Below are positions 1 through 47,519 of a stretch of 47,519 nucleotides of DNA, one piece after another; position 1 is the first letter of the stretch, and the number at the start of each line of letters is the position of its first letter. The position numbers and the translations under genes are program-made. The stretch covers positions 1 through 47,519 of the IMG/VR virus record IMGVR_UViG_3300025151_006999. The stretch is one strand, 5' to 3'. This DNA comes from a virus. The notes beneath the pieces are model-generated. The model saw only the letters and a program-made list of their open reading frames with translations. It was not told the DNA's origin and did not search any database.

Positions 1-146
1 CCGATATGGTGACCTGTTGGACTCATTGCTTTGAGCAGCGAAAAACTACGAATAAGCATATTCATAGCATCTATGACCAAAATATGGTCGTTTAGCTCAG
101 GGGGTGGGGTCTGCTTTAAGTTATTTAGTATATTGGTGTAGCTCAC
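1..146 (-). CDS. 5'-3' exonuclease / RNase H-like nuclease, N-terminal fragment
   Basis: Partial gene: 48 codons are visible before the window edge. I read it from a GTG start at 146-144 that shares its G with the TAG stop of the upstream recombinase gene (TAGTG), the same coupling seen at 8804. The visible part contains HILVIDAMNMLIRSFSLL, which matches the first beta strand and metal-binding Asp of the PIN/FEN-like 5' nucleases such as T4 RNase H, which removes RNA primers during lagging-strand synthesis. The position next to recombinase and single-strand binding protein genes fits a replication role. Only the N-terminus is present, so the remaining catalytic acids cannot be checked. Confidence 0.6.
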   Translation of the reverse strand, partial: MSYTNILNNLKQTPPPELNDHILVIDAMNMLIRSFSLLKAMSPTGHHI

Positions 147-1219
147 TAGTCAAGTAGATTAGGTGATATTGGAGTTTCTTCTAGATCACCTTCTTCAATA
201 AGATCAAAGTCTACTGAACCTACTAGTTTTAACCAGTGTTCTTTATGTGCATCTTTGTATTTATCGATAGCTCTCTTATCATCAGGAATAAATCCATGAG
301 GTGTCATAACTACTCTACCTCTAGATTGGACTCCTCCTATATGATTTTTTTCTACTTGAACGTTTGTTCTTTTTGCAAATTCGACTTGCATACCACTTTT
401 AATTGCCTTAATTTTAGAAGTTCCAGGATTAGTAATATTACCAAAAGTAATAACTAGTGTGGAGTCATACCACATAGACATACCACCTTTATTCTGAAGC
501 TTAGGTTGACCCATCGGCGATTCAGGTTTCATAGTCCATACTTTGTTTATAGCTACTAAAGTATTTGTATAAGGTGAGTTTTCTTTTCTAGATAATAGAA
601 TCTTTTGGTTAAGATTATTACCGAACTGAGTAGACATTGCACCAGCATTCCATTCATTGTTGTTTTTATTAGATCTTACAGAAAGATCACATGGAACTGA
701 TCCGATACTATCCCAGAAGAAGCATAAGTCATAAGGTAAGTTACCTTTTGCTTGCTCATCCATAAGATCAGCCATATAAACAGCTACATCTTCGATAGTA
801 TTTAAAGTACCTCTATCAGCATAAAGGAAATGTCCTTCATAATCTGTTACAGTACCGTTAGCATCTACAACTTCCTCTACTTGTAATCCCATTTCTTTAG
901 CATGTTCCCAAGACCATTTCATCTCAGTAATGATAAAGACTGGGAGAATGCCCAGTTTTTGAGCATTCACCGCAGCTTCTATCAGGGCAGTGGTTTTGCC
1001 CGTATCACTATGTCCTCTCAACAGAGTGATGTGTCCGGTGGGAATACCGGGGAGGGAAGTAATGTCCTGAAAAGCTTTAGATAAAGGAATCCATCCTTGT
1101 TCTTTAAACTTTACAGAAGCATTAGAAAATCCTTTTTTCTTCTTAAAATTACTTAAATTAAACGACTTACGAACAGCCGCAGTCGCTCTTGCTTTTACGT
1201 CTTCTTTTTTCTTTGCCAT
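146..1219 (-). CDS. uvsX: UvsX/RecA-like recombinase
   Basis: A 357-residue ATPase of the RecA/UvsX type, which forms filaments on single-stranded DNA and catalyses strand exchange for recombination-dependent replication and repair. The Walker A loop GHSDTGKT is at residues 69-76, preceded by the GIPTGHITLLRG strand typical of the family. The segment LCFFWDSIGSVP fits the Walker B strand. Length is close to T4 UvsX (391). The N-terminus is lysine-rich and the C-terminal tail acidic (DLIEEGDLEETP). The gene starts 2 bases after the gp32-like gene ends, so the two are co-transcribed. The stretch coding for the P-loop is clearly richer in G+C than the rest of the gene (see findings). Confidence 0.9.
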   Translation of the reverse strand: MAKKKEDVKARATAAVRKSFNLSNFKKKKGFSNASVKFKEQGWIPLSKAFQDITSLPGIPTGHITLLRGHSDTGKTTALIEAAVNAQKLGILPVFIITEMKWSWEHAKEMGLQVEEVVDANGTVTDYEGHFLYADRGTLNTIEDVAVYMADLMDEQAKGNLPYDLCFFWDSIGSVPCDLSVRSNKNNNEWNAGAMSTQFGNNLNQKILLSRKENSPYTNTLVAINKVWTMKPESPMGQPKLQNKGGMSMWYDSTLVITFGNITNPGTSKIKAIKSGMQVEFAKRTNVQVEKNHIGGVQSRGRVVMTPHGFIPDDKRAIDKYKDAHKEHWLKLVGSVDFDLIEEGDLEETPISPNLLD

Positions 1220-1221
1220 TT

Positions 1222-2004
1222 TTACTCGTTAAATAGGTCATCAAATTCACTTACTTTGTCTTTGTTGCCAGCAGTAGCTGTTTCTAAAGTAAAGTCAGTC
1301 TTTTGAGGACTTGAGCTTTCTGGCTTAGCAGGAGTAGCTTCATCAGCCGAACCTGGGTTTAAATAATTCTGTAACTGCTTCTTAATAAAGTCATATTCAT
1401 ACTGAGTATGCACTTCAGATGGATTAGGTTGAGTTTTCAACCAAGTATCTACCTGATCATTATTATCAGATAATGCAGTTTGTTTAGGTTTAATCCTAAC
1501 TGTAGTTTCAGGATAAGGGTTACCTTGTTGTTGTTCTACAACTAAGTCCCATCCATTAATAACGTCTGTGATATCACCTATATCTTCATCGGCAATCAAC
1601 GCTAATAAAGCTTTGTATATAGTAATACCAAATCCCCATAATCTAACCCCTTTTTCTTCTTCTCCTCTAACTATTACAGGAGCGAAGATTCTTGTTTTAG
1701 GTTGGATTTTACCGGCCAATGACCAGTTATCTCTATCTGAAGTTTTTCTTAATTCTTTTACAAATTCTTCGATAGGATCTTGTTTACCAAAATTAGATAA
1801 AGCAACCATAGGATACTTTCCAATACCGTAGTGAAACTTTAGCTCTTTAAAAGGCATAGTAGGATCAAATATAGAAGGGACTAACCTTACAGTCTGTTTT
1901 CCTAACTCTGGTTTCCAAAAAATTGTTGAATAGTCAGTCTTTTCTCTTTGCTGACCGTTGTTGTTTAAGGCATCTAGCTTAGCCTTAATCGCATTTAAAT
2001 CCAT
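1222..2004 (-). CDS. Single-stranded DNA-binding protein, gp32-like
   Basis: A 260-residue protein matching the layout of T4 gp32: a short basic N-terminus, an OB-fold core opening with FWKPELGKQTVRLVP (close to the T4 family's WKPE..., IRFLP region), a flexible linker rich in Ser, Pro, Lys and Ala, and an acidic C-terminal tail ending SEFDDLFNE that in T4 recruits partner proteins. It coats single-stranded DNA during replication and recombination. There is no cysteine in the whole protein, so the zinc-binding site of T4 gp32 (one His, three Cys) is absent. The leader just before the ATG (AATTAGTTAT) has no Shine-Dalgarno motif. Identification rests on motif, length and position upstream of uvsX. 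Confidence 0.82.
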   Translation of the reverse strand: MDLNAIKAKLDALNNNGQQREKTDYSTIFWKPELGKQTVRLVPSIFDPTMPFKELKFHYGIGKYPMVALSNFGKQDPIEEFVKELRKTSDRDNWSLAGKIQPKTRIFAPVIVRGEEEKGVRLWGFGITIYKALLALIADEDIGDITDVINGWDLVVEQQQGNPYPETTVRIKPKQTALSDNNDQVDTWLKTQPNPSEVHTQYEYDFIKKQLQNYLNPGSADEATPAKPESSSPQKTDFTLETATAGNKDKVSEFDDLFNE

Positions 2005-2064
2005 ATAACTAATTTTTAAATTATAACTTTATATTAATATAAGAAGATAAAAATTAAGAACCAA

Positions 2065-2514
2065 CTATAGCTCAATAATTTTAAATAACTTAGTATTAAT
2101 TCTTTTTAAATCTGGTCCTTTTGTAAGAAGTACACAGTTTCGATAATCTGTCCAATTTACCCTGTACGAAGTATCTAGAACTCCTTCGTTTAGTTCTTTT
2201 ATTAACGTATTGAGAGCGTTAATAGTATAAAGGGTATTGGATTCTTTTTTCCTATGTACAAGAATGGTGTTGTCCAAAAACTTTCCTACATTACCAAAAT
2301 CTACATTATAAGTACAAATATATTCGTTTAAACTTTTTGAATATAGTACAAATATTTTATTGTAAATTATTTTGTAGCGTTCTTGAATATTTTCTAAAAC
2401 AGGCTCAAGCGTTTCTTCTGTAGCGAATGTACAGAATAATTTATTACTCATATCATCATTTAAATATAGAGGGTCGATGTCGTAATCGAACCTTGGACTT
2501 GCAACAATTGTCAT
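2065..2514 (-). CDS. Hypothetical protein between DNA polymerase and SSB
   Basis: A 149-residue protein of unknown function. No recognised domain, signal peptide or membrane segment. It is mixed alpha/beta in character, with charged C-terminal strands (KGPDLKRINTKLFKIIEL). It lies between the family A polymerase and the gp32-like gene, so a role in replication or its control is possible, but this is inference from position only. The coding strand reads TATTTATAACAA directly before the ATG; the same octamer precedes several structural genes. Confidence 0.6.
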   Translation of the reverse strand: MTIVASPRFDYDIDPLYLNDDMSNKLFCTFATEETLEPVLENIQERYKIIYNKIFVLYSKSLNEYICTYNVDFGNVGKFLDNTILVHRKKESNTLYTINALNTLIKELNEGVLDTSYRVNWTDYRNCVLLTKGPDLKRINTKLFKIIEL

Positions 2515-2536
2515 TTGTTATAAATATTAAAGTGTT

Positions 2537-3862
2537 TCACAAACATAGATCTTTTGAGTATTTAAATTTTACCGGGTATTTTTTATTAGACTCTAGTATA
2601 TCTTTTAACTCTTCTAATGTATCCTTTCCATCTTCTTTACTAAAGTCAAAAAGTAGTGAATCATAAGTGTATAATACTACTTTTGTCTTTTTATCTTGTA
2701 GATATCTTAATACATCTTTTAAGATAAGTATATTTCTTGAGGTTTCCAACGATTGCATTAAATAATTCATTAGTTTCTGTGGATTCATATCTTTTAACTC
2801 TTCAGTAAAGGGTTTTCTTGATATAGGATTTTCTACTTCTCCTAATCCTTCGTACTTTATCCAAAGTGAGTTGATAAACTCTTGAATCTGAACGAATATA
2901 TCTACATCTTTGTACTCTTCTGGTATTCTACCGTATAAAGCGTGAAAGTTAATCTGTTTTGCTTTATTGTATTCTTCATCTCCTACTACTTCTTTCTTAA
3001 AATACTTTTTAGCAAGTTGCATATGAGCTGATTCGTCAGTTAATTTATAACCTAACTGCTCACAAAGTAATCTAACATGATATCCGTCAAAGTCAAACTC
3101 TACAAAAAAGTCGTTTTGTGGTTTAAAAGTAGATCGATGTTTATCTGTCTTAGGTATTGCAGCATAATTTACAGAATTAAAAGCATTTGTTGGTCTTGAT
3201 GTTATATTATATAGGTTATAGTATGTATAGGTAACATCATTAACGGTATTTTGTTTTAACTCTCTTGGAGTAAACATTTCTACAAACTTTTCTGTATGAA
3301 TCCCTAATCCTGATTGTTCTAATAAATAAAATACATTAGTTGCTGTTTTATTATAAAAGTCAAATCCATGAGGAATAGTTATCTCTATACTATCTTTTAC
3401 CTTATCATAAATTTTTTCAGACGCCTCATATAATTTTGATATCGGAATTAATTTATTTGTAATATTACTATTCTTAAATTTATTGTAAAAAATATTAATA
3501 AAAGAAAAATCTCTAGAATAATCTAACTTATCGTATTTTACCATAGAATAAAGTAAAGATAAGTCCGTAGCTCCTTGGAGATTAAAGTGATATAAAAGGT
3601 ATTTTTTATCTAAAGTATAAAGTGACGTGTATGATTTAAGAAGTTCATAGACACGCTCTTTATCTACATTAAGTCCTTCTTCGTGATCTATAGGAATAAT
3701 AAATCCATGTTTAGAATTAATAGGTCTAAGGTATACTGCTACTGTAGATGTAAGTTTAGGATGGAAATAGTAGTTAGTCGGAACTATATCGATATATCCT
3801 CCTAATCTACCTAACGCTTGTAACCTTTCTAATTGAGTATCTGTCTCAATAATGTAAAACAT
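2537..3862 (-). CDS. Family A DNA polymerase, divergent, exonuclease-degenerate
   Basis: A 441-residue polymerase of the Pol I type. Motif A reads VEFDFDGYHVRLL with catalytic Asp257. Motif B reads AKQINFHALYG, with Lys302, Phe306 and Tyr310 matching Lys758, Phe762 and Tyr766 of E. coli Pol I. Motif C reads YTYDSLLFDF with Asp401. The usual Glu after the motif C Asp is Ser402, and the motif A Glu (E710 in Pol I) is His262. The first ~170 residues look like a 3'-5' exonuclease remnant: YIDIVP and the NLQGATDLSLL segment sit where exo I and exo II would be, but the D-x-E pair is not intact. T4 itself uses a family B enzyme; from memory, Rhodothermus phage RM378 has a family A polymerase with the exonuclease on a separate gene. 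Confidence 0.8.
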   Translation of the reverse strand: MFYIIETDTQLERLQALGRLGGYIDIVPTNYYFHPKLTSTVAVYLRPINSKHGFIIPIDHEEGLNVDKERVYELLKSYTSLYTLDKKYLLYHFNLQGATDLSLLYSMVKYDKLDYSRDFSFINIFYNKFKNSNITNKLIPISKLYEASEKIYDKVKDSIEITIPHGFDFYNKTATNVFYLLEQSGLGIHTEKFVEMFTPRELKQNTVNDVTYTYYNLYNITSRPTNAFNSVNYAAIPKTDKHRSTFKPQNDFFVEFDFDGYHVRLLCEQLGYKLTDESAHMQLAKKYFKKEVVGDEEYNKAKQINFHALYGRIPEEYKDVDIFVQIQEFINSLWIKYEGLGEVENPISRKPFTEELKDMNPQKLMNYLMQSLETSRNILILKDVLRYLQDKKTKVVLYTYDSLLFDFSKEDGKDTLEELKDILESNKKYPVKFKYSKDLCL

Positions 3863-3895
3863 ATATAACCTTTTATGTAATATAAGAGTATTTTC

Positions 3896-4408
3896 TTAGA
3901 CTACAAACTGTCCGTAATTATTTACTACTTTTGACAGACTTTTTATTATACTTTCAGCTTCTAATACCGTTTCTTTATTTTTAGAAGCAGCTCCAAAATA
4001 AATATAAGGACCTTTATTTATATTTTCAACTGGTCCGCTTAATATCCATTCTATTTCTACACCTTTTGTAAATTTTTTAGATAAAAACCTTTGGTAATTT
4101 TCAAGATTAACCTCTATAATTTTTTTATTTCGTCTATCTTGTATAAAATACCTACTAAATATTCCTTTTTTATAGTCTACTTCTGTAGGTGATATTATAT
4201 CGTTTTTAAAACGTAATGGTTTATTCGTAAATTCTTTTGCTACTCTTATATCAGTTAGTCGTTTAGACTTACTTGATAAACTTGATCCACTAAATACTTC
4301 ACCTTTGTAGGTTTCTATAAAAGCACCAGTATAATTAGAACCATCAGGATTGATGAGTTCTCTACCAGCAGTGTACTTTACTTTATATTTTGACTTTGGT
4401 AAATACAT
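3896..4408 (-). CDS. Hypothetical protein downstream of the tail hub gene
   Basis: A 170-residue protein with the opening MYLPKSKYKVKYTAGREL followed by an ETYKGEVFSG segment. I associate this pattern with small conserved proteins encoded beside baseplate genes in environmental myoviruses, but I cannot name a function. No signal peptide or membrane segment. It follows the hub/M15 gene by 19 bases and probably belongs to the tail operon; it may be a minor baseplate component or an assembly factor. That is inference from position. Confidence 0.55.
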   Translation of the reverse strand: MYLPKSKYKVKYTAGRELINPDGSNYTGAFIETYKGEVFSGSSLSSKSKRLTDIRVAKEFTNKPLRFKNDIISPTEVDYKKGIFSRYFIQDRRNKKIIEVNLENYQRFLSKKFTKGVEIEWILSGPVENINKGPYIYFGAASKNKETVLEAESIIKSLSKVVNNYGQFVV

Positions 4409-4427
4409 TTATACTTAATTATAAAAA

Positions 4428-7151
4428 TTAACTGACAATAAAAGATCTGTCTGGATCTGCTACTGATCTCATTTCAGGTTGTAAATTAGGTTTATAGTTT
4501 ACTGGAATATAAGCTCCGGGTATTATAAGGAAATGAAAATGAGGACCTGTTGCATGAGCACTTGGTTTACCGTCAGGTGCAGGATGTTCGTCTTTAAAAC
4601 TAATTCCAGGTTTTCCTTTTATATATTTTTTTATTACTCTCTTTATAAATTTATATTCTCTTGGTTTATATTGTTTAGGAGGAAAAAAAGCTAAATCTAA
4701 TGCTTTACCTGATGAGTGGTTAACAGTCTTATTAGATAAATGATATGCATCATTACCAGCAGTCCATCTTAATCTCAAATTAGGATAAGCATTTCCACCC
4801 ATTCCACCGCTAGTCTTTAGTTCTTTCGATATGAACTTCATTAACTCAATAGCAAAATCTGCTGTTTCGGGTCTGATATCAAATCCTGATGATGTAAGTT
4901 GTTCTGGTTTTTCAGTAACAAATGTATTTAGGTTTTTTCTTACTTCTGTTGCATGTGGGAATCCAGGTTGGTTTATTGCTTCATCTCTAGCTGCTTCTCT
5001 TACTGCTGCTGACGTTGTTAAAGTTATGTTTTCTATATCTATTTCGATAGGTTCAGTTTCTGTATATTTTTCTACTATTATCATTTGAGCTGATACAGTA
5101 GTATACCATTTATCAGCTTCTATTTTATTATCTATTCCAGTTACAACAAATCCTACTCTTCCATCATACCTTTCTGGTAGTAAACCAGGTTTTAAAGTAA
5201 ATGTATCTGTAATTTTCAGCCCTGATATACCTAATATATCAAAAGATAAAGTAACAGGGATAACACTAGGTGCATTAGTATCAGCTTTAATTATGGTATC
5301 TTTTAAAAATAGATTAGTAACTATCTGATGACTGGTTACTATATCAGAGTAAGTATTATCAGGAACTTTCTTTTCGGTATTTATGGTATTTATATATCTT
5401 GATAGAGCATTTACATTTAACTGTAGTTTTTCTAGTTCAGCTGCTTCATTTATTACAGGAGATTTAGTGACAGTTTTAGTAGGATAAATTCTATCTTTAA
5501 GTCCTAAGTAATAATTTTGAAAGTTAAAAATATTTTCGTTTAGATCAGTTCCTCCTGCGGATGCTCCTATAGCTATTAAAGAACTTAAGCTACTTGGTAT
5601 TTGACTTTCTAAAGTAACATTTACTGCTGTACTTTCTTTACCGTATAAGTTAATTTCTTTCTTTATGTCTTCTTTTCCAGGTACTATATTTCTATCTACA
5701 ATATATTTTATTTGATCTTGTTCTGCTATTTCAAAACTATTTATTTGACCGCATGATTTTTGTATACCGTTTAAAATTTTTAATACTAAATCGTAAATAT
5801 TTATTTCTTCGTTTTCTCCTTTTTCAATAAGTTCATCATATACTCCTTTTACGTAGTTTACTTCTAATAGTATATTTAAAATATCGTTATATTCTCCTTT
5901 TATTATTTCATTAGTCGCTTTAACACCGGAATATACGTAATATAGTCCAGCTTTTTTATATAGTTGAGGCTTAGGCAACATACATATACTTAAATTATGA
6001 GGTATATGATTATCAAAAGTTACAAAAGGAGTTTTATTAATAGGTTCTGGTGTTTCTTTTACTTCCGTATTATATGCTCCACAAAAATATTTTACAGGTG
6101 GAACTGATTCGTCTTTTAAAGTAAAATTTTTATTTATAGCGTTTAATAGACCACCAAGGGGAATATATTTAAAATAAGGAGACTTATCTTCTGAAATATT
6201 AGATAAAGGGGTTAAAAGTATATCGCCTATATTTCTAAGTATGAAATCTATCTCGTCTCTTTTAGATAGGTTATAAACATTATTTAAATTACTTAAAGTA
6301 CTTGAAGTATTAATAGTAGTAATAATAGAATCAGCAGCATCTAAAGCTGATCTAAATAATGATGTTGATTCTCCTAATACTTTCTTATCTTCCTCGCTTG
6401 GATTAGGATTAAAAAGACCTGAAAAGGATTCAGCTACTTCTCCATATCCTGTAATATCAATAGAGCAATCGTAAAATCCTTCTGCGTTAAAACTCCAAAT
6501 AAAGTTAGATACTTTACCAAATAATGCATCATAGTTGAATGACTGCTCATTTCTTAGAACCTGTAAAGCTTTGAGAATAGCTTCAGAAGCATGAATACCT
6601 TTATCTACATCTGTTTTCGGAGTTTTTTCAATAAAATTATTATAGGTTCTTACATCTCCAGTTAATGTACCATTATTAGATAATATTAAACTATGTCCCC
6701 ATTCTAATAACATAGAAAAATTAGGAACCATATATAATTTTTCAATTATATTAAGATCTTCTAAACTGTTTACTTGAAAAGATACAGAAGCTTTTTTAAC
6801 TGCACCAAAACTTGATCCATCAGTTCTTATATTTACATTAAGTAAACCAGGCATAGGTCTATATCCATATTGTTCAGAAAAACTATAGGCTGGAGAATCA
6901 TTAAAGATACCTTGTCTGTTATTTCCATCAGTTCCTGCGAATAGAATATGTTCTTTAGCTAATTTAGAGCTGCCGTCTATGTTTACTCCCGATGTAAGTT
7001 TAACCCAAGAGTTATTACTATTAAGAAAAAGCAATTGATCGTTAGTACGATTAGGTTCATTGAAAATTTCTTGTCTTTTATTTATTTGATTAAAGACTTC
7101 TTCTTCAATATTACCATATATTGTAGACTTATCTGACCAACCTATTGACAT
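4428..7151 (-). CDS. Baseplate hub / tail lysin protein with C-terminal M15 peptidase domain
   Basis: A 907-residue structural protein. The first ~750 residues look like a phage hub or spike-type protein without a clear catalytic motif; the start contains a conserved-looking segment ending NFSMLLEWGHSL. The C-terminus, from about residue 765, is a zinc D-Ala-D-Ala carboxypeptidase-like (M15) domain: HSSGKALD at 812-819 gives the first His and Asp ligands, and PHFHF places the HxH at 871 and 873. Such a domain would cut peptidoglycan cross-links during tail penetration, the job done in T4 by the lysozyme domain of gp5. The gene start overlaps the end of the LysM-like baseplate gene by one base. 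The structural half could be gp27/gp5-like, but I cannot prove that without structure comparison. Confidence 0.72.
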   Translation of the reverse strand: MSIGWSDKSTIYGNIEEEVFNQINKRQEIFNEPNRTNDQLLFLNSNNSWVKLTSGVNIDGSSKLAKEHILFAGTDGNNRQGIFNDSPAYSFSEQYGYRPMPGLLNVNIRTDGSSFGAVKKASVSFQVNSLEDLNIIEKLYMVPNFSMLLEWGHSLILSNNGTLTGDVRTYNNFIEKTPKTDVDKGIHASEAILKALQVLRNEQSFNYDALFGKVSNFIWSFNAEGFYDCSIDITGYGEVAESFSGLFNPNPSEEDKKVLGESTSLFRSALDAADSIITTINTSSTLSNLNNVYNLSKRDEIDFILRNIGDILLTPLSNISEDKSPYFKYIPLGGLLNAINKNFTLKDESVPPVKYFCGAYNTEVKETPEPINKTPFVTFDNHIPHNLSICMLPKPQLYKKAGLYYVYSGVKATNEIIKGEYNDILNILLEVNYVKGVYDELIEKGENEEINIYDLVLKILNGIQKSCGQINSFEIAEQDQIKYIVDRNIVPGKEDIKKEINLYGKESTAVNVTLESQIPSSLSSLIAIGASAGGTDLNENIFNFQNYYLGLKDRIYPTKTVTKSPVINEAAELEKLQLNVNALSRYINTINTEKKVPDNTYSDIVTSHQIVTNLFLKDTIIKADTNAPSVIPVTLSFDILGISGLKITDTFTLKPGLLPERYDGRVGFVVTGIDNKIEADKWYTTVSAQMIIVEKYTETEPIEIDIENITLTTSAAVREAARDEAINQPGFPHATEVRKNLNTFVTEKPEQLTSSGFDIRPETADFAIELMKFISKELKTSGGMGGNAYPNLRLRWTAGNDAYHLSNKTVNHSSGKALDLAFFPPKQYKPREYKFIKRVIKKYIKGKPGISFKDEHPAPDGKPSAHATGPHFHFLIIPGAYIPVNYKPNLQPEMRSVADPDRSFIVS

Positions 7152-7462
7152 TACCTAGAAGAGTTTATGCTTTCGTATAGCTCTAAAGCTAAAGCTTTGT
7201 TCGCAGGTATTCTTAATTGTTGCCCCGGTTCCGGGTATAGTGATGCTTTTTGGTGATTATTAGATGATGCTATAATCCACCATAATTTTGAATCACCATA
7301 GTATTGGAATGCTAACTTATCATATCTATCTGCCGCTCCTGCTATAACGTAGATATCATTTTCAGTTTCAGGAATATTTGGGTATATAGCGTTAGTTCTA
7401 TACCTCTTACCATCTTTAGTCCTATATCTATCTATTTTCTTATATCTGTTCATTTTTTGCAA
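7151..7462 (-). CDS. LysM-domain baseplate protein, gp53-like
   Basis: A 103-residue protein. Residues ~30-93 form a LysM-like unit: AADRYDKLAFQYYGDSKLWW, then IIASSNN and a final PGQQLRIP strand. T4 gp53, a baseplate wedge protein, also contains a LysM-like domain, and this gene lies between a tail protein and the hub gene. It starts inside the end of the 454-residue gene (23-base overlap) and ends one base into the hub gene, so the three are translationally coupled. The LysM fold may bind peptidoglycan or act as a structural module in the baseplate. Confidence 0.7.
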   Translation of the reverse strand: MQKMNRYKKIDRYRTKDGKRYRTNAIYPNIPETENDIYVIAGAADRYDKLAFQYYGDSKLWWIIASSNNHQKASLYPEPGQQLRIPANKALALELYESINSSR

Positions 7463-8804
7463 AGAATGGATTAGTTACAGGATTGGTTAAATAATGATTA
7501 TAACCAGTTTGCGGGTTAAAGTCATGTATTACGGTATAATTTAACTGTACATCAAGTACTGTAGGTAACTCTTGAACATCATTATCTAATGATCTTTCTT
7601 GAGTTACTGGATCTGGGCTATTTAATGCTATCTCCCAAGGATATGTATTATTCCAAGATAAATTTACACTTTCTATAAACCCTGGAAGTTCATAAAATAA
7701 ACTACCTACTGTAAGTCTAGTGAGAGTACCTCTCTTAAACCCTCCTGAACTATAATTACCAGCTGTGCTAGATACTAACCAAGTAAGTTTTTGATATATT
7801 GGTTTAAGTTCGTGTCTAGTCATTGCAGCTACTTTAAAACTTAGTGATATAGTTCTATCGTAGTTTAAATAATTGTATAGTGTTTCTGATCTTCCTAAAT
7901 AATTTACAGCTCCCCAACTTCCATTATGTGCGTCACTAATATCATCTAGTAATGCTCTAAAATATAAGTATGTTATGTTTGGCTGTTGTCCTGTTTCTCC
8001 AGGTTCAATTATTTGAAAATTAAATTTAGCTAAATCTCTAGCTTCTTCAGGATCTCCAGATGATTTTCTCTCTTTTGTAGGAGAAAGAGCATTAACTTCA
8101 TCAAATTTACCGGGAATCGGATTTTTTTCGTAAGGAGATTTTCTTTCCTCTTTTGTTCTTGCTGAAATATCTCCTAAACTTACTCTGTTTTCTTTAGCAA
8201 ATTCTTTTCTTCCTCCTTGTTTTTCTTTAAATTCAAATGGAGATGTATGAACCTCTTCAGTTTGATCTTTTTTTATATCGTTTATAAAAAATCCTGTGCT
8301 AAGCTTACTATTCTTATTTATAGTAAGGTTAGCTGATTCTACATCGGTAGTATCAACTAATGCTCCTTTGCTTACTTCTGCTGCATATGAACGGGGTAAA
8401 TAACCAGAACGATCTGCAAAACCCTTAACAAAGTGAGTACCAGTACCATTTAGCGGCACTTGTGCTAATGTAGATCCAAGTACTTTTACAGTACTAAATG
8501 TACCGTCTAAAAATTTAGAAAGTAAAGACTGCTTTTCTGATTCTATAGCAGCTGTTGGTTTAGTTCTTACTTGAGCTAAGACTGATTCATTAAGAGCATA
8601 CTTTATACCTTCCGATCTTGTAAAAACAGTTGCTATTCTTTTTAAATCATCAGCTCTTTTGCTAATTTCATTCGAACTAGGGCCTCTTTCGTTAATACCC
8701 GTTGGTATTCGTTTTTGAACAATAGGTTCTTTACCGACACTAAAATTATCGTATTTTAGACGGTTTAATTGAGTTCCTTCTATATAATTTCTTAATAAAG
8801 GCAC
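7440..8804 (-). CDS. Baseplate / tail tube junction protein (putative)
   Basis: A 454-residue structural protein. The start is GTG at 8804-8802, sharing its G with the TAG stop of the small upstream gene. Residues ~1-250 are polar and probably extended. Residues ~285-450 look folded, with a RTISLSFKVAAMTRHEL strand pair and the segment SLFYELPGFIESVNLSWNN typical of tail-tube-like beta folds. By position (between tape measure and gp53-like gene) it may match T4 gp48 or gp54, which start tube assembly on the baseplate. I cannot distinguish these by eye. Confidence 0.6.
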   Translation of the reverse strand: MPLLRNYIEGTQLNRLKYDNFSVGKEPIVQKRIPTGINERGPSSNEISKRADDLKRIATVFTRSEGIKYALNESVLAQVRTKPTAAIESEKQSLLSKFLDGTFSTVKVLGSTLAQVPLNGTGTHFVKGFADRSGYLPRSYAAEVSKGALVDTTDVESANLTINKNSKLSTGFFINDIKKDQTEEVHTSPFEFKEKQGGRKEFAKENRVSLGDISARTKEERKSPYEKNPIPGKFDEVNALSPTKERKSSGDPEEARDLAKFNFQIIEPGETGQQPNITYLYFRALLDDISDAHNGSWGAVNYLGRSETLYNYLNYDRTISLSFKVAAMTRHELKPIYQKLTWLVSSTAGNYSSGGFKRGTLTRLTVGSLFYELPGFIESVNLSWNNTYPWEIALNSPDPVTQERSLDNDVQELPTVLDVQLNYTVIHDFNPQTGYNHYLTNPVTNPFFAKNEQI

Positions 8805-8983
8805 TATCTAGGTAAGTTATCAGTATACTTATCAGGTGTTATAGAATCTAAATCTAAATTACTTGATCCTAGAGAATTAAGATTATGTAGTTTAGATGAT
8901 CCTAACGCTCCTGCTCTTTTAGCTGGTGTATTACCTTTTAATCCTAAGTTAGATTGTGTTAATTGATCTTTTAATATTCCCAT
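8804..8983 (-). CDS. Small hypothetical protein (59 aa) in tail operon
   Basis: A 59-codon reading frame starting ATG at 8983 and ending TAG at 8804, where the stop shares a base with the GTG of the next gene. It opens MGILKDQLTQSNLGLKGN and is rich in Ser, Leu, Asn and Gly with repeated GSS-L units, so it is probably extended or disordered. It fills the otherwise empty 200 bases between the tape measure and the 454-residue tail protein. The tight coupling on its 3' side supports it being real. Function unknown; a small tail component or chaperone is possible. Confidence 0.6.
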   Translation of the reverse strand: MGILKDQLTQSNLGLKGNTPAKRAGALGSSKLHNLNSLGSSNLDLDSITPDKYTDNLPR

Positions 8984-8994
8984 AATTGTTTATT

Positions 8995-9002
8995 TATAAA
9001 TA
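8995..9002 (-). promoter_or_regulatory. TATTTATA octamer upstream of the 59-residue gene
   Basis: The coding strand reads TATTTATAAATAAAC, with the octamer 11 bases before the ATG of the small tail-operon gene. The sequence is nearly palindromic, so the T4 late-promoter core TATAAATA can be read on both strands here. Confidence 0.22.
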
Positions 9003-9007
9003 GTTTA

Positions 9008-11134
9008 TTAGCTTTTATAGGCTGACATTAGCATAGTCGATCCTACTTTTCTTCCTTCTAAGTTTATAACCTTACCGCCTTCTACAGCAGATATTAATTT
9101 TTTTAGTAAGTCATTAGTTTCTTTACCAAATTGAGTACCACCGGCCATTACTAAAGAATCTTTAGGATTAGCTCTTATAGTAAAATCGTCTAATTTAATT
9201 TTTCTTACTCTACTAGCTGCATCTCTTTCTTCCTGACTAAGGTTATATTGAGAAGTATCAGCATAAGGGTTTCTAGATGAACGCATTAGATTCGCCATCT
9301 GCCTCTTATTCTCAGCTTTGTCAGCCATATCAATTAATTTAGCTGCTTCTGCTCTGTCTATCTTATCTTCTTGAGCAAGTTTGCTTACTCTTTGTTCTCT
9401 TTCGAATTCCTCAGAAGCACCTGATAGCCATGCTAATCTCTTAAGTACCCTTGGTAAAATTGAAGTAAACATATCTAATACTCCCGATCCAACTAAATTA
9501 GCAAATTGGTCTTTAGCATTACTTAGTGCATTATTGAATTTTTCTTGAGCAGTTATAGCCTCCATAGTCTGTTTAAAGGTCATACCTTTTAAAATTCCAG
9601 CTTCTATTTCTGCTCTTTGCTCAGCATCAGCAACTCCTTCTAATTTTTTAGCGAGTTTTCCTTGGTCTGCTTCAAGTTTTTTAGTTAATGTTCTGGCTTT
9701 TATAAATTCTTCATTAGAAAGTCCTGTAGCTTGTGCTATAGCTTCTTGTATTATTGGGCTTCTTAATTGTTCATCATTAAGATTTCTAGTTTGCTTTAAT
9801 ACTTCTTCAGTTGCTCCTGCTATATCTCCAGTAGCAGCAAGTGCTCTTGCTCTTTCAAAATTAAACTGTCTACCGGTTAATAGTTCAGCTTCAAGTTCAG
9901 CTCCAATTGATTGTTCGAAGTCTAATAGTCCACTTGCTATATTACTAGCTTGTTGTAGAGAAACACCGAACCTTCTAGTTTGTAATACAGCATTAGCTAG
10001 TTCGTCTCCTTGAAAGTTAAAATTAGCTAGTACATCAGATGACGTATTAGCAAGTTCCTTAAATAACATACCGCCTGTAATTGTAAACCCATTAGCTTTA
10101 GCTTGTGAGTTTGCTATTCCGGCCATGTTATCAAAGACTTCTGCTGTAGTCTTACCTTGATTTTCAAATGCTGAAACTAAGTATGCTGCATTTTCACCGG
10201 CGATACCTAGTCTTTCTGTTAAAGTAGCTACAGATTCAGCTTGTTCAGCTTGAGAAAAAGTTAACACTCCTTGAGTCTCAACTAAATCCTGCAAACCTTT
10301 ATGCATCTGCTCGGTATTGAAATTAGTTTCAGTTAAGTATTGAGTGGAATCTTGTAATTGCCTATTTAATGATGCTGCTGCATCTCTGGTTAAGCCGAAA
10401 TTTTGCTGTAGATTAGTGGTTAAACTATCAGCTCTAAACAGAAGGTCCACAAAGAACTGTATAGATTTTACTATTACTCCTACAACTCCTAAACTTTTTG
10501 TAAATCCTTTAAAAACTGAGCCAACTCCAGCATTGAATACTTTAATATTTTTTGTCATGCCAGACATACCTTCTTTACCATTAACTTCAAAAGCTTTTGC
10601 TCTCATAGCTTCCATAGCTTCATCAGCATTTATTAAAGAACCAAAAAATTTATTTTTTCCTAGACGACTAAATATTTCACCTAAATTTCCTGTTCTTTTC
10701 TCTACTGCTTGAGCTGTTTTTTGATCGGCTTCTAATTGCTTTTGTTCTAAATCTAACGCTTTATTTGTATTATCTAAATCGTCTTCATTTATTTTAACAC
10801 CCAGTTGAGAAGCTCTTTGAATTTTTCTAGCTAATTTTTCTCTTTTGACTTCTAAGTTAAATATTTGTTTAGAAATATCCTTAGAGGCAACCATTCCTCT
10901 AGACATTTTAGCTTGATTACTGGCTGAATCGTCAGTAGAACGAGCTATACTTCTAAAAGCTTTACTTACATCGTTACTAACAGTTTTAAGTACGGATGCA
11001 TCTATACCATCAAAAGAGTCTTCAATAGCATCTCTTATAGATTCACCTATTTTAGCTGATACCCCTAGCAGAGTATCTTCAATGAATACTTTTATTTCTT
11101 GTATATTTTTTTTATTTTGAGGATCTATCGCCAT
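9008..11134 (-). CDS. Tail tape measure protein
   Basis: A 708-residue, mostly alpha-helical protein with long coiled-coil stretches (about residues 85-150 and 480-640), Ala/Gln/Glu-rich composition, and one hydrophobic helix at about 216-233 (GVVGVIVKSIQFFVDLL). These are the hallmarks of tape measure proteins, which set tail length and may help DNA passage through the membrane. It lies directly downstream of the frameshifting tail assembly chaperone, the classical arrangement in tailed phages. T4 gp29 (590 residues) is the functional counterpart. The coding strand reads TATTTATA 14 bases before the ATG. Confidence 0.8.
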   Translation of the reverse strand: MAIDPQNKKNIQEIKVFIEDTLLGVSAKIGESIRDAIEDSFDGIDASVLKTVSNDVSKAFRSIARSTDDSASNQAKMSRGMVASKDISKQIFNLEVKREKLARKIQRASQLGVKINEDDLDNTNKALDLEQKQLEADQKTAQAVEKRTGNLGEIFSRLGKNKFFGSLINADEAMEAMRAKAFEVNGKEGMSGMTKNIKVFNAGVGSVFKGFTKSLGVVGVIVKSIQFFVDLLFRADSLTTNLQQNFGLTRDAAASLNRQLQDSTQYLTETNFNTEQMHKGLQDLVETQGVLTFSQAEQAESVATLTERLGIAGENAAYLVSAFENQGKTTAEVFDNMAGIANSQAKANGFTITGGMLFKELANTSSDVLANFNFQGDELANAVLQTRRFGVSLQQASNIASGLLDFEQSIGAELEAELLTGRQFNFERARALAATGDIAGATEEVLKQTRNLNDEQLRSPIIQEAIAQATGLSNEEFIKARTLTKKLEADQGKLAKKLEGVADAEQRAEIEAGILKGMTFKQTMEAITAQEKFNNALSNAKDQFANLVGSGVLDMFTSILPRVLKRLAWLSGASEEFEREQRVSKLAQEDKIDRAEAAKLIDMADKAENKRQMANLMRSSRNPYADTSQYNLSQEERDAASRVRKIKLDDFTIRANPKDSLVMAGGTQFGKETNDLLKKLISAVEGGKVINLEGRKVGSTMLMSAYKS

Positions 11135-11148
11135 ATACGTCTATATAG

Positions 11149-11156
11149 TATAAATA
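11149..11156 (-). promoter_or_regulatory. TATTTATA octamer upstream of the tape measure gene
   Basis: The coding strand reads CTATTTATACTATA, with the octamer 14 bases before the tape measure ATG. This is close for a promoter but would still allow a very short leader. See findings for the set. Confidence 0.22.
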
Positions 11157-11164
11157 GGAAGCAT

Positions 11165-11413
11165 CTATTTTTTAGAACGTTTAGATGAGTAGGATGGAGA
11201 AATATTAGGACCAAAAGCTTGCTTTTGTGATTTAGCAGCTTTTTTATGATTTTTATCTACTTCTTCAAAGTGAGATTTGAGATTTTGAAAGGTAAATCTA
11301 CGTAACCATATAGGCATATTATATACATCATACCATGTATACCCGCCATTACCGTGAAATACTATTTCGTGAATTTGTGTGAATAGAGCAGTTCTATATT
11401 CAGGCGTCAGGCC
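11165..11413 (-). CDS. Tail assembly chaperone, frameshifted C-terminal extension (GT-like)
   Basis: An open frame overlapping the 3' end of the 247-residue chaperone gene, read here from the T7 run at 11420-11414 to a stop at 11165. It encodes 82 residues beginning GLTPEYRTALFTQIHEIVF and including VYNMPIWLRRFTF, then a Lys/Ser-rich tail. I know similar segments from marine myovirus proteins. The frame is closed upstream by a stop at 11429-11431 and has no ATG before the conserved block; the first ATG is in VYNM, mid-domain. It is therefore most likely made as a fusion, by a +1 or -2 shift on TTT TTT T, giving about 325 residues. This mirrors lambda G/GT and the -2 shift of phage Mu. Confidence 0.75.
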   Translation of the reverse strand, partial: GLTPEYRTALFTQIHEIVFHGNGGYTWYDVYNMPIWLRRFTFQNLKSHFEEVDKNHKKAAKSQKQAFGPNISPSYSSKRSKK

Positions 11414-12143
11414 AAAAAAAGTCGATCCCTATCGGGACGCTGACGACCTCCTTCCCGCCATTTCTATTGATAAACTCATAATCTAGATTTATATCTGGGT
11501 TTATCTCTTCATAGAATTGTCTAATTACTCTAGCATCTTTTGCTAATAAGAAATTATCAACAAAATGTCTAATATCTTTTTTTTCAGTATTCCCGTTAAC
11601 AGAAGTAATTAGGTGTTTTAATCTAGAACTAACGGAAGTTTGATTTTCTTTTTGAATTTTTTTATTTCCTTCTATTTCTTCACTAATAGCTTTTTCATCA
11701 GCTGAGTTAAGAATTTTTATAGTAACAGTATTATCTGTGTTAGGAAGGTTTATTTGAAAACTATTATTTCTATCTTTAAAAATACTATAATCTATTACTT
11801 TATGCTCTAATTTGGATAAATCAACATTAATATTCTGTCCTCCGTATTGAACCGAATAATCTTTTCCGTAAGATAAAATTCTTGCGGCTATCAGAAGGGC
11901 ATTTTTATCTCCTACTAAAATCTCATGTAATTTTATGTCTTTATCTACTATCAAAGACTGTAGTAACTTATCCATAACAGTACCTTGAACTATATAATTT
12001 GTATTAGAAAGAATATCTTCTTCCTTGGCTGTCATATACTTCATTTCTATAGTACCTGAGGAGAGAGGAGAATCTTCAGGGTATAACAGTCCTTTTGATG
12101 GTAATTCTACCGTTTCGGTAGGTAAGCTGAATTTTGAACTCAT
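11400..12143 (-). CDS. Tail assembly chaperone / T4 gp26-like baseplate chaperone family
   Basis: A 247-residue protein opening MSSKFSLPTETVELPSKG, with GTIEMKYMTAKEEDIL and a long charged helix region (DEKAISEEIEGNKK). I associate this pattern with the T4 gp26-type baseplate/tail assembly family; the precise family assignment is from memory. It lies between the tail tube and tape measure genes, where tail assembly chaperones sit. The unshifted product ends DFFWPDA at a TGA; a shift at the preceding T7 run would replace WPDA with an 82-residue domain. The 3' end has an unusual GC-rich patch. A terminator and a candidate promoter lie just upstream. The leader before the ATG (AATAAAATTT) has no Shine-Dalgarno motif. 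Confidence 0.72.
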   Translation of the reverse strand: MSSKFSLPTETVELPSKGLLYPEDSPLSSGTIEMKYMTAKEEDILSNTNYIVQGTVMDKLLQSLIVDKDIKLHEILVGDKNALLIAARILSYGKDYSVQYGGQNINVDLSKLEHKVIDYSIFKDRNNSFQINLPNTDNTVTIKILNSADEKAISEEIEGNKKIQKENQTSVSSRLKHLITSVNGNTEKKDIRHFVDNFLLAKDARVIRQFYEEINPDINLDYEFINRNGGKEVVSVPIGIDFFWPDA

Positions 12144-12171
12144 AAATTTTATTTTATATAACTTGTCTTAT

Positions 12172-12204
12172 AATAAATATACGAAAAATAAATTATGATA
12201 CAAA
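12172..12204 (-). promoter_or_regulatory. Candidate promoter for the chaperone / tape measure operon
   Basis: On the coding strand, TTTG at 12204-12201 is followed after 19 bases by TATATTTA at 12181-12174. This resembles the Bacteroidota primary sigma pattern (TTTG, then TAnnTTTG) with one mismatch in the second box. It lies directly after a terminator hairpin and about 30 bases before the chaperone ATG, which is where a new promoter is expected. TATTTATT within it (12179-12172) is also a near copy of the octamer found before other structural genes. In such AT-rich DNA, chance matches are easy. Confidence 0.3.
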
Positions 12205-12205
12205 C

Positions 12206-12230
12206 AAAAAACCCGACTAAATGCCGGGTT
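12206..12230 (-). terminator. Rho-independent terminator after the tail tube gene
   Basis: On the minus strand AACCCG (12230-12225 region) and CGGGTT (12215-12210) form a 6-bp GC-rich stem around a 9-base loop, followed by a run of T at 12210-12206. It lies in the 109-base gap between the tail tube stop and the chaperone start and is oriented to end transcription coming from the sheath/tube genes. Confidence 0.8.
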
Positions 12231-12252
12231 CTTAAATATATGTAAAGTATAA

Positions 12253-12738
12253 TTAGTAGTTTAGGATACAGTAATCCATTGATACTGTCATATTCAAGTC
12301 AACTACTTCAGAGTTTGACCAGTCATATGAACCGAAATCTGCGTTTTGTATGAATGCTCCTTTGATTATCCATTCTCCTACGATATCACCAACAGGACCT
12401 AAAATATTTAAAGTTAAGTCTTTTTTGTAGAAATCTGAATAACCAGCTCTACCTGTCACTGATTCATATGATAATCTTGCCCATTCCATTACAGCTTGTG
12501 CTCCAGAAGGTGTGATTGGATCATATAAAGTCATATCCATATCACCCCATTCTCTCTTACCACGAATCTTTCTATAAGAGTTAATATGGTCTAATTTTAT
12601 TACTTCGTCTGTAAAGTTTGGAGAAGCAACGTTTTTAACCATAAACGATGGAATACCGTCTATAAAAAGTACAAATCTATTCTGTACTTTTGGCTCAAAC
12701 GCTCTAAACATTATTTCATTTGGATCTAATACTGCCAT
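12253..12738 (-). CDS. Tail tube protein, gp19-like
   Basis: A 161-residue protein, nearly the length of T4 gp19 (163), which forms the inner tube of contractile tails. It has the family's layout: a start MAVLDPNEIMFRAFEPKVQN, the RFVLFIDGIPSFMVKN strand, an IRGKREWGDMDMTLYDPI loop, and closing strands EWIIKGAFIQNADFGSYDW and VDLNMTVSMDYC. It directly follows the sheath gene and is followed by a strong terminator, so tube protein can be made at high level independent of downstream genes. No Shine-Dalgarno is seen before the ATG (AAAAGTATAAA). Confidence 0.92.
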   Translation of the reverse strand: MAVLDPNEIMFRAFEPKVQNRFVLFIDGIPSFMVKNVASPNFTDEVIKLDHINSYRKIRGKREWGDMDMTLYDPITPSGAQAVMEWARLSYESVTGRAGYSDFYKKDLTLNILGPVGDIVGEWIIKGAFIQNADFGSYDWSNSEVVDLNMTVSMDYCILNY

Positions 12739-12758
12739 TTTATACTTTTATTATTTAT

Positions 12759-12766
12759 TATAAATA
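12759..12766 (-). promoter_or_regulatory. TATTTATA octamer upstream of the tail tube gene
   Basis: The coding strand reads TATTTATA 20 bases before the tube ATG (the plus strand reads TATAAATA, the T4 late-promoter core, in the opposite orientation to the gene). Copies occur before several structural genes in the window. It may be a late promoter element of this phage or simply reflect AT-rich leaders. Confidence 0.25.
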
Positions 12767-12779
12767 TCTATTTTTTTAA

Positions 12780-14504
12780 TTATGCTCCAAAAGATGCACC
12801 TGTTGGTTCAACTGTGAAGTCTAATACAATAAATTCTGCTGTTTTAGCTGGTTGTATAAAGATTTGACCAATCAATTGGTTTCTATCAATTACGTCAGCT
12901 GTGTTATTTGAATCATCCATTACAACTCTAAATGCATAAAGACCTTGTCTCTGTACTACTGAATCTAAGTATGGATTAACAGCTGCTAAGAATTTGTTTC
13001 TTGTATTTACTGTGTTTTGCTCGAATACTAAGTTTTGTGCTTGGTTTCCGATAAACTCTTTTAAGTCGATTAATAATCTTCTTACGTTTACTCTATCTAA
13101 AGCTCCTGCTTTAGTTTGTAAAGTCTTTTGACCAAATACTGCAATTCCGCTTCCTGGGAAAGTAGCAATCGGGTTTACTTTAGAATCATATAAAGTATCT
13201 CTTTGTGAACGAGATAATCTTCTTTCTGCTTGAATTACTCCAGCAACTCCTCCTCTTACTAATCCTGCAGGTGCAAACCAAGGTGCGTTAGCTCCATCTG
13301 TGAATGCATATACTCCAGGTATAAATGTTGAAGCAGGTGCCCATACATTTTTACCAGTAGATGATTGAGTTTGTAACCAAGGCCAGTATGCTGCTGCATA
13401 AGAACTATTTAAAGTATCTGCTTGACCAGTTACATTAGCTACTGTTGCACCATGAGCATGTAAATCTACTACTGCTATACAGTCTCCTCTATTCTCAGCT
13501 AAATCAATTAATAAGTCTACAGTTGCTCCATGATGGTTATCAACAATTCCTGGTGCTGAAATGATGTTAAATTGATAATCGTCTGAGTTATTAAGTAGTG
13601 TAATTATATTGGTATAATCACCTGTACCTAAACCTTGAGTATCTGCTGCAATATTATCATTAAAATTCATACCAGCTTTAACAATAGCTCCTTGAGCTCC
13701 GAAGAACGATCCAGATTGTGCTTTTGGTAAAGAACCAGAAGCAGCAGCTAATCTTATGCTACCGTTATTACCAATATAATTAATTGTTGGTGAATTTACT
13801 GCGCTTACTCTAATATAATTTGATCTATTTACGTATTCACCTGTAGTAGTAACATGATCATAAGTACCAGCTAAAGCTTTAGTCTGATTACCGATTACTT
13901 GTTCTATATAATTTGGTGAATTTGGATCTAGACTTAAATTGTTAAATGTTTCTAGTACTACTTTATTTTTTGTATTGTCGTCTCCTCTTCTAACAGATAA
14001 AGTAAAAGTACCTTTAGAGTTATTTACATTTGAGACCTCCCATCTCAAATTATCAGCTGATCCTGATTGTATTGAACCATCGCTATTTTCTTCTCCTACA
14101 TATGCTGTAGATGCTGTAGCGTTGTTATAGATTACTCCTTTGCCTAAAGTCTGTAATTGGAAAGGTTGAACTGATCCGTTTACAGAAGATGAAATATGTG
14201 TGTTTCCTGCTGCTGTAAATGTTCCAGTTTTTACTCTAGCTACTAATAAGCTATTTCCTCCTTGAGAAAAATAATTTTTAGCGGCGATAGATGTTAAAAA
14301 TTCTTGATTAGTAGAAGCGGATTCAAATGTATCTCCGAATACTCTTACATATTCATTATAAGAAGTAACAGTTGTAGGTACCTCTACTGGTCCTTTTACT
14401 GTAGGTCCTATTATACATGCTCCAACTTCAACTGGTGCTGGGGAGATAAAAGAAATATCATTTTCTCTTTGAAATACACCTGGGGAGATTATAGTTTCTG
14501 CCAT
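12780..14504 (-). CDS. Tail sheath protein, gp18-like
   Basis: A 574-residue contractile sheath subunit (T4 gp18 is 659). The N-terminus MAETIISPGVFQRENDISF is the classical sheath opening with the SPGV motif, followed by GACIIGPTVKGPVEVPTTV and the YNEYVRVFGD strand. The C-terminal part has the conserved handshake region: INVRRLLIDLKEF-type helix (here VNVRRLLIDLKEFIGNQAQ) and the closing IVLDFTVEPTGASFGA. The variable middle (about 100-300) is the surface-exposed domain. It is preceded by a weak terminator and a TATTTATA octamer, and no Shine-Dalgarno is seen (TTTTACCAAAC before the ATG). Confidence 0.95.
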   Translation of the reverse strand: MAETIISPGVFQRENDISFISPAPVEVGACIIGPTVKGPVEVPTTVTSYNEYVRVFGDTFESASTNQEFLTSIAAKNYFSQGGNSLLVARVKTGTFTAAGNTHISSSVNGSVQPFQLQTLGKGVIYNNATASTAYVGEENSDGSIQSGSADNLRWEVSNVNNSKGTFTLSVRRGDDNTKNKVVLETFNNLSLDPNSPNYIEQVIGNQTKALAGTYDHVTTTGEYVNRSNYIRVSAVNSPTINYIGNNGSIRLAAASGSLPKAQSGSFFGAQGAIVKAGMNFNDNIAADTQGLGTGDYTNIITLLNNSDDYQFNIISAPGIVDNHHGATVDLLIDLAENRGDCIAVVDLHAHGATVANVTGQADTLNSSYAAAYWPWLQTQSSTGKNVWAPASTFIPGVYAFTDGANAPWFAPAGLVRGGVAGVIQAERRLSRSQRDTLYDSKVNPIATFPGSGIAVFGQKTLQTKAGALDRVNVRRLLIDLKEFIGNQAQNLVFEQNTVNTRNKFLAAVNPYLDSVVQRQGLYAFRVVMDDSNNTADVIDRNQLIGQIFIQPAKTAEFIVLDFTVEPTGASFGA

Positions 14505-14531
14505 GTTTGGTAAAATTTAATTAAGTCTAAT

Positions 14532-14539
14532 TATAAATA
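14532..14539 (-). promoter_or_regulatory. TATTTATA octamer upstream of the sheath gene
   Basis: The coding strand reads TATATTTATAATTAG, with the octamer 27 bases before the sheath ATG and just after a weak terminator hairpin. The spacing would allow a short leader, so this is the best placed of the octamer copies to be a promoter element. A second copy lies at 14588-14595, on the other side of the hairpin. Confidence 0.3.
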
Positions 14540-14553
14540 TATTGTCTATATCG

Positions 14554-14574
14554 AAAAACTCTTGTTAACAGAGT
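14554..14574 (-). terminator. Weak rho-independent terminator at the end of the cassette operon
   Basis: On the minus strand ACTCT and AGAGT form a 5-bp stem around the loop GTTAACA, followed by TTTT. It lies between the small coiled-coil gene and the sheath gene, the only gap of more than 100 bases on that side of the long accessory cassette. The stem is short and AT-rich, so read-through is likely. Confidence 0.4.
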
Positions 14575-14613
14575 ATTTGTCTTCTTATATAAATAGATAC
14601 TAAAAGTCTAAAA

Positions 14614-14952
14614 TTATTTAGGAATGAAAAGGCCTTTTTCTGGATCAATAGTTCCGTCTCCGTATTTATCTCTAAGGTTTTTAGTCAAGTGAGTATTCTG
14701 ATTGTCTGTCTCTTTGATAAAACCTTCTAATGCCTTTGTTTTCTTTATAATATATAGTTCTAATTTACCTATTTCTTTAGAGATTTTTTGGTCGTATTCA
14801 TTTAGAATAAGGTTAAAAGAGCTTTTTATTTGCCTTGCTTTCAAATTACCTATTTCTACGTGTTCAGCTTCTATTAGCTCTAATCTTCTTTCAATTACTT
14901 TTACGTTATCAAATTCTTGTTTAGTAAGCTTTTTTGATCTCTTTACTGCCAT
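14614..14952 (-). CDS. Small coiled-coil hypothetical protein
   Basis: A 112-residue, highly charged protein predicted to be one long coiled coil over residues ~8-90 (heptad-like Leu/Ile spacing with Lys and Glu), ending in a conserved-looking YGDGTIDPEKGLFIP tail. I have seen this kind of tail on small phage proteins of unknown function. Its ATG lies inside the end of the last cassette gene (10-base overlap), so it is translated with the cassette, but it resembles phage housekeeping rather than glycan genes. It may be a tail assembly or scaffolding factor. Confidence 0.6.
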   Translation of the reverse strand: MAVKRSKKLTKQEFDNVKVIERRLELIEAEHVEIGNLKARQIKSSFNLILNEYDQKISKEIGKLELYIIKKTKALEGFIKETDNQNTHLTKNLRDKYGDGTIDPEKGLFIPK

Positions 14953-15593
14953 TGTATATTGTTTGGTAATTTTAAGTTAATATCCTGTATTACTGGTACT
15001 TGATTTTGTTCTAATAGTCTAGTCCATAATAAACTTCCTTCATAATCTTCTCCCATCATAGATGAAAATAGTTTATCTATTTTAATTATTTCTCTATGAA
15101 ATTTTTTAAATGGTTTAGAAAAAACTTTTTTTAATGCTTTAGGGTACGTTGTAAACATTCTTTCATCGAAAGTTTTATAATGAATAGTGCCATAAATACA
15201 GTCGTTAAATTCAAAATCTTCTAACAGTGGTCTTGATTGTAATTTAGCTTTTCTAAAGTATTCTATTAGGTCTGGGTTATATTCTATTATATCAGTATCT
15301 AAATTAGGTTTAAATTTTATACAATGGTCGTACTTGTCAATATTTTTACATAACCTTATAGCTGCATAAGTAGAATAAAGATATGAAATTCTTTTTCTAT
15401 CAAATTTAGGTTTTTCTGTCATTACAGTAAGATTACCGCAGAATTTTTTGTACCTATTAAGCTTTTTAATCCATCTTTCATTATCATTTCCTTTCCATGT
15501 GTGTACATATACGTCAGTATCTATACTTAAGAAAGGAAGTATATTATCGTTAAGGCCATGTAGGTAGCCTGATATGAATATTGCTTTAATCAT
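14943..15593 (-). CDS. Putative glycosyltransferase-like protein (R-x-R-P-D group)
   Basis: A 216-residue member of a group with four copies in this cassette (also 16667, 27606 and 34793). They share an N-terminal Rossmann-like strand (here IKAIFISGYLHG), a VYVHTWKGN segment, and a later strand ending in a basic/acidic box; here HCIKFKPNLDTD takes the place of the R-x-R-P-D seen in the 34793 copy. The layout suggests a GT-A-like sugar transferase with the acidic residues near the metal site. It overlaps the neighbouring sulfotransferase start/stop by 4 bases. It is the last glycan gene before the structural block. Confidence 0.55.
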   Translation of the reverse strand: MIKAIFISGYLHGLNDNILPFLSIDTDVYVHTWKGNDNERWIKKLNRYKKFCGNLTVMTEKPKFDRKRISYLYSTYAAIRLCKNIDKYDHCIKFKPNLDTDIIEYNPDLIEYFRKAKLQSRPLLEDFEFNDCIYGTIHYKTFDERMFTTYPKALKKVFSKPFKKFHREIIKIDKLFSSMMGEDYEGSLLWTRLLEQNQVPVIQDINLKLPNNIQWQ

Positions 15594-16234
15594 AAATCTA
15601 ACCAGTATTTAGTTGTTTTTATTTGATTCCATACTTGCTGTTCAAATTCAATCATCTGCATATAATTTCTATGAAAAAACTTTCGCTTATACCATTTTAA
15701 ATCTCTATGTTCTTTTATAGCCATTTTAACACTATCTTCAGTTGCTATATTATAATATGGTATCTCTAGTGTAGGATCAATAAAATCCTTAAATTTAGTA
15801 GATAGTAAATTTAAATCAAAAAATTTAAAGTTACAACCTTCCCATCCTGAGCCAAAATATACTTTATTAAAAAATAATTTTATAGAAGGGTTTTGAAAAT
15901 AATTGAGCTTAGGTACATAATTTCTTTCTGGTAGCATAAGAGTGGAAATAAGTTTCGGCAAATTATCATCTGGTAAATGCTGTTTTATCTTATCCGAATA
16001 AGTTTGAAGCATACAGCTAAATGCTCTATCCCAAACCTTTCTTATTGGAATATATAGAGTATGTTCAGGATTATCATGTTTTAAAACTCTGTTTACTGAG
16101 TTACTATGAAAATCTTGAAGTTCATATTTTAACCAGCCAGGATTTCTAAAATATATTTGCTTTACAGCTTGACTACCATTTTTAGCAAGACCTAGTATTG
16201 CAAAATTATTTTTAAATATATATCTAGTGCTCAT
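15590..16234 (-). CDS. Sulfotransferase-like protein
   Basis: A 214-residue protein from the ATG at 16234 (MSTRYIFKNNFAIL). A longer TTG-initiated frame would run 30 bases deeper into the upstream gene, so I chose this ATG, which leaves an 11-base overlap. The segment AILGLAKNGSQAVKQIYF fits the 5'-phosphosulfate loop of PAPS-dependent sulfotransferases, and LYIPIRKVWDRAFSCMLQTY fits the 3'-phosphate-binding R-x-x-W-x-R-x-x-S element. It probably transfers sulfate to a sugar hydroxyl. The P-loop is divergent (KNGS rather than KTGS/T), so activity is not assured. Confidence 0.6.
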   Translation of the reverse strand: MSTRYIFKNNFAILGLAKNGSQAVKQIYFRNPGWLKYELQDFHSNSVNRVLKHDNPEHTLYIPIRKVWDRAFSCMLQTYSDKIKQHLPDDNLPKLISTLMLPERNYVPKLNYFQNPSIKLFFNKVYFGSGWEGCNFKFFDLNLLSTKFKDFIDPTLEIPYYNIATEDSVKMAIKEHRDLKWYKRKFFHRNYMQMIEFEQQVWNQIKTTKYWLDL

Positions 16235-16670
16235 AGTTAATAATATAATCGCTGCATATGCCAAGTCTGCCTTCTACTTTATCTTTTTTGTACTCAGGTA
16301 GTACTGCAATGCTTCCTTCTATATAGGTACCGGGATTAGCCCACATAACACCTTTTGATGTAAGAATAACATCATCTGTATCGTGCCAGAAATAATTAAA
16401 ATAAACTCCTCCTCTATCGATTTCTACTAACTTAGATAATGCTTCATAGTTTTTACAATGTATCCAAAGTTTTCTATAGTAACTTTTAATAAATTCAAAA
16501 GGAATTTCATATTGTGGTTCATCGTGACCAAGAACAAATTTACCGTCTTTAAACCAGAAATCTACTTCACAGTCATATCCTTTATTTATAGCTTCTACTA
16601 TATAAGAAGGTTTATTTTCTAATTTAGGATTAGGCCCGTCAATATTACCTCTATGTGAAATAAGTATCAT
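16224..16670 (-). CDS. Minimal glycerophosphodiester phosphodiesterase-like protein
   Basis: A 148-residue protein with the GDPD signature in compact form: HRGN at 6-9, the metal-binding pair E35 and D37 in CEVDFWF, and the second catalytic His in GHD (49-50). Full-length GDPD enzymes have about 250 residues in a TIM barrel, so this is either a minimal version or half a barrel. The family cleaves glycerol or other groups from phosphodiesters, so it could trim phosphodiester-linked decorations on a surface polymer. It overlaps both neighbours by 4-11 bases within the cassette. Confidence 0.65.
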   Translation of the reverse strand: MILISHRGNIDGPNPKLENKPSYIVEAINKGYDCEVDFWFKDGKFVLGHDEPQYEIPFEFIKSYYRKLWIHCKNYEALSKLVEIDRGGVYFNYFWHDTDDVILTSKGVMWANPGTYIEGSIAVLPEYKKDKVEGRLGICSDYIINYEH

Positions 16671-17461
16671 ATTTTTTTTGTTTTTTCAAAAAATCGTCTA
16701 GCTTTTAGTCCGTTATCCTGAGTAAGCATCCATCTAGGTCCAGATTCAGCTAAAATAAATTTAAACTGATTAGGAGAAGGATGTTTCAAAGACCAGCCTG
16801 CATCTGTATGTGTTCCATCAGGGTCAAATCTCATTGGCTCTCTAATTAATAAACCTTGATACTTTACAGGCCATATAGATCTATTATAAATTTTTTGATA
16901 GTTTAAATACTCTGCTTGCATTATATGCATCATTATTTTTTCTTCTGGAAATATTTTATTTATGAATACATCTTCAAACATACTACTAAATTTATTAAAA
17001 GTATTCTGACTGCCGTAAAAAAACATATCGTCAGTCCATAAATGACCATTATGAAGAGAAGTTCCTGCATAAGAGTAAATAATATTTTCTCCAACCTGCT
17101 TATCTTTATATAGGTCTACAAAATAATCTAAAACTTCTCTAAACATATAGAAGTCTGATCTAGTCTGTATTACTGCATTATAATCCTCTTTTATAAGTTC
17201 ATTAGCTTTATGTAAAGTATAAGAATAATGAGGTTGGTGACGTCTAGCTGGGTGTTTCTTTAAATCATAAGGGCAATCTTCTTCTTTTAATCTTATAAAT
17301 TTCTTAACCCAACTATATTTAGAGTAATCTATATCGTCTTCCCATGTAGCTAAATAAAAATCAAAACTTACATTAGAATATAAATTATTCCATTCAGCAA
17401 ATAAACTATTTGTTAAGTCTAAATACTTACCGCTACCGTTTATAATAACTGCAATTTTCAT
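16667..17461 (-). CDS. Putative glycosyltransferase-like protein (R-x-R-P-D group)
   Basis: A 264-residue member of the same group as 14943, 27606 and 34793. It starts IAVIINGSGKYLDLTNSLF, then has the DFYLATWEDD segment and a YNAVIQTRSDFYM strand that corresponds to the R-x-R-P-D box. A downstream WTDDMFFYGS segment is the probable second acidic site. The group is typical of phage and bacterial surface-polysaccharide loci and is probably a sugar transferase. Its start overlaps the sulfotransferase end by one base. Confidence 0.55.
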   Translation of the reverse strand: MKIAVIINGSGKYLDLTNSLFAEWNNLYSNVSFDFYLATWEDDIDYSKYSWVKKFIRLKEEDCPYDLKKHPARRHQPHYSYTLHKANELIKEDYNAVIQTRSDFYMFREVLDYFVDLYKDKQVGENIIYSYAGTSLHNGHLWTDDMFFYGSQNTFNKFSSMFEDVFINKIFPEEKIMMHIMQAEYLNYQKIYNRSIWPVKYQGLLIREPMRFDPDGTHTDAGWSLKHPSPNQFKFILAESGPRWMLTQDNGLKARRFFEKTKKI

Positions 17462-18078
17462 TAAAATGTATATTTAAAATAATCTAAATCTTTTTCCCAT
17501 AGTTTAGATAAAGCTTTTACTTGTTCTGTAGTGTAGTAATCTCTATAGTTTTTTACTTTATATTCGGTTCTATTAGTATTTTTTAATTTAGGTAAATTTA
17601 AAGTAAGAAAAAAAGTATTGAGTTTATGTATATCTTCTAGTTTAAAGTATCCATCTATATACATATTATCATCTTTATCGTATATAAAGCTAAACATACT
17701 CTTTTTCATAGGCGGTAAATGCCAAGGTTTATCTGGGTCTAGGTAATGATCTACAAAATCCGCCCAATTATAAGTTTTGTGAATTCTATTAACGTTTGCC
17801 CATCCATATTGCCAGTTATGGTAGTGATAGCTCACTAGTATGTCAAAAGGATTTCTGACTACGGTTAAGTGAGTATCGTTTTCATAGTATGACTCAGAGT
17901 TATCTATTTTTGACTTAAATCCTTGTCCAGTCCAGTATTTCTTTTTATCTTCTTCGTTTTTAAAAGGATTAAATAGGTAGCCATGGTCTAATACTTTTAT
18001 AAAAGGATTATCATTTTCTTTTAAAAGAGTCTTAATACTTGTAGTTCCTGTCTTCTGTATGGCTGTAAATACAATCAC
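17461..18078 (-). CDS. Sulfotransferase
   Basis: A 205-residue PAPS-dependent sulfotransferase. I choose the GTG at 18078, which overlaps the stop of the upstream gene as GTGA; the longer frame from 18129 would overlap it by 55 bases and place 17 unrelated residues before the first strand. From this start the protein reads MIVFTAIQKTGTTSIKTLL, the canonical 5'-phosphosulfate loop at the N-terminus. The 3'-phosphate site is TVVRNPFDILVSYHYH. A C-terminal aromatic-rich region would bind the acceptor. It probably sulfates a glycan made by the cassette. Confidence 0.78.
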   Translation of the reverse strand: MIVFTAIQKTGTTSIKTLLKENDNPFIKVLDHGYLFNPFKNEEDKKKYWTGQGFKSKIDNSESYYENDTHLTVVRNPFDILVSYHYHNWQYGWANVNRIHKTYNWADFVDHYLDPDKPWHLPPMKKSMFSFIYDKDDNMYIDGYFKLEDIHKLNTFFLTLNLPKLKNTNRTEYKVKNYRDYYTTEQVKALSKLWEKDLDYFKYTF

Positions 18079-19439
18079 GAATAATTTTCTAAATAATACT
18101 TTAAATCTTCCGGTGTTCCTAGACCCCACATCTTATCGATATTGAAAGTTCTAATTGCTTTTTTATCTTTTATAGCTTCGTTAAAAACTGGGCAAACATA
18201 AAACTCATTATTAACTCTAATATCTTCTTCTATCATTTGTTCTGCATACTTAACAAAATCAGAACCTTTTTTCCAGTAATAATAACCTACTGTAGCAATA
18301 TCTGAGATAGGATTCTTTTCAGCAACTTCTGTAACTAATCCTGCTTTATTAATTTTAGCAAATGACCATTTAGGATGAGTAGCTTTAAAAGTAACTATAC
18401 CGCCATCTGCATCTGTTTCATTCATTTTATATAGAAACTCATTTGAGTCCCATTCTACAAATTGATCAGAGTTAGCAAAGAATAAAGGGTTGTCGTTATC
18501 TATAAACTTCTTAGCTAACAGAGCAGTACAAGCTGCTCCTTCTGTTACACTGTTTACTTCTACAATTTTACATTTAGGAGTAATTAAGTTAAGTAGAGTA
18601 TCTAAATTATATTTTTCTCTATGCTGTTTTTGTACTACATAAATAAAATTAGCTTTAATATTTAAATTTTCAGTAACAACTTGAATCATAGGCTTGCCTT
18701 TAACGTCAATTAAAGGTTTAGGAAACGTATATCCTGCTTGCTCAAATCTACTTCCAGCTCCTGCCATAGGAATAAGTACATTGAGATTTTCATCTCTCCA
18801 TGCCGGTGTAGATTGTTTTTCTCCCATATCTATTTGCTCAATTTTACTTAAAATTTTATCTACAACTACTTCTGATGGGTTTTTAACTCTATAGATATAA
18901 GACTTACTTCTCGATGCAGCAAGTAATCCATAAGGTGAATCTTCTACTATAAGAGTTTCTTCTGGTAGAACACTCATTTTAGATATTGCAGTCCAATATA
19001 TTTCTGGGTGTGGTTTAGGGTTAGTAACATCTTCTCCTGAAAGGATAAAGTCCATATACTCAGCTAAGCCTAGTTTAGCTAAAACTGTTATAGCAGTCTT
19101 ACGTATAGAGTTAGTACATAATCCCATTTTAAATCCTGCTTTAGATAGTTCTGCCATAATCGACTGTAGTCTAGTATCAGGTTCTATATCTCTTAACATC
19201 TCAAAGGTAATTAACTGCTTCTTTTTCCATATTTCATTATGTTTTTCTACAGGTAATCCTTTCTTTTCAGATAATACTTTAAGTTTTTGTTTAGTAGTTA
19301 AACCATCATATACAGCAAGGTGTTCAGCCCAATCAAAAGCATATTCTCCTAATGCTTTATTTAATGCTTTAAAGTGTAAGTGCTTTGTTTCTATTAAAAC
19401 TCCGTCTAAATCGAATATAATTAATTTTATAGTGCTCAT
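18075..19439 (-). CDS. Bifunctional HAD phosphatase / sugar nucleotidyltransferase
   Basis: A 454-residue fusion. Residues ~1-205 are a beta-phosphoglucomutase-type HAD domain: FDLDGVLIE with nucleophile Asp10 and Asp12, the TNS motif at 109-111, KPHP at 142-145, and VEDSPYG at 165-171. Residues ~218-454 are a nucleotidyltransferase: PMAGAGSRF at 224-232, KPLIDVKGKPMI at 241-252, and a FANSDQFVEWDS metal site. Together they could act on a sugar phosphate and form the nucleotide-activated sugar. The second half is a paralogue of the stand-alone enzyme at 28222, which is next to a separate HAD gene, so the same pair exists both fused and split in this cassette. Confidence 0.85.
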   Translation of the reverse strand: MSTIKLIIFDLDGVLIETKHLHFKALNKALGEYAFDWAEHLAVYDGLTTKQKLKVLSEKKGLPVEKHNEIWKKKQLITFEMLRDIEPDTRLQSIMAELSKAGFKMGLCTNSIRKTAITVLAKLGLAEYMDFILSGEDVTNPKPHPEIYWTAISKMSVLPEETLIVEDSPYGLLAASRSKSYIYRVKNPSEVVVDKILSKIEQIDMGEKQSTPAWRDENLNVLIPMAGAGSRFEQAGYTFPKPLIDVKGKPMIQVVTENLNIKANFIYVVQKQHREKYNLDTLLNLITPKCKIVEVNSVTEGAACTALLAKKFIDNDNPLFFANSDQFVEWDSNEFLYKMNETDADGGIVTFKATHPKWSFAKINKAGLVTEVAEKNPISDIATVGYYYWKKGSDFVKYAEQMIEEDIRVNNEFYVCPVFNEAIKDKKAIRTFNIDKMWGLGTPEDLKYYLENYS

Positions 19440-20212
19440 AATTTTTTTATATAGTCATACAAATACTCAGCCCATTCTATATGACTCACATCTGTAGGAT
19501 GTGCTGTTCTAAAGTATTTACCTTCGTCCCAGTCGTCTAATCCATGTTTTACGCATATGTATTCTTTAAAGTGTGCTTTTGATGGGTCATTAATAATCCA
19601 TTTCGATTTGTCTATAAATTTAGACATATACTGTTGGTCAAAATCTTCAAACTTATCAAATGCATTAAAAAATAAGTAATCTATATTATTTAATTTAAGG
19701 TAATTTTGTAAATTAAAGATATAAAATAGAAATTCATTTTGTATATAGTTTAATTTATCATATAAATCATTTGCTAATGTATGATTATCCGGTCTTTGTT
19801 GTTGTACTGTGAGTTCATTATTTTCAGTTATGTAGATAGGTATTCTTATCATCGAAGTCCATCCAACTATTACTAAGTCAGGTTTTTTACCTTGATTTTT
19901 CAACCATTCGCATGATTGAATAGTAGTTTGGCAAATGGCATGATTATCATCTCCTAATCTACCCGCATTCCAGGTTTCGCTCCCCAGTAATCTTCCTAGT
20001 TTTTTAGGCCAAACCTGCGAGTCATAGAATTTATATAGTACTCTAGTATTATTGTGTACTAGAGGGTTTCCAAATGGATCTAGGTACTTATAAAGATTAC
20101 CAAAGTGAGGAACAATATCATACCAGTCCATAGACTTCTTAGCATGCCAGTTTGCTTGTTGTGCTGGGCTATCTCCTTGTGTCCAACTATCTCCGTTAGT
20201 TAATAATATCAT
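19436..20212 (-). CDS. SGNH/GDSL hydrolase-like protein (GDSW type)
   Basis: A 258-residue SGNH-family protein. The nucleophile block GDSWTQGD has Ser9, and the C-terminal block HPTDVSH gives Asp241 and His244 with the family's D-x-x-H spacing. A Gly block (NAGRLGDDNH) and a LVIVGWTS strand follow the fold. Members hydrolyse or transfer acyl groups; in glycan loci they are usually O-acetyl esterases or acetyltransferases. It resembles the 38125 protein most. It overlaps both neighbours (17 and 4 bases). Substrate unknown. Confidence 0.75.
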   Translation of the reverse strand: MILLTNGDSWTQGDSPAQQANWHAKKSMDWYDIVPHFGNLYKYLDPFGNPLVHNNTRVLYKFYDSQVWPKKLGRLLGSETWNAGRLGDDNHAICQTTIQSCEWLKNQGKKPDLVIVGWTSMIRIPIYITENNELTVQQQRPDNHTLANDLYDKLNYIQNEFLFYIFNLQNYLKLNNIDYLFFNAFDKFEDFDQQYMSKFIDKSKWIINDPSKAHFKEYICVKHGLDDWDEGKYFRTAHPTDVSHIEWAEYLYDYIKKL

Positions 20213-20996
20213 AATGATTAATAAAATTTTTTAAGCCAGTTCCTCCTTTTACATGTACTAAGAAAGGAATTTCATTAAAGCTATGTATATTGTTTTTTAT
20301 TCTGTTTAATCCAGGGTAATTTTTTCTTAAAGTATCTCTATAATATCTACCTAATCCTACTTCGTAATAGCCCGGAAGATGAAGAAATTTTAATTTTTTT
20401 TCTCTACAAATTTTAGTTGCATCGTGATTATTATCTCCTAACTCATAGCCTATATCTATATTATGTTTACTATAAAAATTATTTCTACATAAAAACCAGT
20501 AACAATCAGCAAAAAAAGATCCTTCAAGTTCAGCTACTTTTTTCTTAGGTTTTGCATCAATTGTTATATACTGTAAGTTATCCTCTTCAAGCAAACCAAT
20601 TGCATCAGTAAGTAATTTATCCATAGGATAGTAATTATCTAAATACCATATATCATTATGCTGTATAATAAAATAATCTCCTGTTGCTGCTTCAATTCCT
20701 AAGTTATATGCCATTGCTGTAACTTCAGCTTGATTTCTTTTTTCTAAATTAGTTATAACTTTGAGTCCGTCTAAAACTTTTACTCTGTCATCATCAGTAT
20801 TTAATTTAAAGTCACCGGAATTGTCGATTAGTACAATTTCAACGTTAAGGTCTACTGATAAAATTTGATCTATTAATTTATTAGTATGAGAAAGAATAGC
20901 TTGATCGAGATCTGGTTTAATCTCAGGCCAGTCTCTTTTATCAAACACTGTCATTGGCCAGGTTGAACTATAACATATTATAAAACTTATTCTCAT
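20196..20996 (-). CDS. Glycosyltransferase family 2-like
   Basis: A 266-residue GT-A-type transferase. It opens with MRISFIICYSSTW, then VEIVLIDNSGDF, the AYNLGIEAATGDYFIIQHND stretch typical of GT2 enzymes, with HND in place of the usual DxD metal motif. Later parts contain a GYELGDNNHDATKIC acidic segment that could hold the catalytic base. It would add a sugar to a growing chain at the cytoplasmic side of the membrane or to a protein. It precedes the SGNH gene and overlaps the NeuB-like gene by 4 bases. Confidence 0.72.
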   Translation of the reverse strand: MRISFIICYSSTWPMTVFDKRDWPEIKPDLDQAILSHTNKLIDQILSVDLNVEIVLIDNSGDFKLNTDDDRVKVLDGLKVITNLEKRNQAEVTAMAYNLGIEAATGDYFIIQHNDIWYLDNYYPMDKLLTDAIGLLEEDNLQYITIDAKPKKKVAELEGSFFADCYWFLCRNNFYSKHNIDIGYELGDNNHDATKICREKKLKFLHLPGYYEVGLGRYYRDTLRKNYPGLNRIKNNIHSFNEIPFLVHVKGGTGLKNFINHYDIIN

Positions 20997-21826
20997 TTAA
21001 ATCTACCTCTATAATAATCGTGGTTAAATACTTGTTGATCGTTAAATTTATTTAATTCTCTATACTGATCTTCTTTATTCATATTACTGAATCGTTTGAG
21101 TTCAGACATCATTTTTGGTGTAACTGATACTTTACCGTCTCTTGTATCATCTATATTTAAAATAGTAAAGTGTCTTTCTAATACATCTATTCCTTGAAAA
21201 ATAGCTAATTTAGACGATAGTAAACTATCTTCATGAGGATTACTATGATCACTTAAGCCTACATTCTGCACTCCTAATTCGTTTCTAAAATACTCTATAT
21301 TCTGTAAATTAAGTTTATCTAATGGTGTAGGGTATACACAAGTACATTGAAGCATATAATATTCAATACCCATTGCATTTAAATTTTTTACAGTTTTTTT
21401 TATTTCTTCTAATGTTAAACTTGAAGTAGAAAAGAATAATCTCTTAAATTTAAAGTTTTTTAATTTTTTACCATAATCAAAAGCAGGTATAGAGTATCCA
21501 GATATTTTTAAATTATCGTATCCTAGTTCGTTAAATCTAGGAGCATGTTGCGGTACAAATATAGTAGTCATAGACTCTACTCCATACTCCATACATTTTA
21601 ATATAAAAAGCTCTTCATCTTCTTTACTCAGTTCTAATCCTTTAAGTCTACTATACTCAGGTTCGTACGGTCTATGCTTTTCATAGTTCTCTCTAAAAGT
21701 AAGATTACTAGCATGTATAGTTTGTATTTTTACTATATCACTACATACAGCAGCAGTCTTTATCATAGAGTCTAAAGTATCTAAATTACCATTATGATTT
21801 TGACAGAGTTCAGCTATAATTTTCAT
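20993..21826 (-). CDS. NeuB-like nonulosonic acid synthase
   Basis: A 277-residue enzyme of the sialic acid synthase family, which condenses phosphoenolpyruvate with an N-acyl-hexosamine to give a nine-carbon acid. The barrel motifs are present: IAELCQNHNGN with Glu6, VKIQTI, QCTCVYPTPLDKLNL, GLSDHS and ERHFT (the two metal-binding His). The usual C-terminal SAF/antifreeze-like lid, which takes NeuB to about 345 residues, is missing, so a lidless variant is likely. The cassette also encodes a NeuA-like CMP transferase (30053), supporting a nonulosonic acid pathway; no NeuC-type epimerase was recognised. Confidence 0.8.
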   Translation of the reverse strand: MKIIAELCQNHNGNLDTLDSMIKTAAVCSDIVKIQTIHASNLTFRENYEKHRPYEPEYSRLKGLELSKEDEELFILKCMEYGVESMTTIFVPQHAPRFNELGYDNLKISGYSIPAFDYGKKLKNFKFKRLFFSTSSLTLEEIKKTVKNLNAMGIEYYMLQCTCVYPTPLDKLNLQNIEYFRNELGVQNVGLSDHSNPHEDSLLSSKLAIFQGIDVLERHFTILNIDDTRDGKVSVTPKMMSELKRFSNMNKEDQYRELNKFNDQQVFNHDYYRGRFK

Positions 21827-22610
21827 CTATATAAGTTAAAATTAATTTTAATAAATCTTTATTCGCACCAGGAGAAGGATGTCCTTTAGAAAAGTATCTA
21901 CCAAATGGAGGTGACCCGCTTCTGAGAGTTGTATCATTGAAATCTTTTGAGATTTTTAAATAATGATCAATTCTTAGTTTATGATACCAGCAATCTTCTA
22001 TCTCTCCTAAATCTTTAAATTTTATTTCTTTATTTACGTTAAATGAAAGATACTGCAATTTGTTTTTTATATTATTAATATTATTCTCTAAGCTATTAAA
22101 TACAACATAGTTAATATTTTTAGACTTTAAAAATCCATCTAAAAATAACATCTGCCATTCTAACTTCTCTTGTTCACTATTCAAATCAAAAAAATACTTT
22201 TCCCAAGTTTTAATATACTCTTTAAATTTTTCAGCGTCATAATTTTCAGTAGTAATTTTTTTAGTTAAATCTGCTAACTCTCTTGTATGTTTATCCCAGT
22301 TTTGAAATAAATGTAAGTCGTAAAATCTATCTTGCCAAATTGAGTAAACTTCTTTTCTAGTAATTCCTGATAGCCCTATAAGTATAAAAGGGTTTTTATA
22401 TTTGGTCTCTTTATAAAACTTGTAAATACTCCTAAATATAGATTCATTACCAAACCCTGGTTGAGCATAACATACTTCAGGTATATTAAAATGCTTAGAA
22501 AGAAGATTTGAAACTCTATATTCATCTCCAAGGAAATTACCGTCTATATCTTCTATAGCTGAACCATTAATAAAGCTGCATCCAAAACTAGCTATGCAAT
22601 CGTATTTCAT
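21810..22610 (-). CDS. SGNH hydrolase-like protein (GCSF type)
   Basis: A 266-residue SGNH-like protein with ASFGCSFINGSAIED near the start (Ser12 as likely nucleophile, with Cys replacing the usual Asp) and GHPSPGANKDLL at the C-terminus as the His block. The Gly/Asn blocks are recognisable (AQPGFGNES; LIGLSG). It belongs to the GCS-x-T subgroup found four times here. It probably removes or transfers an acyl group on a sugar. It overlaps the NeuB-like gene by 17 bases, so acylation of the nonulosonic acid is one possibility, by inference. Confidence 0.65.
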   Translation of the reverse strand: MKYDCIASFGCSFINGSAIEDIDGNFLGDEYRVSNLLSKHFNIPEVCYAQPGFGNESIFRSIYKFYKETKYKNPFILIGLSGITRKEVYSIWQDRFYDLHLFQNWDKHTRELADLTKKITTENYDAEKFKEYIKTWEKYFFDLNSEQEKLEWQMLFLDGFLKSKNINYVVFNSLENNINNIKNKLQYLSFNVNKEIKFKDLGEIEDCWYHKLRIDHYLKISKDFNDTTLRSGSPPFGRYFSKGHPSPGANKDLLKLILTYIDENYS

Positions 22611-23431
22611 ACTATCTTTTCAATTACCCTTTTATAAGCTTTTTCTTGAGCTTCTATAGCTGTTCCTCCTATATGTGGAGTAATAAGTATACGGTTATCA
22701 TTATAACATTTAAGAACGGTAGCTTTAGATGTATGTTCTTCTTTAATTACATCAGTACCGTATCCTAAAACTTTACCATCGTAGATAAGTTTAATAATCT
22801 CTTCTTCATTTACTACTTCACCACGACTAGTATTAACAATATAGAGATTATTTTTGAATTTTCCAACGAACTCTTCATTTATATAGTCTATATTTTCATC
22901 TTTATAGTCTATATTGATAGATAAAAAATCAGTATCGCTAAAGAAATTATCGTCTACAAAATTAGTATCTGCTTTTAATATATTTTTAAATAAAGGTTTA
23001 GCTATTTTTTCTAGAATCTTACCTAATCTTCCATATCCTAATATACCTAAAGTTTTTTCTTTTAATTCAACTATATTTCCTACTTTTCTTGGTATAGCTA
23101 GACATAGGTATAAATTGTGTTCTGCGGTAGAGTAAATTTCTTTTAATATACTATCATTTTTTATTGATATAACCGGTATAGAGACATTTATATGGTTATC
23201 GCCAGTGGAAGGAGTTATTATTCCTTTGATACCTGTACCTTCTATATCTTTATCTTCAATTATATACTTTAGATAGTTGGGTGCAGCAAATAAATAATCA
23301 ACACTTTTAAAAATGTTCAATTTATCTTTAGGGAGTCCTACCATACTTATACATTTAAAATTTTTATTTACAAAATCTGCAAAAATAGGTAGATGTTTAT
23401 ATGGTGTTAAAAATCCAATACTAGCCTTCAT
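22607..23431 (-). CDS. D-isomer specific 2-hydroxyacid dehydrogenase
   Basis: A 274-residue NAD-dependent dehydrogenase of the phosphoglycerate dehydrogenase type. The Rossmann motif GYGRLG is at 132-137 in LGILGYGRLGKIL; the catalytic triad is Arg203 (NTSRGEVVNEE), Glu231/232 (VIKEEH) and His253 (TPHIGG). It is somewhat shorter than typical members (~310-330), mainly in the N-terminal substrate domain. It interconverts a 2-hydroxy acid and a 2-keto acid; with the adjacent aminotransferase this suggests a small three-carbon-type precursor or an amino donor step, but that is inference. Confidence 0.82.
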   Translation of the reverse strand: MKASIGFLTPYKHLPIFADFVNKNFKCISMVGLPKDKLNIFKSVDYLFAAPNYLKYIIEDKDIEGTGIKGIITPSTGDNHINVSIPVISIKNDSILKEIYSTAEHNLYLCLAIPRKVGNIVELKEKTLGILGYGRLGKILEKIAKPLFKNILKADTNFVDDNFFSDTDFLSINIDYKDENIDYINEEFVGKFKNNLYIVNTSRGEVVNEEEIIKLIYDGKVLGYGTDVIKEEHTSKATVLKCYNDNRILITPHIGGTAIEAQEKAYKRVIEKIV

Positions 23432-24830
23432 AATATACGTTGTCAGTTAAAATATATTCTTTATAATTTTTTTTAGTTTTCCAATATTCATGTTCACAAT
23501 TTATAATTGCAACTTTTTGGTCTTTACTTTTTACAATACTAACATCTCCTGATATAAAATATAACATTTCAATAGGTGTTCTAAAGAAACTATCTAAATC
23601 TATATCTCCTAAAAACAAAGCAAATCCTCTGTAATTGTTTAACTCAGGAATAATAAAAAAATCTAATGTTTTATCTATGTTAATAATAGGTAAGTTGTTT
23701 AAACTATAGCTTCTTTCTTCATAGTTTTTATTTTTTTCATATTCAAATATTTCATTATTTTTATTTAAAAAAATATCAAATTTTTTCAACCAATTTTTTA
23801 TACTATCACCCTCAAAATACTTTTGTAAACTTTTTGGAAATGGATTTTTTGGATTACTAGAATAGGAATCAACTTCTAATAAATCTAAAACTTTTTTATT
23901 AGGAATAATTCTTTTTTCATTTACTAAAGTAGCTAATTTACTTTCATTTCTTTCAAAACATTTCCAAAGTTTAGAAGGTTTGTCTAAAGTAGTATAGACT
24001 GCGTATTGATTATTGTGAAATATTTCGCAAAAGTTATTAAAAGAGTTAAAAGAACTTATTACGTAGTTAGTACCGGGGTGTTTATTTTTACCGCCAGTCA
24101 TTAAATCATCTTTTTGATCGTATATATAAGTAGCTTTAAGTATCGGCATAGGATCTATACCATTATGTCTGTGTACTTTTTGATCTTTAATAATATCTCT
24201 ATCTTCTATTCCAAAACATAAATCAACTATATAATTTTGACCGTCTATTTTTTTAAGAGGGCTATATAGTTTATAAAGTTTCTCGTAAGTATCGATTTTC
24301 TCTATAGATTTAAAATTTTTAAACTTAATTTTATGTGATTGAGATTTTGGAATATATAAAAGTATATTACTTAAGTTTCTTCTACAAAATACACTAGCTT
24401 GCGCTCTTGTTTGTCCTGGATGTATAATCCAACTAAAGTTATGACCAGAGTTAATATCTTCAGCATCTATGGTTGCTTCTGTTAATTTCGATTCTTTTCT
24501 TATACATGTAGTTATGTGTACAGGTACATTAGAATTAAAATTAGATTTCATCATTTCATGTACTATATTAGTTCTCTGTCTCAAGCTTTTAGGGTAGTCT
24601 ACGTTTAAAACAAATTCCATTAATCTTTTAAATAAAAATTTATAGTCCATAATTTGGTTCATGAAACCTGTTCTACTGTACAACCACCTATACCTTATTT
24701 CGTTAATAAGGTTATCATAAGATGAACCTATATCATGAGCAGCTAATTCATAAGGAAAAGAATTAATATGAAATATATCTACTTCCTTAAATGTTCTGTC
24801 TATTATAGAATATGATTTCTTTGTAAACAT
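23421..24830 (-). CDS. Unknown protein with an HPGQTR box
   Basis: A 469-residue protein I cannot assign. It has no signal peptide or clear membrane segment. The most distinctive part is SWIIHPGQTRAQASVFCRRN at about 133-152, which resembles the H-x-G-x-x-R core of ParB-like nuclease/sensor folds and recalls the GTHR boxes of the proteins at 29227 and 30721. C-terminal residues carry several hydrophobic strands (PELNNYRGFALFLGDIDL). It lies between the dehydrogenase and the aminotransferase and overlaps both by 1-11 bases, so it probably works in the same pathway. Confidence 0.5.
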   Translation of the reverse strand: MFTKKSYSIIDRTFKEVDIFHINSFPYELAAHDIGSSYDNLINEIRYRWLYSRTGFMNQIMDYKFLFKRLMEFVLNVDYPKSLRQRTNIVHEMMKSNFNSNVPVHITTCIRKESKLTEATIDAEDINSGHNFSWIIHPGQTRAQASVFCRRNLSNILLYIPKSQSHKIKFKNFKSIEKIDTYEKLYKLYSPLKKIDGQNYIVDLCFGIEDRDIIKDQKVHRHNGIDPMPILKATYIYDQKDDLMTGGKNKHPGTNYVISSFNSFNNFCEIFHNNQYAVYTTLDKPSKLWKCFERNESKLATLVNEKRIIPNKKVLDLLEVDSYSSNPKNPFPKSLQKYFEGDSIKNWLKKFDIFLNKNNEIFEYEKNKNYEERSYSLNNLPIINIDKTLDFFIIPELNNYRGFALFLGDIDLDSFFRTPIEMLYFISGDVSIVKSKDQKVAIINCEHEYWKTKKNYKEYILTDNVYYEG

Positions 24831-25825
24831 TATAACAGTTTTAAATCAAAATTAAATTTAATATATTCTTTATTATCAGGTAGGATAAGAGTTCTGAAGC
24901 TCATTCCTAATTCGTTAAAGTACTTAAGGTTATCTTTATCAGTAAATCTTTCTACAAAAAACCAGCTTGAATCTGTATTTTTTACATTATATCCTTTTTC
25001 AATAAATTTTAAAACGTATTTTTCTTTTTCTTGTTTTGTACGCTTTATATACTCATTATAGTAGTCAATATTATCTAAAATAAACTCAGTATATTTAGCT
25101 CCTACAGAATTTATTTCATACATAAGCCTAAATTTAGATAAATATTCCATGTTATCTTGATGACTAACTAAAAATCCTACTCTACAGCCAGCTGCACCAT
25201 AAGCCTTAGAAAAGGTTTTTGTTACTATCAAATTTTTGTACTGGTGAATTAAGGGTATACAGCTTTCCTCCCCGGTAAATTCTAAGTACGCTTCATCGAT
25301 AATAACAAAAATACCTGTTTCTAATAGCTTTATTATCTGTTTTTGAGTATATACATCACCTAATGGTGAATTAGGGTTAGCCAACATAATAAACTGTGTG
25401 TTACTATCAGTTTGATCTATTATGCTTGACATATTTAGATTCATATCAGTATATTTTGCTTTTCTTAGTTTAGTTTGATATAAATCACTATAAACTTGAT
25501 ACATTGGAAAAAAATATTCAGATGTTACTACATTATTTCCTTGAACGTTAAATGTTTCAAATATAGTCTTAAGTGAAAAAGAAGAACCAGGAGTAAGTAG
25601 TAAGTTGTTCTGATTTATACTGTACAGTTTACATAGTTTATTTTTTAAATTTTCAGTATTAGGATAAAAACATATATCTTTCTGATTAAGAGAACTAAAA
25701 AATTTATCTAATAGTTGCTTGTCTATAGAATAGTTTCTTTCATTCTGAGTTAAAACGTATTTAAATTTGGTTTTATCCTCTTGATTATTTTTTCTATATA
25801 TGTTAAGTAAGTGCTTTTTCACCAA
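24830..25825 (-). CDS. PLP aminotransferase, histidinol-phosphate aminotransferase-like
   Basis: A 331-residue class I/II aminotransferase. PLP-binding Lys207 lies in TKTFSKAYGAAGCRVGF, with ANPNSPLG at 149-156, DEAYLEF at 178-184 and Arg215 as the carboxylate-binding residue. The HisC/CobD-like subgroup fits the length and motifs. It transfers an amino group to a keto compound and may provide an amino sugar or amino acid decoration. It begins 23 bases before the upstream SGNH gene ends and abuts the HPGQTR gene. Confidence 0.82.
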   Translation of the reverse strand: MVKKHLLNIYRKNNQEDKTKFKYVLTQNERNYSIDKQLLDKFFSSLNQKDICFYPNTENLKNKLCKLYSINQNNLLLTPGSSFSLKTIFETFNVQGNNVVTSEYFFPMYQVYSDLYQTKLRKAKYTDMNLNMSSIIDQTDSNTQFIMLANPNSPLGDVYTQKQIIKLLETGIFVIIDEAYLEFTGEESCIPLIHQYKNLIVTKTFSKAYGAAGCRVGFLVSHQDNMEYLSKFRLMYEINSVGAKYTEFILDNIDYYNEYIKRTKQEKEKYVLKFIEKGYNVKNTDSSWFFVERFTDKDNLKYFNELGMSFRTLILPDNKEYIKFNFDLKLL

Positions 25826-26693
25826 AAATTGATTTCGTTAGTTTATTATTAATATTATTATAAAGATTTTCAGCTAATATTTCATTACCTATTTCCGATA
25901 AATGATGATCATTATCTAATAGACCTTCATTATGTAGTGTTGGTCTAGTGCCGTACTTCATTAAATCATCTCCTATACTATAGTTTTCTATTATGTTAAG
26001 AGTATTCGATAATTCATCTAATGTATGAAGTTTTTGTAGTTTTTTTTCAAATCCCTGAGTAAGGTAATCGTAGTAGAGATTTTCAATAAGCTTTTTTTCT
26101 GAAAAAGTATAATTCATAGGTTTGTAAAAAGGTTGGAAAAAGATTCTAACCTGTCCGCCTAATTTTTCTATTATATTCTGTAAGTATAGTAATTGACGGA
26201 GATATTTTGCAAATTCAAATTTAACATGAAATAAATAAGTTAAAAATTCTTTTCTAAATTTGCTATATTCTTTTTCATCATTAGTTAAAGCAAAGTGTTT
26301 AACAGTCCACATTCTAGTTTTTTTGCTAAAAGTATAAACTATTTCATTTCTCCATACTTCCTGAAGCTGTATGATAAAAAGATGGTTAGCTAAAGAACCA
26401 GTTTTAATTAAGTAGTTATTGATTGCTCTTAAAGTACTGTCCGTACCTTGACCACCATATCCAAAATTTATAATTTTATCTATAGGTAAGAATTTTTTTA
26501 ATTTACCCATATATGTAAGATTTTCTGTAATAAAACTAAAATTAGGTTTAACTTTATACTTATCTTTAAGTGCTTGACTTGCCCATACTACTTTATTACC
26601 ATGTTTTCTTTTATTTACAAAAGCGCATCCTTGAGTATGTGAACACCCAGCTGCTATTAAAGTAAGAGGTTTATCAGCTACTATTGATTTCAT
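25803..26693 (-). CDS. SGNH hydrolase-like protein (GCSH type)
   Basis: A 296-residue SGNH-like protein with LIAAGCSHTQGCAF at 12-25 (Ser18 as likely nucleophile), a NFGYGGQGTDS Gly block and a C-terminal DNDHHLSEIGNEIL block that provides Asp and His. It belongs to the GCS-x-T subgroup. A central region rich in Lys and aromatic residues (about 140-220) is larger than in the other copies. Substrate unknown; an O-acetyl esterase or transferase on a glycan is most likely. Overlaps the radical SAM gene by 4 bases. Confidence 0.68.
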   Translation of the reverse strand: MKSIVADKPLTLIAAGCSHTQGCAFVNKRKHGNKVVWASQALKDKYKVKPNFSFITENLTYMGKLKKFLPIDKIINFGYGGQGTDSTLRAINNYLIKTGSLANHLFIIQLQEVWRNEIVYTFSKKTRMWTVKHFALTNDEKEYSKFRKEFLTYLFHVKFEFAKYLRQLLYLQNIIEKLGGQVRIFFQPFYKPMNYTFSEKKLIENLYYDYLTQGFEKKLQKLHTLDELSNTLNIIENYSIGDDLMKYGTRPTLHNEGLLDNDHHLSEIGNEILAENLYNNINNKLTKSIFGEKALT

Positions 26694-27613
26694 CCTTTTA
26701 TTCTCTTTAACATTGGAGCGAGCTCTTTATAGGAGCAGTTTTTACAATGAGATGTTGGGTTGTTAGTCGAACATCCTGTTCTTACTGCGCTATAGTCTTT
26801 AGAATCTCTAATTTCTTCTATAGTCTGTTCAAATAAGTTACCGAAAGGTTTAGCACCTGTGTTTAGACAGCACATTTTTACATGACCTTCAACTGTAGTA
26901 TAAATTCCTTCTTTGACCCAAAAACAGTCAGGAAAATCCCATTCTTCTTTACCTTTTACGTTATCTTTCCAATTTTTATTAAGGTAATCTATCTGTTCTA
27001 GTGTATAACCACCGGGCATAGACTTATCCTCACTCCATTCCTGAGCTATATTTAATCTTAATTCTTCTAAATTATATACATCTACTATTTTATCTTGGAT
27101 AGTTTGAATATCATTAATATTATCTTTATTTACCACATAATTACAGGTTACTCTACATCCATGTCTGTCCATAGGTTTAAAATCTTCAAGAAAAGACATT
27201 AGTTTTTCCCATTTAGCAGGTGCTCTATCTCTTTCATAAGATTCTTTATACCCGTCTATACTAAAGTATAAAAGGTCAATATATTTCATACATTCATTAA
27301 ACTTTATACCCATCTTAGAACCGGGTCTAATAGGGTATTGACAGTTAGTTGCAACAATTAAAAAAGCATCTGGAAAGAATTCTTTAAATGTTTTACATAT
27401 TTCATCAAACTTAGGATGAAGCATTGGTTCACCCATCCCCATTAATTTAGCTTCATTAATAGGGTGGTGTTTAATGTTCTCTAACATCTGTCTAAACTTA
27501 GGTACAGGCATATGTTGTAGTGCTCCTATTACTTCTTCTCTATTACAAAAAGAACACTGGAGATTACAGTAATTTGTAGTCTCTAAATAAGCATATGTAA
27601 TAGGTTTATTCAT
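26690..27613 (-). CDS. Radical SAM enzyme with SPASM-like C-terminus
   Basis: A 307-residue radical SAM protein. The 4Fe-4S ligands are Cys16, Cys20 and Cys23 in NYCNLQCSFC; a GEPMLHPKFDEI segment is the GGEPL-type SAM-binding motif. The C-terminal third holds more cysteines (VKMCCLNTG, then TGCSTNNPTSHCKNC), fitting a SPASM or twitch auxiliary cluster. Such enzymes modify peptides, sugars or cofactors by radical chemistry; in glycan loci they are often dehydratases, epimerases or methylase-like enzymes. The substrate is unknown. Confidence 0.82.
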   Translation of the reverse strand: MNKPITYAYLETTNYCNLQCSFCNREEVIGALQHMPVPKFRQMLENIKHHPINEAKLMGMGEPMLHPKFDEICKTFKEFFPDAFLIVATNCQYPIRPGSKMGIKFNECMKYIDLLYFSIDGYKESYERDRAPAKWEKLMSFLEDFKPMDRHGCRVTCNYVVNKDNINDIQTIQDKIVDVYNLEELRLNIAQEWSEDKSMPGGYTLEQIDYLNKNWKDNVKGKEEWDFPDCFWVKEGIYTTVEGHVKMCCLNTGAKPFGNLFEQTIEEIRDSKDYSAVRTGCSTNNPTSHCKNCSYKELAPMLKRIKG

Positions 27614-28229
27614 CTATATCTCTTTTACTCTTTTTATTATATTGAAAAACATGTTTAATTTTTGCTCTATTTACTTCTATATTATTTTCTAGTATATTAG
27701 CTGCATGGTAATTATGTCCTCCGTACTCAAGTGTTAAATTATCAAGTAACTTAAAATATTTATGACCTGATGCATATAGGTCGAATATATGAGATGCACT
27801 AAAAAATGCATAGTCAGCTGTAAGGTAAGGATTTCCATTATCATCTTCAGTGATATTATCTAATATGGTTAGTTTATTATCTAGTTTTACAGTTTCAAAA
27901 AAGTCTATTAATGCATTTTCGTAAAATAATATTTCACTCCTAGTCCACATTACATAATCATACTTAAAATTGTGTTTAGCTTCGTATCTTTTCTTTAATT
28001 TATTTACTCTATACATACTGTAGATTGATCTATGAGTATTATTAATAAATTTATAACAGTCTACTGGTTTAGTTTCAAAATCGGTCATAAAATGAAAACT
28101 ACTTTTATTTTTGAAATCATTCCAAGTACTTGCGAAAAAGTCTACATAGTCCATTCTTGAGTATATATCGTCAAGAACCTTTGCAGTACGGGTCTGCCCG
28201 TAAAAACATATTGCGATTTTTTTATCCAT
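27606..28229 (-). CDS. Putative glycosyltransferase-like protein (R-x-R-P-D group)
   Basis: A 207-residue member of the four-copy group (with 14943, 16667, 34793). It opens KIAICFYGQTRTAKVLDD, has DFFASTWNDF, and the strand YDYVMWTRSEILFY corresponding to the R-x-R-P-D box. The FYGQTR start is close to the MSGQLRQW start of the 34793 copy. Overlaps both neighbours by 8 bases. Probably a sugar transferase, with low certainty about donor or acceptor. Confidence 0.55.
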   Translation of the reverse strand: MDKKIAICFYGQTRTAKVLDDIYSRMDYVDFFASTWNDFKNKSSFHFMTDFETKPVDCYKFINNTHRSIYSMYRVNKLKKRYEAKHNFKYDYVMWTRSEILFYENALIDFFETVKLDNKLTILDNITEDDNGNPYLTADYAFFSASHIFDLYASGHKYFKLLDNLTLEYGGHNYHAANILENNIEVNRAKIKHVFQYNKKSKRDIDE

Positions 28230-28947
28230 TTAAATATTCCTCTAAGTCTTCCGGTGTTCCCATCTGGTGAACTTTATCTACATGGGTTATTACTATGTGC
28301 CTACCGTCTTTAACAGCATAGTTATAGACTGGTGCTACATAAAACTCATTATTTACTCTATCATTAGCAGCTATCATTTGTTCAGCATATTTTACAAAGT
28401 CAGAGCCTCTATTCCAATAATAATACCCAGCTGTAGCATTAGTGGAAATTTGTTTCTTTTCTGCTACTTCAACTACGTACCCTTCTTCGTCTATTTTAGC
28501 ATAACTCCATTTTGGACCTTTACCTTGAAAGCATGGCATACCTCCGTCGTGTAAACTTAATTGACTATAGGTTTCGCTAGGGTCATATTCAAGCATTTGA
28601 TCTGAGTTAAAACTAAGTAAAGGAATACGGTTGTTTATAAATTCTTTTGCAGTAAGTAAAGTACATGCTGCTCCTTCAGTTATTCCGTTTAGTTTTATTA
28701 TTTCAATATTATCATGTCCAATTATTTCGTTAAATAAAGAAAAATCATACTCTTCATAATCAGATTCTTGACATAAGATAATAAATTTAAAGTTTTTATC
28801 AAACTCTATATTTAAATTCTCTATTACCCTTTGAATCATAGGTTTTCCATTTACATCTATAAACGGTTTAGAGTCTTTATACCCTTGTTGTCTAAATCTT
28901 GATCCTCTTCCTGCCATTGGCAGTACTATATTAAAAAACTGTTTCAT
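28222..28947 (-). CDS. Sugar nucleotidyltransferase
   Basis: A 241-residue nucleotidyltransferase with PMAGRGSRF at 10-18, KPFIDVNGKPMIQRVIENL and a SFNSDQMLEYD metal site. It is a paralogue of the C-terminal half of the 18075 fusion (similar PMAGxGSRF, KPxIDVxGKPMIQ and YYYWxxGSDFVKYAEQMI stretches). It activates a sugar-1-phosphate (or a related phospho-compound) with NTP. Its start overlaps the separate HAD phosphatase gene by one base, a pairing that mirrors the fused protein. LicC-like and RmlA-like activities are both possible. Confidence 0.8.
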   Translation of the reverse strand: MKQFFNIVLPMAGRGSRFRQQGYKDSKPFIDVNGKPMIQRVIENLNIEFDKNFKFIILCQESDYEEYDFSLFNEIIGHDNIEIIKLNGITEGAACTLLTAKEFINNRIPLLSFNSDQMLEYDPSETYSQLSLHDGGMPCFQGKGPKWSYAKIDEEGYVVEVAEKKQISTNATAGYYYWNRGSDFVKYAEQMIAANDRVNNEFYVAPVYNYAVKDGRHIVITHVDKVHQMGTPEDLEEYLNG

Positions 28948-29243
28948 TAAAAAAAATCTTTAGGATGAATTCCTCTATCGTCTATAAATACATCTGCATC
29001 AAATGGTTTAAAATAAAGATGATGATACTTACACCCCCAGCTCTCTAATTGAGCTTCAGTTATAGGTCTATAGTACTTTTCTCCTCTACCGCTTTTATTT
29101 CCTCTAGCTGTATAGTATATTATTGTATGACCTTCATCATACATTTTGTTAATCTTTTCTATTCTATCTTTAAAAGGCTTTCTATCAATAACAGGTCCTT
29201 CTTCTTTACAGATAGTATCATCTATATCAATAACATATTTCAT
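28947..29243 (-). CDS. Small HAD-type phosphatase
   Basis: A 98-residue HAD phosphatase of the capless type. Nucleophile Asp6 and general acid Asp8 lie in YVIDIDDTICKEEG; TARG holds the motif II residue; and FIDDRG near the C-terminus supplies the metal-binding acids. Small HAD proteins of this kind are found in capsule loci. It would remove phosphate from a sugar or sugar-1-phosphate intermediate. It sits beside the nucleotidyltransferase gene with a one-base overlap, so the two probably act in sequence. Confidence 0.75.
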   Translation of the reverse strand: MKYVIDIDDTICKEEGPVIDRKPFKDRIEKINKMYDEGHTIIYYTARGNKSGRGEKYYRPITEAQLESWGCKYHHLYFKPFDADVFIDDRGIHPKDFF

Positions 29244-30060
29244 CGTATATATTTTTAGTGCTGTATGCTTTTACAGTTTTGTTTTTAAGATTTATATTTA
29301 ATAACTCAGGGTATGCTTTTTTAACTGAATAATAAGTTGGGTTTTTATCATTGTCTATTCTAAAAAAATAAGGAACATCATATCCGGCGTGAGCTATCAA
29401 AAAAGGTCTGTGAGTACCTCTTCCGTCAAATTCCCATCTTGCTTCTTTTATTTCAGTATCTGGTTTTTTATCAATGTAGTAAAGTAAGGGGTTGATAATA
29501 CCTTCTTCTTTTAAACTCATAAACCATTCTATCGCAAAATCTGCTCTCCATTTATATACTTCTTCAGCTTTGTTAGTCTCAGTAGTTTTCAAAGGATAGT
29601 TTTCATCGTACTTTTTTAAATAACTTATATAGTTTTCTTTTGTCCATCCTTTAGAAGAGTTATTTATTTCTTCTATAAATTTATTTAATATCTTCAAATC
29701 TTTATTATGTAAAACGTTTTTTTGATTTTTTATAATAATCTCTTTTGGTAAAGTTAAATATAAAAATTTTCCATTATCTAAACATTGACGACTAAAAGTC
29801 TTTCCAGTTAAATCTGTTTTTGCATTTACTATTTTTCCATAGTCACATTTTCTATAATATCCTATAGCTTTGTATGTTACAGTATTCGGGTATACTTCTT
29901 CTTCTTTAATAGGAAAACTATCTATTGGATAGTCTCCTTCTATCTTCCATCGAGTATCTTTAAACAGTTCTATTTGATTTAGAATAAACCTATCTTTAAG
30001 TTCATTCCATGTAAGTACATCAAATGGTTTTAAATCAGAAAAAGCATTAGTTTTAAACAT
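29227..30060 (-). CDS. GTHR-box protein, paralogue of the sulfotransferase-fused domain
   Basis: A 277-residue protein that matches the C-terminal ~270 residues of the 30721 protein in layout and several motifs: KPFDVLTWNEL near the start (KPFDILEYEDV there), a YLTLP strand in the middle, and the box FDGRGTHRPFLIAHAGYDVP at 211-230 (RRGTHRAFLLSMTDSDIP there). The G-x-HR-x-x box recalls the ParB/sulfiredoxin-like fold, which in other families binds nucleotides. The catalytic role here is unknown. Overlaps both neighbours (17 and 8 bases). The stand-alone form shows the domain can act without the sulfotransferase. Confidence 0.5.
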   Translation of the reverse strand: MFKTNAFSDLKPFDVLTWNELKDRFILNQIELFKDTRWKIEGDYPIDSFPIKEEEVYPNTVTYKAIGYYRKCDYGKIVNAKTDLTGKTFSRQCLDNGKFLYLTLPKEIIIKNQKNVLHNKDLKILNKFIEEINNSSKGWTKENYISYLKKYDENYPLKTTETNKAEEVYKWRADFAIEWFMSLKEEGIINPLLYYIDKKPDTEIKEARWEFDGRGTHRPFLIAHAGYDVPYFFRIDNDKNPTYYSVKKAYPELLNINLKNKTVKAYSTKNIYDEICY

Positions 30061-30724
30061 ACTTATTATGTATTGCTTTTACAAGTTTGAAATCTATTTC
30101 TATATCTACATCTATAAGTTCTTCATCAGGCCAATCAATTACATAAGGGTAAGGATCGTTTTTACTATTAGAAAATAATTCCCAATTATTTAACATATAG
30201 TCTTTTTTATAAAATACTAAAGAATGAGTAGCTTTATATACCCAAGGACCGGAAGTTGTAGATAGTCTATCGTTTTCTTTAAAATTAACTGGGTTAGATC
30301 TAGTATCCCAAAAAAAGTTTCTTTCTTTTGTTACAGTTATAGCACTATCGTATTTACTATTTATAAACCAATCAATAACTTCTTGTACTTTGTAAACGTC
30401 TAAAAATGGTTGACATGGATTATAGTTACATATATAATCTGATTCTACATTTTCTAAGTGTTTATACATAATAGAATGATGGGCATTTCCAGGTGCTACT
30501 GATTCTCTATTTCTATGTAAAATCGGCACTCCTGGTATGTATTGATCCATAATATCTCTGTCATATGCTGCTAAATACTTTTCTTGTACGTTTTTAATAT
30601 CTCTTACATTTGTAAGGGCATAATCTAACATACAGTGGCCAGCTTTATCTAATGGTCTTAAATGTTTATTTGGGACTCTGGTGCTTTCTTTACGAGCATG
30701 TATTATAACTGCTAAACTTTTCAT
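30053..30724 (-). CDS. NeuA-like CMP-sugar (nonulosonic acid) cytidylyltransferase
   Basis: A 223-residue nucleotidyltransferase of the CMP-sialic acid synthetase type. The N-terminal loop VIIHARKESTRVPNKHLRPL matches the IxARxxSxRxPxKN motif; CNYNPCQPF corresponds to the family's LQPTSPF strand; and the C-terminal DVDIEIDFKLVKAI fits the conserved DIDxxxDFxxA. With the NeuB-like enzyme at 20993 it supports synthesis and activation of a nonulosonic acid. The initial loop is divergent, so a 3-deoxy-manno-octulosonate-type substrate is not excluded. Confidence 0.72.
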   Translation of the reverse strand: MKSLAVIIHARKESTRVPNKHLRPLDKAGHCMLDYALTNVRDIKNVQEKYLAAYDRDIMDQYIPGVPILHRNRESVAPGNAHHSIMYKHLENVESDYICNYNPCQPFLDVYKVQEVIDWFINSKYDSAITVTKERNFFWDTRSNPVNFKENDRLSTTSGPWVYKATHSLVFYKKDYMLNNWELFSNSKNDPYPYVIDWPDEELIDVDIEIDFKLVKAIHNKYV

Positions 30725-32190
30725 AAAACTAATTTTTTATTATCTATATAAAACTCTTGTTTTTTATTTTTAGTATCAACTATCATTTTTAAAGATTTTC
30801 CTCCAAAAAATTCTGGAGTATTTACTTCAAATACTTGGTCGATACCTTTATTTTTATCGTATTGTAAAATAATCGGAATATCACTATCTGTCATCGATAG
30901 TAGAAAAGCTCTATGCGTTCCTCTTCTGAGCATAAAGTCTTTATCGTTATAACAAATAGGGAATAATAGCCCTTTGTTATAAATAGACACATATTGAGCT
31001 ATATCAACATCTTGTTTCCATTTAAGACATTTATGTGTTTCATAAAAATCAGTATACTTAGAATATTCGGGATATTTTCTATCGTACTGTTCTTCTATAG
31101 TTTTCCAATTTTTATTTTTCCAGCTGTTATCTCCCCATCTTTCTTCAACCTCTCTAAAAAATTTTTTTGCAATCGATATATCATCATTGTCGTGTACACT
31201 AGTCATATAATTAACAATAAGTTGGTATGGTAGTGTAAGGTAGATAAAATTAGTCCAAGTTTTTCCGTAACCTAACATATTCATAGAAATAGTATCAGCT
31301 TTTGCCATTACTATACCTTCATTAGTCGGATCTACATTATAGTACACTGGGTCAAAGCCGTCCCAATTTTCTTTTGGTTTAATTTCTTCGTTATCTGAAT
31401 TTATTGGTCTTTCGTTCCATCCTGATTTTTCGAAATCAGGTTTGAGTTTGTCTGAAACATTTAAATATGTATTAACAACATCTTCGTATTCTAATATATC
31501 GAACGGTTTATATTTAGTAAAGTCTTTAAACCAGTAATTTACTCTATTACTCTTGTCTTCTCTTTCAAAAGTATAATTAAATAATTTAGCATCTTCTGTT
31601 ATCTGTTTATTCGATATATTATTTTTGAAATACCAAGAATAATGTTTATTACTAAAGTTGGTTTTATTACTATGAGTTAAATTAGCTTTTAAGTCTAATT
31701 TATTAAGTACGTATTTAAAATCTTTTTTTAAATTTTCAAATCTTCCAACAAAGTCTATATAAGGTAGAGTATCTATATAGTGAGAATATTTACCCTTTAA
31801 AAAGTCTGATTGAGATAATGTATGTATAAGGTCTCCGTGTTGTTTAACTCTATCGTCAAAATTTAGTTCTTCTATATTATTTTTACCTATTTTAGTATTG
31901 TATATCTCTTCATAACATTTATCAGTATTTTCTAGAAAAGAGTCAAAAGTAAAAACTTTACTAACATCTTTATTAAATCTATATTCTGAGGTGAGTCTAT
32001 CCCATGGATTTCTAACAAAAGTAAATACAAAGTAGTCTTTTAAAATATCTTTAGTTAAGTTATCATAGTGTATTTCAAACCCTTCATAAGTTTCTTCTAT
32101 ACCGCATGCTCTATTTAAAGCTCTACCTATAGACATGCCGCCAGTTTTAGGTATATGCAGAAAAATAAATTTATGTTTATGATTTATCAT
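30721..32190 (-). CDS. Sulfotransferase fused to a GTHR-box domain
   Basis: A 489-residue two-domain protein. Residues ~1-215 form a sulfotransferase: FLHIPKTGGMSI at 10-21 is the canonical 5'-phosphosulfate loop and TFVRNPWDRLTSEY at 57-70 the 3'-phosphate site, of the type that acts on polysaccharides. Residues ~220-489 are a second domain matched by the stand-alone protein at 29227, with the box LRRGTHRAFLL at 421-431. The two halves are in one uninterrupted frame. The fusion suggests the GTHR domain binds either the sulfate donor or the acceptor, but that is inference. Confidence 0.75.
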   Translation of the reverse strand: MINHKHKFIFLHIPKTGGMSIGRALNRACGIEETYEGFEIHYDNLTKDILKDYFVFTFVRNPWDRLTSEYRFNKDVSKVFTFDSFLENTDKCYEEIYNTKIGKNNIEELNFDDRVKQHGDLIHTLSQSDFLKGKYSHYIDTLPYIDFVGRFENLKKDFKYVLNKLDLKANLTHSNKTNFSNKHYSWYFKNNISNKQITEDAKLFNYTFEREDKSNRVNYWFKDFTKYKPFDILEYEDVVNTYLNVSDKLKPDFEKSGWNERPINSDNEEIKPKENWDGFDPVYYNVDPTNEGIVMAKADTISMNMLGYGKTWTNFIYLTLPYQLIVNYMTSVHDNDDISIAKKFFREVEERWGDNSWKNKNWKTIEEQYDRKYPEYSKYTDFYETHKCLKWKQDVDIAQYVSIYNKGLLFPICYNDKDFMLRRGTHRAFLLSMTDSDIPIILQYDKNKGIDQVFEVNTPEFFGGKSLKMIVDTKNKKQEFYIDNKKLVL

Positions 32191-33037
32191 TGAAGTTTAT
32201 ATGTTTAAGGTATAAATCTAAGTCTAGTAAGTAGTAATTTTTCCAATTATTTAATTTATCATAATACTTCTCTAAATACTCTAAATCTAAGTCGTTCCAA
32301 TCATCAACTAAAACTATTGGAAATAGGTTAGCAAAGTATTCAGTAAGTACGTTTCTATGGCATATTGGTATTACCTTAAGATAGAAACATTCCCACATTC
32401 TATGGCAATCGATACCGTTACCTTCTGGGCTTAAGCAATACTTATATTGTTTAAGTTCATTTATATAATCTACAAACCCTAAAGTAGGTGCTTTTTCTAT
32501 TCCTTTCTTTACAGCAGCGTTGTAACATTGCGGTCTAAATTCGTCTCTAGCACCTCCTTTTACAGTAAAGTTAAAATGTATAAACTTAGTCTTTTTTACC
32601 TCAGGTTGAATTAACTTTTTAAAAGTATCCTTATCCCCAAACTCCCACATTTCGTTTGCTAAACCAATAGGTAGTGGAATTAATCTATCGTGAGTAGTAT
32701 TTACGTTTTGACTAAATATTCTCTTGATATTTGGTATATCAAAATACTTTAAATGCACATTATCAAATGGGTCGTCTGAGTTATGCAGTATGAGATCGAA
32801 AGGGTTTTTAAATTGTTTAAGTTTTTCAAATAAACTACTCTTTATTAACTCAGGTTTAGATATGTTTATTAATGAGCTATTAACATATACAGTAGATGGG
32901 TTATCGTAATTAGTAAAATCATAAGAATCTATATCAATAGAATCTAATTGCTTAAGGCTTTCAAACTCTTTCTGTTCTTTTTTGCTGATACTTACCTTAC
33001 ATAAGTCCTGTATGTATTCTCCGCTAATTATTTTCAT
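32177..33037 (-). CDS. Exostosin-like glycosyltransferase
   Basis: A 286-residue protein whose second half carries the exostosin-type donor-binding region: YKYCLSPEGNGIDCHRMWEC at 199-217, followed by FYLKVIPICHRN and LVDDWNDL. This S-P-x-G-x-x-x-x-x-R-x-x-E pattern marks GT47-like and related GT-B enzymes; the Arg and Glu bind the sugar nucleotide. The N-terminal half is a divergent acceptor domain. Eukaryotic exostosins build heparan sulfate, and this copy is beside sulfotransferase genes, which suits a sulfated glycan. Overlaps both neighbours by 14 bases. Confidence 0.68.
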   Translation of the reverse strand: MKIISGEYIQDLCKVSISKKEQKEFESLKQLDSIDIDSYDFTNYDNPSTVYVNSSLINISKPELIKSSLFEKLKQFKNPFDLILHNSDDPFDNVHLKYFDIPNIKRIFSQNVNTTHDRLIPLPIGLANEMWEFGDKDTFKKLIQPEVKKTKFIHFNFTVKGGARDEFRPQCYNAAVKKGIEKAPTLGFVDYINELKQYKYCLSPEGNGIDCHRMWECFYLKVIPICHRNVLTEYFANLFPIVLVDDWNDLDLEYLEKYYDKLNNWKNYYLLDLDLYLKHINFNDKS

Positions 33038-33875
33038 TAACCATTTTTAAAAAACTATTAAAGTAAAATTCTTGTTCAGCACTACCAGGATGACCGTCTC
33101 TAGCAGGTACATTGTCTTTTCCAACTAAACTTTCTTTTTCTTTTCTATTGATATAGTAAGATCTATAATAAAAATCTACTCCTATTTCACTACATAAACC
33201 TTTTATTGCATGAATAACTTTACTTTCATGAATAGTATCATTCATTTCACTACCAAAAATAAAACTCTTAAAAAACTTACCTTGAGGTTCTTTAATATGA
33301 AAGTTACTTCCCATGCTCTGAGCAAGCCATTGCATTAAGTCGGGTTTATTTACAAAATAGTCATCAATCAGTCCGTTATCTTCTGTAAACCATTCATATC
33401 TGTAAGGGGGAGGTGCGAGTAAAAATACTTTATCGAACTTTAATTTATCTTTATACCCTAAAAGTAGCCTGTAAGCACTGTCTAATCCAAGACCTGCTTG
33501 ACCTAAGTTGAAATGCTTTGTATTTAAAGCTTTAGCTAATTTATAACTCCAGTTATATTCAATAGGCAGCCCTATCCCTTCGGTATAACTACATCCTAAA
33601 CAAAGTATTCCTTTGCCTTCAAATGAATCATCTGATCTAAAACCTTTTTCGTTGTATCTATACTCTATTTTTTTATCTTTCCAATAATTAAACTGTTCTT
33701 TAATAAACGGTCTAGTAGGTGAACCTATTCTTTCGATAAACATATCTTGAGAATCTGATCCTCTCCAGTATACGGTTTTATTTTCTTCGTAGTTGCTTGT
33801 GGAAAGTAGTTTGTTTAGTACTCTTCTACTATTTTCATCAAAAGATCGATGAGCGAATAAATCTTCGAATATCAT
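33024..33875 (-). CDS. SGNH hydrolase-like protein (GCSY type, N-terminal extension)
   Basis: A 283-residue SGNH-like protein in which the nucleophile block ILCLGCSYTEG comes late, with Ser96, after a ~85-residue extension that includes a YNEKGFRSDD segment. The Gly block is NLGQAGLGLDSAYR and the C-terminal block is ARDGHPGSAEQEFY. The KGFRSDD-before-SGNH arrangement is known in alginate/exopolysaccharide-type SGNH proteins. Probably an acyl esterase or transferase on a glycan. Overlaps both neighbours by 4-14 bases. Confidence 0.72.
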   Translation of the reverse strand: MIFEDLFAHRSFDENSRRVLNKLLSTSNYEENKTVYWRGSDSQDMFIERIGSPTRPFIKEQFNYWKDKKIEYRYNEKGFRSDDSFEGKGILCLGCSYTEGIGLPIEYNWSYKLAKALNTKHFNLGQAGLGLDSAYRLLLGYKDKLKFDKVFLLAPPPYRYEWFTEDNGLIDDYFVNKPDLMQWLAQSMGSNFHIKEPQGKFFKSFIFGSEMNDTIHESKVIHAIKGLCSEIGVDFYYRSYYINRKEKESLVGKDNVPARDGHPGSAEQEFYFNSFLKMVNENN

Positions 33876-34792
33876 ATAACCAGGGATTTAATATAATTTG
33901 CGGCTTTTTCATAACCATTTTTTGTTAGCTGTATACTATTATAAATAGAATTGTCTTTATAAAAATCTAAAAGAGATTTTGATGGTGATTTAGACACATT
34001 CTGTTTAATTCCTATGCCTAGTTCTTCTACCTTATTTGCTAGGTCTATTATTTCACTTGAATCATTATTATCGTACAAAGCTATCATAGGAATATGGTGC
34101 TTTACACAATGAGTAATAATCCCACCACCAGGTCTTGCTACCATTACAACGTTATTTATATCATTAATATTAGTTGAGTAGTTTAAATTAAATTTATCCA
34201 TATAGCTACTGTAGGAATTTAAGTAATTCAAACTAGGTTTAAGAAACACTATATTTTTTATACTGTTTTTTACGAAAGGTAAAGTAGGGCATCCGAAGCC
34301 GAATTGTTTTTTATTGTTATATTTTTTTACACTACCTACTTCAAAGTACTTATTAGTAAGAATAAGAGGATTATATTTAGTAAGAAGTTTATTGTCGAAT
34401 TCTGATAGTTTATTATCGCCAAACTTATCCTTAAAAATATCTTTCCAAAGAAATGAACCACTTAGTATAGCGTCTGATCTATATTTTAATATACCTACTA
34501 TATTATCAGTTATTACCAGGTCGTACTTTTTAAATAAATTAGCCTTTTCGTCAAGTCCTTTCATATATTCATTAAATCTTATACTATTAAGAGATATGTT
34601 TTTATCCCATCTTATAGTATCTTCTTTAAGAATTAAGTGTTCACATTTTTCTAAAGGCTTTAGTTTTTGAATTTGATAGTTTTTAGAAAGTAGCGTAACA
34701 TTAAAGTCATTTGTCAAATACGAAGCTATAGTTTTACATCTATCGTAGTGACCATATCCATTAGAACTAATAAAAAAGAGTATTTTTTTCAT
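33872..34792 (-). CDS. GT-B glycosyltransferase (MurG/GT1-like)
   Basis: A 306-residue GT-B enzyme. The N-terminal strand and glycine loop ILFFISSNGYGHYDR (5-18) match the acceptor-domain start of MurG and related enzymes, and VVMVARPGGGIITHCVKHHI (215-234) matches the donor-binding loop, including the conserved Gly-rich turn and the His. It transfers a sugar from a UDP- or similar donor. No membrane segment is obvious, so it probably acts on the cytoplasmic face. It directly abuts the next gene upstream with no gap. Confidence 0.75.
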   Translation of the reverse strand: MKKILFFISSNGYGHYDRCKTIASYLTNDFNVTLLSKNYQIQKLKPLEKCEHLILKEDTIRWDKNISLNSIRFNEYMKGLDEKANLFKKYDLVITDNIVGILKYRSDAILSGSFLWKDIFKDKFGDNKLSEFDNKLLTKYNPLILTNKYFEVGSVKKYNNKKQFGFGCPTLPFVKNSIKNIVFLKPSLNYLNSYSSYMDKFNLNYSTNINDINNVVMVARPGGGIITHCVKHHIPMIALYDNNDSSEIIDLANKVEELGIGIKQNVSKSPSKSLLDFYKDNSIYNSIQLTKNGYEKAANYIKSLVI

Positions 34793-35566
34793 TTACTTTG
34801 TATACCATTCTCTAAAGTAGTTATCCATTTCAGGAAACTCTTCAGGATTAACTAGATCTAACTTTTGAGGACATCCTTCTTTGAGTAGAGTTTCTTTAAA
34901 AGGTAAAGAATTAAACTGTGGGGTGATCCCATATTCTCTAAAAAAATCGTGCATTAAGGTTCCTGGTCCTATGGGGTGAAAATTTCTTAATTTTACATTT
35001 TCAGGTTTTATTCTTTCTTTTCTATAAAAGTATAAATTTGTTAATAAATCCATAGTATAAGAATTAGCTAAAAATACACAGTCATTAAAGTTAAACATAT
35101 TAAACTCTATAGGCATAGGTCCACCGTGAGTAGTGTAAACTACATTATTCCATAACCTTGGCCATCTGAATGTTATAGCTGGATTAAATACTACATCAGG
35201 TCTAGATTTTATTACTACATCGTATTCAAAGTTATTGTCTATTTCATACTGTCTTTTAAGTAATAGTGACTGTGATAAACTATAAAATAAGCTTAACCAG
35301 TGATCGTTATCGTAGAATTCATGTTGTTTTTTAGTATCAAGCTTAGCAAGTTTAATATTATAGGTTTTTACTATTTCTTCAAATTCTTCTTGAGATACCT
35401 TTCTAGTAGTATATGGTTGAGATACACCTGTTCTATCTGCACTATAATCCCATGTATGTAAAAAGTAATCTACTTCTGCATTAGAAGTCCCCCAAAACCA
35501 TTTTTGATTTTCAATTGCTAGCTTCCATTGACGAAGCTGCCCGCTCATACAAACTGCTATTCTCAT
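34793..35566 (-). CDS. Putative glycosyltransferase-like protein (R-x-R-P-D group)
   Basis: A 257-residue protein and the most typical of the four-copy group. It begins MRIAVCMSGQLRQWK, contains VDYFLHTWDYSADRTG, and has the box YDVVIKSRPDVVFN. A later FNDCVFLANSYTMD segment may be the metal or acceptor site. I have seen SGQxRxW / HTWD / SRPD proteins in phage and bacterial polysaccharide clusters and regard them as glycosyltransferase-like, but a reaction has not been assigned from sequence alone. Confidence 0.6.
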   Translation of the reverse strand: MRIAVCMSGQLRQWKLAIENQKWFWGTSNAEVDYFLHTWDYSADRTGVSQPYTTRKVSQEEFEEIVKTYNIKLAKLDTKKQHEFYDNDHWLSLFYSLSQSLLLKRQYEIDNNFEYDVVIKSRPDVVFNPAITFRWPRLWNNVVYTTHGGPMPIEFNMFNFNDCVFLANSYTMDLLTNLYFYRKERIKPENVKLRNFHPIGPGTLMHDFFREYGITPQFNSLPFKETLLKEGCPQKLDLVNPEEFPEMDNYFREWYTK

Positions 35567-36030
35567 AGTAACTTTTTATATTTTAATTGTTGTATATTGA
35601 TTCTTCTTGCTGCTATATCTCCATATAGAGAATTACTAGTTCTATTAGTATTTAGTACAAAAGGTAGCACCCACGAAGAACAAAATAAAATAGTATAGTC
35701 TATATAGCATTTAGAATCTACCCCATCGTGATGAATATCGTAACAAAATATATTATTATGAGTTAATTTATTACTAGATACTATAGAACTTAATAACTCT
35801 AAAGAAGGGTCTTTTCTTGGTATATTCCATACTATATGACCATTGTATTGCCTGTCTGAATATAATTCAGAATCACTTATTATTTGAAGTGTATTTTTAT
35901 CTTCTCCAAAAACATTTACAAAACCAGTATACTTAGATTCTAGTTTTTCTTTTGTAATTATTGAATAATTACCATTATAAAAGTCGTCCTTTGAAAAGAA
36001 TTTGCTGTCTAAGTTCTTCTCTACCGTCAT
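35563..36030 (-). CDS. Hypothetical protein (155 aa)
   Basis: A 155-residue protein with no recognised domain. It has an HIVWNIPRKDPSLELLSSI segment and a DIHHDGVDSK loop. The start at 36030 overlaps the end of the upstream 459-residue gene by 56 bases, the largest overlap in the cassette, and no later Met codon is available near the N-terminus; a non-ATG start cannot be excluded. Overlap with the next gene is 4 bases. Function unknown. Confidence 0.5.
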   Translation of the reverse strand: MTVEKNLDSKFFSKDDFYNGNYSIITKEKLESKYTGFVNVFGEDKNTLQIISDSELYSDRQYNGHIVWNIPRKDPSLELLSSIVSSNKLTHNNIFCYDIHHDGVDSKCYIDYTILFCSSWVLPFVLNTNRTSNSLYGDIAARRINIQQLKYKKLL

Positions 36031-37354
36031 AGTTTTTAATTAAGTTAGAATTATGTTGTAATATATTTTTCATTTCCTTATACATTTGTAAAAGATCTGA
36101 GTTAGAGTATTTGCTTATATCTTCTACTATGTTAAGTACTTTTTCTAGTCTGTTAAAATGATTAGGAAGATTATCATAACTTTCATCCCACCATTTATTG
36201 AAAGTTTTAAAACCTAACCTTTTTAATTCCTGTAGATGATGATGAGGTCCATAACCTAAGTAAGCATGTCCACAGTATATAGGGTTGAATGTTGAACTGT
36301 GTAGATGACAAGCATTATCAATATAAGGAAAAGCGCACATAACTACACTAATAAATGTATCTCTATAATGCTGAGGATTAAATGGTAAATCGGCGTTAAA
36401 TTTACCTATACCGGTACCAGGTTGTCCATGGTTATTAATATCACTTACGTCTATATCAAAAGGTACTTTTTTTTGTAAAGAATCTATATTACTTTTACTT
36501 ATAATTTCGGGGTATTTGTCAATTATAGCTGATTCAAAATCGTTTAGATGCTCTAATCTTGGAAAACTAATCCTAAATTTATCTAATAATTTATGGTAAT
36601 TAGCATATAACATAAAAAAACTTCTTTCAGGTCTACCGGTTCTATTAACTTTAAGAAATGGTCTTAACTGATTTAAATGTTTAGTTTTATATTCTATTTC
36701 TTTTTCGATATCTACTACTTCAGGTAAATCCCCACTGTGTATTAATCTTTTTACGTCATGAATATTCCAAGGAAAACTAATAATATTTACAGAGTTATGT
36801 TTAAAGTCTTCTGCAAATATTTTATTAAAAAATGTTTCTGTAAAATTTGATAAGTCAAAAGGTGATATAAAATGTTTTGCTAAATCTATCCATTTATAAT
36901 AATATTCTCTAGCTACTAAATTATTAGTAACTAAAAAGACTTGAGAGTATGGTATTTTAAGTTTATCAAGAGAGCTATATAATATAGGAAGAAGTCTTTC
37001 AATAGTATCACCTTCTAGCGTATTATCCAATATAAGCTTACATTTATACTGTTTTAGTTTATCTATGATAGTTTTAGGAATCAAATTTAAATGCTCAACT
37101 GCTAGTTCAGCATTGTGGTGTAACATCACACTATATATAGAATTTGTATCAAAATTAAATTCTTCTAATTTTACAGTTTCAATATCTAATACATACGGTA
37201 TTGAAGAATGAGAAAATAATGGTCTAACCATAGGATTACCAAAAGGATCTAATTCTTTAATCTCTTCAATATGTAAATATTTTTCTATAATTTCTTTTGA
37301 AGGATCGTGTAAAGAAACTTGGTTAAACTTATCTATAATAGCCTTACAGTTCAT
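35975..37354 (-). CDS. Hypothetical protein with H-x-x-L-K-x-L-G-F-K-T-F box
   Basis: A 459-residue protein without an assigned family. The C-terminal part contains HHHLQELKRLGFKTFNKWW followed by DESYDNLPNHFNRLEKV; I have met this LGFKTF...DESYD pattern in phage and marine bacterial proteins of unknown, probably glycan-related, function. The N-terminal part carries an LDPFGNPMV segment also found in the unrelated SGNH protein at 19436. Mixed alpha/beta, no signal peptide or membrane segment. Overlaps both neighbours. Confidence 0.55.
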   Translation of the reverse strand: MNCKAIIDKFNQVSLHDPSKEIIEKYLHIEEIKELDPFGNPMVRPLFSHSSIPYVLDIETVKLEEFNFDTNSIYSVMLHHNAELAVEHLNLIPKTIIDKLKQYKCKLILDNTLEGDTIERLLPILYSSLDKLKIPYSQVFLVTNNLVAREYYYKWIDLAKHFISPFDLSNFTETFFNKIFAEDFKHNSVNIISFPWNIHDVKRLIHSGDLPEVVDIEKEIEYKTKHLNQLRPFLKVNRTGRPERSFFMLYANYHKLLDKFRISFPRLEHLNDFESAIIDKYPEIISKSNIDSLQKKVPFDIDVSDINNHGQPGTGIGKFNADLPFNPQHYRDTFISVVMCAFPYIDNACHLHSSTFNPIYCGHAYLGYGPHHHLQELKRLGFKTFNKWWDESYDNLPNHFNRLEKVLNIVEDISKYSNSDLLQMYKEMKNILQHNSNLIKNYDGREELRQQILFKGRLL

Positions 37355-38138
37355 TTAATTTTTCGTAAATTTTATTAGTTATATATTCACATCCTTCCGC
37401 AGACGGATGAGCAGTATCTTTATCTTTATATTTATTTCTAAAATCTTCGTCAGCAAAGTCTATTATTCTACTATTATCTAATTTAGATTGCATAGATAAT
37501 CCTGGCTGTATTTCATCATTAGGTTCTCTAACAACTCTAGGGTAAGTATACCCTACGAAATCTGCCATTAAGTATTCAATTTTATTTTGTTTAAGCCAGG
37601 CTTGTAAAGCAAGAATTTTAGATAGTACATTTATTTTCTGATTAAATTTTAAATTTATATCTGAATCTATTAAGCATTCATAATATCTAGTAAAATAGTA
37701 TAGTGCTTTATTAAACTTATCACAGTCTTTACTTATTTCTTTATGTAGTTTATTGAGCTTAATTTGATCGTAAGTGTATGGTGATACAAGTCTTCTCCAA
37801 GTACTATACTTCTCCTCAAAAATAGTTTTAGGTTTTTCTCCAGGATCTGTCAAATCAGCAGGAGTTATGTTAAAAGTTCCTTTATTATAAAATAACCCAT
37901 ACCTCGTTTCCCACGTTAGCCCTATCACTGCTACAATATTATCGCTACTTTCCATAGATAATGTACTAATAGTATTAGTAAATATACTATCTATACTTTG
38001 TCCATTAGCAGATTGATTAATAAGTTCTAAATTAGTTTTATTTGCTAGCAATGTAGGCCAGATTTCATTATCTTCTAGTCTATTACCTGCAGTATAACTA
38101 CAGCCGTTTATGTATAATTTAGTTTTATTTGATAACAT
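37344..38138 (-). CDS. SGNH hydrolase-like protein (GCSY type)
   Basis: An SGNH-like protein of 264 residues when started at the second ATG (38138), which gives a 14-base overlap with the gene before it, like its neighbours; an upstream ATG at 38165 would add nine residues. The nucleophile block is LYINGCSYTAGNRLED, the Gly block NQSANGQSIDS, and the C-terminal block DTAHPSAEGCEYI. It belongs to the GCS-x-T subgroup and is in tandem with a GDSW-type copy at 38125. Probably an acyl esterase or transferase acting on a sugar. Confidence 0.72.
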   Translation of the reverse strand: MLSNKTKLYINGCSYTAGNRLEDNEIWPTLLANKTNLELINQSANGQSIDSIFTNTISTLSMESSDNIVAVIGLTWETRYGLFYNKGTFNITPADLTDPGEKPKTIFEEKYSTWRRLVSPYTYDQIKLNKLHKEISKDCDKFNKALYYFTRYYECLIDSDINLKFNQKINVLSKILALQAWLKQNKIEYLMADFVGYTYPRVVREPNDEIQPGLSMQSKLDNSRIIDFADEDFRNKYKDKDTAHPSAEGCEYITNKIYEKLNEL

Positions 38139-38964
38139 TATATAAGTATTCTGCCCATAGTTCATGACCTTCTTCAGAAGGATGGTATGTTATAATTTCT
38201 TTATCAAGTTCTTTTTCTTTTTTAAGAATAAAATCAATAAAAGAAGTTTCAATATAACTTTCTTTAACTATGTTATGAAAATGCTTAATAGTGTTATTTA
38301 ACTCTAATGCTCTGAGTTTTCCTTGGTTATTGAATTTGTCAGATATTGTAGAGTATAAATTTTTAGCAGATTTTAAAGAATGGTCTTTTGATAAAACAGT
38401 TTCTTTGCTTTCATAAAATGCGTCAAAAAAAAGATACTGAACCTTCAAGCTCTTTAGAAATGATTTAATAAGTATAGTTTGCTGGATGTACCTTGTGATA
38501 AATTCTTCTGGATTCCAAAAACTTAATACGTAGTGTTTATAAAAATTATGTAGTTTATCTGTATATCCTTTATAGGATTCTATTTCTCCAGGATACATTG
38601 TTTCCCAATGCTTATTTGTACCGTCTTCATAGAAAAAATCTTTTCTTTCTGGTGATGACCAGCCAACTATGTAAAGTATTTCTTCAGGCTTGTAGCGTGT
38701 AAGCATATCATCTATTGAATTCATAGTTCTTCTTACAATACCGTCATTACTACTACCGGCTATACTAATGTTAAAACATTCTAAATTAAGTTTACTAGCT
38801 AATTTATGAGGCCAGACTTTAGGCAATCTATAAGGTCTATTATCAGGGTGATTTACATGCCAAGGTTCATCAGCAAATAGAACTGGATCGACTATATCTC
38901 CGGCAGTCCAGCTATCTCCGTCAGTAATTAATACCTTTACTTTTGTTAAGTCTATGTTACCCAT
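38125..38964 (-). CDS. SGNH hydrolase-like protein (GDSW type)
   Basis: A 279-residue SGNH-family protein. The nucleophile block VLITDGDSWTAGDIVD has Ser18; a Gly block NISIAGSSNDG and a YIVGWSSPERKDF strand follow. The C-terminal block YHPSEEGHELWAEYLY has His267 with Glu264 where the Asp of D-x-x-H normally sits. It pairs with the 19436 protein, sharing GDSWTxGD and a WPxKL element. Its end overlaps the GCSY-type gene, so two different SGNH subtypes are translated together. Confidence 0.74.
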   Translation of the reverse strand: MGNIDLTKVKVLITDGDSWTAGDIVDPVLFADEPWHVNHPDNRPYRLPKVWPHKLASKLNLECFNISIAGSSNDGIVRRTMNSIDDMLTRYKPEEILYIVGWSSPERKDFFYEDGTNKHWETMYPGEIESYKGYTDKLHNFYKHYVLSFWNPEEFITRYIQQTILIKSFLKSLKVQYLFFDAFYESKETVLSKDHSLKSAKNLYSTISDKFNNQGKLRALELNNTIKHFHNIVKESYIETSFIDFILKKEKELDKEIITYHPSEEGHELWAEYLYNVIK

Positions 38965-39677
38965 TCGTTGTCGTATTTAATAGGGTGATTACCATTACCC
39001 GAATCATCATGAATCTTGTAATAAGTAAACTTTTTAAAATTACTGAGAAATACTGCTTTAGAGCTTCTATTAGCTAATACTTTATCAGTAAATCTTTCAT
39101 AATCGTCAAAAAATAGTTGCTGTATAAAAGGTAAAGTATGTTCTATCTCAACGTACAGTTTATCTATTTCACCAATAAGCTCATGCTTCCAGTCTGGTGC
39201 TAGTCTATTAGCACATCCCACCCAAAGGTAGCTATTTGAGTAATCTACTAATTTAAAGTATTTAGCTTCTATAGATTTATCATCAACTGTAAAAATAAAT
39301 GTGTCATGGGTTTGTGTAAACTTAATATCAAACCAAGTATCTTTTACTTTTTTAGGGTCAATGTCTATATCTAATATTCTCTGTTCTTTTTCGTTTTCTT
39401 GCCAATATTCAAAACTAAACCTATATACCCAAGGTTCATCCCCAATATGATTTCTAATCATTTTGAAGAATATTCCAATATGCATACCATTTTTACAAAT
39501 AATACCGGTAGAAAGAAATCCTATCTCAGGCATTTCTTTAGTCATTTTTTCTATATCAGGTTTAAATCTACACAATATAGTACAGTCCCCCATATATACT
39601 TGATTAATATTATTTTTGATTAACCCACTGTTATTCCCGGTATTAAAAAGATAAGAAAGTGTTCCGTCGAATATCAT
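38952..39677 (-). CDS. LamG/concanavalin A-like domain protein
   Basis: A 241-residue beta-rich protein consistent with a LamG/concanavalin A jelly roll: GDCTILCRFKPD as an early strand, DTWFDIKFTQTHDTFIFTVD in the middle, and a HELIGEIDKLYVE strand near the end, followed by a C-terminal helix-rich tail and a DDSGNGNHP segment often found after LamG folds. Such domains bind carbohydrate. The two GT7-like enzymes at 41095 and 42501 carry related domains. It may be a stand-alone glycan-binding partner. Overlaps the radical SAM gene by 4 bases. Confidence 0.58.
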   Translation of the reverse strand: MIFDGTLSYLFNTGNNSGLIKNNINQVYMGDCTILCRFKPDIEKMTKEMPEIGFLSTGIICKNGMHIGIFFKMIRNHIGDEPWVYRFSFEYWQENEKEQRILDIDIDPKKVKDTWFDIKFTQTHDTFIFTVDDKSIEAKYFKLVDYSNSYLWVGCANRLAPDWKHELIGEIDKLYVEIEHTLPFIQQLFFDDYERFTDKVLANRSSKAVFLSNFKKFTYYKIHDDSGNGNHPIKYDNEWVT

Positions 39678-41098
39678 AATTTTATATCTGCTTTATCTAA
39701 ACATCTTCTGTAGAAATCCTCAAGTTCAGGAAAAGTTTTTATAAAGTCTGTTCCTCTTCTCTCATCGTGAGCTTTGAAGTATCTACCAAAATTTGCTCTA
39801 TTTCTTTCTAATTGCTTTGGTTCTTTGTATGCATGCATCCAGTCATATATTCTTTTTACTTTTTGAATTTCGATGTCTGAATACCCTACATGTTTATGAT
39901 CGAATTTTGGTATACCTAAGTAGTTAGCATATTGAGCTGTTCTAAATACTTCTTCTGCCCATTCCATAGGTAGTACCTGCACTGTTTGATGTCTAGGATG
40001 TCTAAGGTATGAAGAGTCTAAAAATACTGCGGAAGTCCAATATCTATCACTCGAAGTATAAGTTTTTTTAAGGTCATATATTCCTTGTATAAGTTGATAG
40101 TAACTAGGAATAGATAGTGCATTAAAGGTAGACATTACAGTTAAATTAATTCTCGGACATTTCGTTAATATTTTATGCATATTAGCCCAAAACCTATTAA
40201 ACTCTAATCCATTTCTAATATATTCAGCTTGTGGTCCCCATGCATCTACTGAAGTAAAAATTATAAACTCATTTACCCTACCTTCATCTTCTATTCTTTG
40301 TATTTTTTCTATAAATTTATCTACTAAATTATCAGGAATACCTAAGTTAGAATTTATAGCTAAATTTAGTTTCTTATTAGGGTTAGGTTCTTCAATAATA
40401 AAGTCTAGTATTTTCCATGTATCCTTTGATAGTAATGGTTCTCCTCCGGTAATTCTAAAGGTATGTAAGTCTCTATAAAGATCAGGCCACCATTTCCAAA
40501 ACGCTTCTACATAAGGATTATGCATAGTGTGGTGAATAGGCATTTTACTATCTCTTTTTAATCCTTCTAAATCGTTGAATCTATCTGTGGTAGGATATGG
40601 ACCGTACTTGTTTGCCTCTTCTACCCATTTAGAAGAAAAAGAAGGTCCGCAATAAGAACATTTAAAATTACATACGTTAGAAAATGCTACTTCTACATAC
40701 TTGGGATTATAGTCTCCTCTCCAACCTAAATCTAATACTTCTTGTAGATAAGGTTTAGACCAGCTTTCATTAGATTTAAATACTCTGTCTGAAAATCTAT
40801 CTGAGTTATCTTCTACGTTCCAACAGTAATCACACTCAGAAGGTCTTTCATTTTCTAGCATTTGCTTTCTCTTCTGCTTTTTAAATCTTGTATTATGTAG
40901 TGCAGACGGGTTTCTTTTTATTTCAGCTACTGGTATTTTATGAGTGTTAGGATGGTGACATGAGTGTGTCTGTCCCATCTGTAAATGTATAGTAGTTTGA
41001 GTCCATTTAGCTAAACAGAAACCTTTTCCTATGCTATCTAATTGTTTCTTAGTATTTACGTAATGTGGATTATCGAATGATAATGATGCTGCACTCAT
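39674..41098 (-). CDS. Twitch/SPASM-type radical SAM protein
   Basis: A 474-residue radical SAM protein. The cluster ligands are Cys143, Cys147 and Cys150 in FSNVCNFKCSYCG; RITGGEPLLSKDTWKIL is the SAM-binding motif. An N-terminal segment with Cys28, Cys47, Cys89 and Cys92 (GFCLAKW, SCHHP, ECDYCW) precedes the core, as in radical SAM proteins with a twitch-type auxiliary region. It differs from the second radical SAM enzyme at 26690 in having this region before rather than after the core. The substrate is unknown; phage copies occur beside glycan genes. Confidence 0.82.
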   Translation of the reverse strand: MSAASLSFDNPHYVNTKKQLDSIGKGFCLAKWTQTTIHLQMGQTHSCHHPNTHKIPVAEIKRNPSALHNTRFKKQKRKQMLENERPSECDYCWNVEDNSDRFSDRVFKSNESWSKPYLQEVLDLGWRGDYNPKYVEVAFSNVCNFKCSYCGPSFSSKWVEEANKYGPYPTTDRFNDLEGLKRDSKMPIHHTMHNPYVEAFWKWWPDLYRDLHTFRITGGEPLLSKDTWKILDFIIEEPNPNKKLNLAINSNLGIPDNLVDKFIEKIQRIEDEGRVNEFIIFTSVDAWGPQAEYIRNGLEFNRFWANMHKILTKCPRINLTVMSTFNALSIPSYYQLIQGIYDLKKTYTSSDRYWTSAVFLDSSYLRHPRHQTVQVLPMEWAEEVFRTAQYANYLGIPKFDHKHVGYSDIEIQKVKRIYDWMHAYKEPKQLERNRANFGRYFKAHDERRGTDFIKTFPELEDFYRRCLDKADIKL

Positions 41099-42501
41099 AG
41101 TTTTATATTAATCATTTTAGCCCAAGGGGTAAGTTTTTCTTCTCCTACAAGTTCATACTTAACTTGCTTAAGTCCATCTTCTTTATAATTAACCTTACCT
41201 TGCTGCATTTGTAAGACATATCTTCGCTCGTTTCTAGCAGTTGTTTCTCCTTTAGCCCATTTGCCGTTTACTAATCCTTCGTCTTTATGGGGTAAGCATC
41301 TGAATTTACCGTCTACTCTATGAGGTACAATAGAATTAGGTATCTTAAAGCTATCTTTTTTAAACTGAATATCTTTAGCGTTAAAAGCAGATTTAGGATC
41401 ATTAAAATCTAAATCTAAAACTAAATCATCTTTAGGAATATCTTTATGTAGATTCATAACTTCTTCTGGAGTTAAACATCTTTTCCAAGCAAATGTTTTT
41501 GCTATATCTCCTTTAAAATAACCATGGTACTTATCCGGAAAAGTAGGTGTATGTCCTAAATAAATATCCGATATTCCATAATTCTTTAATGTACCAATCC
41601 AAGTATGAGGAGAAGGGCTACCAAACCCTGCTTTACTGTCTACTTCAGAACCGTTTAAGTAAAAATGAGAGGTTTTATTCTCAGCATCAAAAGTAGCTGT
41701 TATCCAGCTCCATTGATTATCATACCTCTTAATCCACATATAATTGTGTTGTTGAAAATTATTCCAATAAGTTAAAGATAACGCTCTAGAATTATTAAAA
41801 GACAAGCCATAATCATACCCAGGTAATCTAAATATAGGATATTCTACATATCTATTTTTTTTATCTCCTATTAAAAAAATCTTATTTTTATCTAACTGGT
41901 GATAACATCTAACTAAAGCCGATATTGAGTGAGATCTAGAAGTAAGTCCTCTATATTTTCTTTCGAAAGGTATTTTTATAACAGAGCTATCTCCATTAAA
42001 CGAAGCATATCTTTGTGTTCGTTCTCCTTTGTCTAAGTAAGTATCGTTCGTCATACCTTCCATATGACATCTCCAGAATAAATCATCATCTTCCATTCCC
42101 CAATCCCAGTATTCATTAGAATATCCGTTAGTAGCTTCTGCTTGTTTTTTTGTAAACAGTACTGCTCCGCCAAAATATTCGTGGTACTTTAATCCATAGT
42201 CCATTTGAGATATTTTAGTTGCTATATGTCTAGGGTTATCTTCTGGGTAAGTATAATCAGCACCTTCTTCAGGTATCATATCAATATCATGCCACACTAT
42301 ATAGTCGCATCCTTCTTCAAATGCATGTTTAGCTGCTATATTTTTTGTAGCTCCTCTATTAAAAAGTTTATCATCTACTTGATGACAAAAATACATTTGA
42401 AAGTCTATATTTCTATCTTTAAGAAACTTTCCTACTTTAGGAACAAATTCATTAAGATGTAACTCTCTATCTCTATATGGTACACAAACTCCTAATTTCA
42501 T
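41095..42501 (-). CDS. GT7-like galactosyltransferase fused to a LamG-type domain
   Basis: A 468-residue protein. Residues ~1-150 follow the beta-1,4-galactosyltransferase (GT7) pattern: VCVPYRDR, FNRG at 47-50, HDIDM at 71-75 (the D-x-D metal site), YFGG at 109-112 and the acceptor-site motif YWDWGMEDDD at 131-140. Residues ~200-375 are a LamG/concanavalin A-like module with NQWSWITATFDAENKTSHFY and ISDIYLGHTPTF strands and a DDLVLDLDFNDP end. GT7 enzymes are best known from animals. It overlaps by one base a paralogue of the same architecture at 42501. Confidence 0.8.
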   Translation of the reverse strand: MKLGVCVPYRDRELHLNEFVPKVGKFLKDRNIDFQMYFCHQVDDKLFNRGATKNIAAKHAFEEGCDYIVWHDIDMIPEEGADYTYPEDNPRHIATKISQMDYGLKYHEYFGGAVLFTKKQAEATNGYSNEYWDWGMEDDDLFWRCHMEGMTNDTYLDKGERTQRYASFNGDSSVIKIPFERKYRGLTSRSHSISALVRCYHQLDKNKIFLIGDKKNRYVEYPIFRLPGYDYGLSFNNSRALSLTYWNNFQQHNYMWIKRYDNQWSWITATFDAENKTSHFYLNGSEVDSKAGFGSPSPHTWIGTLKNYGISDIYLGHTPTFPDKYHGYFKGDIAKTFAWKRCLTPEEVMNLHKDIPKDDLVLDLDFNDPKSAFNAKDIQFKKDSFKIPNSIVPHRVDGKFRCLPHKDEGLVNGKWAKGETTARNERRYVLQMQQGKVNYKEDGLKQVKYELVGEEKLTPWAKMINIKL

Positions 42502-43886
42502 TATATTCCTACGTTTAAATAATGTACTTTACCTTTTCTACTTTTACCATGAAGTGTAAATTCTAAGCTAGAAAGACCGTCTTGAACTTTGTCATACCTA
42601 CCATTAAGTACCTCATTAGTATACCTTAATTGGTTCCATCTAGTAAGATCGTCTTTCCATCTACCATTTAAAAATCCATTTGATTCATGATTAAGTGTTT
42701 CATATCTGCTTTTTCTTCTTTTAGGTTTATGAAAAACTTTGACGTTTTTACTACCTAATAAGGTAATATGAGCATTAAAAATATCACCAGGATTATCATT
42801 CGAAGATAAGTCTATTAATCTATAGTTATGAATAAATCTGGAGTCATAATAAGTTTTTAAGAATAAGCTAGATTTATATTCTCCGTAATTAGAACTACAT
42901 CCAATATCAGGTTTAGAACATAAACTCTTAATTTCTTCTATTTTTAATGTCCTTTCGAATATAAGAAATTTTTCTATACTTCCATTGAAATAATGTTCTT
43001 TCTTTGGACTACATCCTAAAAATATATCTTTTTTGTTACCATAGTTTTTTAAAGTACTAGTAAGTTTTTGTCTACCAACTTCTATACCGTCAATATAAAA
43101 AATTAAAGTTCTTTCTTTAGCAATATAGTTAATAAATAAAAAGTTTTGTGATCCTTCAAATATTGAAGAGTAAAGTTGATAAAATTTGTTATTAGTATCA
43201 AAAAATTGAACTGAAAACCGTTTAAAAGAACTGTAGAATATTCTAAAATCAAATCCTTCTACGCTAAAAATAGTAAAGGTATCAGAATTTTTTGTATGAT
43301 CTAAAGTTATTTTATCTAATGTTAACTGTATTCCAAATGAAAAATCTCTTGTATACTTTATAATATTAGGAGAAGTAATATATGCGTTAGTACCATTAAG
43401 TTTTATTGTCCCCCTATTTTGATTATCAAATTTTTTAGATGTTCTATCTAGTTGTATGTTATTTTTTATACATCTATACATTAAGTCGTCATCTTCAAAT
43501 CCCCATCCCCAGTAAAGATTAGAGAATCCATCAATTTTATCAAAATCTTCTACCGGAAATAAGGTTATACCTCCGAAGTATGTCTCGAAAGGTAGATCTT
43601 GAGTTGCTAAATGAATAGGAAATGAAGAAAAAGAATAATCGACATTGATAGGAAGCATATCAACGTCATGAAATACAACATAATCACATCTTAATCTTTT
43701 AGCTTCTTGAAAACCAATATTACATAGTGTACCTCTGTTAAATGCAGATGCATTATCTTGTTGTACTATTATAATTTCGTAATTATAATTTCTATTGTCT
43801 AAATATTTTGGTAATCTGTCTAAAAATCTCTTAAGGTGACTATGTCTATTTCTATAGGGAACAATAATACCTAACTTTCTACTCAC
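42501..43886 (-). CDS. GT7-like galactosyltransferase fused to a LamG-type domain (paralogue)
   Basis: A 461-residue protein with the same architecture as its neighbour: IIVPYRNRHSHL, FNRG at 49-52, HDVDM at 73-77, YFGG at 103-106 and YWGWGFEDDD at 125-134, then a LamG-like module (about 150-330, with RTLIFYIDGIEVGRQKL and KKDIFLGCSP strands) and a C-terminal tail that shares the NGxWKDD/RWNxLRY pattern. The two copies are diverged, so the duplication is old or the donors differed. Both would add a sugar to a glycan recognised by the LamG module. Confidence 0.8.
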   Translation of the reverse strand: MSRKLGIIVPYRNRHSHLKRFLDRLPKYLDNRNYNYEIIIVQQDNASAFNRGTLCNIGFQEAKRLRCDYVVFHDVDMLPINVDYSFSSFPIHLATQDLPFETYFGGITLFPVEDFDKIDGFSNLYWGWGFEDDDLMYRCIKNNIQLDRTSKKFDNQNRGTIKLNGTNAYITSPNIIKYTRDFSFGIQLTLDKITLDHTKNSDTFTIFSVEGFDFRIFYSSFKRFSVQFFDTNNKFYQLYSSIFEGSQNFLFINYIAKERTLIFYIDGIEVGRQKLTSTLKNYGNKKDIFLGCSPKKEHYFNGSIEKFLIFERTLKIEEIKSLCSKPDIGCSSNYGEYKSSLFLKTYYDSRFIHNYRLIDLSSNDNPGDIFNAHITLLGSKNVKVFHKPKRRKSRYETLNHESNGFLNGRWKDDLTRWNQLRYTNEVLNGRYDKVQDGLSSLEFTLHGKSRKGKVHYLNVGI

Positions 43887-44079
43887 TATCTTCTCCGACT
43901 ATACCTTTATGAAACTCTGATAAATACCATTGAGCTCTTTCATCCCAAGCTCCTTTATCAATTTCTTCAAACCATAAGGTAAGAGAGTCTACAGCAGATG
44001 CAAGTTTTTCGAGAGCTTTTATTTTTCTTTCTTCTAATAAAAGTCTTTCTTGTTCGTAATTGATTTCTGTTTTTGCCAT
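43879..44079 (-). CDS. Small conserved hypothetical protein (66 aa)
   Basis: A 66-residue charged protein: an N-terminal helix with ERLLLEERKIKALEKLA and a C-terminal AWDERAQWYLSEFH segment. I recall similar short proteins from marine phages, without a function. It begins 2 bases after the upstream glycosyltransferase ends and overlaps the GT7-like gene by 8 bases. It may be a structural or regulatory peptide rather than a glycan enzyme. Confidence 0.55.
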   Translation of the reverse strand: MAKTEINYEQERLLLEERKIKALEKLASAVDSLTLWFEEIDKGAWDERAQWYLSEFHKGIVGEDSE

Positions 44080-44081
44080 TT

Positions 44082-44918
44082 TTAAATATTTGTAATTATA
44101 TCTGTTAACTTATCCCAGTGAGGGTAATCTTTATAATCAATATAAGAATTATTTTTCAGCTTTTCAACTAAAAACTTCTTATTTTTTATGTTTATTTTAT
44201 AGTCACTTTTTATTATTTCCCTATGCATTTTATTATATTCTTTCCAGTATGAATAATCTTCTCTAACTGTTGATACATCCATTAATCTTTCTATTACTGT
44301 TGAGTCCCATTTAAAGTGATGAACTTGTACAAATACATCTTGTATTGGTAATCGTCTTCTATGCATTTTACCCCAGCTGTTTCCTTTATTAGTAACAGCA
44401 TAATGTTGACCTGGTGTTACATCTACGTGTCCTTTCATTAAAGTTACTTTATTTGGACATGCTCCAGACATTGGATATCTAAAAAAACCTGCATTAGGAA
44501 AAGCTTCATGTAAATTAGTGTCTATATTTACCTTAGGAAAAGAACCTTCAGGTCCTATACGGTCTAAAAAACCACCGGTAACAAAATGATACCCGGCTCT
44601 CTCACAATAATTAATAATATAGTCTAAAGTCTCTGGGTATACTTGTAATTCATCGTCATCTGATACTATCCACCAGTCATTTGGACGGGTTCTTTTTACT
44701 TGATTATATAGCTCTGTAACTTTTTCCCAATGAAACTTAGGTTCAGTTACTACTTTATAAGGAGTAATACCTAATTCTTCTATTTCTTCTAATATTTTAT
44801 CGTCCTCTGATTGTCTATAGACCACTACATAAGACTTATCTACTTTATCTTCATAGTGTTTTAACATATGAGGTAAAATATGAGTATTGCTACCGACTAC
44901 TGTAACTAAATTAGGCAT
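44082..44918 (-). CDS. Glycosyltransferase (GT2-like)
   Basis: A 278-residue GT-A-type transferase. It opens LVTVVGSNTHILPHMLKHYE, followed by SYVVVYRQSEDD, and carries DDDE at 87-90 (WWIVSDDDELQVYP), the metal-binding motif. A later VHHFKWDSTVIERL segment has the H-x-K-W element of the glyco_tranf_2_4 type. It probably adds one sugar to an extracellular or virion glycan. Overlaps the methyltransferase end by 8 bases. Confidence 0.72.
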   Translation of the reverse strand: MPNLVTVVGSNTHILPHMLKHYEDKVDKSYVVVYRQSEDDKILEEIEELGITPYKVVTEPKFHWEKVTELYNQVKRTRPNDWWIVSDDDELQVYPETLDYIINYCERAGYHFVTGGFLDRIGPEGSFPKVNIDTNLHEAFPNAGFFRYPMSGACPNKVTLMKGHVDVTPGQHYAVTNKGNSWGKMHRRRLPIQDVFVQVHHFKWDSTVIERLMDVSTVREDYSYWKEYNKMHREIIKSDYKINIKNKKFLVEKLKNNSYIDYKDYPHWDKLTDIITNI

Positions 44919-45672
44919 GTTGTAAAAGTGTTAATCCTGTTGATGCTGGTTTCGAAGGGTGAATTCCTGTATTAAAAAAATTAAATTGTTTCCATTCTGA
45001 TTCTATCTCTTTTATAAACTTTGGAGGTCCGTCGAAAAATTCATAATATTCTTTTTCATCTTCAGTAATAATTAATTCCTTTTGGTATCTTTCATCTGTA
45101 TCATGAATAGAAATCATACCATTTGGTTTAACTAATTTAGAATATAATTCAAAATCACGTTTTACATCCTCGTATGAATGACCAGCATCTATATGCAAGA
45201 AGTCTATTTTTATATCTTTTTTTACAAAATAATTATAATAAGCATTTTCAGTTGTATCTTTTATAAATCTAGGAGCAAATTGATATCTAAAGAAACTATC
45301 TTCGTTTGAATAGTCTATTTTACCTCCTATTCCATTTGCAGCGTCTACTAAATAAGTTTCTCCTATATCTCCATGATTATAGTCATTATTTCCTTCAAAT
45401 ATACCTTGATCATGTAAGTCTAGTCTAGCTTGAGTCATTATCCTAGGAATAAAGCCAGCACCTGAACCTAAACACACACAGGTTTTATATCTCATTAACT
45501 GAATAATAGAGTAAATAAGAAGTCCATCTCCTAAATCATAGTCAGATGCTCCGTGAGTCCATCTATATTTGACAGGTTTAAAGGTTTTTATTTCTTTTCC
45601 TTTAATATCTTTTTCTATGACAGGATTATTGGTTAAAAACTGTCTAATGTATTCTTTATCTATAACTCCCAT
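44911..45672 (-). CDS. Class I SAM-dependent methyltransferase
   Basis: A 253-residue methyltransferase of the Methyltransf_24 type. The SAM-binding loop is KTCVCLGSGAGFIPRIM and the acidic strand DFLHIDAGHSYEDVKRDFEL leads into KPNGMISIHDTD, a strong family signature. It probably caps or decorates a sugar hydroxyl, a common chain-ending step in surface glycans. It overlaps its neighbours by 1 and 8 bases, in the part of the cassette that is transcribed first. Confidence 0.8.
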   Translation of the reverse strand: MGVIDKEYIRQFLTNNPVIEKDIKGKEIKTFKPVKYRWTHGASDYDLGDGLLIYSIIQLMRYKTCVCLGSGAGFIPRIMTQARLDLHDQGIFEGNNDYNHGDIGETYLVDAANGIGGKIDYSNEDSFFRYQFAPRFIKDTTENAYYNYFVKKDIKIDFLHIDAGHSYEDVKRDFELYSKLVKPNGMISIHDTDERYQKELIITEDEKEYYEFFDGPPKFIKEIESEWKQFNFFNTGIHPSKPASTGLTLLQHA

Positions 45673-46526
45673 TAAGCTTTGTCTATACTTGTTAAATCTA
45701 AGTTAGGAATATTTATGCAATTAAGCAAATGTTTTACCTCTCTATCGTAACTTTGATCAGCTTTATTATGTACTATCCATCTTTTAAGAGGTCCGTAATG
45801 TTTTACAAATACCTCTGAATCGTAGATAGACCAAATACCTCTATCATGTTCTTCGCCCCATTCCCATGCATTGCAATCCCAATAAGTTCCTATGAGAGAA
45901 GTAAAGTCGATATTTTTCATCTTAAACATATGTCGAAGAAGTAATTGTTCAGCAAAAATTAAATACTGAGAATTAGGAACTTTCATTGCTGTAAACTCTT
46001 CCATTAGTTTAAGACTTGCAAAAGCATATTCTTTAATAAATGAAGGATCGGGGAGTTGTAAAAAACTAACATTTACTGATTCTGTTTGCCATCTTGGTTT
46101 GTAAGTTAACTGTCTTACATATTTGTCAGTATAGCTTGGATAATATCCTTTTCCTTGTTCAATATTATGAACATAGAATTTATTAGGATCTAAAAATTTC
46201 TTAATTGGAGCAAATATATGTAGGTCGTTATCTACTATTATACAAGGTTCTGTTTGCTGAGATAATACTTCTAACTTTGCTGCTGCCCAAAATATTTTTC
46301 TTTCAATTTTATATTTAGGCTTATATACCTCAATACTATTCCATAGATGTAGTACCTTAATAGTTTCTAGTGTCTCTCTAGTTAGTTCATCACAGTATAG
46401 TACACAGTTATCGTCTGGGTAGAATCTCTTCCACAGACTAACAGACGCTATAAGTAGTAAGATATAAAGTCTACTGTAAAAAGACTTTTCTCCTGTAACA
46501 TTATCTAAAACCCAAATTATTTTCAA
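45672..46526 (-). CDS. Putative glycosyltransferase with DND metal motif
   Basis: A 284-residue protein with the layout of GT-A enzymes of the GT8/GT32 kind. A Lys/aromatic N-terminal region leads to EPCIIVDNDLHIFAPIKKFL, where DND at 99-101 is the likely D-x-D site; later EQLLLRHMF and VFVKHYGPLKRW provide the typical donor-site His. It starts 17 bases after the structural protein gene ends and is the first gene of the cassette in transcription order. Donor and acceptor are unknown. Confidence 0.6.
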   Translation of the reverse strand: MKIIWVLDNVTGEKSFYSRLYILLLIASVSLWKRFYPDDNCVLYCDELTRETLETIKVLHLWNSIEVYKPKYKIERKIFWAAAKLEVLSQQTEPCIIVDNDLHIFAPIKKFLDPNKFYVHNIEQGKGYYPSYTDKYVRQLTYKPRWQTESVNVSFLQLPDPSFIKEYAFASLKLMEEFTAMKVPNSQYLIFAEQLLLRHMFKMKNIDFTSLIGTYWDCNAWEWGEEHDRGIWSIYDSEVFVKHYGPLKRWIVHNKADQSYDREVKHLLNCINIPNLDLTSIDKA

Positions 46527-46543
46527 AACCTTTAATTATTTTT

Positions 46544-47008
46544 CTATGGTGGATCTAAGTGAGTAGTTGTAAAGTAGGCATAATAAGCTCCATGATCAGC
46601 TGCTGAATCATCATTTACTGTTAAAGTAGCATTAGTGCTTATTTGAGAACCTCCACCATCTGCTGCTGTTCTCCAAGAATCAAATACCCACGGATAACTT
46701 GTTGTAGCTTCTATTGTTATAGATGTATTTGTAATATTAATATTTTTTATAGTAAAAGAAGCTCCTGGTCCAGCTGAATAAGGAGCAGTTACTGCTACAT
46801 TTCCTCCAGTTCCAGCTACTAATGAACCATAAAATACTGAGCTATTTTGTAAAAATGAAGCTGCATAACTTCCTGATTGATCAGGTATAAATTCTGAATA
46901 CGCTATAGAGGCAGATATATTTGTAGTGTTGCCTGAATCTAAGGCATTAGACCAACTATTAAATGTTTGGTATTCTACATCGTTTGCTCCGTAGGTAAAT
47001 CTAGCCAT
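46544..47008 (-). CDS. Putative virion structural / fibre-like protein
   Basis: A 154-residue Ser/Thr/Ala/Asn-rich protein lacking Cys and with few Lys. It is probably all-beta. The C-terminal half, ITIEATTSYPWVFDSWRT then TNATLTVNDDSAADHG, resembles bacterial InlB B-repeat or Ig-like repeats found in fibre and surface proteins. It starts one base before the next structural gene ends and marks the edge of the structural region just upstream of the cassette. The exact virion role is not clear. Confidence 0.55.
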   Translation of the reverse strand: MARFTYGANDVEYQTFNSWSNALDSGNTTNISASIAYSEFIPDQSGSYAASFLQNSSVFYGSLVAGTGGNVAVTAPYSAGPGASFTIKNINITNTSITIEATTSYPWVFDSWRTAADGGGSQISTNATLTVNDDSAADHGAYYAYFTTTHLDPP

Positions 47009-47009
47009 A

Positions 47010-47519
47010 TTATACTTTTACAATTGCTTCTTCTGGTAAAAAAGTGCTAAGGTACTCTTTCAATTTTTTGTAGCAGTATCCGTATATATTATTAAACGCT
47101 TTTACGTCTATAACAGATCTTGTTTCTTTGTTCGAGCCTACTTGCACTTTCTTTTTTCTAATTACTTCTCTATATTTTGTAACTTCATCTCCATTTTCAT
47201 CAAAGCTAATATAAGGAACTTCTATTTTTACATTTTGTTCCTCAAATATTGGAACATCAATCTCTTGTTTATCAGCAACTAATACTCTATTAAACTGTTC
47301 TAGTTGCATTTCCTTACCTTCGCTTTCTTCATTCTCAAAATAAATTACTTTATTTTGTATCAATCCTTTCGCATTTTTATTTTCCTCTTCAAGATATACC
47401 TTATTAAATTTTATGGCATGATCTCTATCTATCCAATATGTGATCTGAAAACTTAGTTGAGCTGTTACTTTATTAAAAGTAAATCCTTCAACCCTTACAT
47501 ACAACTCTTGCGTTGGACC
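47010..47519 (-). CDS. Hypothetical structural protein, 5' end missing
   Basis: The frame is open to the window edge: upstream of a TTG at 47504 it continues as GPTQELYVRVEGF, so the true start is outside the window. The visible ~169 residues are strand-rich at first (QLSFQITYWIDRDHAIKF), then have a charged region with repeated EVPY/VPIF segments and a helical C-terminus (YGYCYKKLKEYLSTFLP). I do not recognise a family. Position beside the fibre-like protein and ahead of the cassette suggests a virion component. Confidence 0.55.
   Translation of the reverse strand, partial: GPTQELYVRVEGFTFNKVTAQLSFQITYWIDRDHAIKFNKVYLEEENKNAKGLIQNKVIYFENEESEGKEMQLEQFNRVLVADKQEIDVPIFEEQNVKIEVPYISFDENGDEVTKYREVIRKKKVQVGSNKETRSVIDVKAFNNIYGYCYKKLKEYLSTFLPEEAIVKV

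Follow-up and report, generated by a model that had tools for sequence, protein, structure and literature searches.

The locus analysed here raises the question of whether a single gene of a T4-like phage specifies two tail assembly chaperones (TACs) through a programmed frameshift and, if so, in which direction the ribosome would shift. Programmed frameshifting is the established source of tail assembly chaperones such as lambda gpG/gpGT and their equivalents (Xu 2004; reviewed in PMC5009743), and G/GT chaperone frameshifts are known as -1, -2 or +1 depending on the phage, with T4 named as an exception in the review (PMC5009743). The window, i.e., the whole stretch of DNA that was analysed, corresponds to a 47,519-base virus record and represents a fragment (47.5-kb) of a phage genome; all window coordinates given below refer to the minus strand. 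UvsX-like and gp32-like proteins are also encoded in the window, and the phage is therefore regarded as T4-like in the broad sense. The genes are arranged in the order tail sheath protein (gp18-like, 12780..14504; phrog_23, E=6.5e-74; PF04984), tail tube protein (gp19-like, 12253..12738; phrog_4542, E=1.2e-24; PF06841), ORF1/ORF2 and, as the next gene downstream, a probable tape measure protein of 708 aa (9008..11134), which matches the annotated tape measure protein of Flavobacterium phage immuto (27% identity over 457 aa, BLASTP E=1e-26). The position between tube and tape measure claimed in a preliminary description of this DNA, which is that of G/GT-type genes, is thus confirmed by both neighbours. 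In this T4-like phage, positions 14946-47504 additionally constitute approximately 32 kb rich in sugar-related genes, including NeuB (20993-21826), a HAD plus nucleotidyltransferase fusion (18075-19439), an aminotransferase (24830-25825), a radical SAM/SPASM protein (26690-27613), two sulfotransferases (17461-18129 and 30721-32190), and two galactosyltransferase-7 proteins with laminin-G domains (41095-42501 and 42501-43886), and this gene set resembles a pathway for nonulosonic acids or surface glycans.

ORF1 (11400..12143) encodes the short chaperone TAC-N and ends with GAC TTT TTT TGG CCT GAC GCC TGA, corresponding to DFF-WPDA-stop, in which the zero-frame stop TGA (11400..11402) lies three codons past the Trp codon. 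The putative shift site TTT_TTT_TGG_CCT (11409..11420; mRNA core YUU_UGG_C) contains the P-site codon TTT (11415-11417), the A-site codon TGG (11412-11414), and a T7 run (11414-11420). The +1 frame, ORF2 (11165..11413), is open for 82 codons plus stop, from the first codon GGC (11411-11413) to the stop at 11165-11167, an opening with a probability of P ~0.002 by base composition alone, and would encode the C-terminal domain TAC-C. Upstream, the +1 frame is closed by a TAG (11429..11431) located 9-11 bases before the T7 run, which leaves no upstream start for ORF2, and the first ATG of ORF2 (11315..11317) is codon 33, situated inside a conserved MPIW motif (NMPIW); it is an implausible start, and no Shine-Dalgarno sequence is found in the upstream TATACATGGTATGATGTATATAATATG. 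The end of ORF1 directly after the T run, the 82-codon frame, the closing stop, and the lack of an ATG until mid-domain had all been described beforehand, and the sequence agrees on each. The predicted products are a short form of 247 aa (28.0 kDa) and a fusion of 325 aa (37.1 kDa).

The gene belongs to the T4 gp26/gp51 family. The profile of ORF1 matched phrog_150, the T4 gp26 family (E=2.5e-10); PF12322 gave no match to the window ORF1 at E<1, and was found in the relatives RM378 (2.4e-9) and LR756508 (4e-15), while both T4 gp26 (208 aa) and gp51 (249 aa) match phrog_150 and PF12322. The T4 proteins gp26 and gp51 are traditionally named hub subunit and assembly catalyst, and both have been listed among the hub assembly chaperones of T4 (PMC3004832). 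When the two are aligned, gp26 terminates in ..KEFFELL where the shift would occur, and gp51 goes on past that point. Profile comparison by hhalign gave 95% for ORF2 against the C-terminal domains of the -1-type phages described below, 95% for these domains against the gp51 tail, and a weak 20% for ORF2 against the gp51 tail directly, all three being above 150/150 column shuffles; by sequence comparison, ORF2 is probably homologous to the C-terminal part of gp51, transitively via the -1-type tails. T4 carries two phrog_150 genes and 12 other records carry one each, comprising the complete genomes of immuto, Mel-JY01, RM378, and LIS04 together with GXN1, the LR756 phages, and IMG/VR contigs; the T4 arrangement of a short and a long paralogue was not found in window-type phages. 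The top solved match of the AlphaFold2 model of ORF1 (pLDDT 91) was the HK97 TAC (2ob9), with Z 5.1, short of the Z 8 taken as clear, an rmsd of 4.0 over 97 of 104 residues, and unrelated folds at Z <=2.7; this modelled likeness is supportive, not conclusive. A search of the ORF1 sequence profile against PDB yielded nothing significant, Pfam on the frame holding part of ORF2 yielded only a sub-threshold Phage_TAC_13 (E 0.084), and the ORF2 model, of moderate confidence (pLDDT 76), had no informative structural match.

The relation of the two frames is conserved extensively, and this comparison with relatives is much stronger evidence than the base-composition estimate. From an IMG/VR search with ORF1, the best 80 of at least 600 matched stretches (53-70% identical) were taken, and ORF2 is in the +1 relation in all 80, with the site TTTTTTTGGCCT or TTTCTTTGGCCT, i.e., the T-run or a one-base variant. 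Further scans with distant queries provided a wider sample of 194 loci in 108 clusters, which was chosen by a Trp codon near the ORF1 end, Trp-less loci being read by hand; in this sample ORF2 lies in the +1 frame in 194/194 loci (in 191 of them the frame stays open for 45 codons or more, and in the other 3 a contig end truncates it), and TTYYTTTGGCCT is present in 108/108 clusters (95 with TTTTTTTGGCCT, nine with TTTCTTTGGCCT, and four with TTCTTTTGGCCT). The check proposed in the preliminary description, an alignment of homologues for the T run and the frame relation, accordingly upheld the frame relation. The TTYYTTTGGCCT 12-mer occurs exactly 108 times on both strands of the 1.23 Mb of representative loci, only at the shift site, and the site is also present in the isolates immuto and Mel-JY01. 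At the P site, 99 clusters have TTT and nine have CTT, and none of the 108 has TTC or another Leu codon; in the same genes TTT accounts for 0.81 of Phe codons and CTT for 0.20 of Leu codons, and the naive p values of this exclusivity are 1e-9 and 5e-7, respectively, relatedness being uncorrected. The preceding codon can be TTC, as in UUC_UUU_UGG (14 loci in one set of relatives and 4/108 clusters of the wider sample), so that the variants UUU_UUU, UUU_CUU, and UUC_UUU, all standing before UGG, have only YUU_UGG_C in common. The remaining fixed bases of the site are attributable to the overlap of the WP(D) codons with the GL(T) codons of the other frame. In RM378, whose ORF1 is only 22% identical, the site is TTTTTTTGGAAT and ORF2 is likewise +1. 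One locus (L128) has TTTTTTTTCCCT in place of TTYYTTTGGCCT and no Trp codon and still has ORF2 in the +1 frame, which implies that UGG is not strictly needed. A stop in the -1 frame, TGA or TAA right after the run, was considered as a guard in the first 74 clusters and was rejected, being absent in 16/108 clusters of the wider sample; the overlapping WPD and GLT codons are its likelier cause. Regarding hosts, L128 (3001-3726) is binned in a Winogradskyella metagenome-assembled genome (MAG), and five of the eight ORF1 relatives in MAG bins (L127-L134) are labelled Bacteroidota; the MAG labels and Flavobacterium phage immuto suggest Bacteroidota as the hosts of the +1 group.

On the basis of the two conserved frames, the conserved site, the single gene copy, the homology to gp26/gp51, and the selection on ORF2 described below, it is very probable that one gene yields both a short and a long chaperone, at a set ratio, through a +1 shift at YUU_UGG; from these sequence features we infer the shift itself, its direction, its efficiency, and the chaperone roles. 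Briefly, most ribosomes would stop at the ORF1 end and release TAC-N (28 kDa), whereas a minority would pause while peptidyl-tRNA(Phe or Leu) occupies the P-site YUU and the A site presents UGG, a slow Trp codon; this pause is assumed, the A-site codon being a sense codon. The tRNA would then slip forward by one base and re-pair with UUU, GGC would be decoded next, and ORF2 would be read through to give TAC-NC (37 kDa). The roles expected from the lambda gpG/gpGT model are coating of the tape measure protein for TAC-N and recruitment of tube subunits for the C-terminal domain of TAC-NC. In T4, the short gp26 and the long gp51 would correspond to TAC-N and TAC-NC as two separate genes. As for stimulators, downstream RNA folding at the site is not unusual (mean z -0.5), no Shine-Dalgarno sequence stands at the 3-nt spacing of RF2, and Shine-Dalgarno-like 4-mers are found in only 34/74 clusters, at the wrong distance.

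The direction had initially been left as either +1 or -2, on the grounds that Phe-tRNA could re-pair on the T7 run either way. A -2 ribosomal frameshift at the T run, as in phage Mu, reaches the same reading frame as +1, and in UUU_CUU_UGG a weak re-pairing on UUC is possible. However, the UUC_UUU_UGG relatives would place the P-site Phe-tRNA on UCU, with a mid-codon mismatch, and the conserved constraint falls on YUU_U, not on the bases needed for a -2 slip. A constraint on YUU followed by U is what +1 re-pairing on UUU requires, and we consider a -2 shift highly improbable; of the two directions first proposed, +1 is thus favoured. The UUU_CUU_UGG relatives further indicate that the T7 homopolymer, first taken as the basis of slippage, is not required.

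The pN/pS of ORF2 in the +1 frame is 0.37 and its median dN/dS is 0.21-0.26, and the mean diversity at codon positions 1/2/3 is 0.25/0.18/0.47, a pattern absent from the same DNA in the two other frames; dN/dS and the most variable third positions therefore argue that ORF2 is selected as a protein in the +1 frame. Its conserved core, GLTPxYRxxxFxQIHEIVFHGxGGYDWxTVYNMPIWLRxFTF, substantiates the early impression of a conserved GLTPEYR block, as ORF2 is kept in the best 80 of at least 600 matched IMG/VR stretches and is under purifying selection. Alternatively, ORF2 could be translated as a separate, unfused protein, either from a start codon of its own or through termination-reinitiation, and a start codon used for the second frame had been named at the outset as evidence against a frameshift. 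Between the upstream stop and codon 33, the +1 frame contains no ATG, GTG or TTG in the window and many relatives, although GTG, TTG or ATG codons do occur upstream in the +1 frame of some relatives. Separate, ATG-started ORF2s with a longer N-terminus exist in two members of the +1 clade, L100 (2501-3600) and L105 (2501-3511), with the ATG just past the ORF1 stop and in another frame, and LR756511 is similar; the fusion is hence not indispensable everywhere, and the frameshift appears to be lost in L100 and L105. L105 can serve as a natural control: in a quick tree it is nested among +1 phages, with immuto, L040, and L061 as its neighbours, its +1 frame is shut after 10 codons and its site has changed from CCT to CCA. 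This joint loss of the site and of the open +1 frame alongside a separate ORF2 is expected if the site serves frameshifting. The nucleotide-level conservation of the shift site likewise argues against independent expression of ORF2, which for the window-type gene is about as improbable as a -2 shift.

Transcriptional slippage on the T7 run would give mRNAs of altered length and a fusion made by ordinary decoding. The T7 run is present in most loci; however, relatives with UUUCUUUGG and UUCUUUUGG keep the +1 relation with T runs of just three or four, and the T-runs of UUU_CUU_UGG are three long, which argues against slippage of the polymerase, an alternative of similarly low probability. A homopolymer sequencing or assembly error, or a decayed gene, for which the single T run at the junction could speak, has next to no probability and is already refuted by the relatives, since the isolates share the site with 194 records drawn from many samples, variants lacking a long T run exist, and ORF2 is under purifying selection.

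With a +1 ribosomal shift as the preferred reading for the window, other solutions are found within the same gene family when homologues are read individually around the ORF1 end. A -1-frame ORF2 with TTT TTC is present in S-SM2 (cyanophage), KVP40, phiAS5, 121Q, Atu_ph07, Paride, Vibrio 2.275, and L089, and XacN1 has TTTTTTA as its -1 site; several jumbo phages belong to this -1 type. Small hypothetical or unannotated frames follow the gp26-like genes of L117, L118, L121, L122, L124, L125, L126, and L089, with the shift site TTT TTC, and, judged from sequence, the small frames in KVP40, S-SM2, 121Q, Paride, and other phages seem to encode the C-terminal half of the chaperone in the -1 frame. 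In GXN1 (Streptococcus), LIS04 (Listeria), and SP-15 (Bacillus), ORF2 is +1 and NCC_CGA follows the Phe-Phe codons at a short distance (L084:3983-4997, L085:3983-4925, and L119:2001-2950), which makes NCC_CGA a candidate for a separate +1 site in SP-15-like phages; in LR756508, ORF2 is in the +1 frame and the site is not clear-cut. Straboviridae such as T4, Melin, KP15, and EC-F2 possess both gp26 and gp51, adjacent to each other and in tandem in KP15 and EC-F2. The quick tree requires 6 state changes versus 25 in shuffles, being unrooted with many deep forks poorly supported. The chances appear evenly balanced that a single frameshifting TAC gene is ancestral in T4-like phages, that -1 (U UUU UUC) and +1 (YUU_UGG) switched at the homologous Phe-Phe by few-base changes, and that the gp26/gp51 pair is a derived escape by duplication.

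Collectively, the programmed frameshift in the tail assembly chaperone gene put forward in the preliminary description is supported, with refinements in three respects: direction, family, and precedence. G/GT frameshifting as such was already known. The identification of the T4-like TAC genes is due to Vladimirov, Gautam and Davidson (Virology 2022), as cited in PMC10885494 and PMC12846349; according to the former, some T4-like phages have a short gene together with a long, fused one, and the latter credits the 2022 study with poly-T -1 signals in T4-like TAC-N genes. The earlier claim of a new occurrence in T4-like tail assembly is therefore to be narrowed, as far as that study is represented in the two citing articles: the large +1 clade, the sense-codon site YUU_UGG_C, and the change between shift directions at a single homologous position appear to be new. 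Two chaperone sizes seem to be made from one gene in a large group of T4-like phages whose hosts are probably Bacteroidota, and T4-like phages would have at least four routes to a short and a long chaperone (+1, -1, duplication, and a separate frame) within one homologous family, a natural series for what sets frameshift direction and product ratio. T4 gp26 and gp51 would fit as the G and GT equivalents. YUU_UGG_C is a short +1 signal with a sense A-site codon and no visible stimulator, directly testable with a reporter, and it aids annotation where ORF2 has been overlooked or labelled hypothetical, as is the case in hundreds of viral contigs.

Comparison with known systems places the window gene among several partial likenesses. 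As in lambda gpG/gpGT, it lies between tube and tape measure and would give short and long forms with a common N-terminus; by contrast, lambda shifts by -1 and the window by +1 at YUU_UGG, and unlike lambda G, the window sequence belongs to the T4 gp26/gp51 family. The RF2 (prfB) +1 frameshift site is CUU_UGA_C. It shares with the window a P-site YUU followed by U, present in 108/108 clusters, and the proposed re-pairing on UUU, whereas the A site of the window is UGG, not a stop, and lacks a Shine-Dalgarno sequence at 3-nt spacing. The tsh gene of the Listeria phages PSA, A118, and A500 shifts +1 at CCC_UGA (PMC5009743); it too is a phage tail gene, and the CCC_CGA site of GXN1 resembles CCC_UGA, although tsh is the major tail protein gene and has a stop codon in the A site. 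The two-base-back P-site re-pairing of the Mu type differs in that it has no match in the UUC_UUU_UGG relatives. T4 itself has two paralogous genes and no frameshift where window-type phages have one gene, yet the family is the same, gp26 ending at the ORF1 end and gp51 having the extra C-terminal part. Finally, the -1-type T4-like TAC genes differ in combining UUUUUUC with a -1 shift, versus YUU_UGG with +1, and share with the window a homologous gene, the Phe-Phe position, and a homologous C-terminal domain.

Follow-up and report, generated by a model that had tools for sequence, protein, structure and literature searches.

What is a block of 37 closely packed genes, many of carbohydrate-modifying type, doing in the structural region of a T4-type phage, and where would its product end up? 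The window analysed here is the whole 47,519-nt stretch of IMG/VR record IMGVR_UViG_3300025151_006999 (Table 1). In its ORF list, exactly 37 minus-strand ORFs of 66–489 amino acids occupy positions 14943–46526; 34 of the 36 internal junctions overlap (by 1–56 nt), and of the other two, one is flush and one leaves 2 nt between genes, which confirms from ORF coordinates the initial annotation of 37 genes on one strand with no gap above 2 bases. Overlaps of 41–56 nt possibly stem from start codons chosen too far upstream, giving over-long ORFs. The same annotation called almost every gene carbohydrate-type, wording that proved too strong: 16 of the 37 proteins score above Pfam cut-offs and bear it out, and about ten are without assignment. 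The reading that we prefer, with a probability just under one half (roughly 0.48), is that the cassette is a vertically kept, late, cytosolic phage pathway for a sulfated nonulosonate-type glycan, most likely destined for a virion protein.

Table 1. Genes g52 to g12 of the window, with positions, strand and assignment
Gene	Position	Strand	Assignment and conservation
g52	47010..47519	-	conserved 164–183 aa protein, cut at window end; directly after S74 fibre gene in relatives
g51	46544..47008	-	154 aa, Ser/Thr-rich beta protein, InlB-repeat-like (PF18998 E 0.095, sub-threshold); possible virion protein
g50	45672..46526	-	DUF6734, above Pfam cut-off; first gene of cassette
g49	44911..45672	-	SAM methyltransferase (Methyltransf_24), above Pfam cut-off; in 7/8 contigs
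g48	44082..44918	-	GT2-like glycosyltransferase, sub-threshold (26.9 bits vs cut-off 27.5)
g47	43879..44079	-	conserved 66 aa protein
g46	42501..43886	-	GT7 (beta-1,4-galactosyltransferase-like) + LamG lectin-like fusion, above Pfam cut-off
g45	41095..42501	-	second GT7+LamG protein, above Pfam cut-off; motifs HDIDMIP, WDWGMEDDD
g44	39674..41098	-	twitch-domain radical SAM enzyme (NF033640, E 9e-107), above Pfam cut-off
g43	38952..39677	-	conserved protein
g42	38125..38964	-	DUF6071/SGNH-like (GDSWTAG), above Pfam cut-off
g41	37344..38165	-	SGNH-like paralogue; DUF6071 sub-threshold
g40	35975..37354	-	glycosyltransferase of GT-B type, from predicted fold (pLDDT 86)
g39	35563..36030	-	conserved protein
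g38	34793..35566	-	phrog_13607 (no function given); same family as g29 and g17
g37	33872..34792	-	glycosyltransferase-like by inspection only; no Pfam match
g36	33024..33875	-	SGNH-like by motif only (GCSYTEG in 13/13 orthologues)
g35	32177..33037	-	exostosin/RXYLT1-like, sub-threshold
g34	30721..32190	-	sulfotransferase (Sulfotransfer_2) + g32-like domain fusion, above Pfam cut-off
g33	30053..30724	-	NeuA-like cytidylyltransferase (CTP_transf_3, E 2e-12), above Pfam cut-off; 8/8 contigs
g32	29227..30060	-	domain without family assignment, occurring repeatedly in relatives
g31	28947..29243	-	small HAD-like phosphatase candidate (motif only); 70–98% identity, 8/8 contigs
g30	28222..28947	-	nucleotidyltransferase, above Pfam cut-off; related to g19 C-terminal domain
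g29	27606..28229	-	g38-family protein
g28	26690..27613	-	radical SAM/SPASM core enzyme, above Pfam cut-off; 76–84% identity, 8/8 contigs
g27	25803..26693	-	SGNH-like by motif only (GCSHTQG in 22/22 orthologues)
g26	24830..25825	-	class I/II aminotransferase, above Pfam cut-off; 8/8 contigs
g25	23421..24830	-	conserved protein, 8/8 contigs
g24	22607..23431	-	D-2-hydroxyacid dehydrogenase, above Pfam cut-off; 8/8 contigs
g23	21810..22610	-	SGNH-like; DUF6071 sub-threshold
g22	20993..21826	-	NeuB-family synthase, 277 aa, above Pfam cut-off; 8/8 contigs
g21	20196..20996	-	GT2-like, sub-threshold (21.6 bits vs cut-off 23.3)
g20	19436..20212	-	DUF6071/SGNH-like, above Pfam cut-off
g19	18075..19439	-	beta-PGM-type HAD phosphatase + nucleotidyltransferase fusion, above Pfam cut-off; 72–87% identity, 8/8 contigs
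g18	17461..18129	-	sulfotransferase, above Pfam cut-off; accessory, 1/8 contigs
g17	16667..17461	-	g38-family protein; accessory
g16	16224..16670	-	GDPD-like from motifs only (HRG and EVD kept in 44/44 orthologues); not matched in Pfam
g15	15590..16264	-	sulfotransferase-like by inspection only, without Pfam support; accessory
g14	14943..15593	-	conserved protein; last gene of cassette
g13	14614..14952	-	112 aa; in relatives, g13 matches the 91 aa protein that immuto encodes immediately upstream of its sheath gene
g12	12780..14504	-	tail sheath (gp18-like); 66% to Flavobacterium phage immuto

Structural genes had been claimed on both sides of the cassette. This held for the sheath side, where g12 matches phrog_23 (E 7e-74); at the other end, family searches with the window copies of g51 and g52 matched no structural family, and the boundary is visible only in relatives, as an S74 tail-fibre gene directly upstream of g52. 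The window stops within g52. Fold searches with g51 gave weak beta-repeat matches only. An argument from N-x-S/T sequons in g51 was dropped; enrichment was marginal in the window copy and did not exceed composition across orthologues. In one relative (G001) the arrangement fibre, cassette, sheath places the cassette inside the late structural region, and a chance arrangement is excluded because gene order is conserved across contigs. The S74 fibre gene lies at most 6 kb upstream in 21 of the 23 distinct contigs having g52, mostly at a fixed distance of ~1.9 kb, the extent of g50–g52, and adjoins the block also where this sits near the terminase (G004 and G011). Adjacency to tail-fibre genes, as in host-recognition clusters, is a property of the relatives, outside the window. 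An exclusive link between S74 fibre and cassette was rejected; in one contig without the cassette (L072), only a few genes, unlike those of the cassette, lie between fibre and sheath, and given this contig, fibre adjacency may be the mark of a cargo site. In relatives, the fibre gene and structural genes are preceded by a motif resembling a late promoter. Near gene starts TATTTATA was enriched, and the T4 late promoter TATAAATA showed no enrichment; the copy of TATTTATA before g30 lies within conserved g31 codons and is therefore no proof of an internal promoter.

Comparison of the locus in related phages, proposed earlier as a check, found its order intact. Between 20 and 34 cassette genes recur in each of eight IMG/VR contigs, 20–33 of them collinear; 2000 shuffled gene orders gave at most 15 collinear genes. 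Cassettes of relatives lie on one strand and span 26–33 kb; one contig, of which only a part was read, gave 19 kb. Wherever dN/dS could be computed it stayed under 0.45, and several core genes had values under 0.1, indicating purifying selection. Core genes are mostly 60–98% identical and fixed in order, only accessory genes being gained or lost among clade members, and at a sheath identity of at least 74% the cassette is present in every informative relative. Cassette size differs between relatives, and content is variable mainly outside the clade. By collinearity and dN/dS the cassette behaves as a single inherited unit, and, as suggested, it goes far beyond the one or two glycosyltransferases of T4. 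A likeness drawn to the hyperplastic g15–g18 region was apt as to position, but hyperplasticity did not extend to the clade, with its fixed order and stable core, and the eight contigs show none of the non-syntenic, highly variable content of a host-recognition cluster. The cassette is two nested modules, g44–g49 being found in many phages without the remainder; in three large genomes this block lies upstream of the terminase rather than the sheath. The lineage is one of uncultured aquatic T4-type phages, with a roughly 30-kb cassette of about 30–37 genes for soluble proteins.

For a nonulosonic-acid pathway, a NeuB-type PEP-condensing synthase was found in g22, with NHNG, YPT and SDH[ST] motifs in 31 of 31 orthologues and a match to N. 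meningitidis SiaC/NeuB (E 5e-15), and a CMP-sugar synthetase in g33 (IxARxxSxR motif in 18 of 19). Pfam searches of the 37 cassette proteins recognised no hexose precursor enzymes (NeuC or equivalents), whose steps the host may supply. g46 matches B4GALT1 (beta4GalT1; E 7e-28) and carries the GT7 motifs DxD and WGWGxEDDD exactly (HDVDMLP, WGWGFEDDD), g45 having WDWG for WGWG, and CxxxCxxC of the twitch radical SAM protein g44 is kept in 113 of 113 orthologues. The predicted fold of g40 aligned with trehalose-6-P synthase (E 1.4e-5, TM-score 0.42); PDB profile searches with g40 and with the g38 family gave nothing significant. No function was assignable from family searches to g14, g17, g25, g29, g32, g38, g39, g43 or g47, and PADLOC returned nothing for ten weakly assigned proteins. 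Membrane segments were predicted in none of the 37 proteins, and three or more in not one of 1855 homologous ORFs; in a comparison set of cellular NeuB loci, 14 of 23 contain a polytopic protein. Two cyanophage clusters checked likewise contained no polytopic proteins. No membrane initiator, flippase/polymerase or exporter of a complete surface-polysaccharide (Wzx/Wzy or ABC) locus was recognised in the cassette.

From gene content we infer every enzymatic step and the glycan chemistry as follows. NeuB (g22), with the g24 dehydrogenase, g26 aminotransferase and g28 radical SAM enzyme, would convert host sugar phosphates and PEP into unusual acidic sugars; the HAD/nucleotidyltransferase enzymes g19, g30 and g31 and the NeuA-like cytidylyltransferase g33 would activate the donors. 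Chains would be built by the GT7–LamG proteins (g45, g46), GT-B (g40), GT2-like and related transferases and decorated by the sulfotransferases g34 and g18, SGNH-like enzymes, methyltransferase g49 and radical SAM g44. The whole would be expressed together with the late virion genes. A virion protein is the most likely acceptor, with the S74 fibre, or g51/g52, as leading candidate. The virion is favoured over the host surface because the fibre adjoins the cassette and no membrane components are predicted; a lack of membrane segments would equally be expected of peripheral transferases working on a lipid-linked glycan of the host, which weakens the virion reading. Only tentatively would we propose that a widespread uncultured T4-type lineage, probably infecting Bacteroidota, with marine Flavobacteriia as the first hosts to consider, encodes a nearly complete and conserved pathway of its own for a sulfated nonulosonate glycan covering its tail fibres or virion. 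To our knowledge, self-encoded glycan chemistry of such breadth is met elsewhere chiefly in giant viruses of eukaryotes.

The cassette could instead remodel the surface polysaccharide of the infected host (O-antigen, capsule or LPS), for example in blocking superinfection or hiding receptors. This is the main rival reading, less probable than the virion one; selection by the host surface on both fibre and cassette would then account for their proximity. Superinfection exclusion usually acts early, whereas the cassette sits among late structural genes. The cassettes examined contain no initiating transferase, flippase, polymerase, ligase or other membrane protein, and their set of core genes is stable from phage to phage, whereas host surfaces vary. 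The occurrence of NeuB relatives in marine bacterial and archaeal genomes and of HAD/nucleotidyltransferase pairs in bacterial genomes speaks for a host-surface role, as does the literature, which interprets in this way the LPS genes of P-SSM2 (PMC2984593) and the pelagimyophage clusters of tail fibres, glycosyltransferases and radical SAM (PMC7029224). Recent capture of a host locus is unlikely, because the NeuB relatives found in cells are at most 39% identical over full length, a search of 296 genomes from one phylum gave no hit to g28, and the parts of g19 correspond to adjacent cellular genes at 37–54% identity.

A small secreted or intracellular molecule (a secondary metabolite of amino-sugar or peptide type), in place of a polymer-linked glycan, would also fit the two radical SAM enzymes, the aminotransferase, the dehydrogenase and the many proteins without assignment. 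We consider this improbable: the cassette has many transferase-type proteins, sulfotransferases and NeuB/NeuA-like activation, as is typical for polymer glycans, and no NRPS, PKS, precursor peptide or exporter was recognised in it. Nucleotide-linked sugars for phage DNA hypermodification, for which glycosyltransferases are established in DNA glucosylation (discussed in PMC12619734), are a very improbable product; the position is late and structural, the GT7, NeuB, NeuA, sulfotransferase and SGNH types indicate polysaccharide or glycoprotein chemistry, and Pfam searches of the cassette proteins found no nucleotide hydroxymethylase or DNA-modification gene. Cyanophage LPS clusters have been discussed as possible neutral filler DNA for headful packaging (PMC3037559); for the cassette, this role would fit the varying size and the cassette-less phage immuto but is contradicted by collinearity, dN/dS below 0.45 and conserved catalytic motifs, and we give it almost no credence.

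Structural-region glycan clusters are already known in marine T4-like phages; this cassette is a new, unusually large and stable form of such a cluster. A hypervariable g15–g18 region is described in cyanomyoviruses (PMC2984593), and the pelagimyophage host-recognition cluster measures 44.6 kb (PMC7029224). Pelagimyophage and cyanomyophage clusters of this kind resemble the cassette in being large blocks in the structural region of marine T4-like phages that combine tail fibres with glycosyltransferases and radical SAM genes, but they are hypervariable, non-syntenic and placed between VrlC and gp14 (PMC7029224), whereas the cassette keeps its order and core at a fibre-to-sheath site. The LPS clusters of P-SSM2 (24 genes; PMC2984593), S-SSM7 and S-SM2 (PMC3037559) likewise bring tens of sugar-biosynthesis genes into a T4-like phage, near hli03 or phoH and tRNAs rather than between fibre and sheath. 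Glycosyltransferase clusters of cyanophages S-CAM9, S-PRM1 and B23 share the HAD–nucleotidyltransferase fusion (55–56% identity; 56% for g19 against S-CAM9) and a GDPD-like protein (40–46%), but are about 10 kb long, lie near tRNA, hli and photosynthesis genes and are without most other cassette genes. The g22 NeuB and GT7–LamG proteins had no match in any cyanophage record searched, nor g44, g45, g46 and g49 in cultured phages. Virion glycosylation in mycobacteriophages is not known to involve more than a few glycosyltransferases; the likeness lies in the proposed outcome, to which the cassette adds sugar synthesis, activation and sulfation, with up to 37 genes. Phage-encoded glycans on mycobacteriophage structural proteins are described by Freeman et al. 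2023, as cited in PMC12619734.

Should the virion carry the glycan, these phages would be bacterial viruses bearing most of their own glycan pathway, with effects on adsorption, protection from grazers or proteases, and particle fate in water; should the host carry it, the cassette would rank among the largest phage-encoded systems described for reprogramming a host surface. In both cases, the conserved order defines a pathway that could be reconstituted enzyme by enzyme. The closest cultured relative, Flavobacterium phage immuto (MW353175), shares the sheath (66%), the tube (80%) and tail gene order, has no cassette and so offers a natural comparison.

The 47,519-base IMG/VR fragment comes from a T4-superfamily myovirus and represents one strand of its late region. 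Read 5' to 3' on the minus strand, g52 (truncated at the window edge) and g51 precede the cassette, and g13, g12, g11, g10 and others, ending with g01, follow it. Junctions among the cassette ORFs comprised 34 overlaps, one abutting pair and one 2-nt gap, and a tRNA search of the window returned none. A Bacteroidota host is inferred because the closest cultured relative, immuto (MW353175), is a Flavobacterium phage and one BACON-domain protein is present in the large related phage genome G004.

Features of the window and their assignments
Feature	Coordinates	Strand	Assignment
g50-g14	46526-14943	minus	cassette, 37 ORFs
g34	30721-32190	minus	sulfotransferase
g32	29227-30060	minus	stand-alone gene
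g12		minus	sheath
g11		minus	tube
g10		minus	baseplate-hub-like
g01		minus	UvsX-like

Some assignment was given to all but about 10 of the 37 cassette proteins, and 16 exceeded the Pfam cut-off: two sulfotransferases, two radical SAM enzymes, two GT7+LamG proteins, two DUF6071 proteins, and one each of HAD+nucleotidyltransferase fusion, NeuB, 2-hydroxyacid dehydrogenase, aminotransferase, nucleotidyltransferase, cytidylyltransferase, methyltransferase and DUF6734. Twitch-domain radical SAM was matched by g44 (E 9e-107); in a single-sequence search, g46 matched animal beta-1,4-galactosyltransferases (E 7e-28), with the catalytic motifs there. The NeuB-like g22 matched meningococcal NeuB/SiaC (E 5e-15) and its motifs were kept in 31/31 orthologues; at 277 aa it is without the C-terminal part of the 349-aa meningococcal enzyme. 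No family match was found for g40, for which a GT-B-like fold was predicted with confidence (pLDDT 86; structure match probability 1.0); because the TM-score was only ~0.4, the model assigns g40 to the GT-B fold class and not as a close relative of the matched structure. As these roles come from E-values, folds and motifs, all activities are putative.

The initial annotation had described these genes as one glycan-building cassette, and the locus was indeed neither scattered nor decayed in relatives, as judged from collinearity, dN/dS and presence in close relatives. In each of eight contigs, 20-34 of the 37 genes recurred, 20-33 of them collinear and on one strand throughout (at most 15 by chance, 2000 shuffles); the contigs were picked for holding large parts of the locus, so presence fractions apply to cassette-bearing phages only. 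A core (g19, g22, g24, g26, g28, g30, g31 and g33) was present in 8/8, and g14, g15, g17, g18, g21 and g32 were accessory. Against the nearest orthologue, dN/dS was <0.45 in every computable case, a rough value since synonymous sites are close to saturation. Among the relatives listed (scans of up to 80 loci) for which 3 kb or more of sequence before the sheath was available, at least 28 carried the core and at least 15 were missing it (lower bounds), and all with sheath identity of at least 74% had it. Judged by genome comparison, the cassette is inherited as a clade trait. It was seen solely in uncultured IMG/VR contigs; among 50,697 GenBank phage records, g44, g45, g46 and g49 had no match, g22 and g28 one weak match apiece, and g19 matched cyanophages.

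Genomic position was read in relatives; the S74 tail-fibre gene of the window's own phage falls beyond the window. In G001 (191 kb) the capsid gene is followed by several structural genes, then by genes for a tail-fibre-like protein and an S74 fibre (558 aa; Pfam E 8e-19), and then by g52, g51, the cassette (113024-142480), g13 and the sheath. Among the loci listed, an S74 fibre gene lay ≤6 kb upstream in 21/23 distinct contigs having g52 and 34/50 having g49; the background for all genes of the same loci, 28%, is an overestimate because the loci are centred on the cassette. In G004, G011 and G005 the g49-g44 block is found upstream of terminase, with large fibre-type proteins on its other side, instead of before the sheath, which shows, at the level of gene order, that it moves as a module; an S74 protein still precedes it in G004 and G011, and none was detected near it in G005. 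Immuto has solely small genes and a lysozyme before the sheath, with no S74 domain there by the same profile. The cassette-free relative L072 (36-9500) has an S74 fibre and, between it and the sheath, a different set of genes spanning 8 kb: radical SAM, methyltransferase, DUF401 and, by a weak match, outer-membrane-barrel-like. From these arrangements, the fibre-sheath interval is interpreted as a cargo site whose cargo is fixed in the cassette-bearing clade.

The element TATTTATA, the reverse complement of T4 late TATAAATA, preceded the starts of many structural genes, among them the G001 fibre gene, by 8-48 nt and is probably a late-promoter element. Sites were found in window intergenic DNA before g12, g11, g09 and g03, and in L082 and L253-L256. 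Of 14 copies in immuto, 12 lay 8-48 nt before structural-gene starts and 13 inside intergenic DNA, which makes up 4%.

No membrane segments were predicted (Kyte-Doolittle) in the window's cassette proteins, 0/1855 homologous ORFs had three or more, and no polytopic protein was found in six relatives' cassettes, whereas 14/23 cellular NeuB loci (12-17 kb each) contained one. This absence speaks against the cassette being a self-sufficient locus for surface polysaccharide and favours a cytosolic acceptor; late position and the TATTTATA element fit cassette expression alongside the virion. On these grounds, decoration of the virion, at its fibre, is ranked first, with a probability of roughly one-half (0.48). 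Remodelling of the host surface is ranked second, as the less likely reading but the main rival; the enzymes could feed a host lipid-linked pathway despite lacking membrane segments, and two cyanophage clusters checked likewise had no polytopic protein.

The locus is a known kind of region: P-SSM2 has 24 LPS genes and a g15-g18 hypervariable region is described (PMC2984593), S-SSM7 and S-SM2 contain LPS clusters (PMC3037559), and tail fibres, glycosyltransferases and radical SAM occur together in the host-recognition cluster of pelagimyophages, which averages 44.6 kb (PMC7029224). Virion glycosylation is already known in mycobacteriophages, according to the citation of Freeman et al. 2023 in PMC12619734. 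What is new is size together with conserved order, the combination of NeuB/NeuA, GT7-LamG, sulfotransferases and six SGNH-like proteins, and the inheritance as a clade trait.

Gene fusions and repeats were also observed. In g34, a sulfotransferase is joined to a homologue of the stand-alone g32; this domain is also found in relatives, at times in more than one copy per cassette. Paralogues of g44 form runs of several in L170, L175, L176, L162 and L244, mostly adjoining the GT7 block, and g38-family genes form tandem runs in L127 (15000-20141, six matching places) and L179, which suggests that this family of unassigned function was duplicated locally. In some bacterial genomes (L281-L285) the halves of g19 are separate neighbours, one a HAD gene and the other a nucleotidyltransferase gene, with another nucleotidyltransferase next to them and, once, a GDPD-like gene; this is possibly the ancestral arrangement of g19, g30 and g16.
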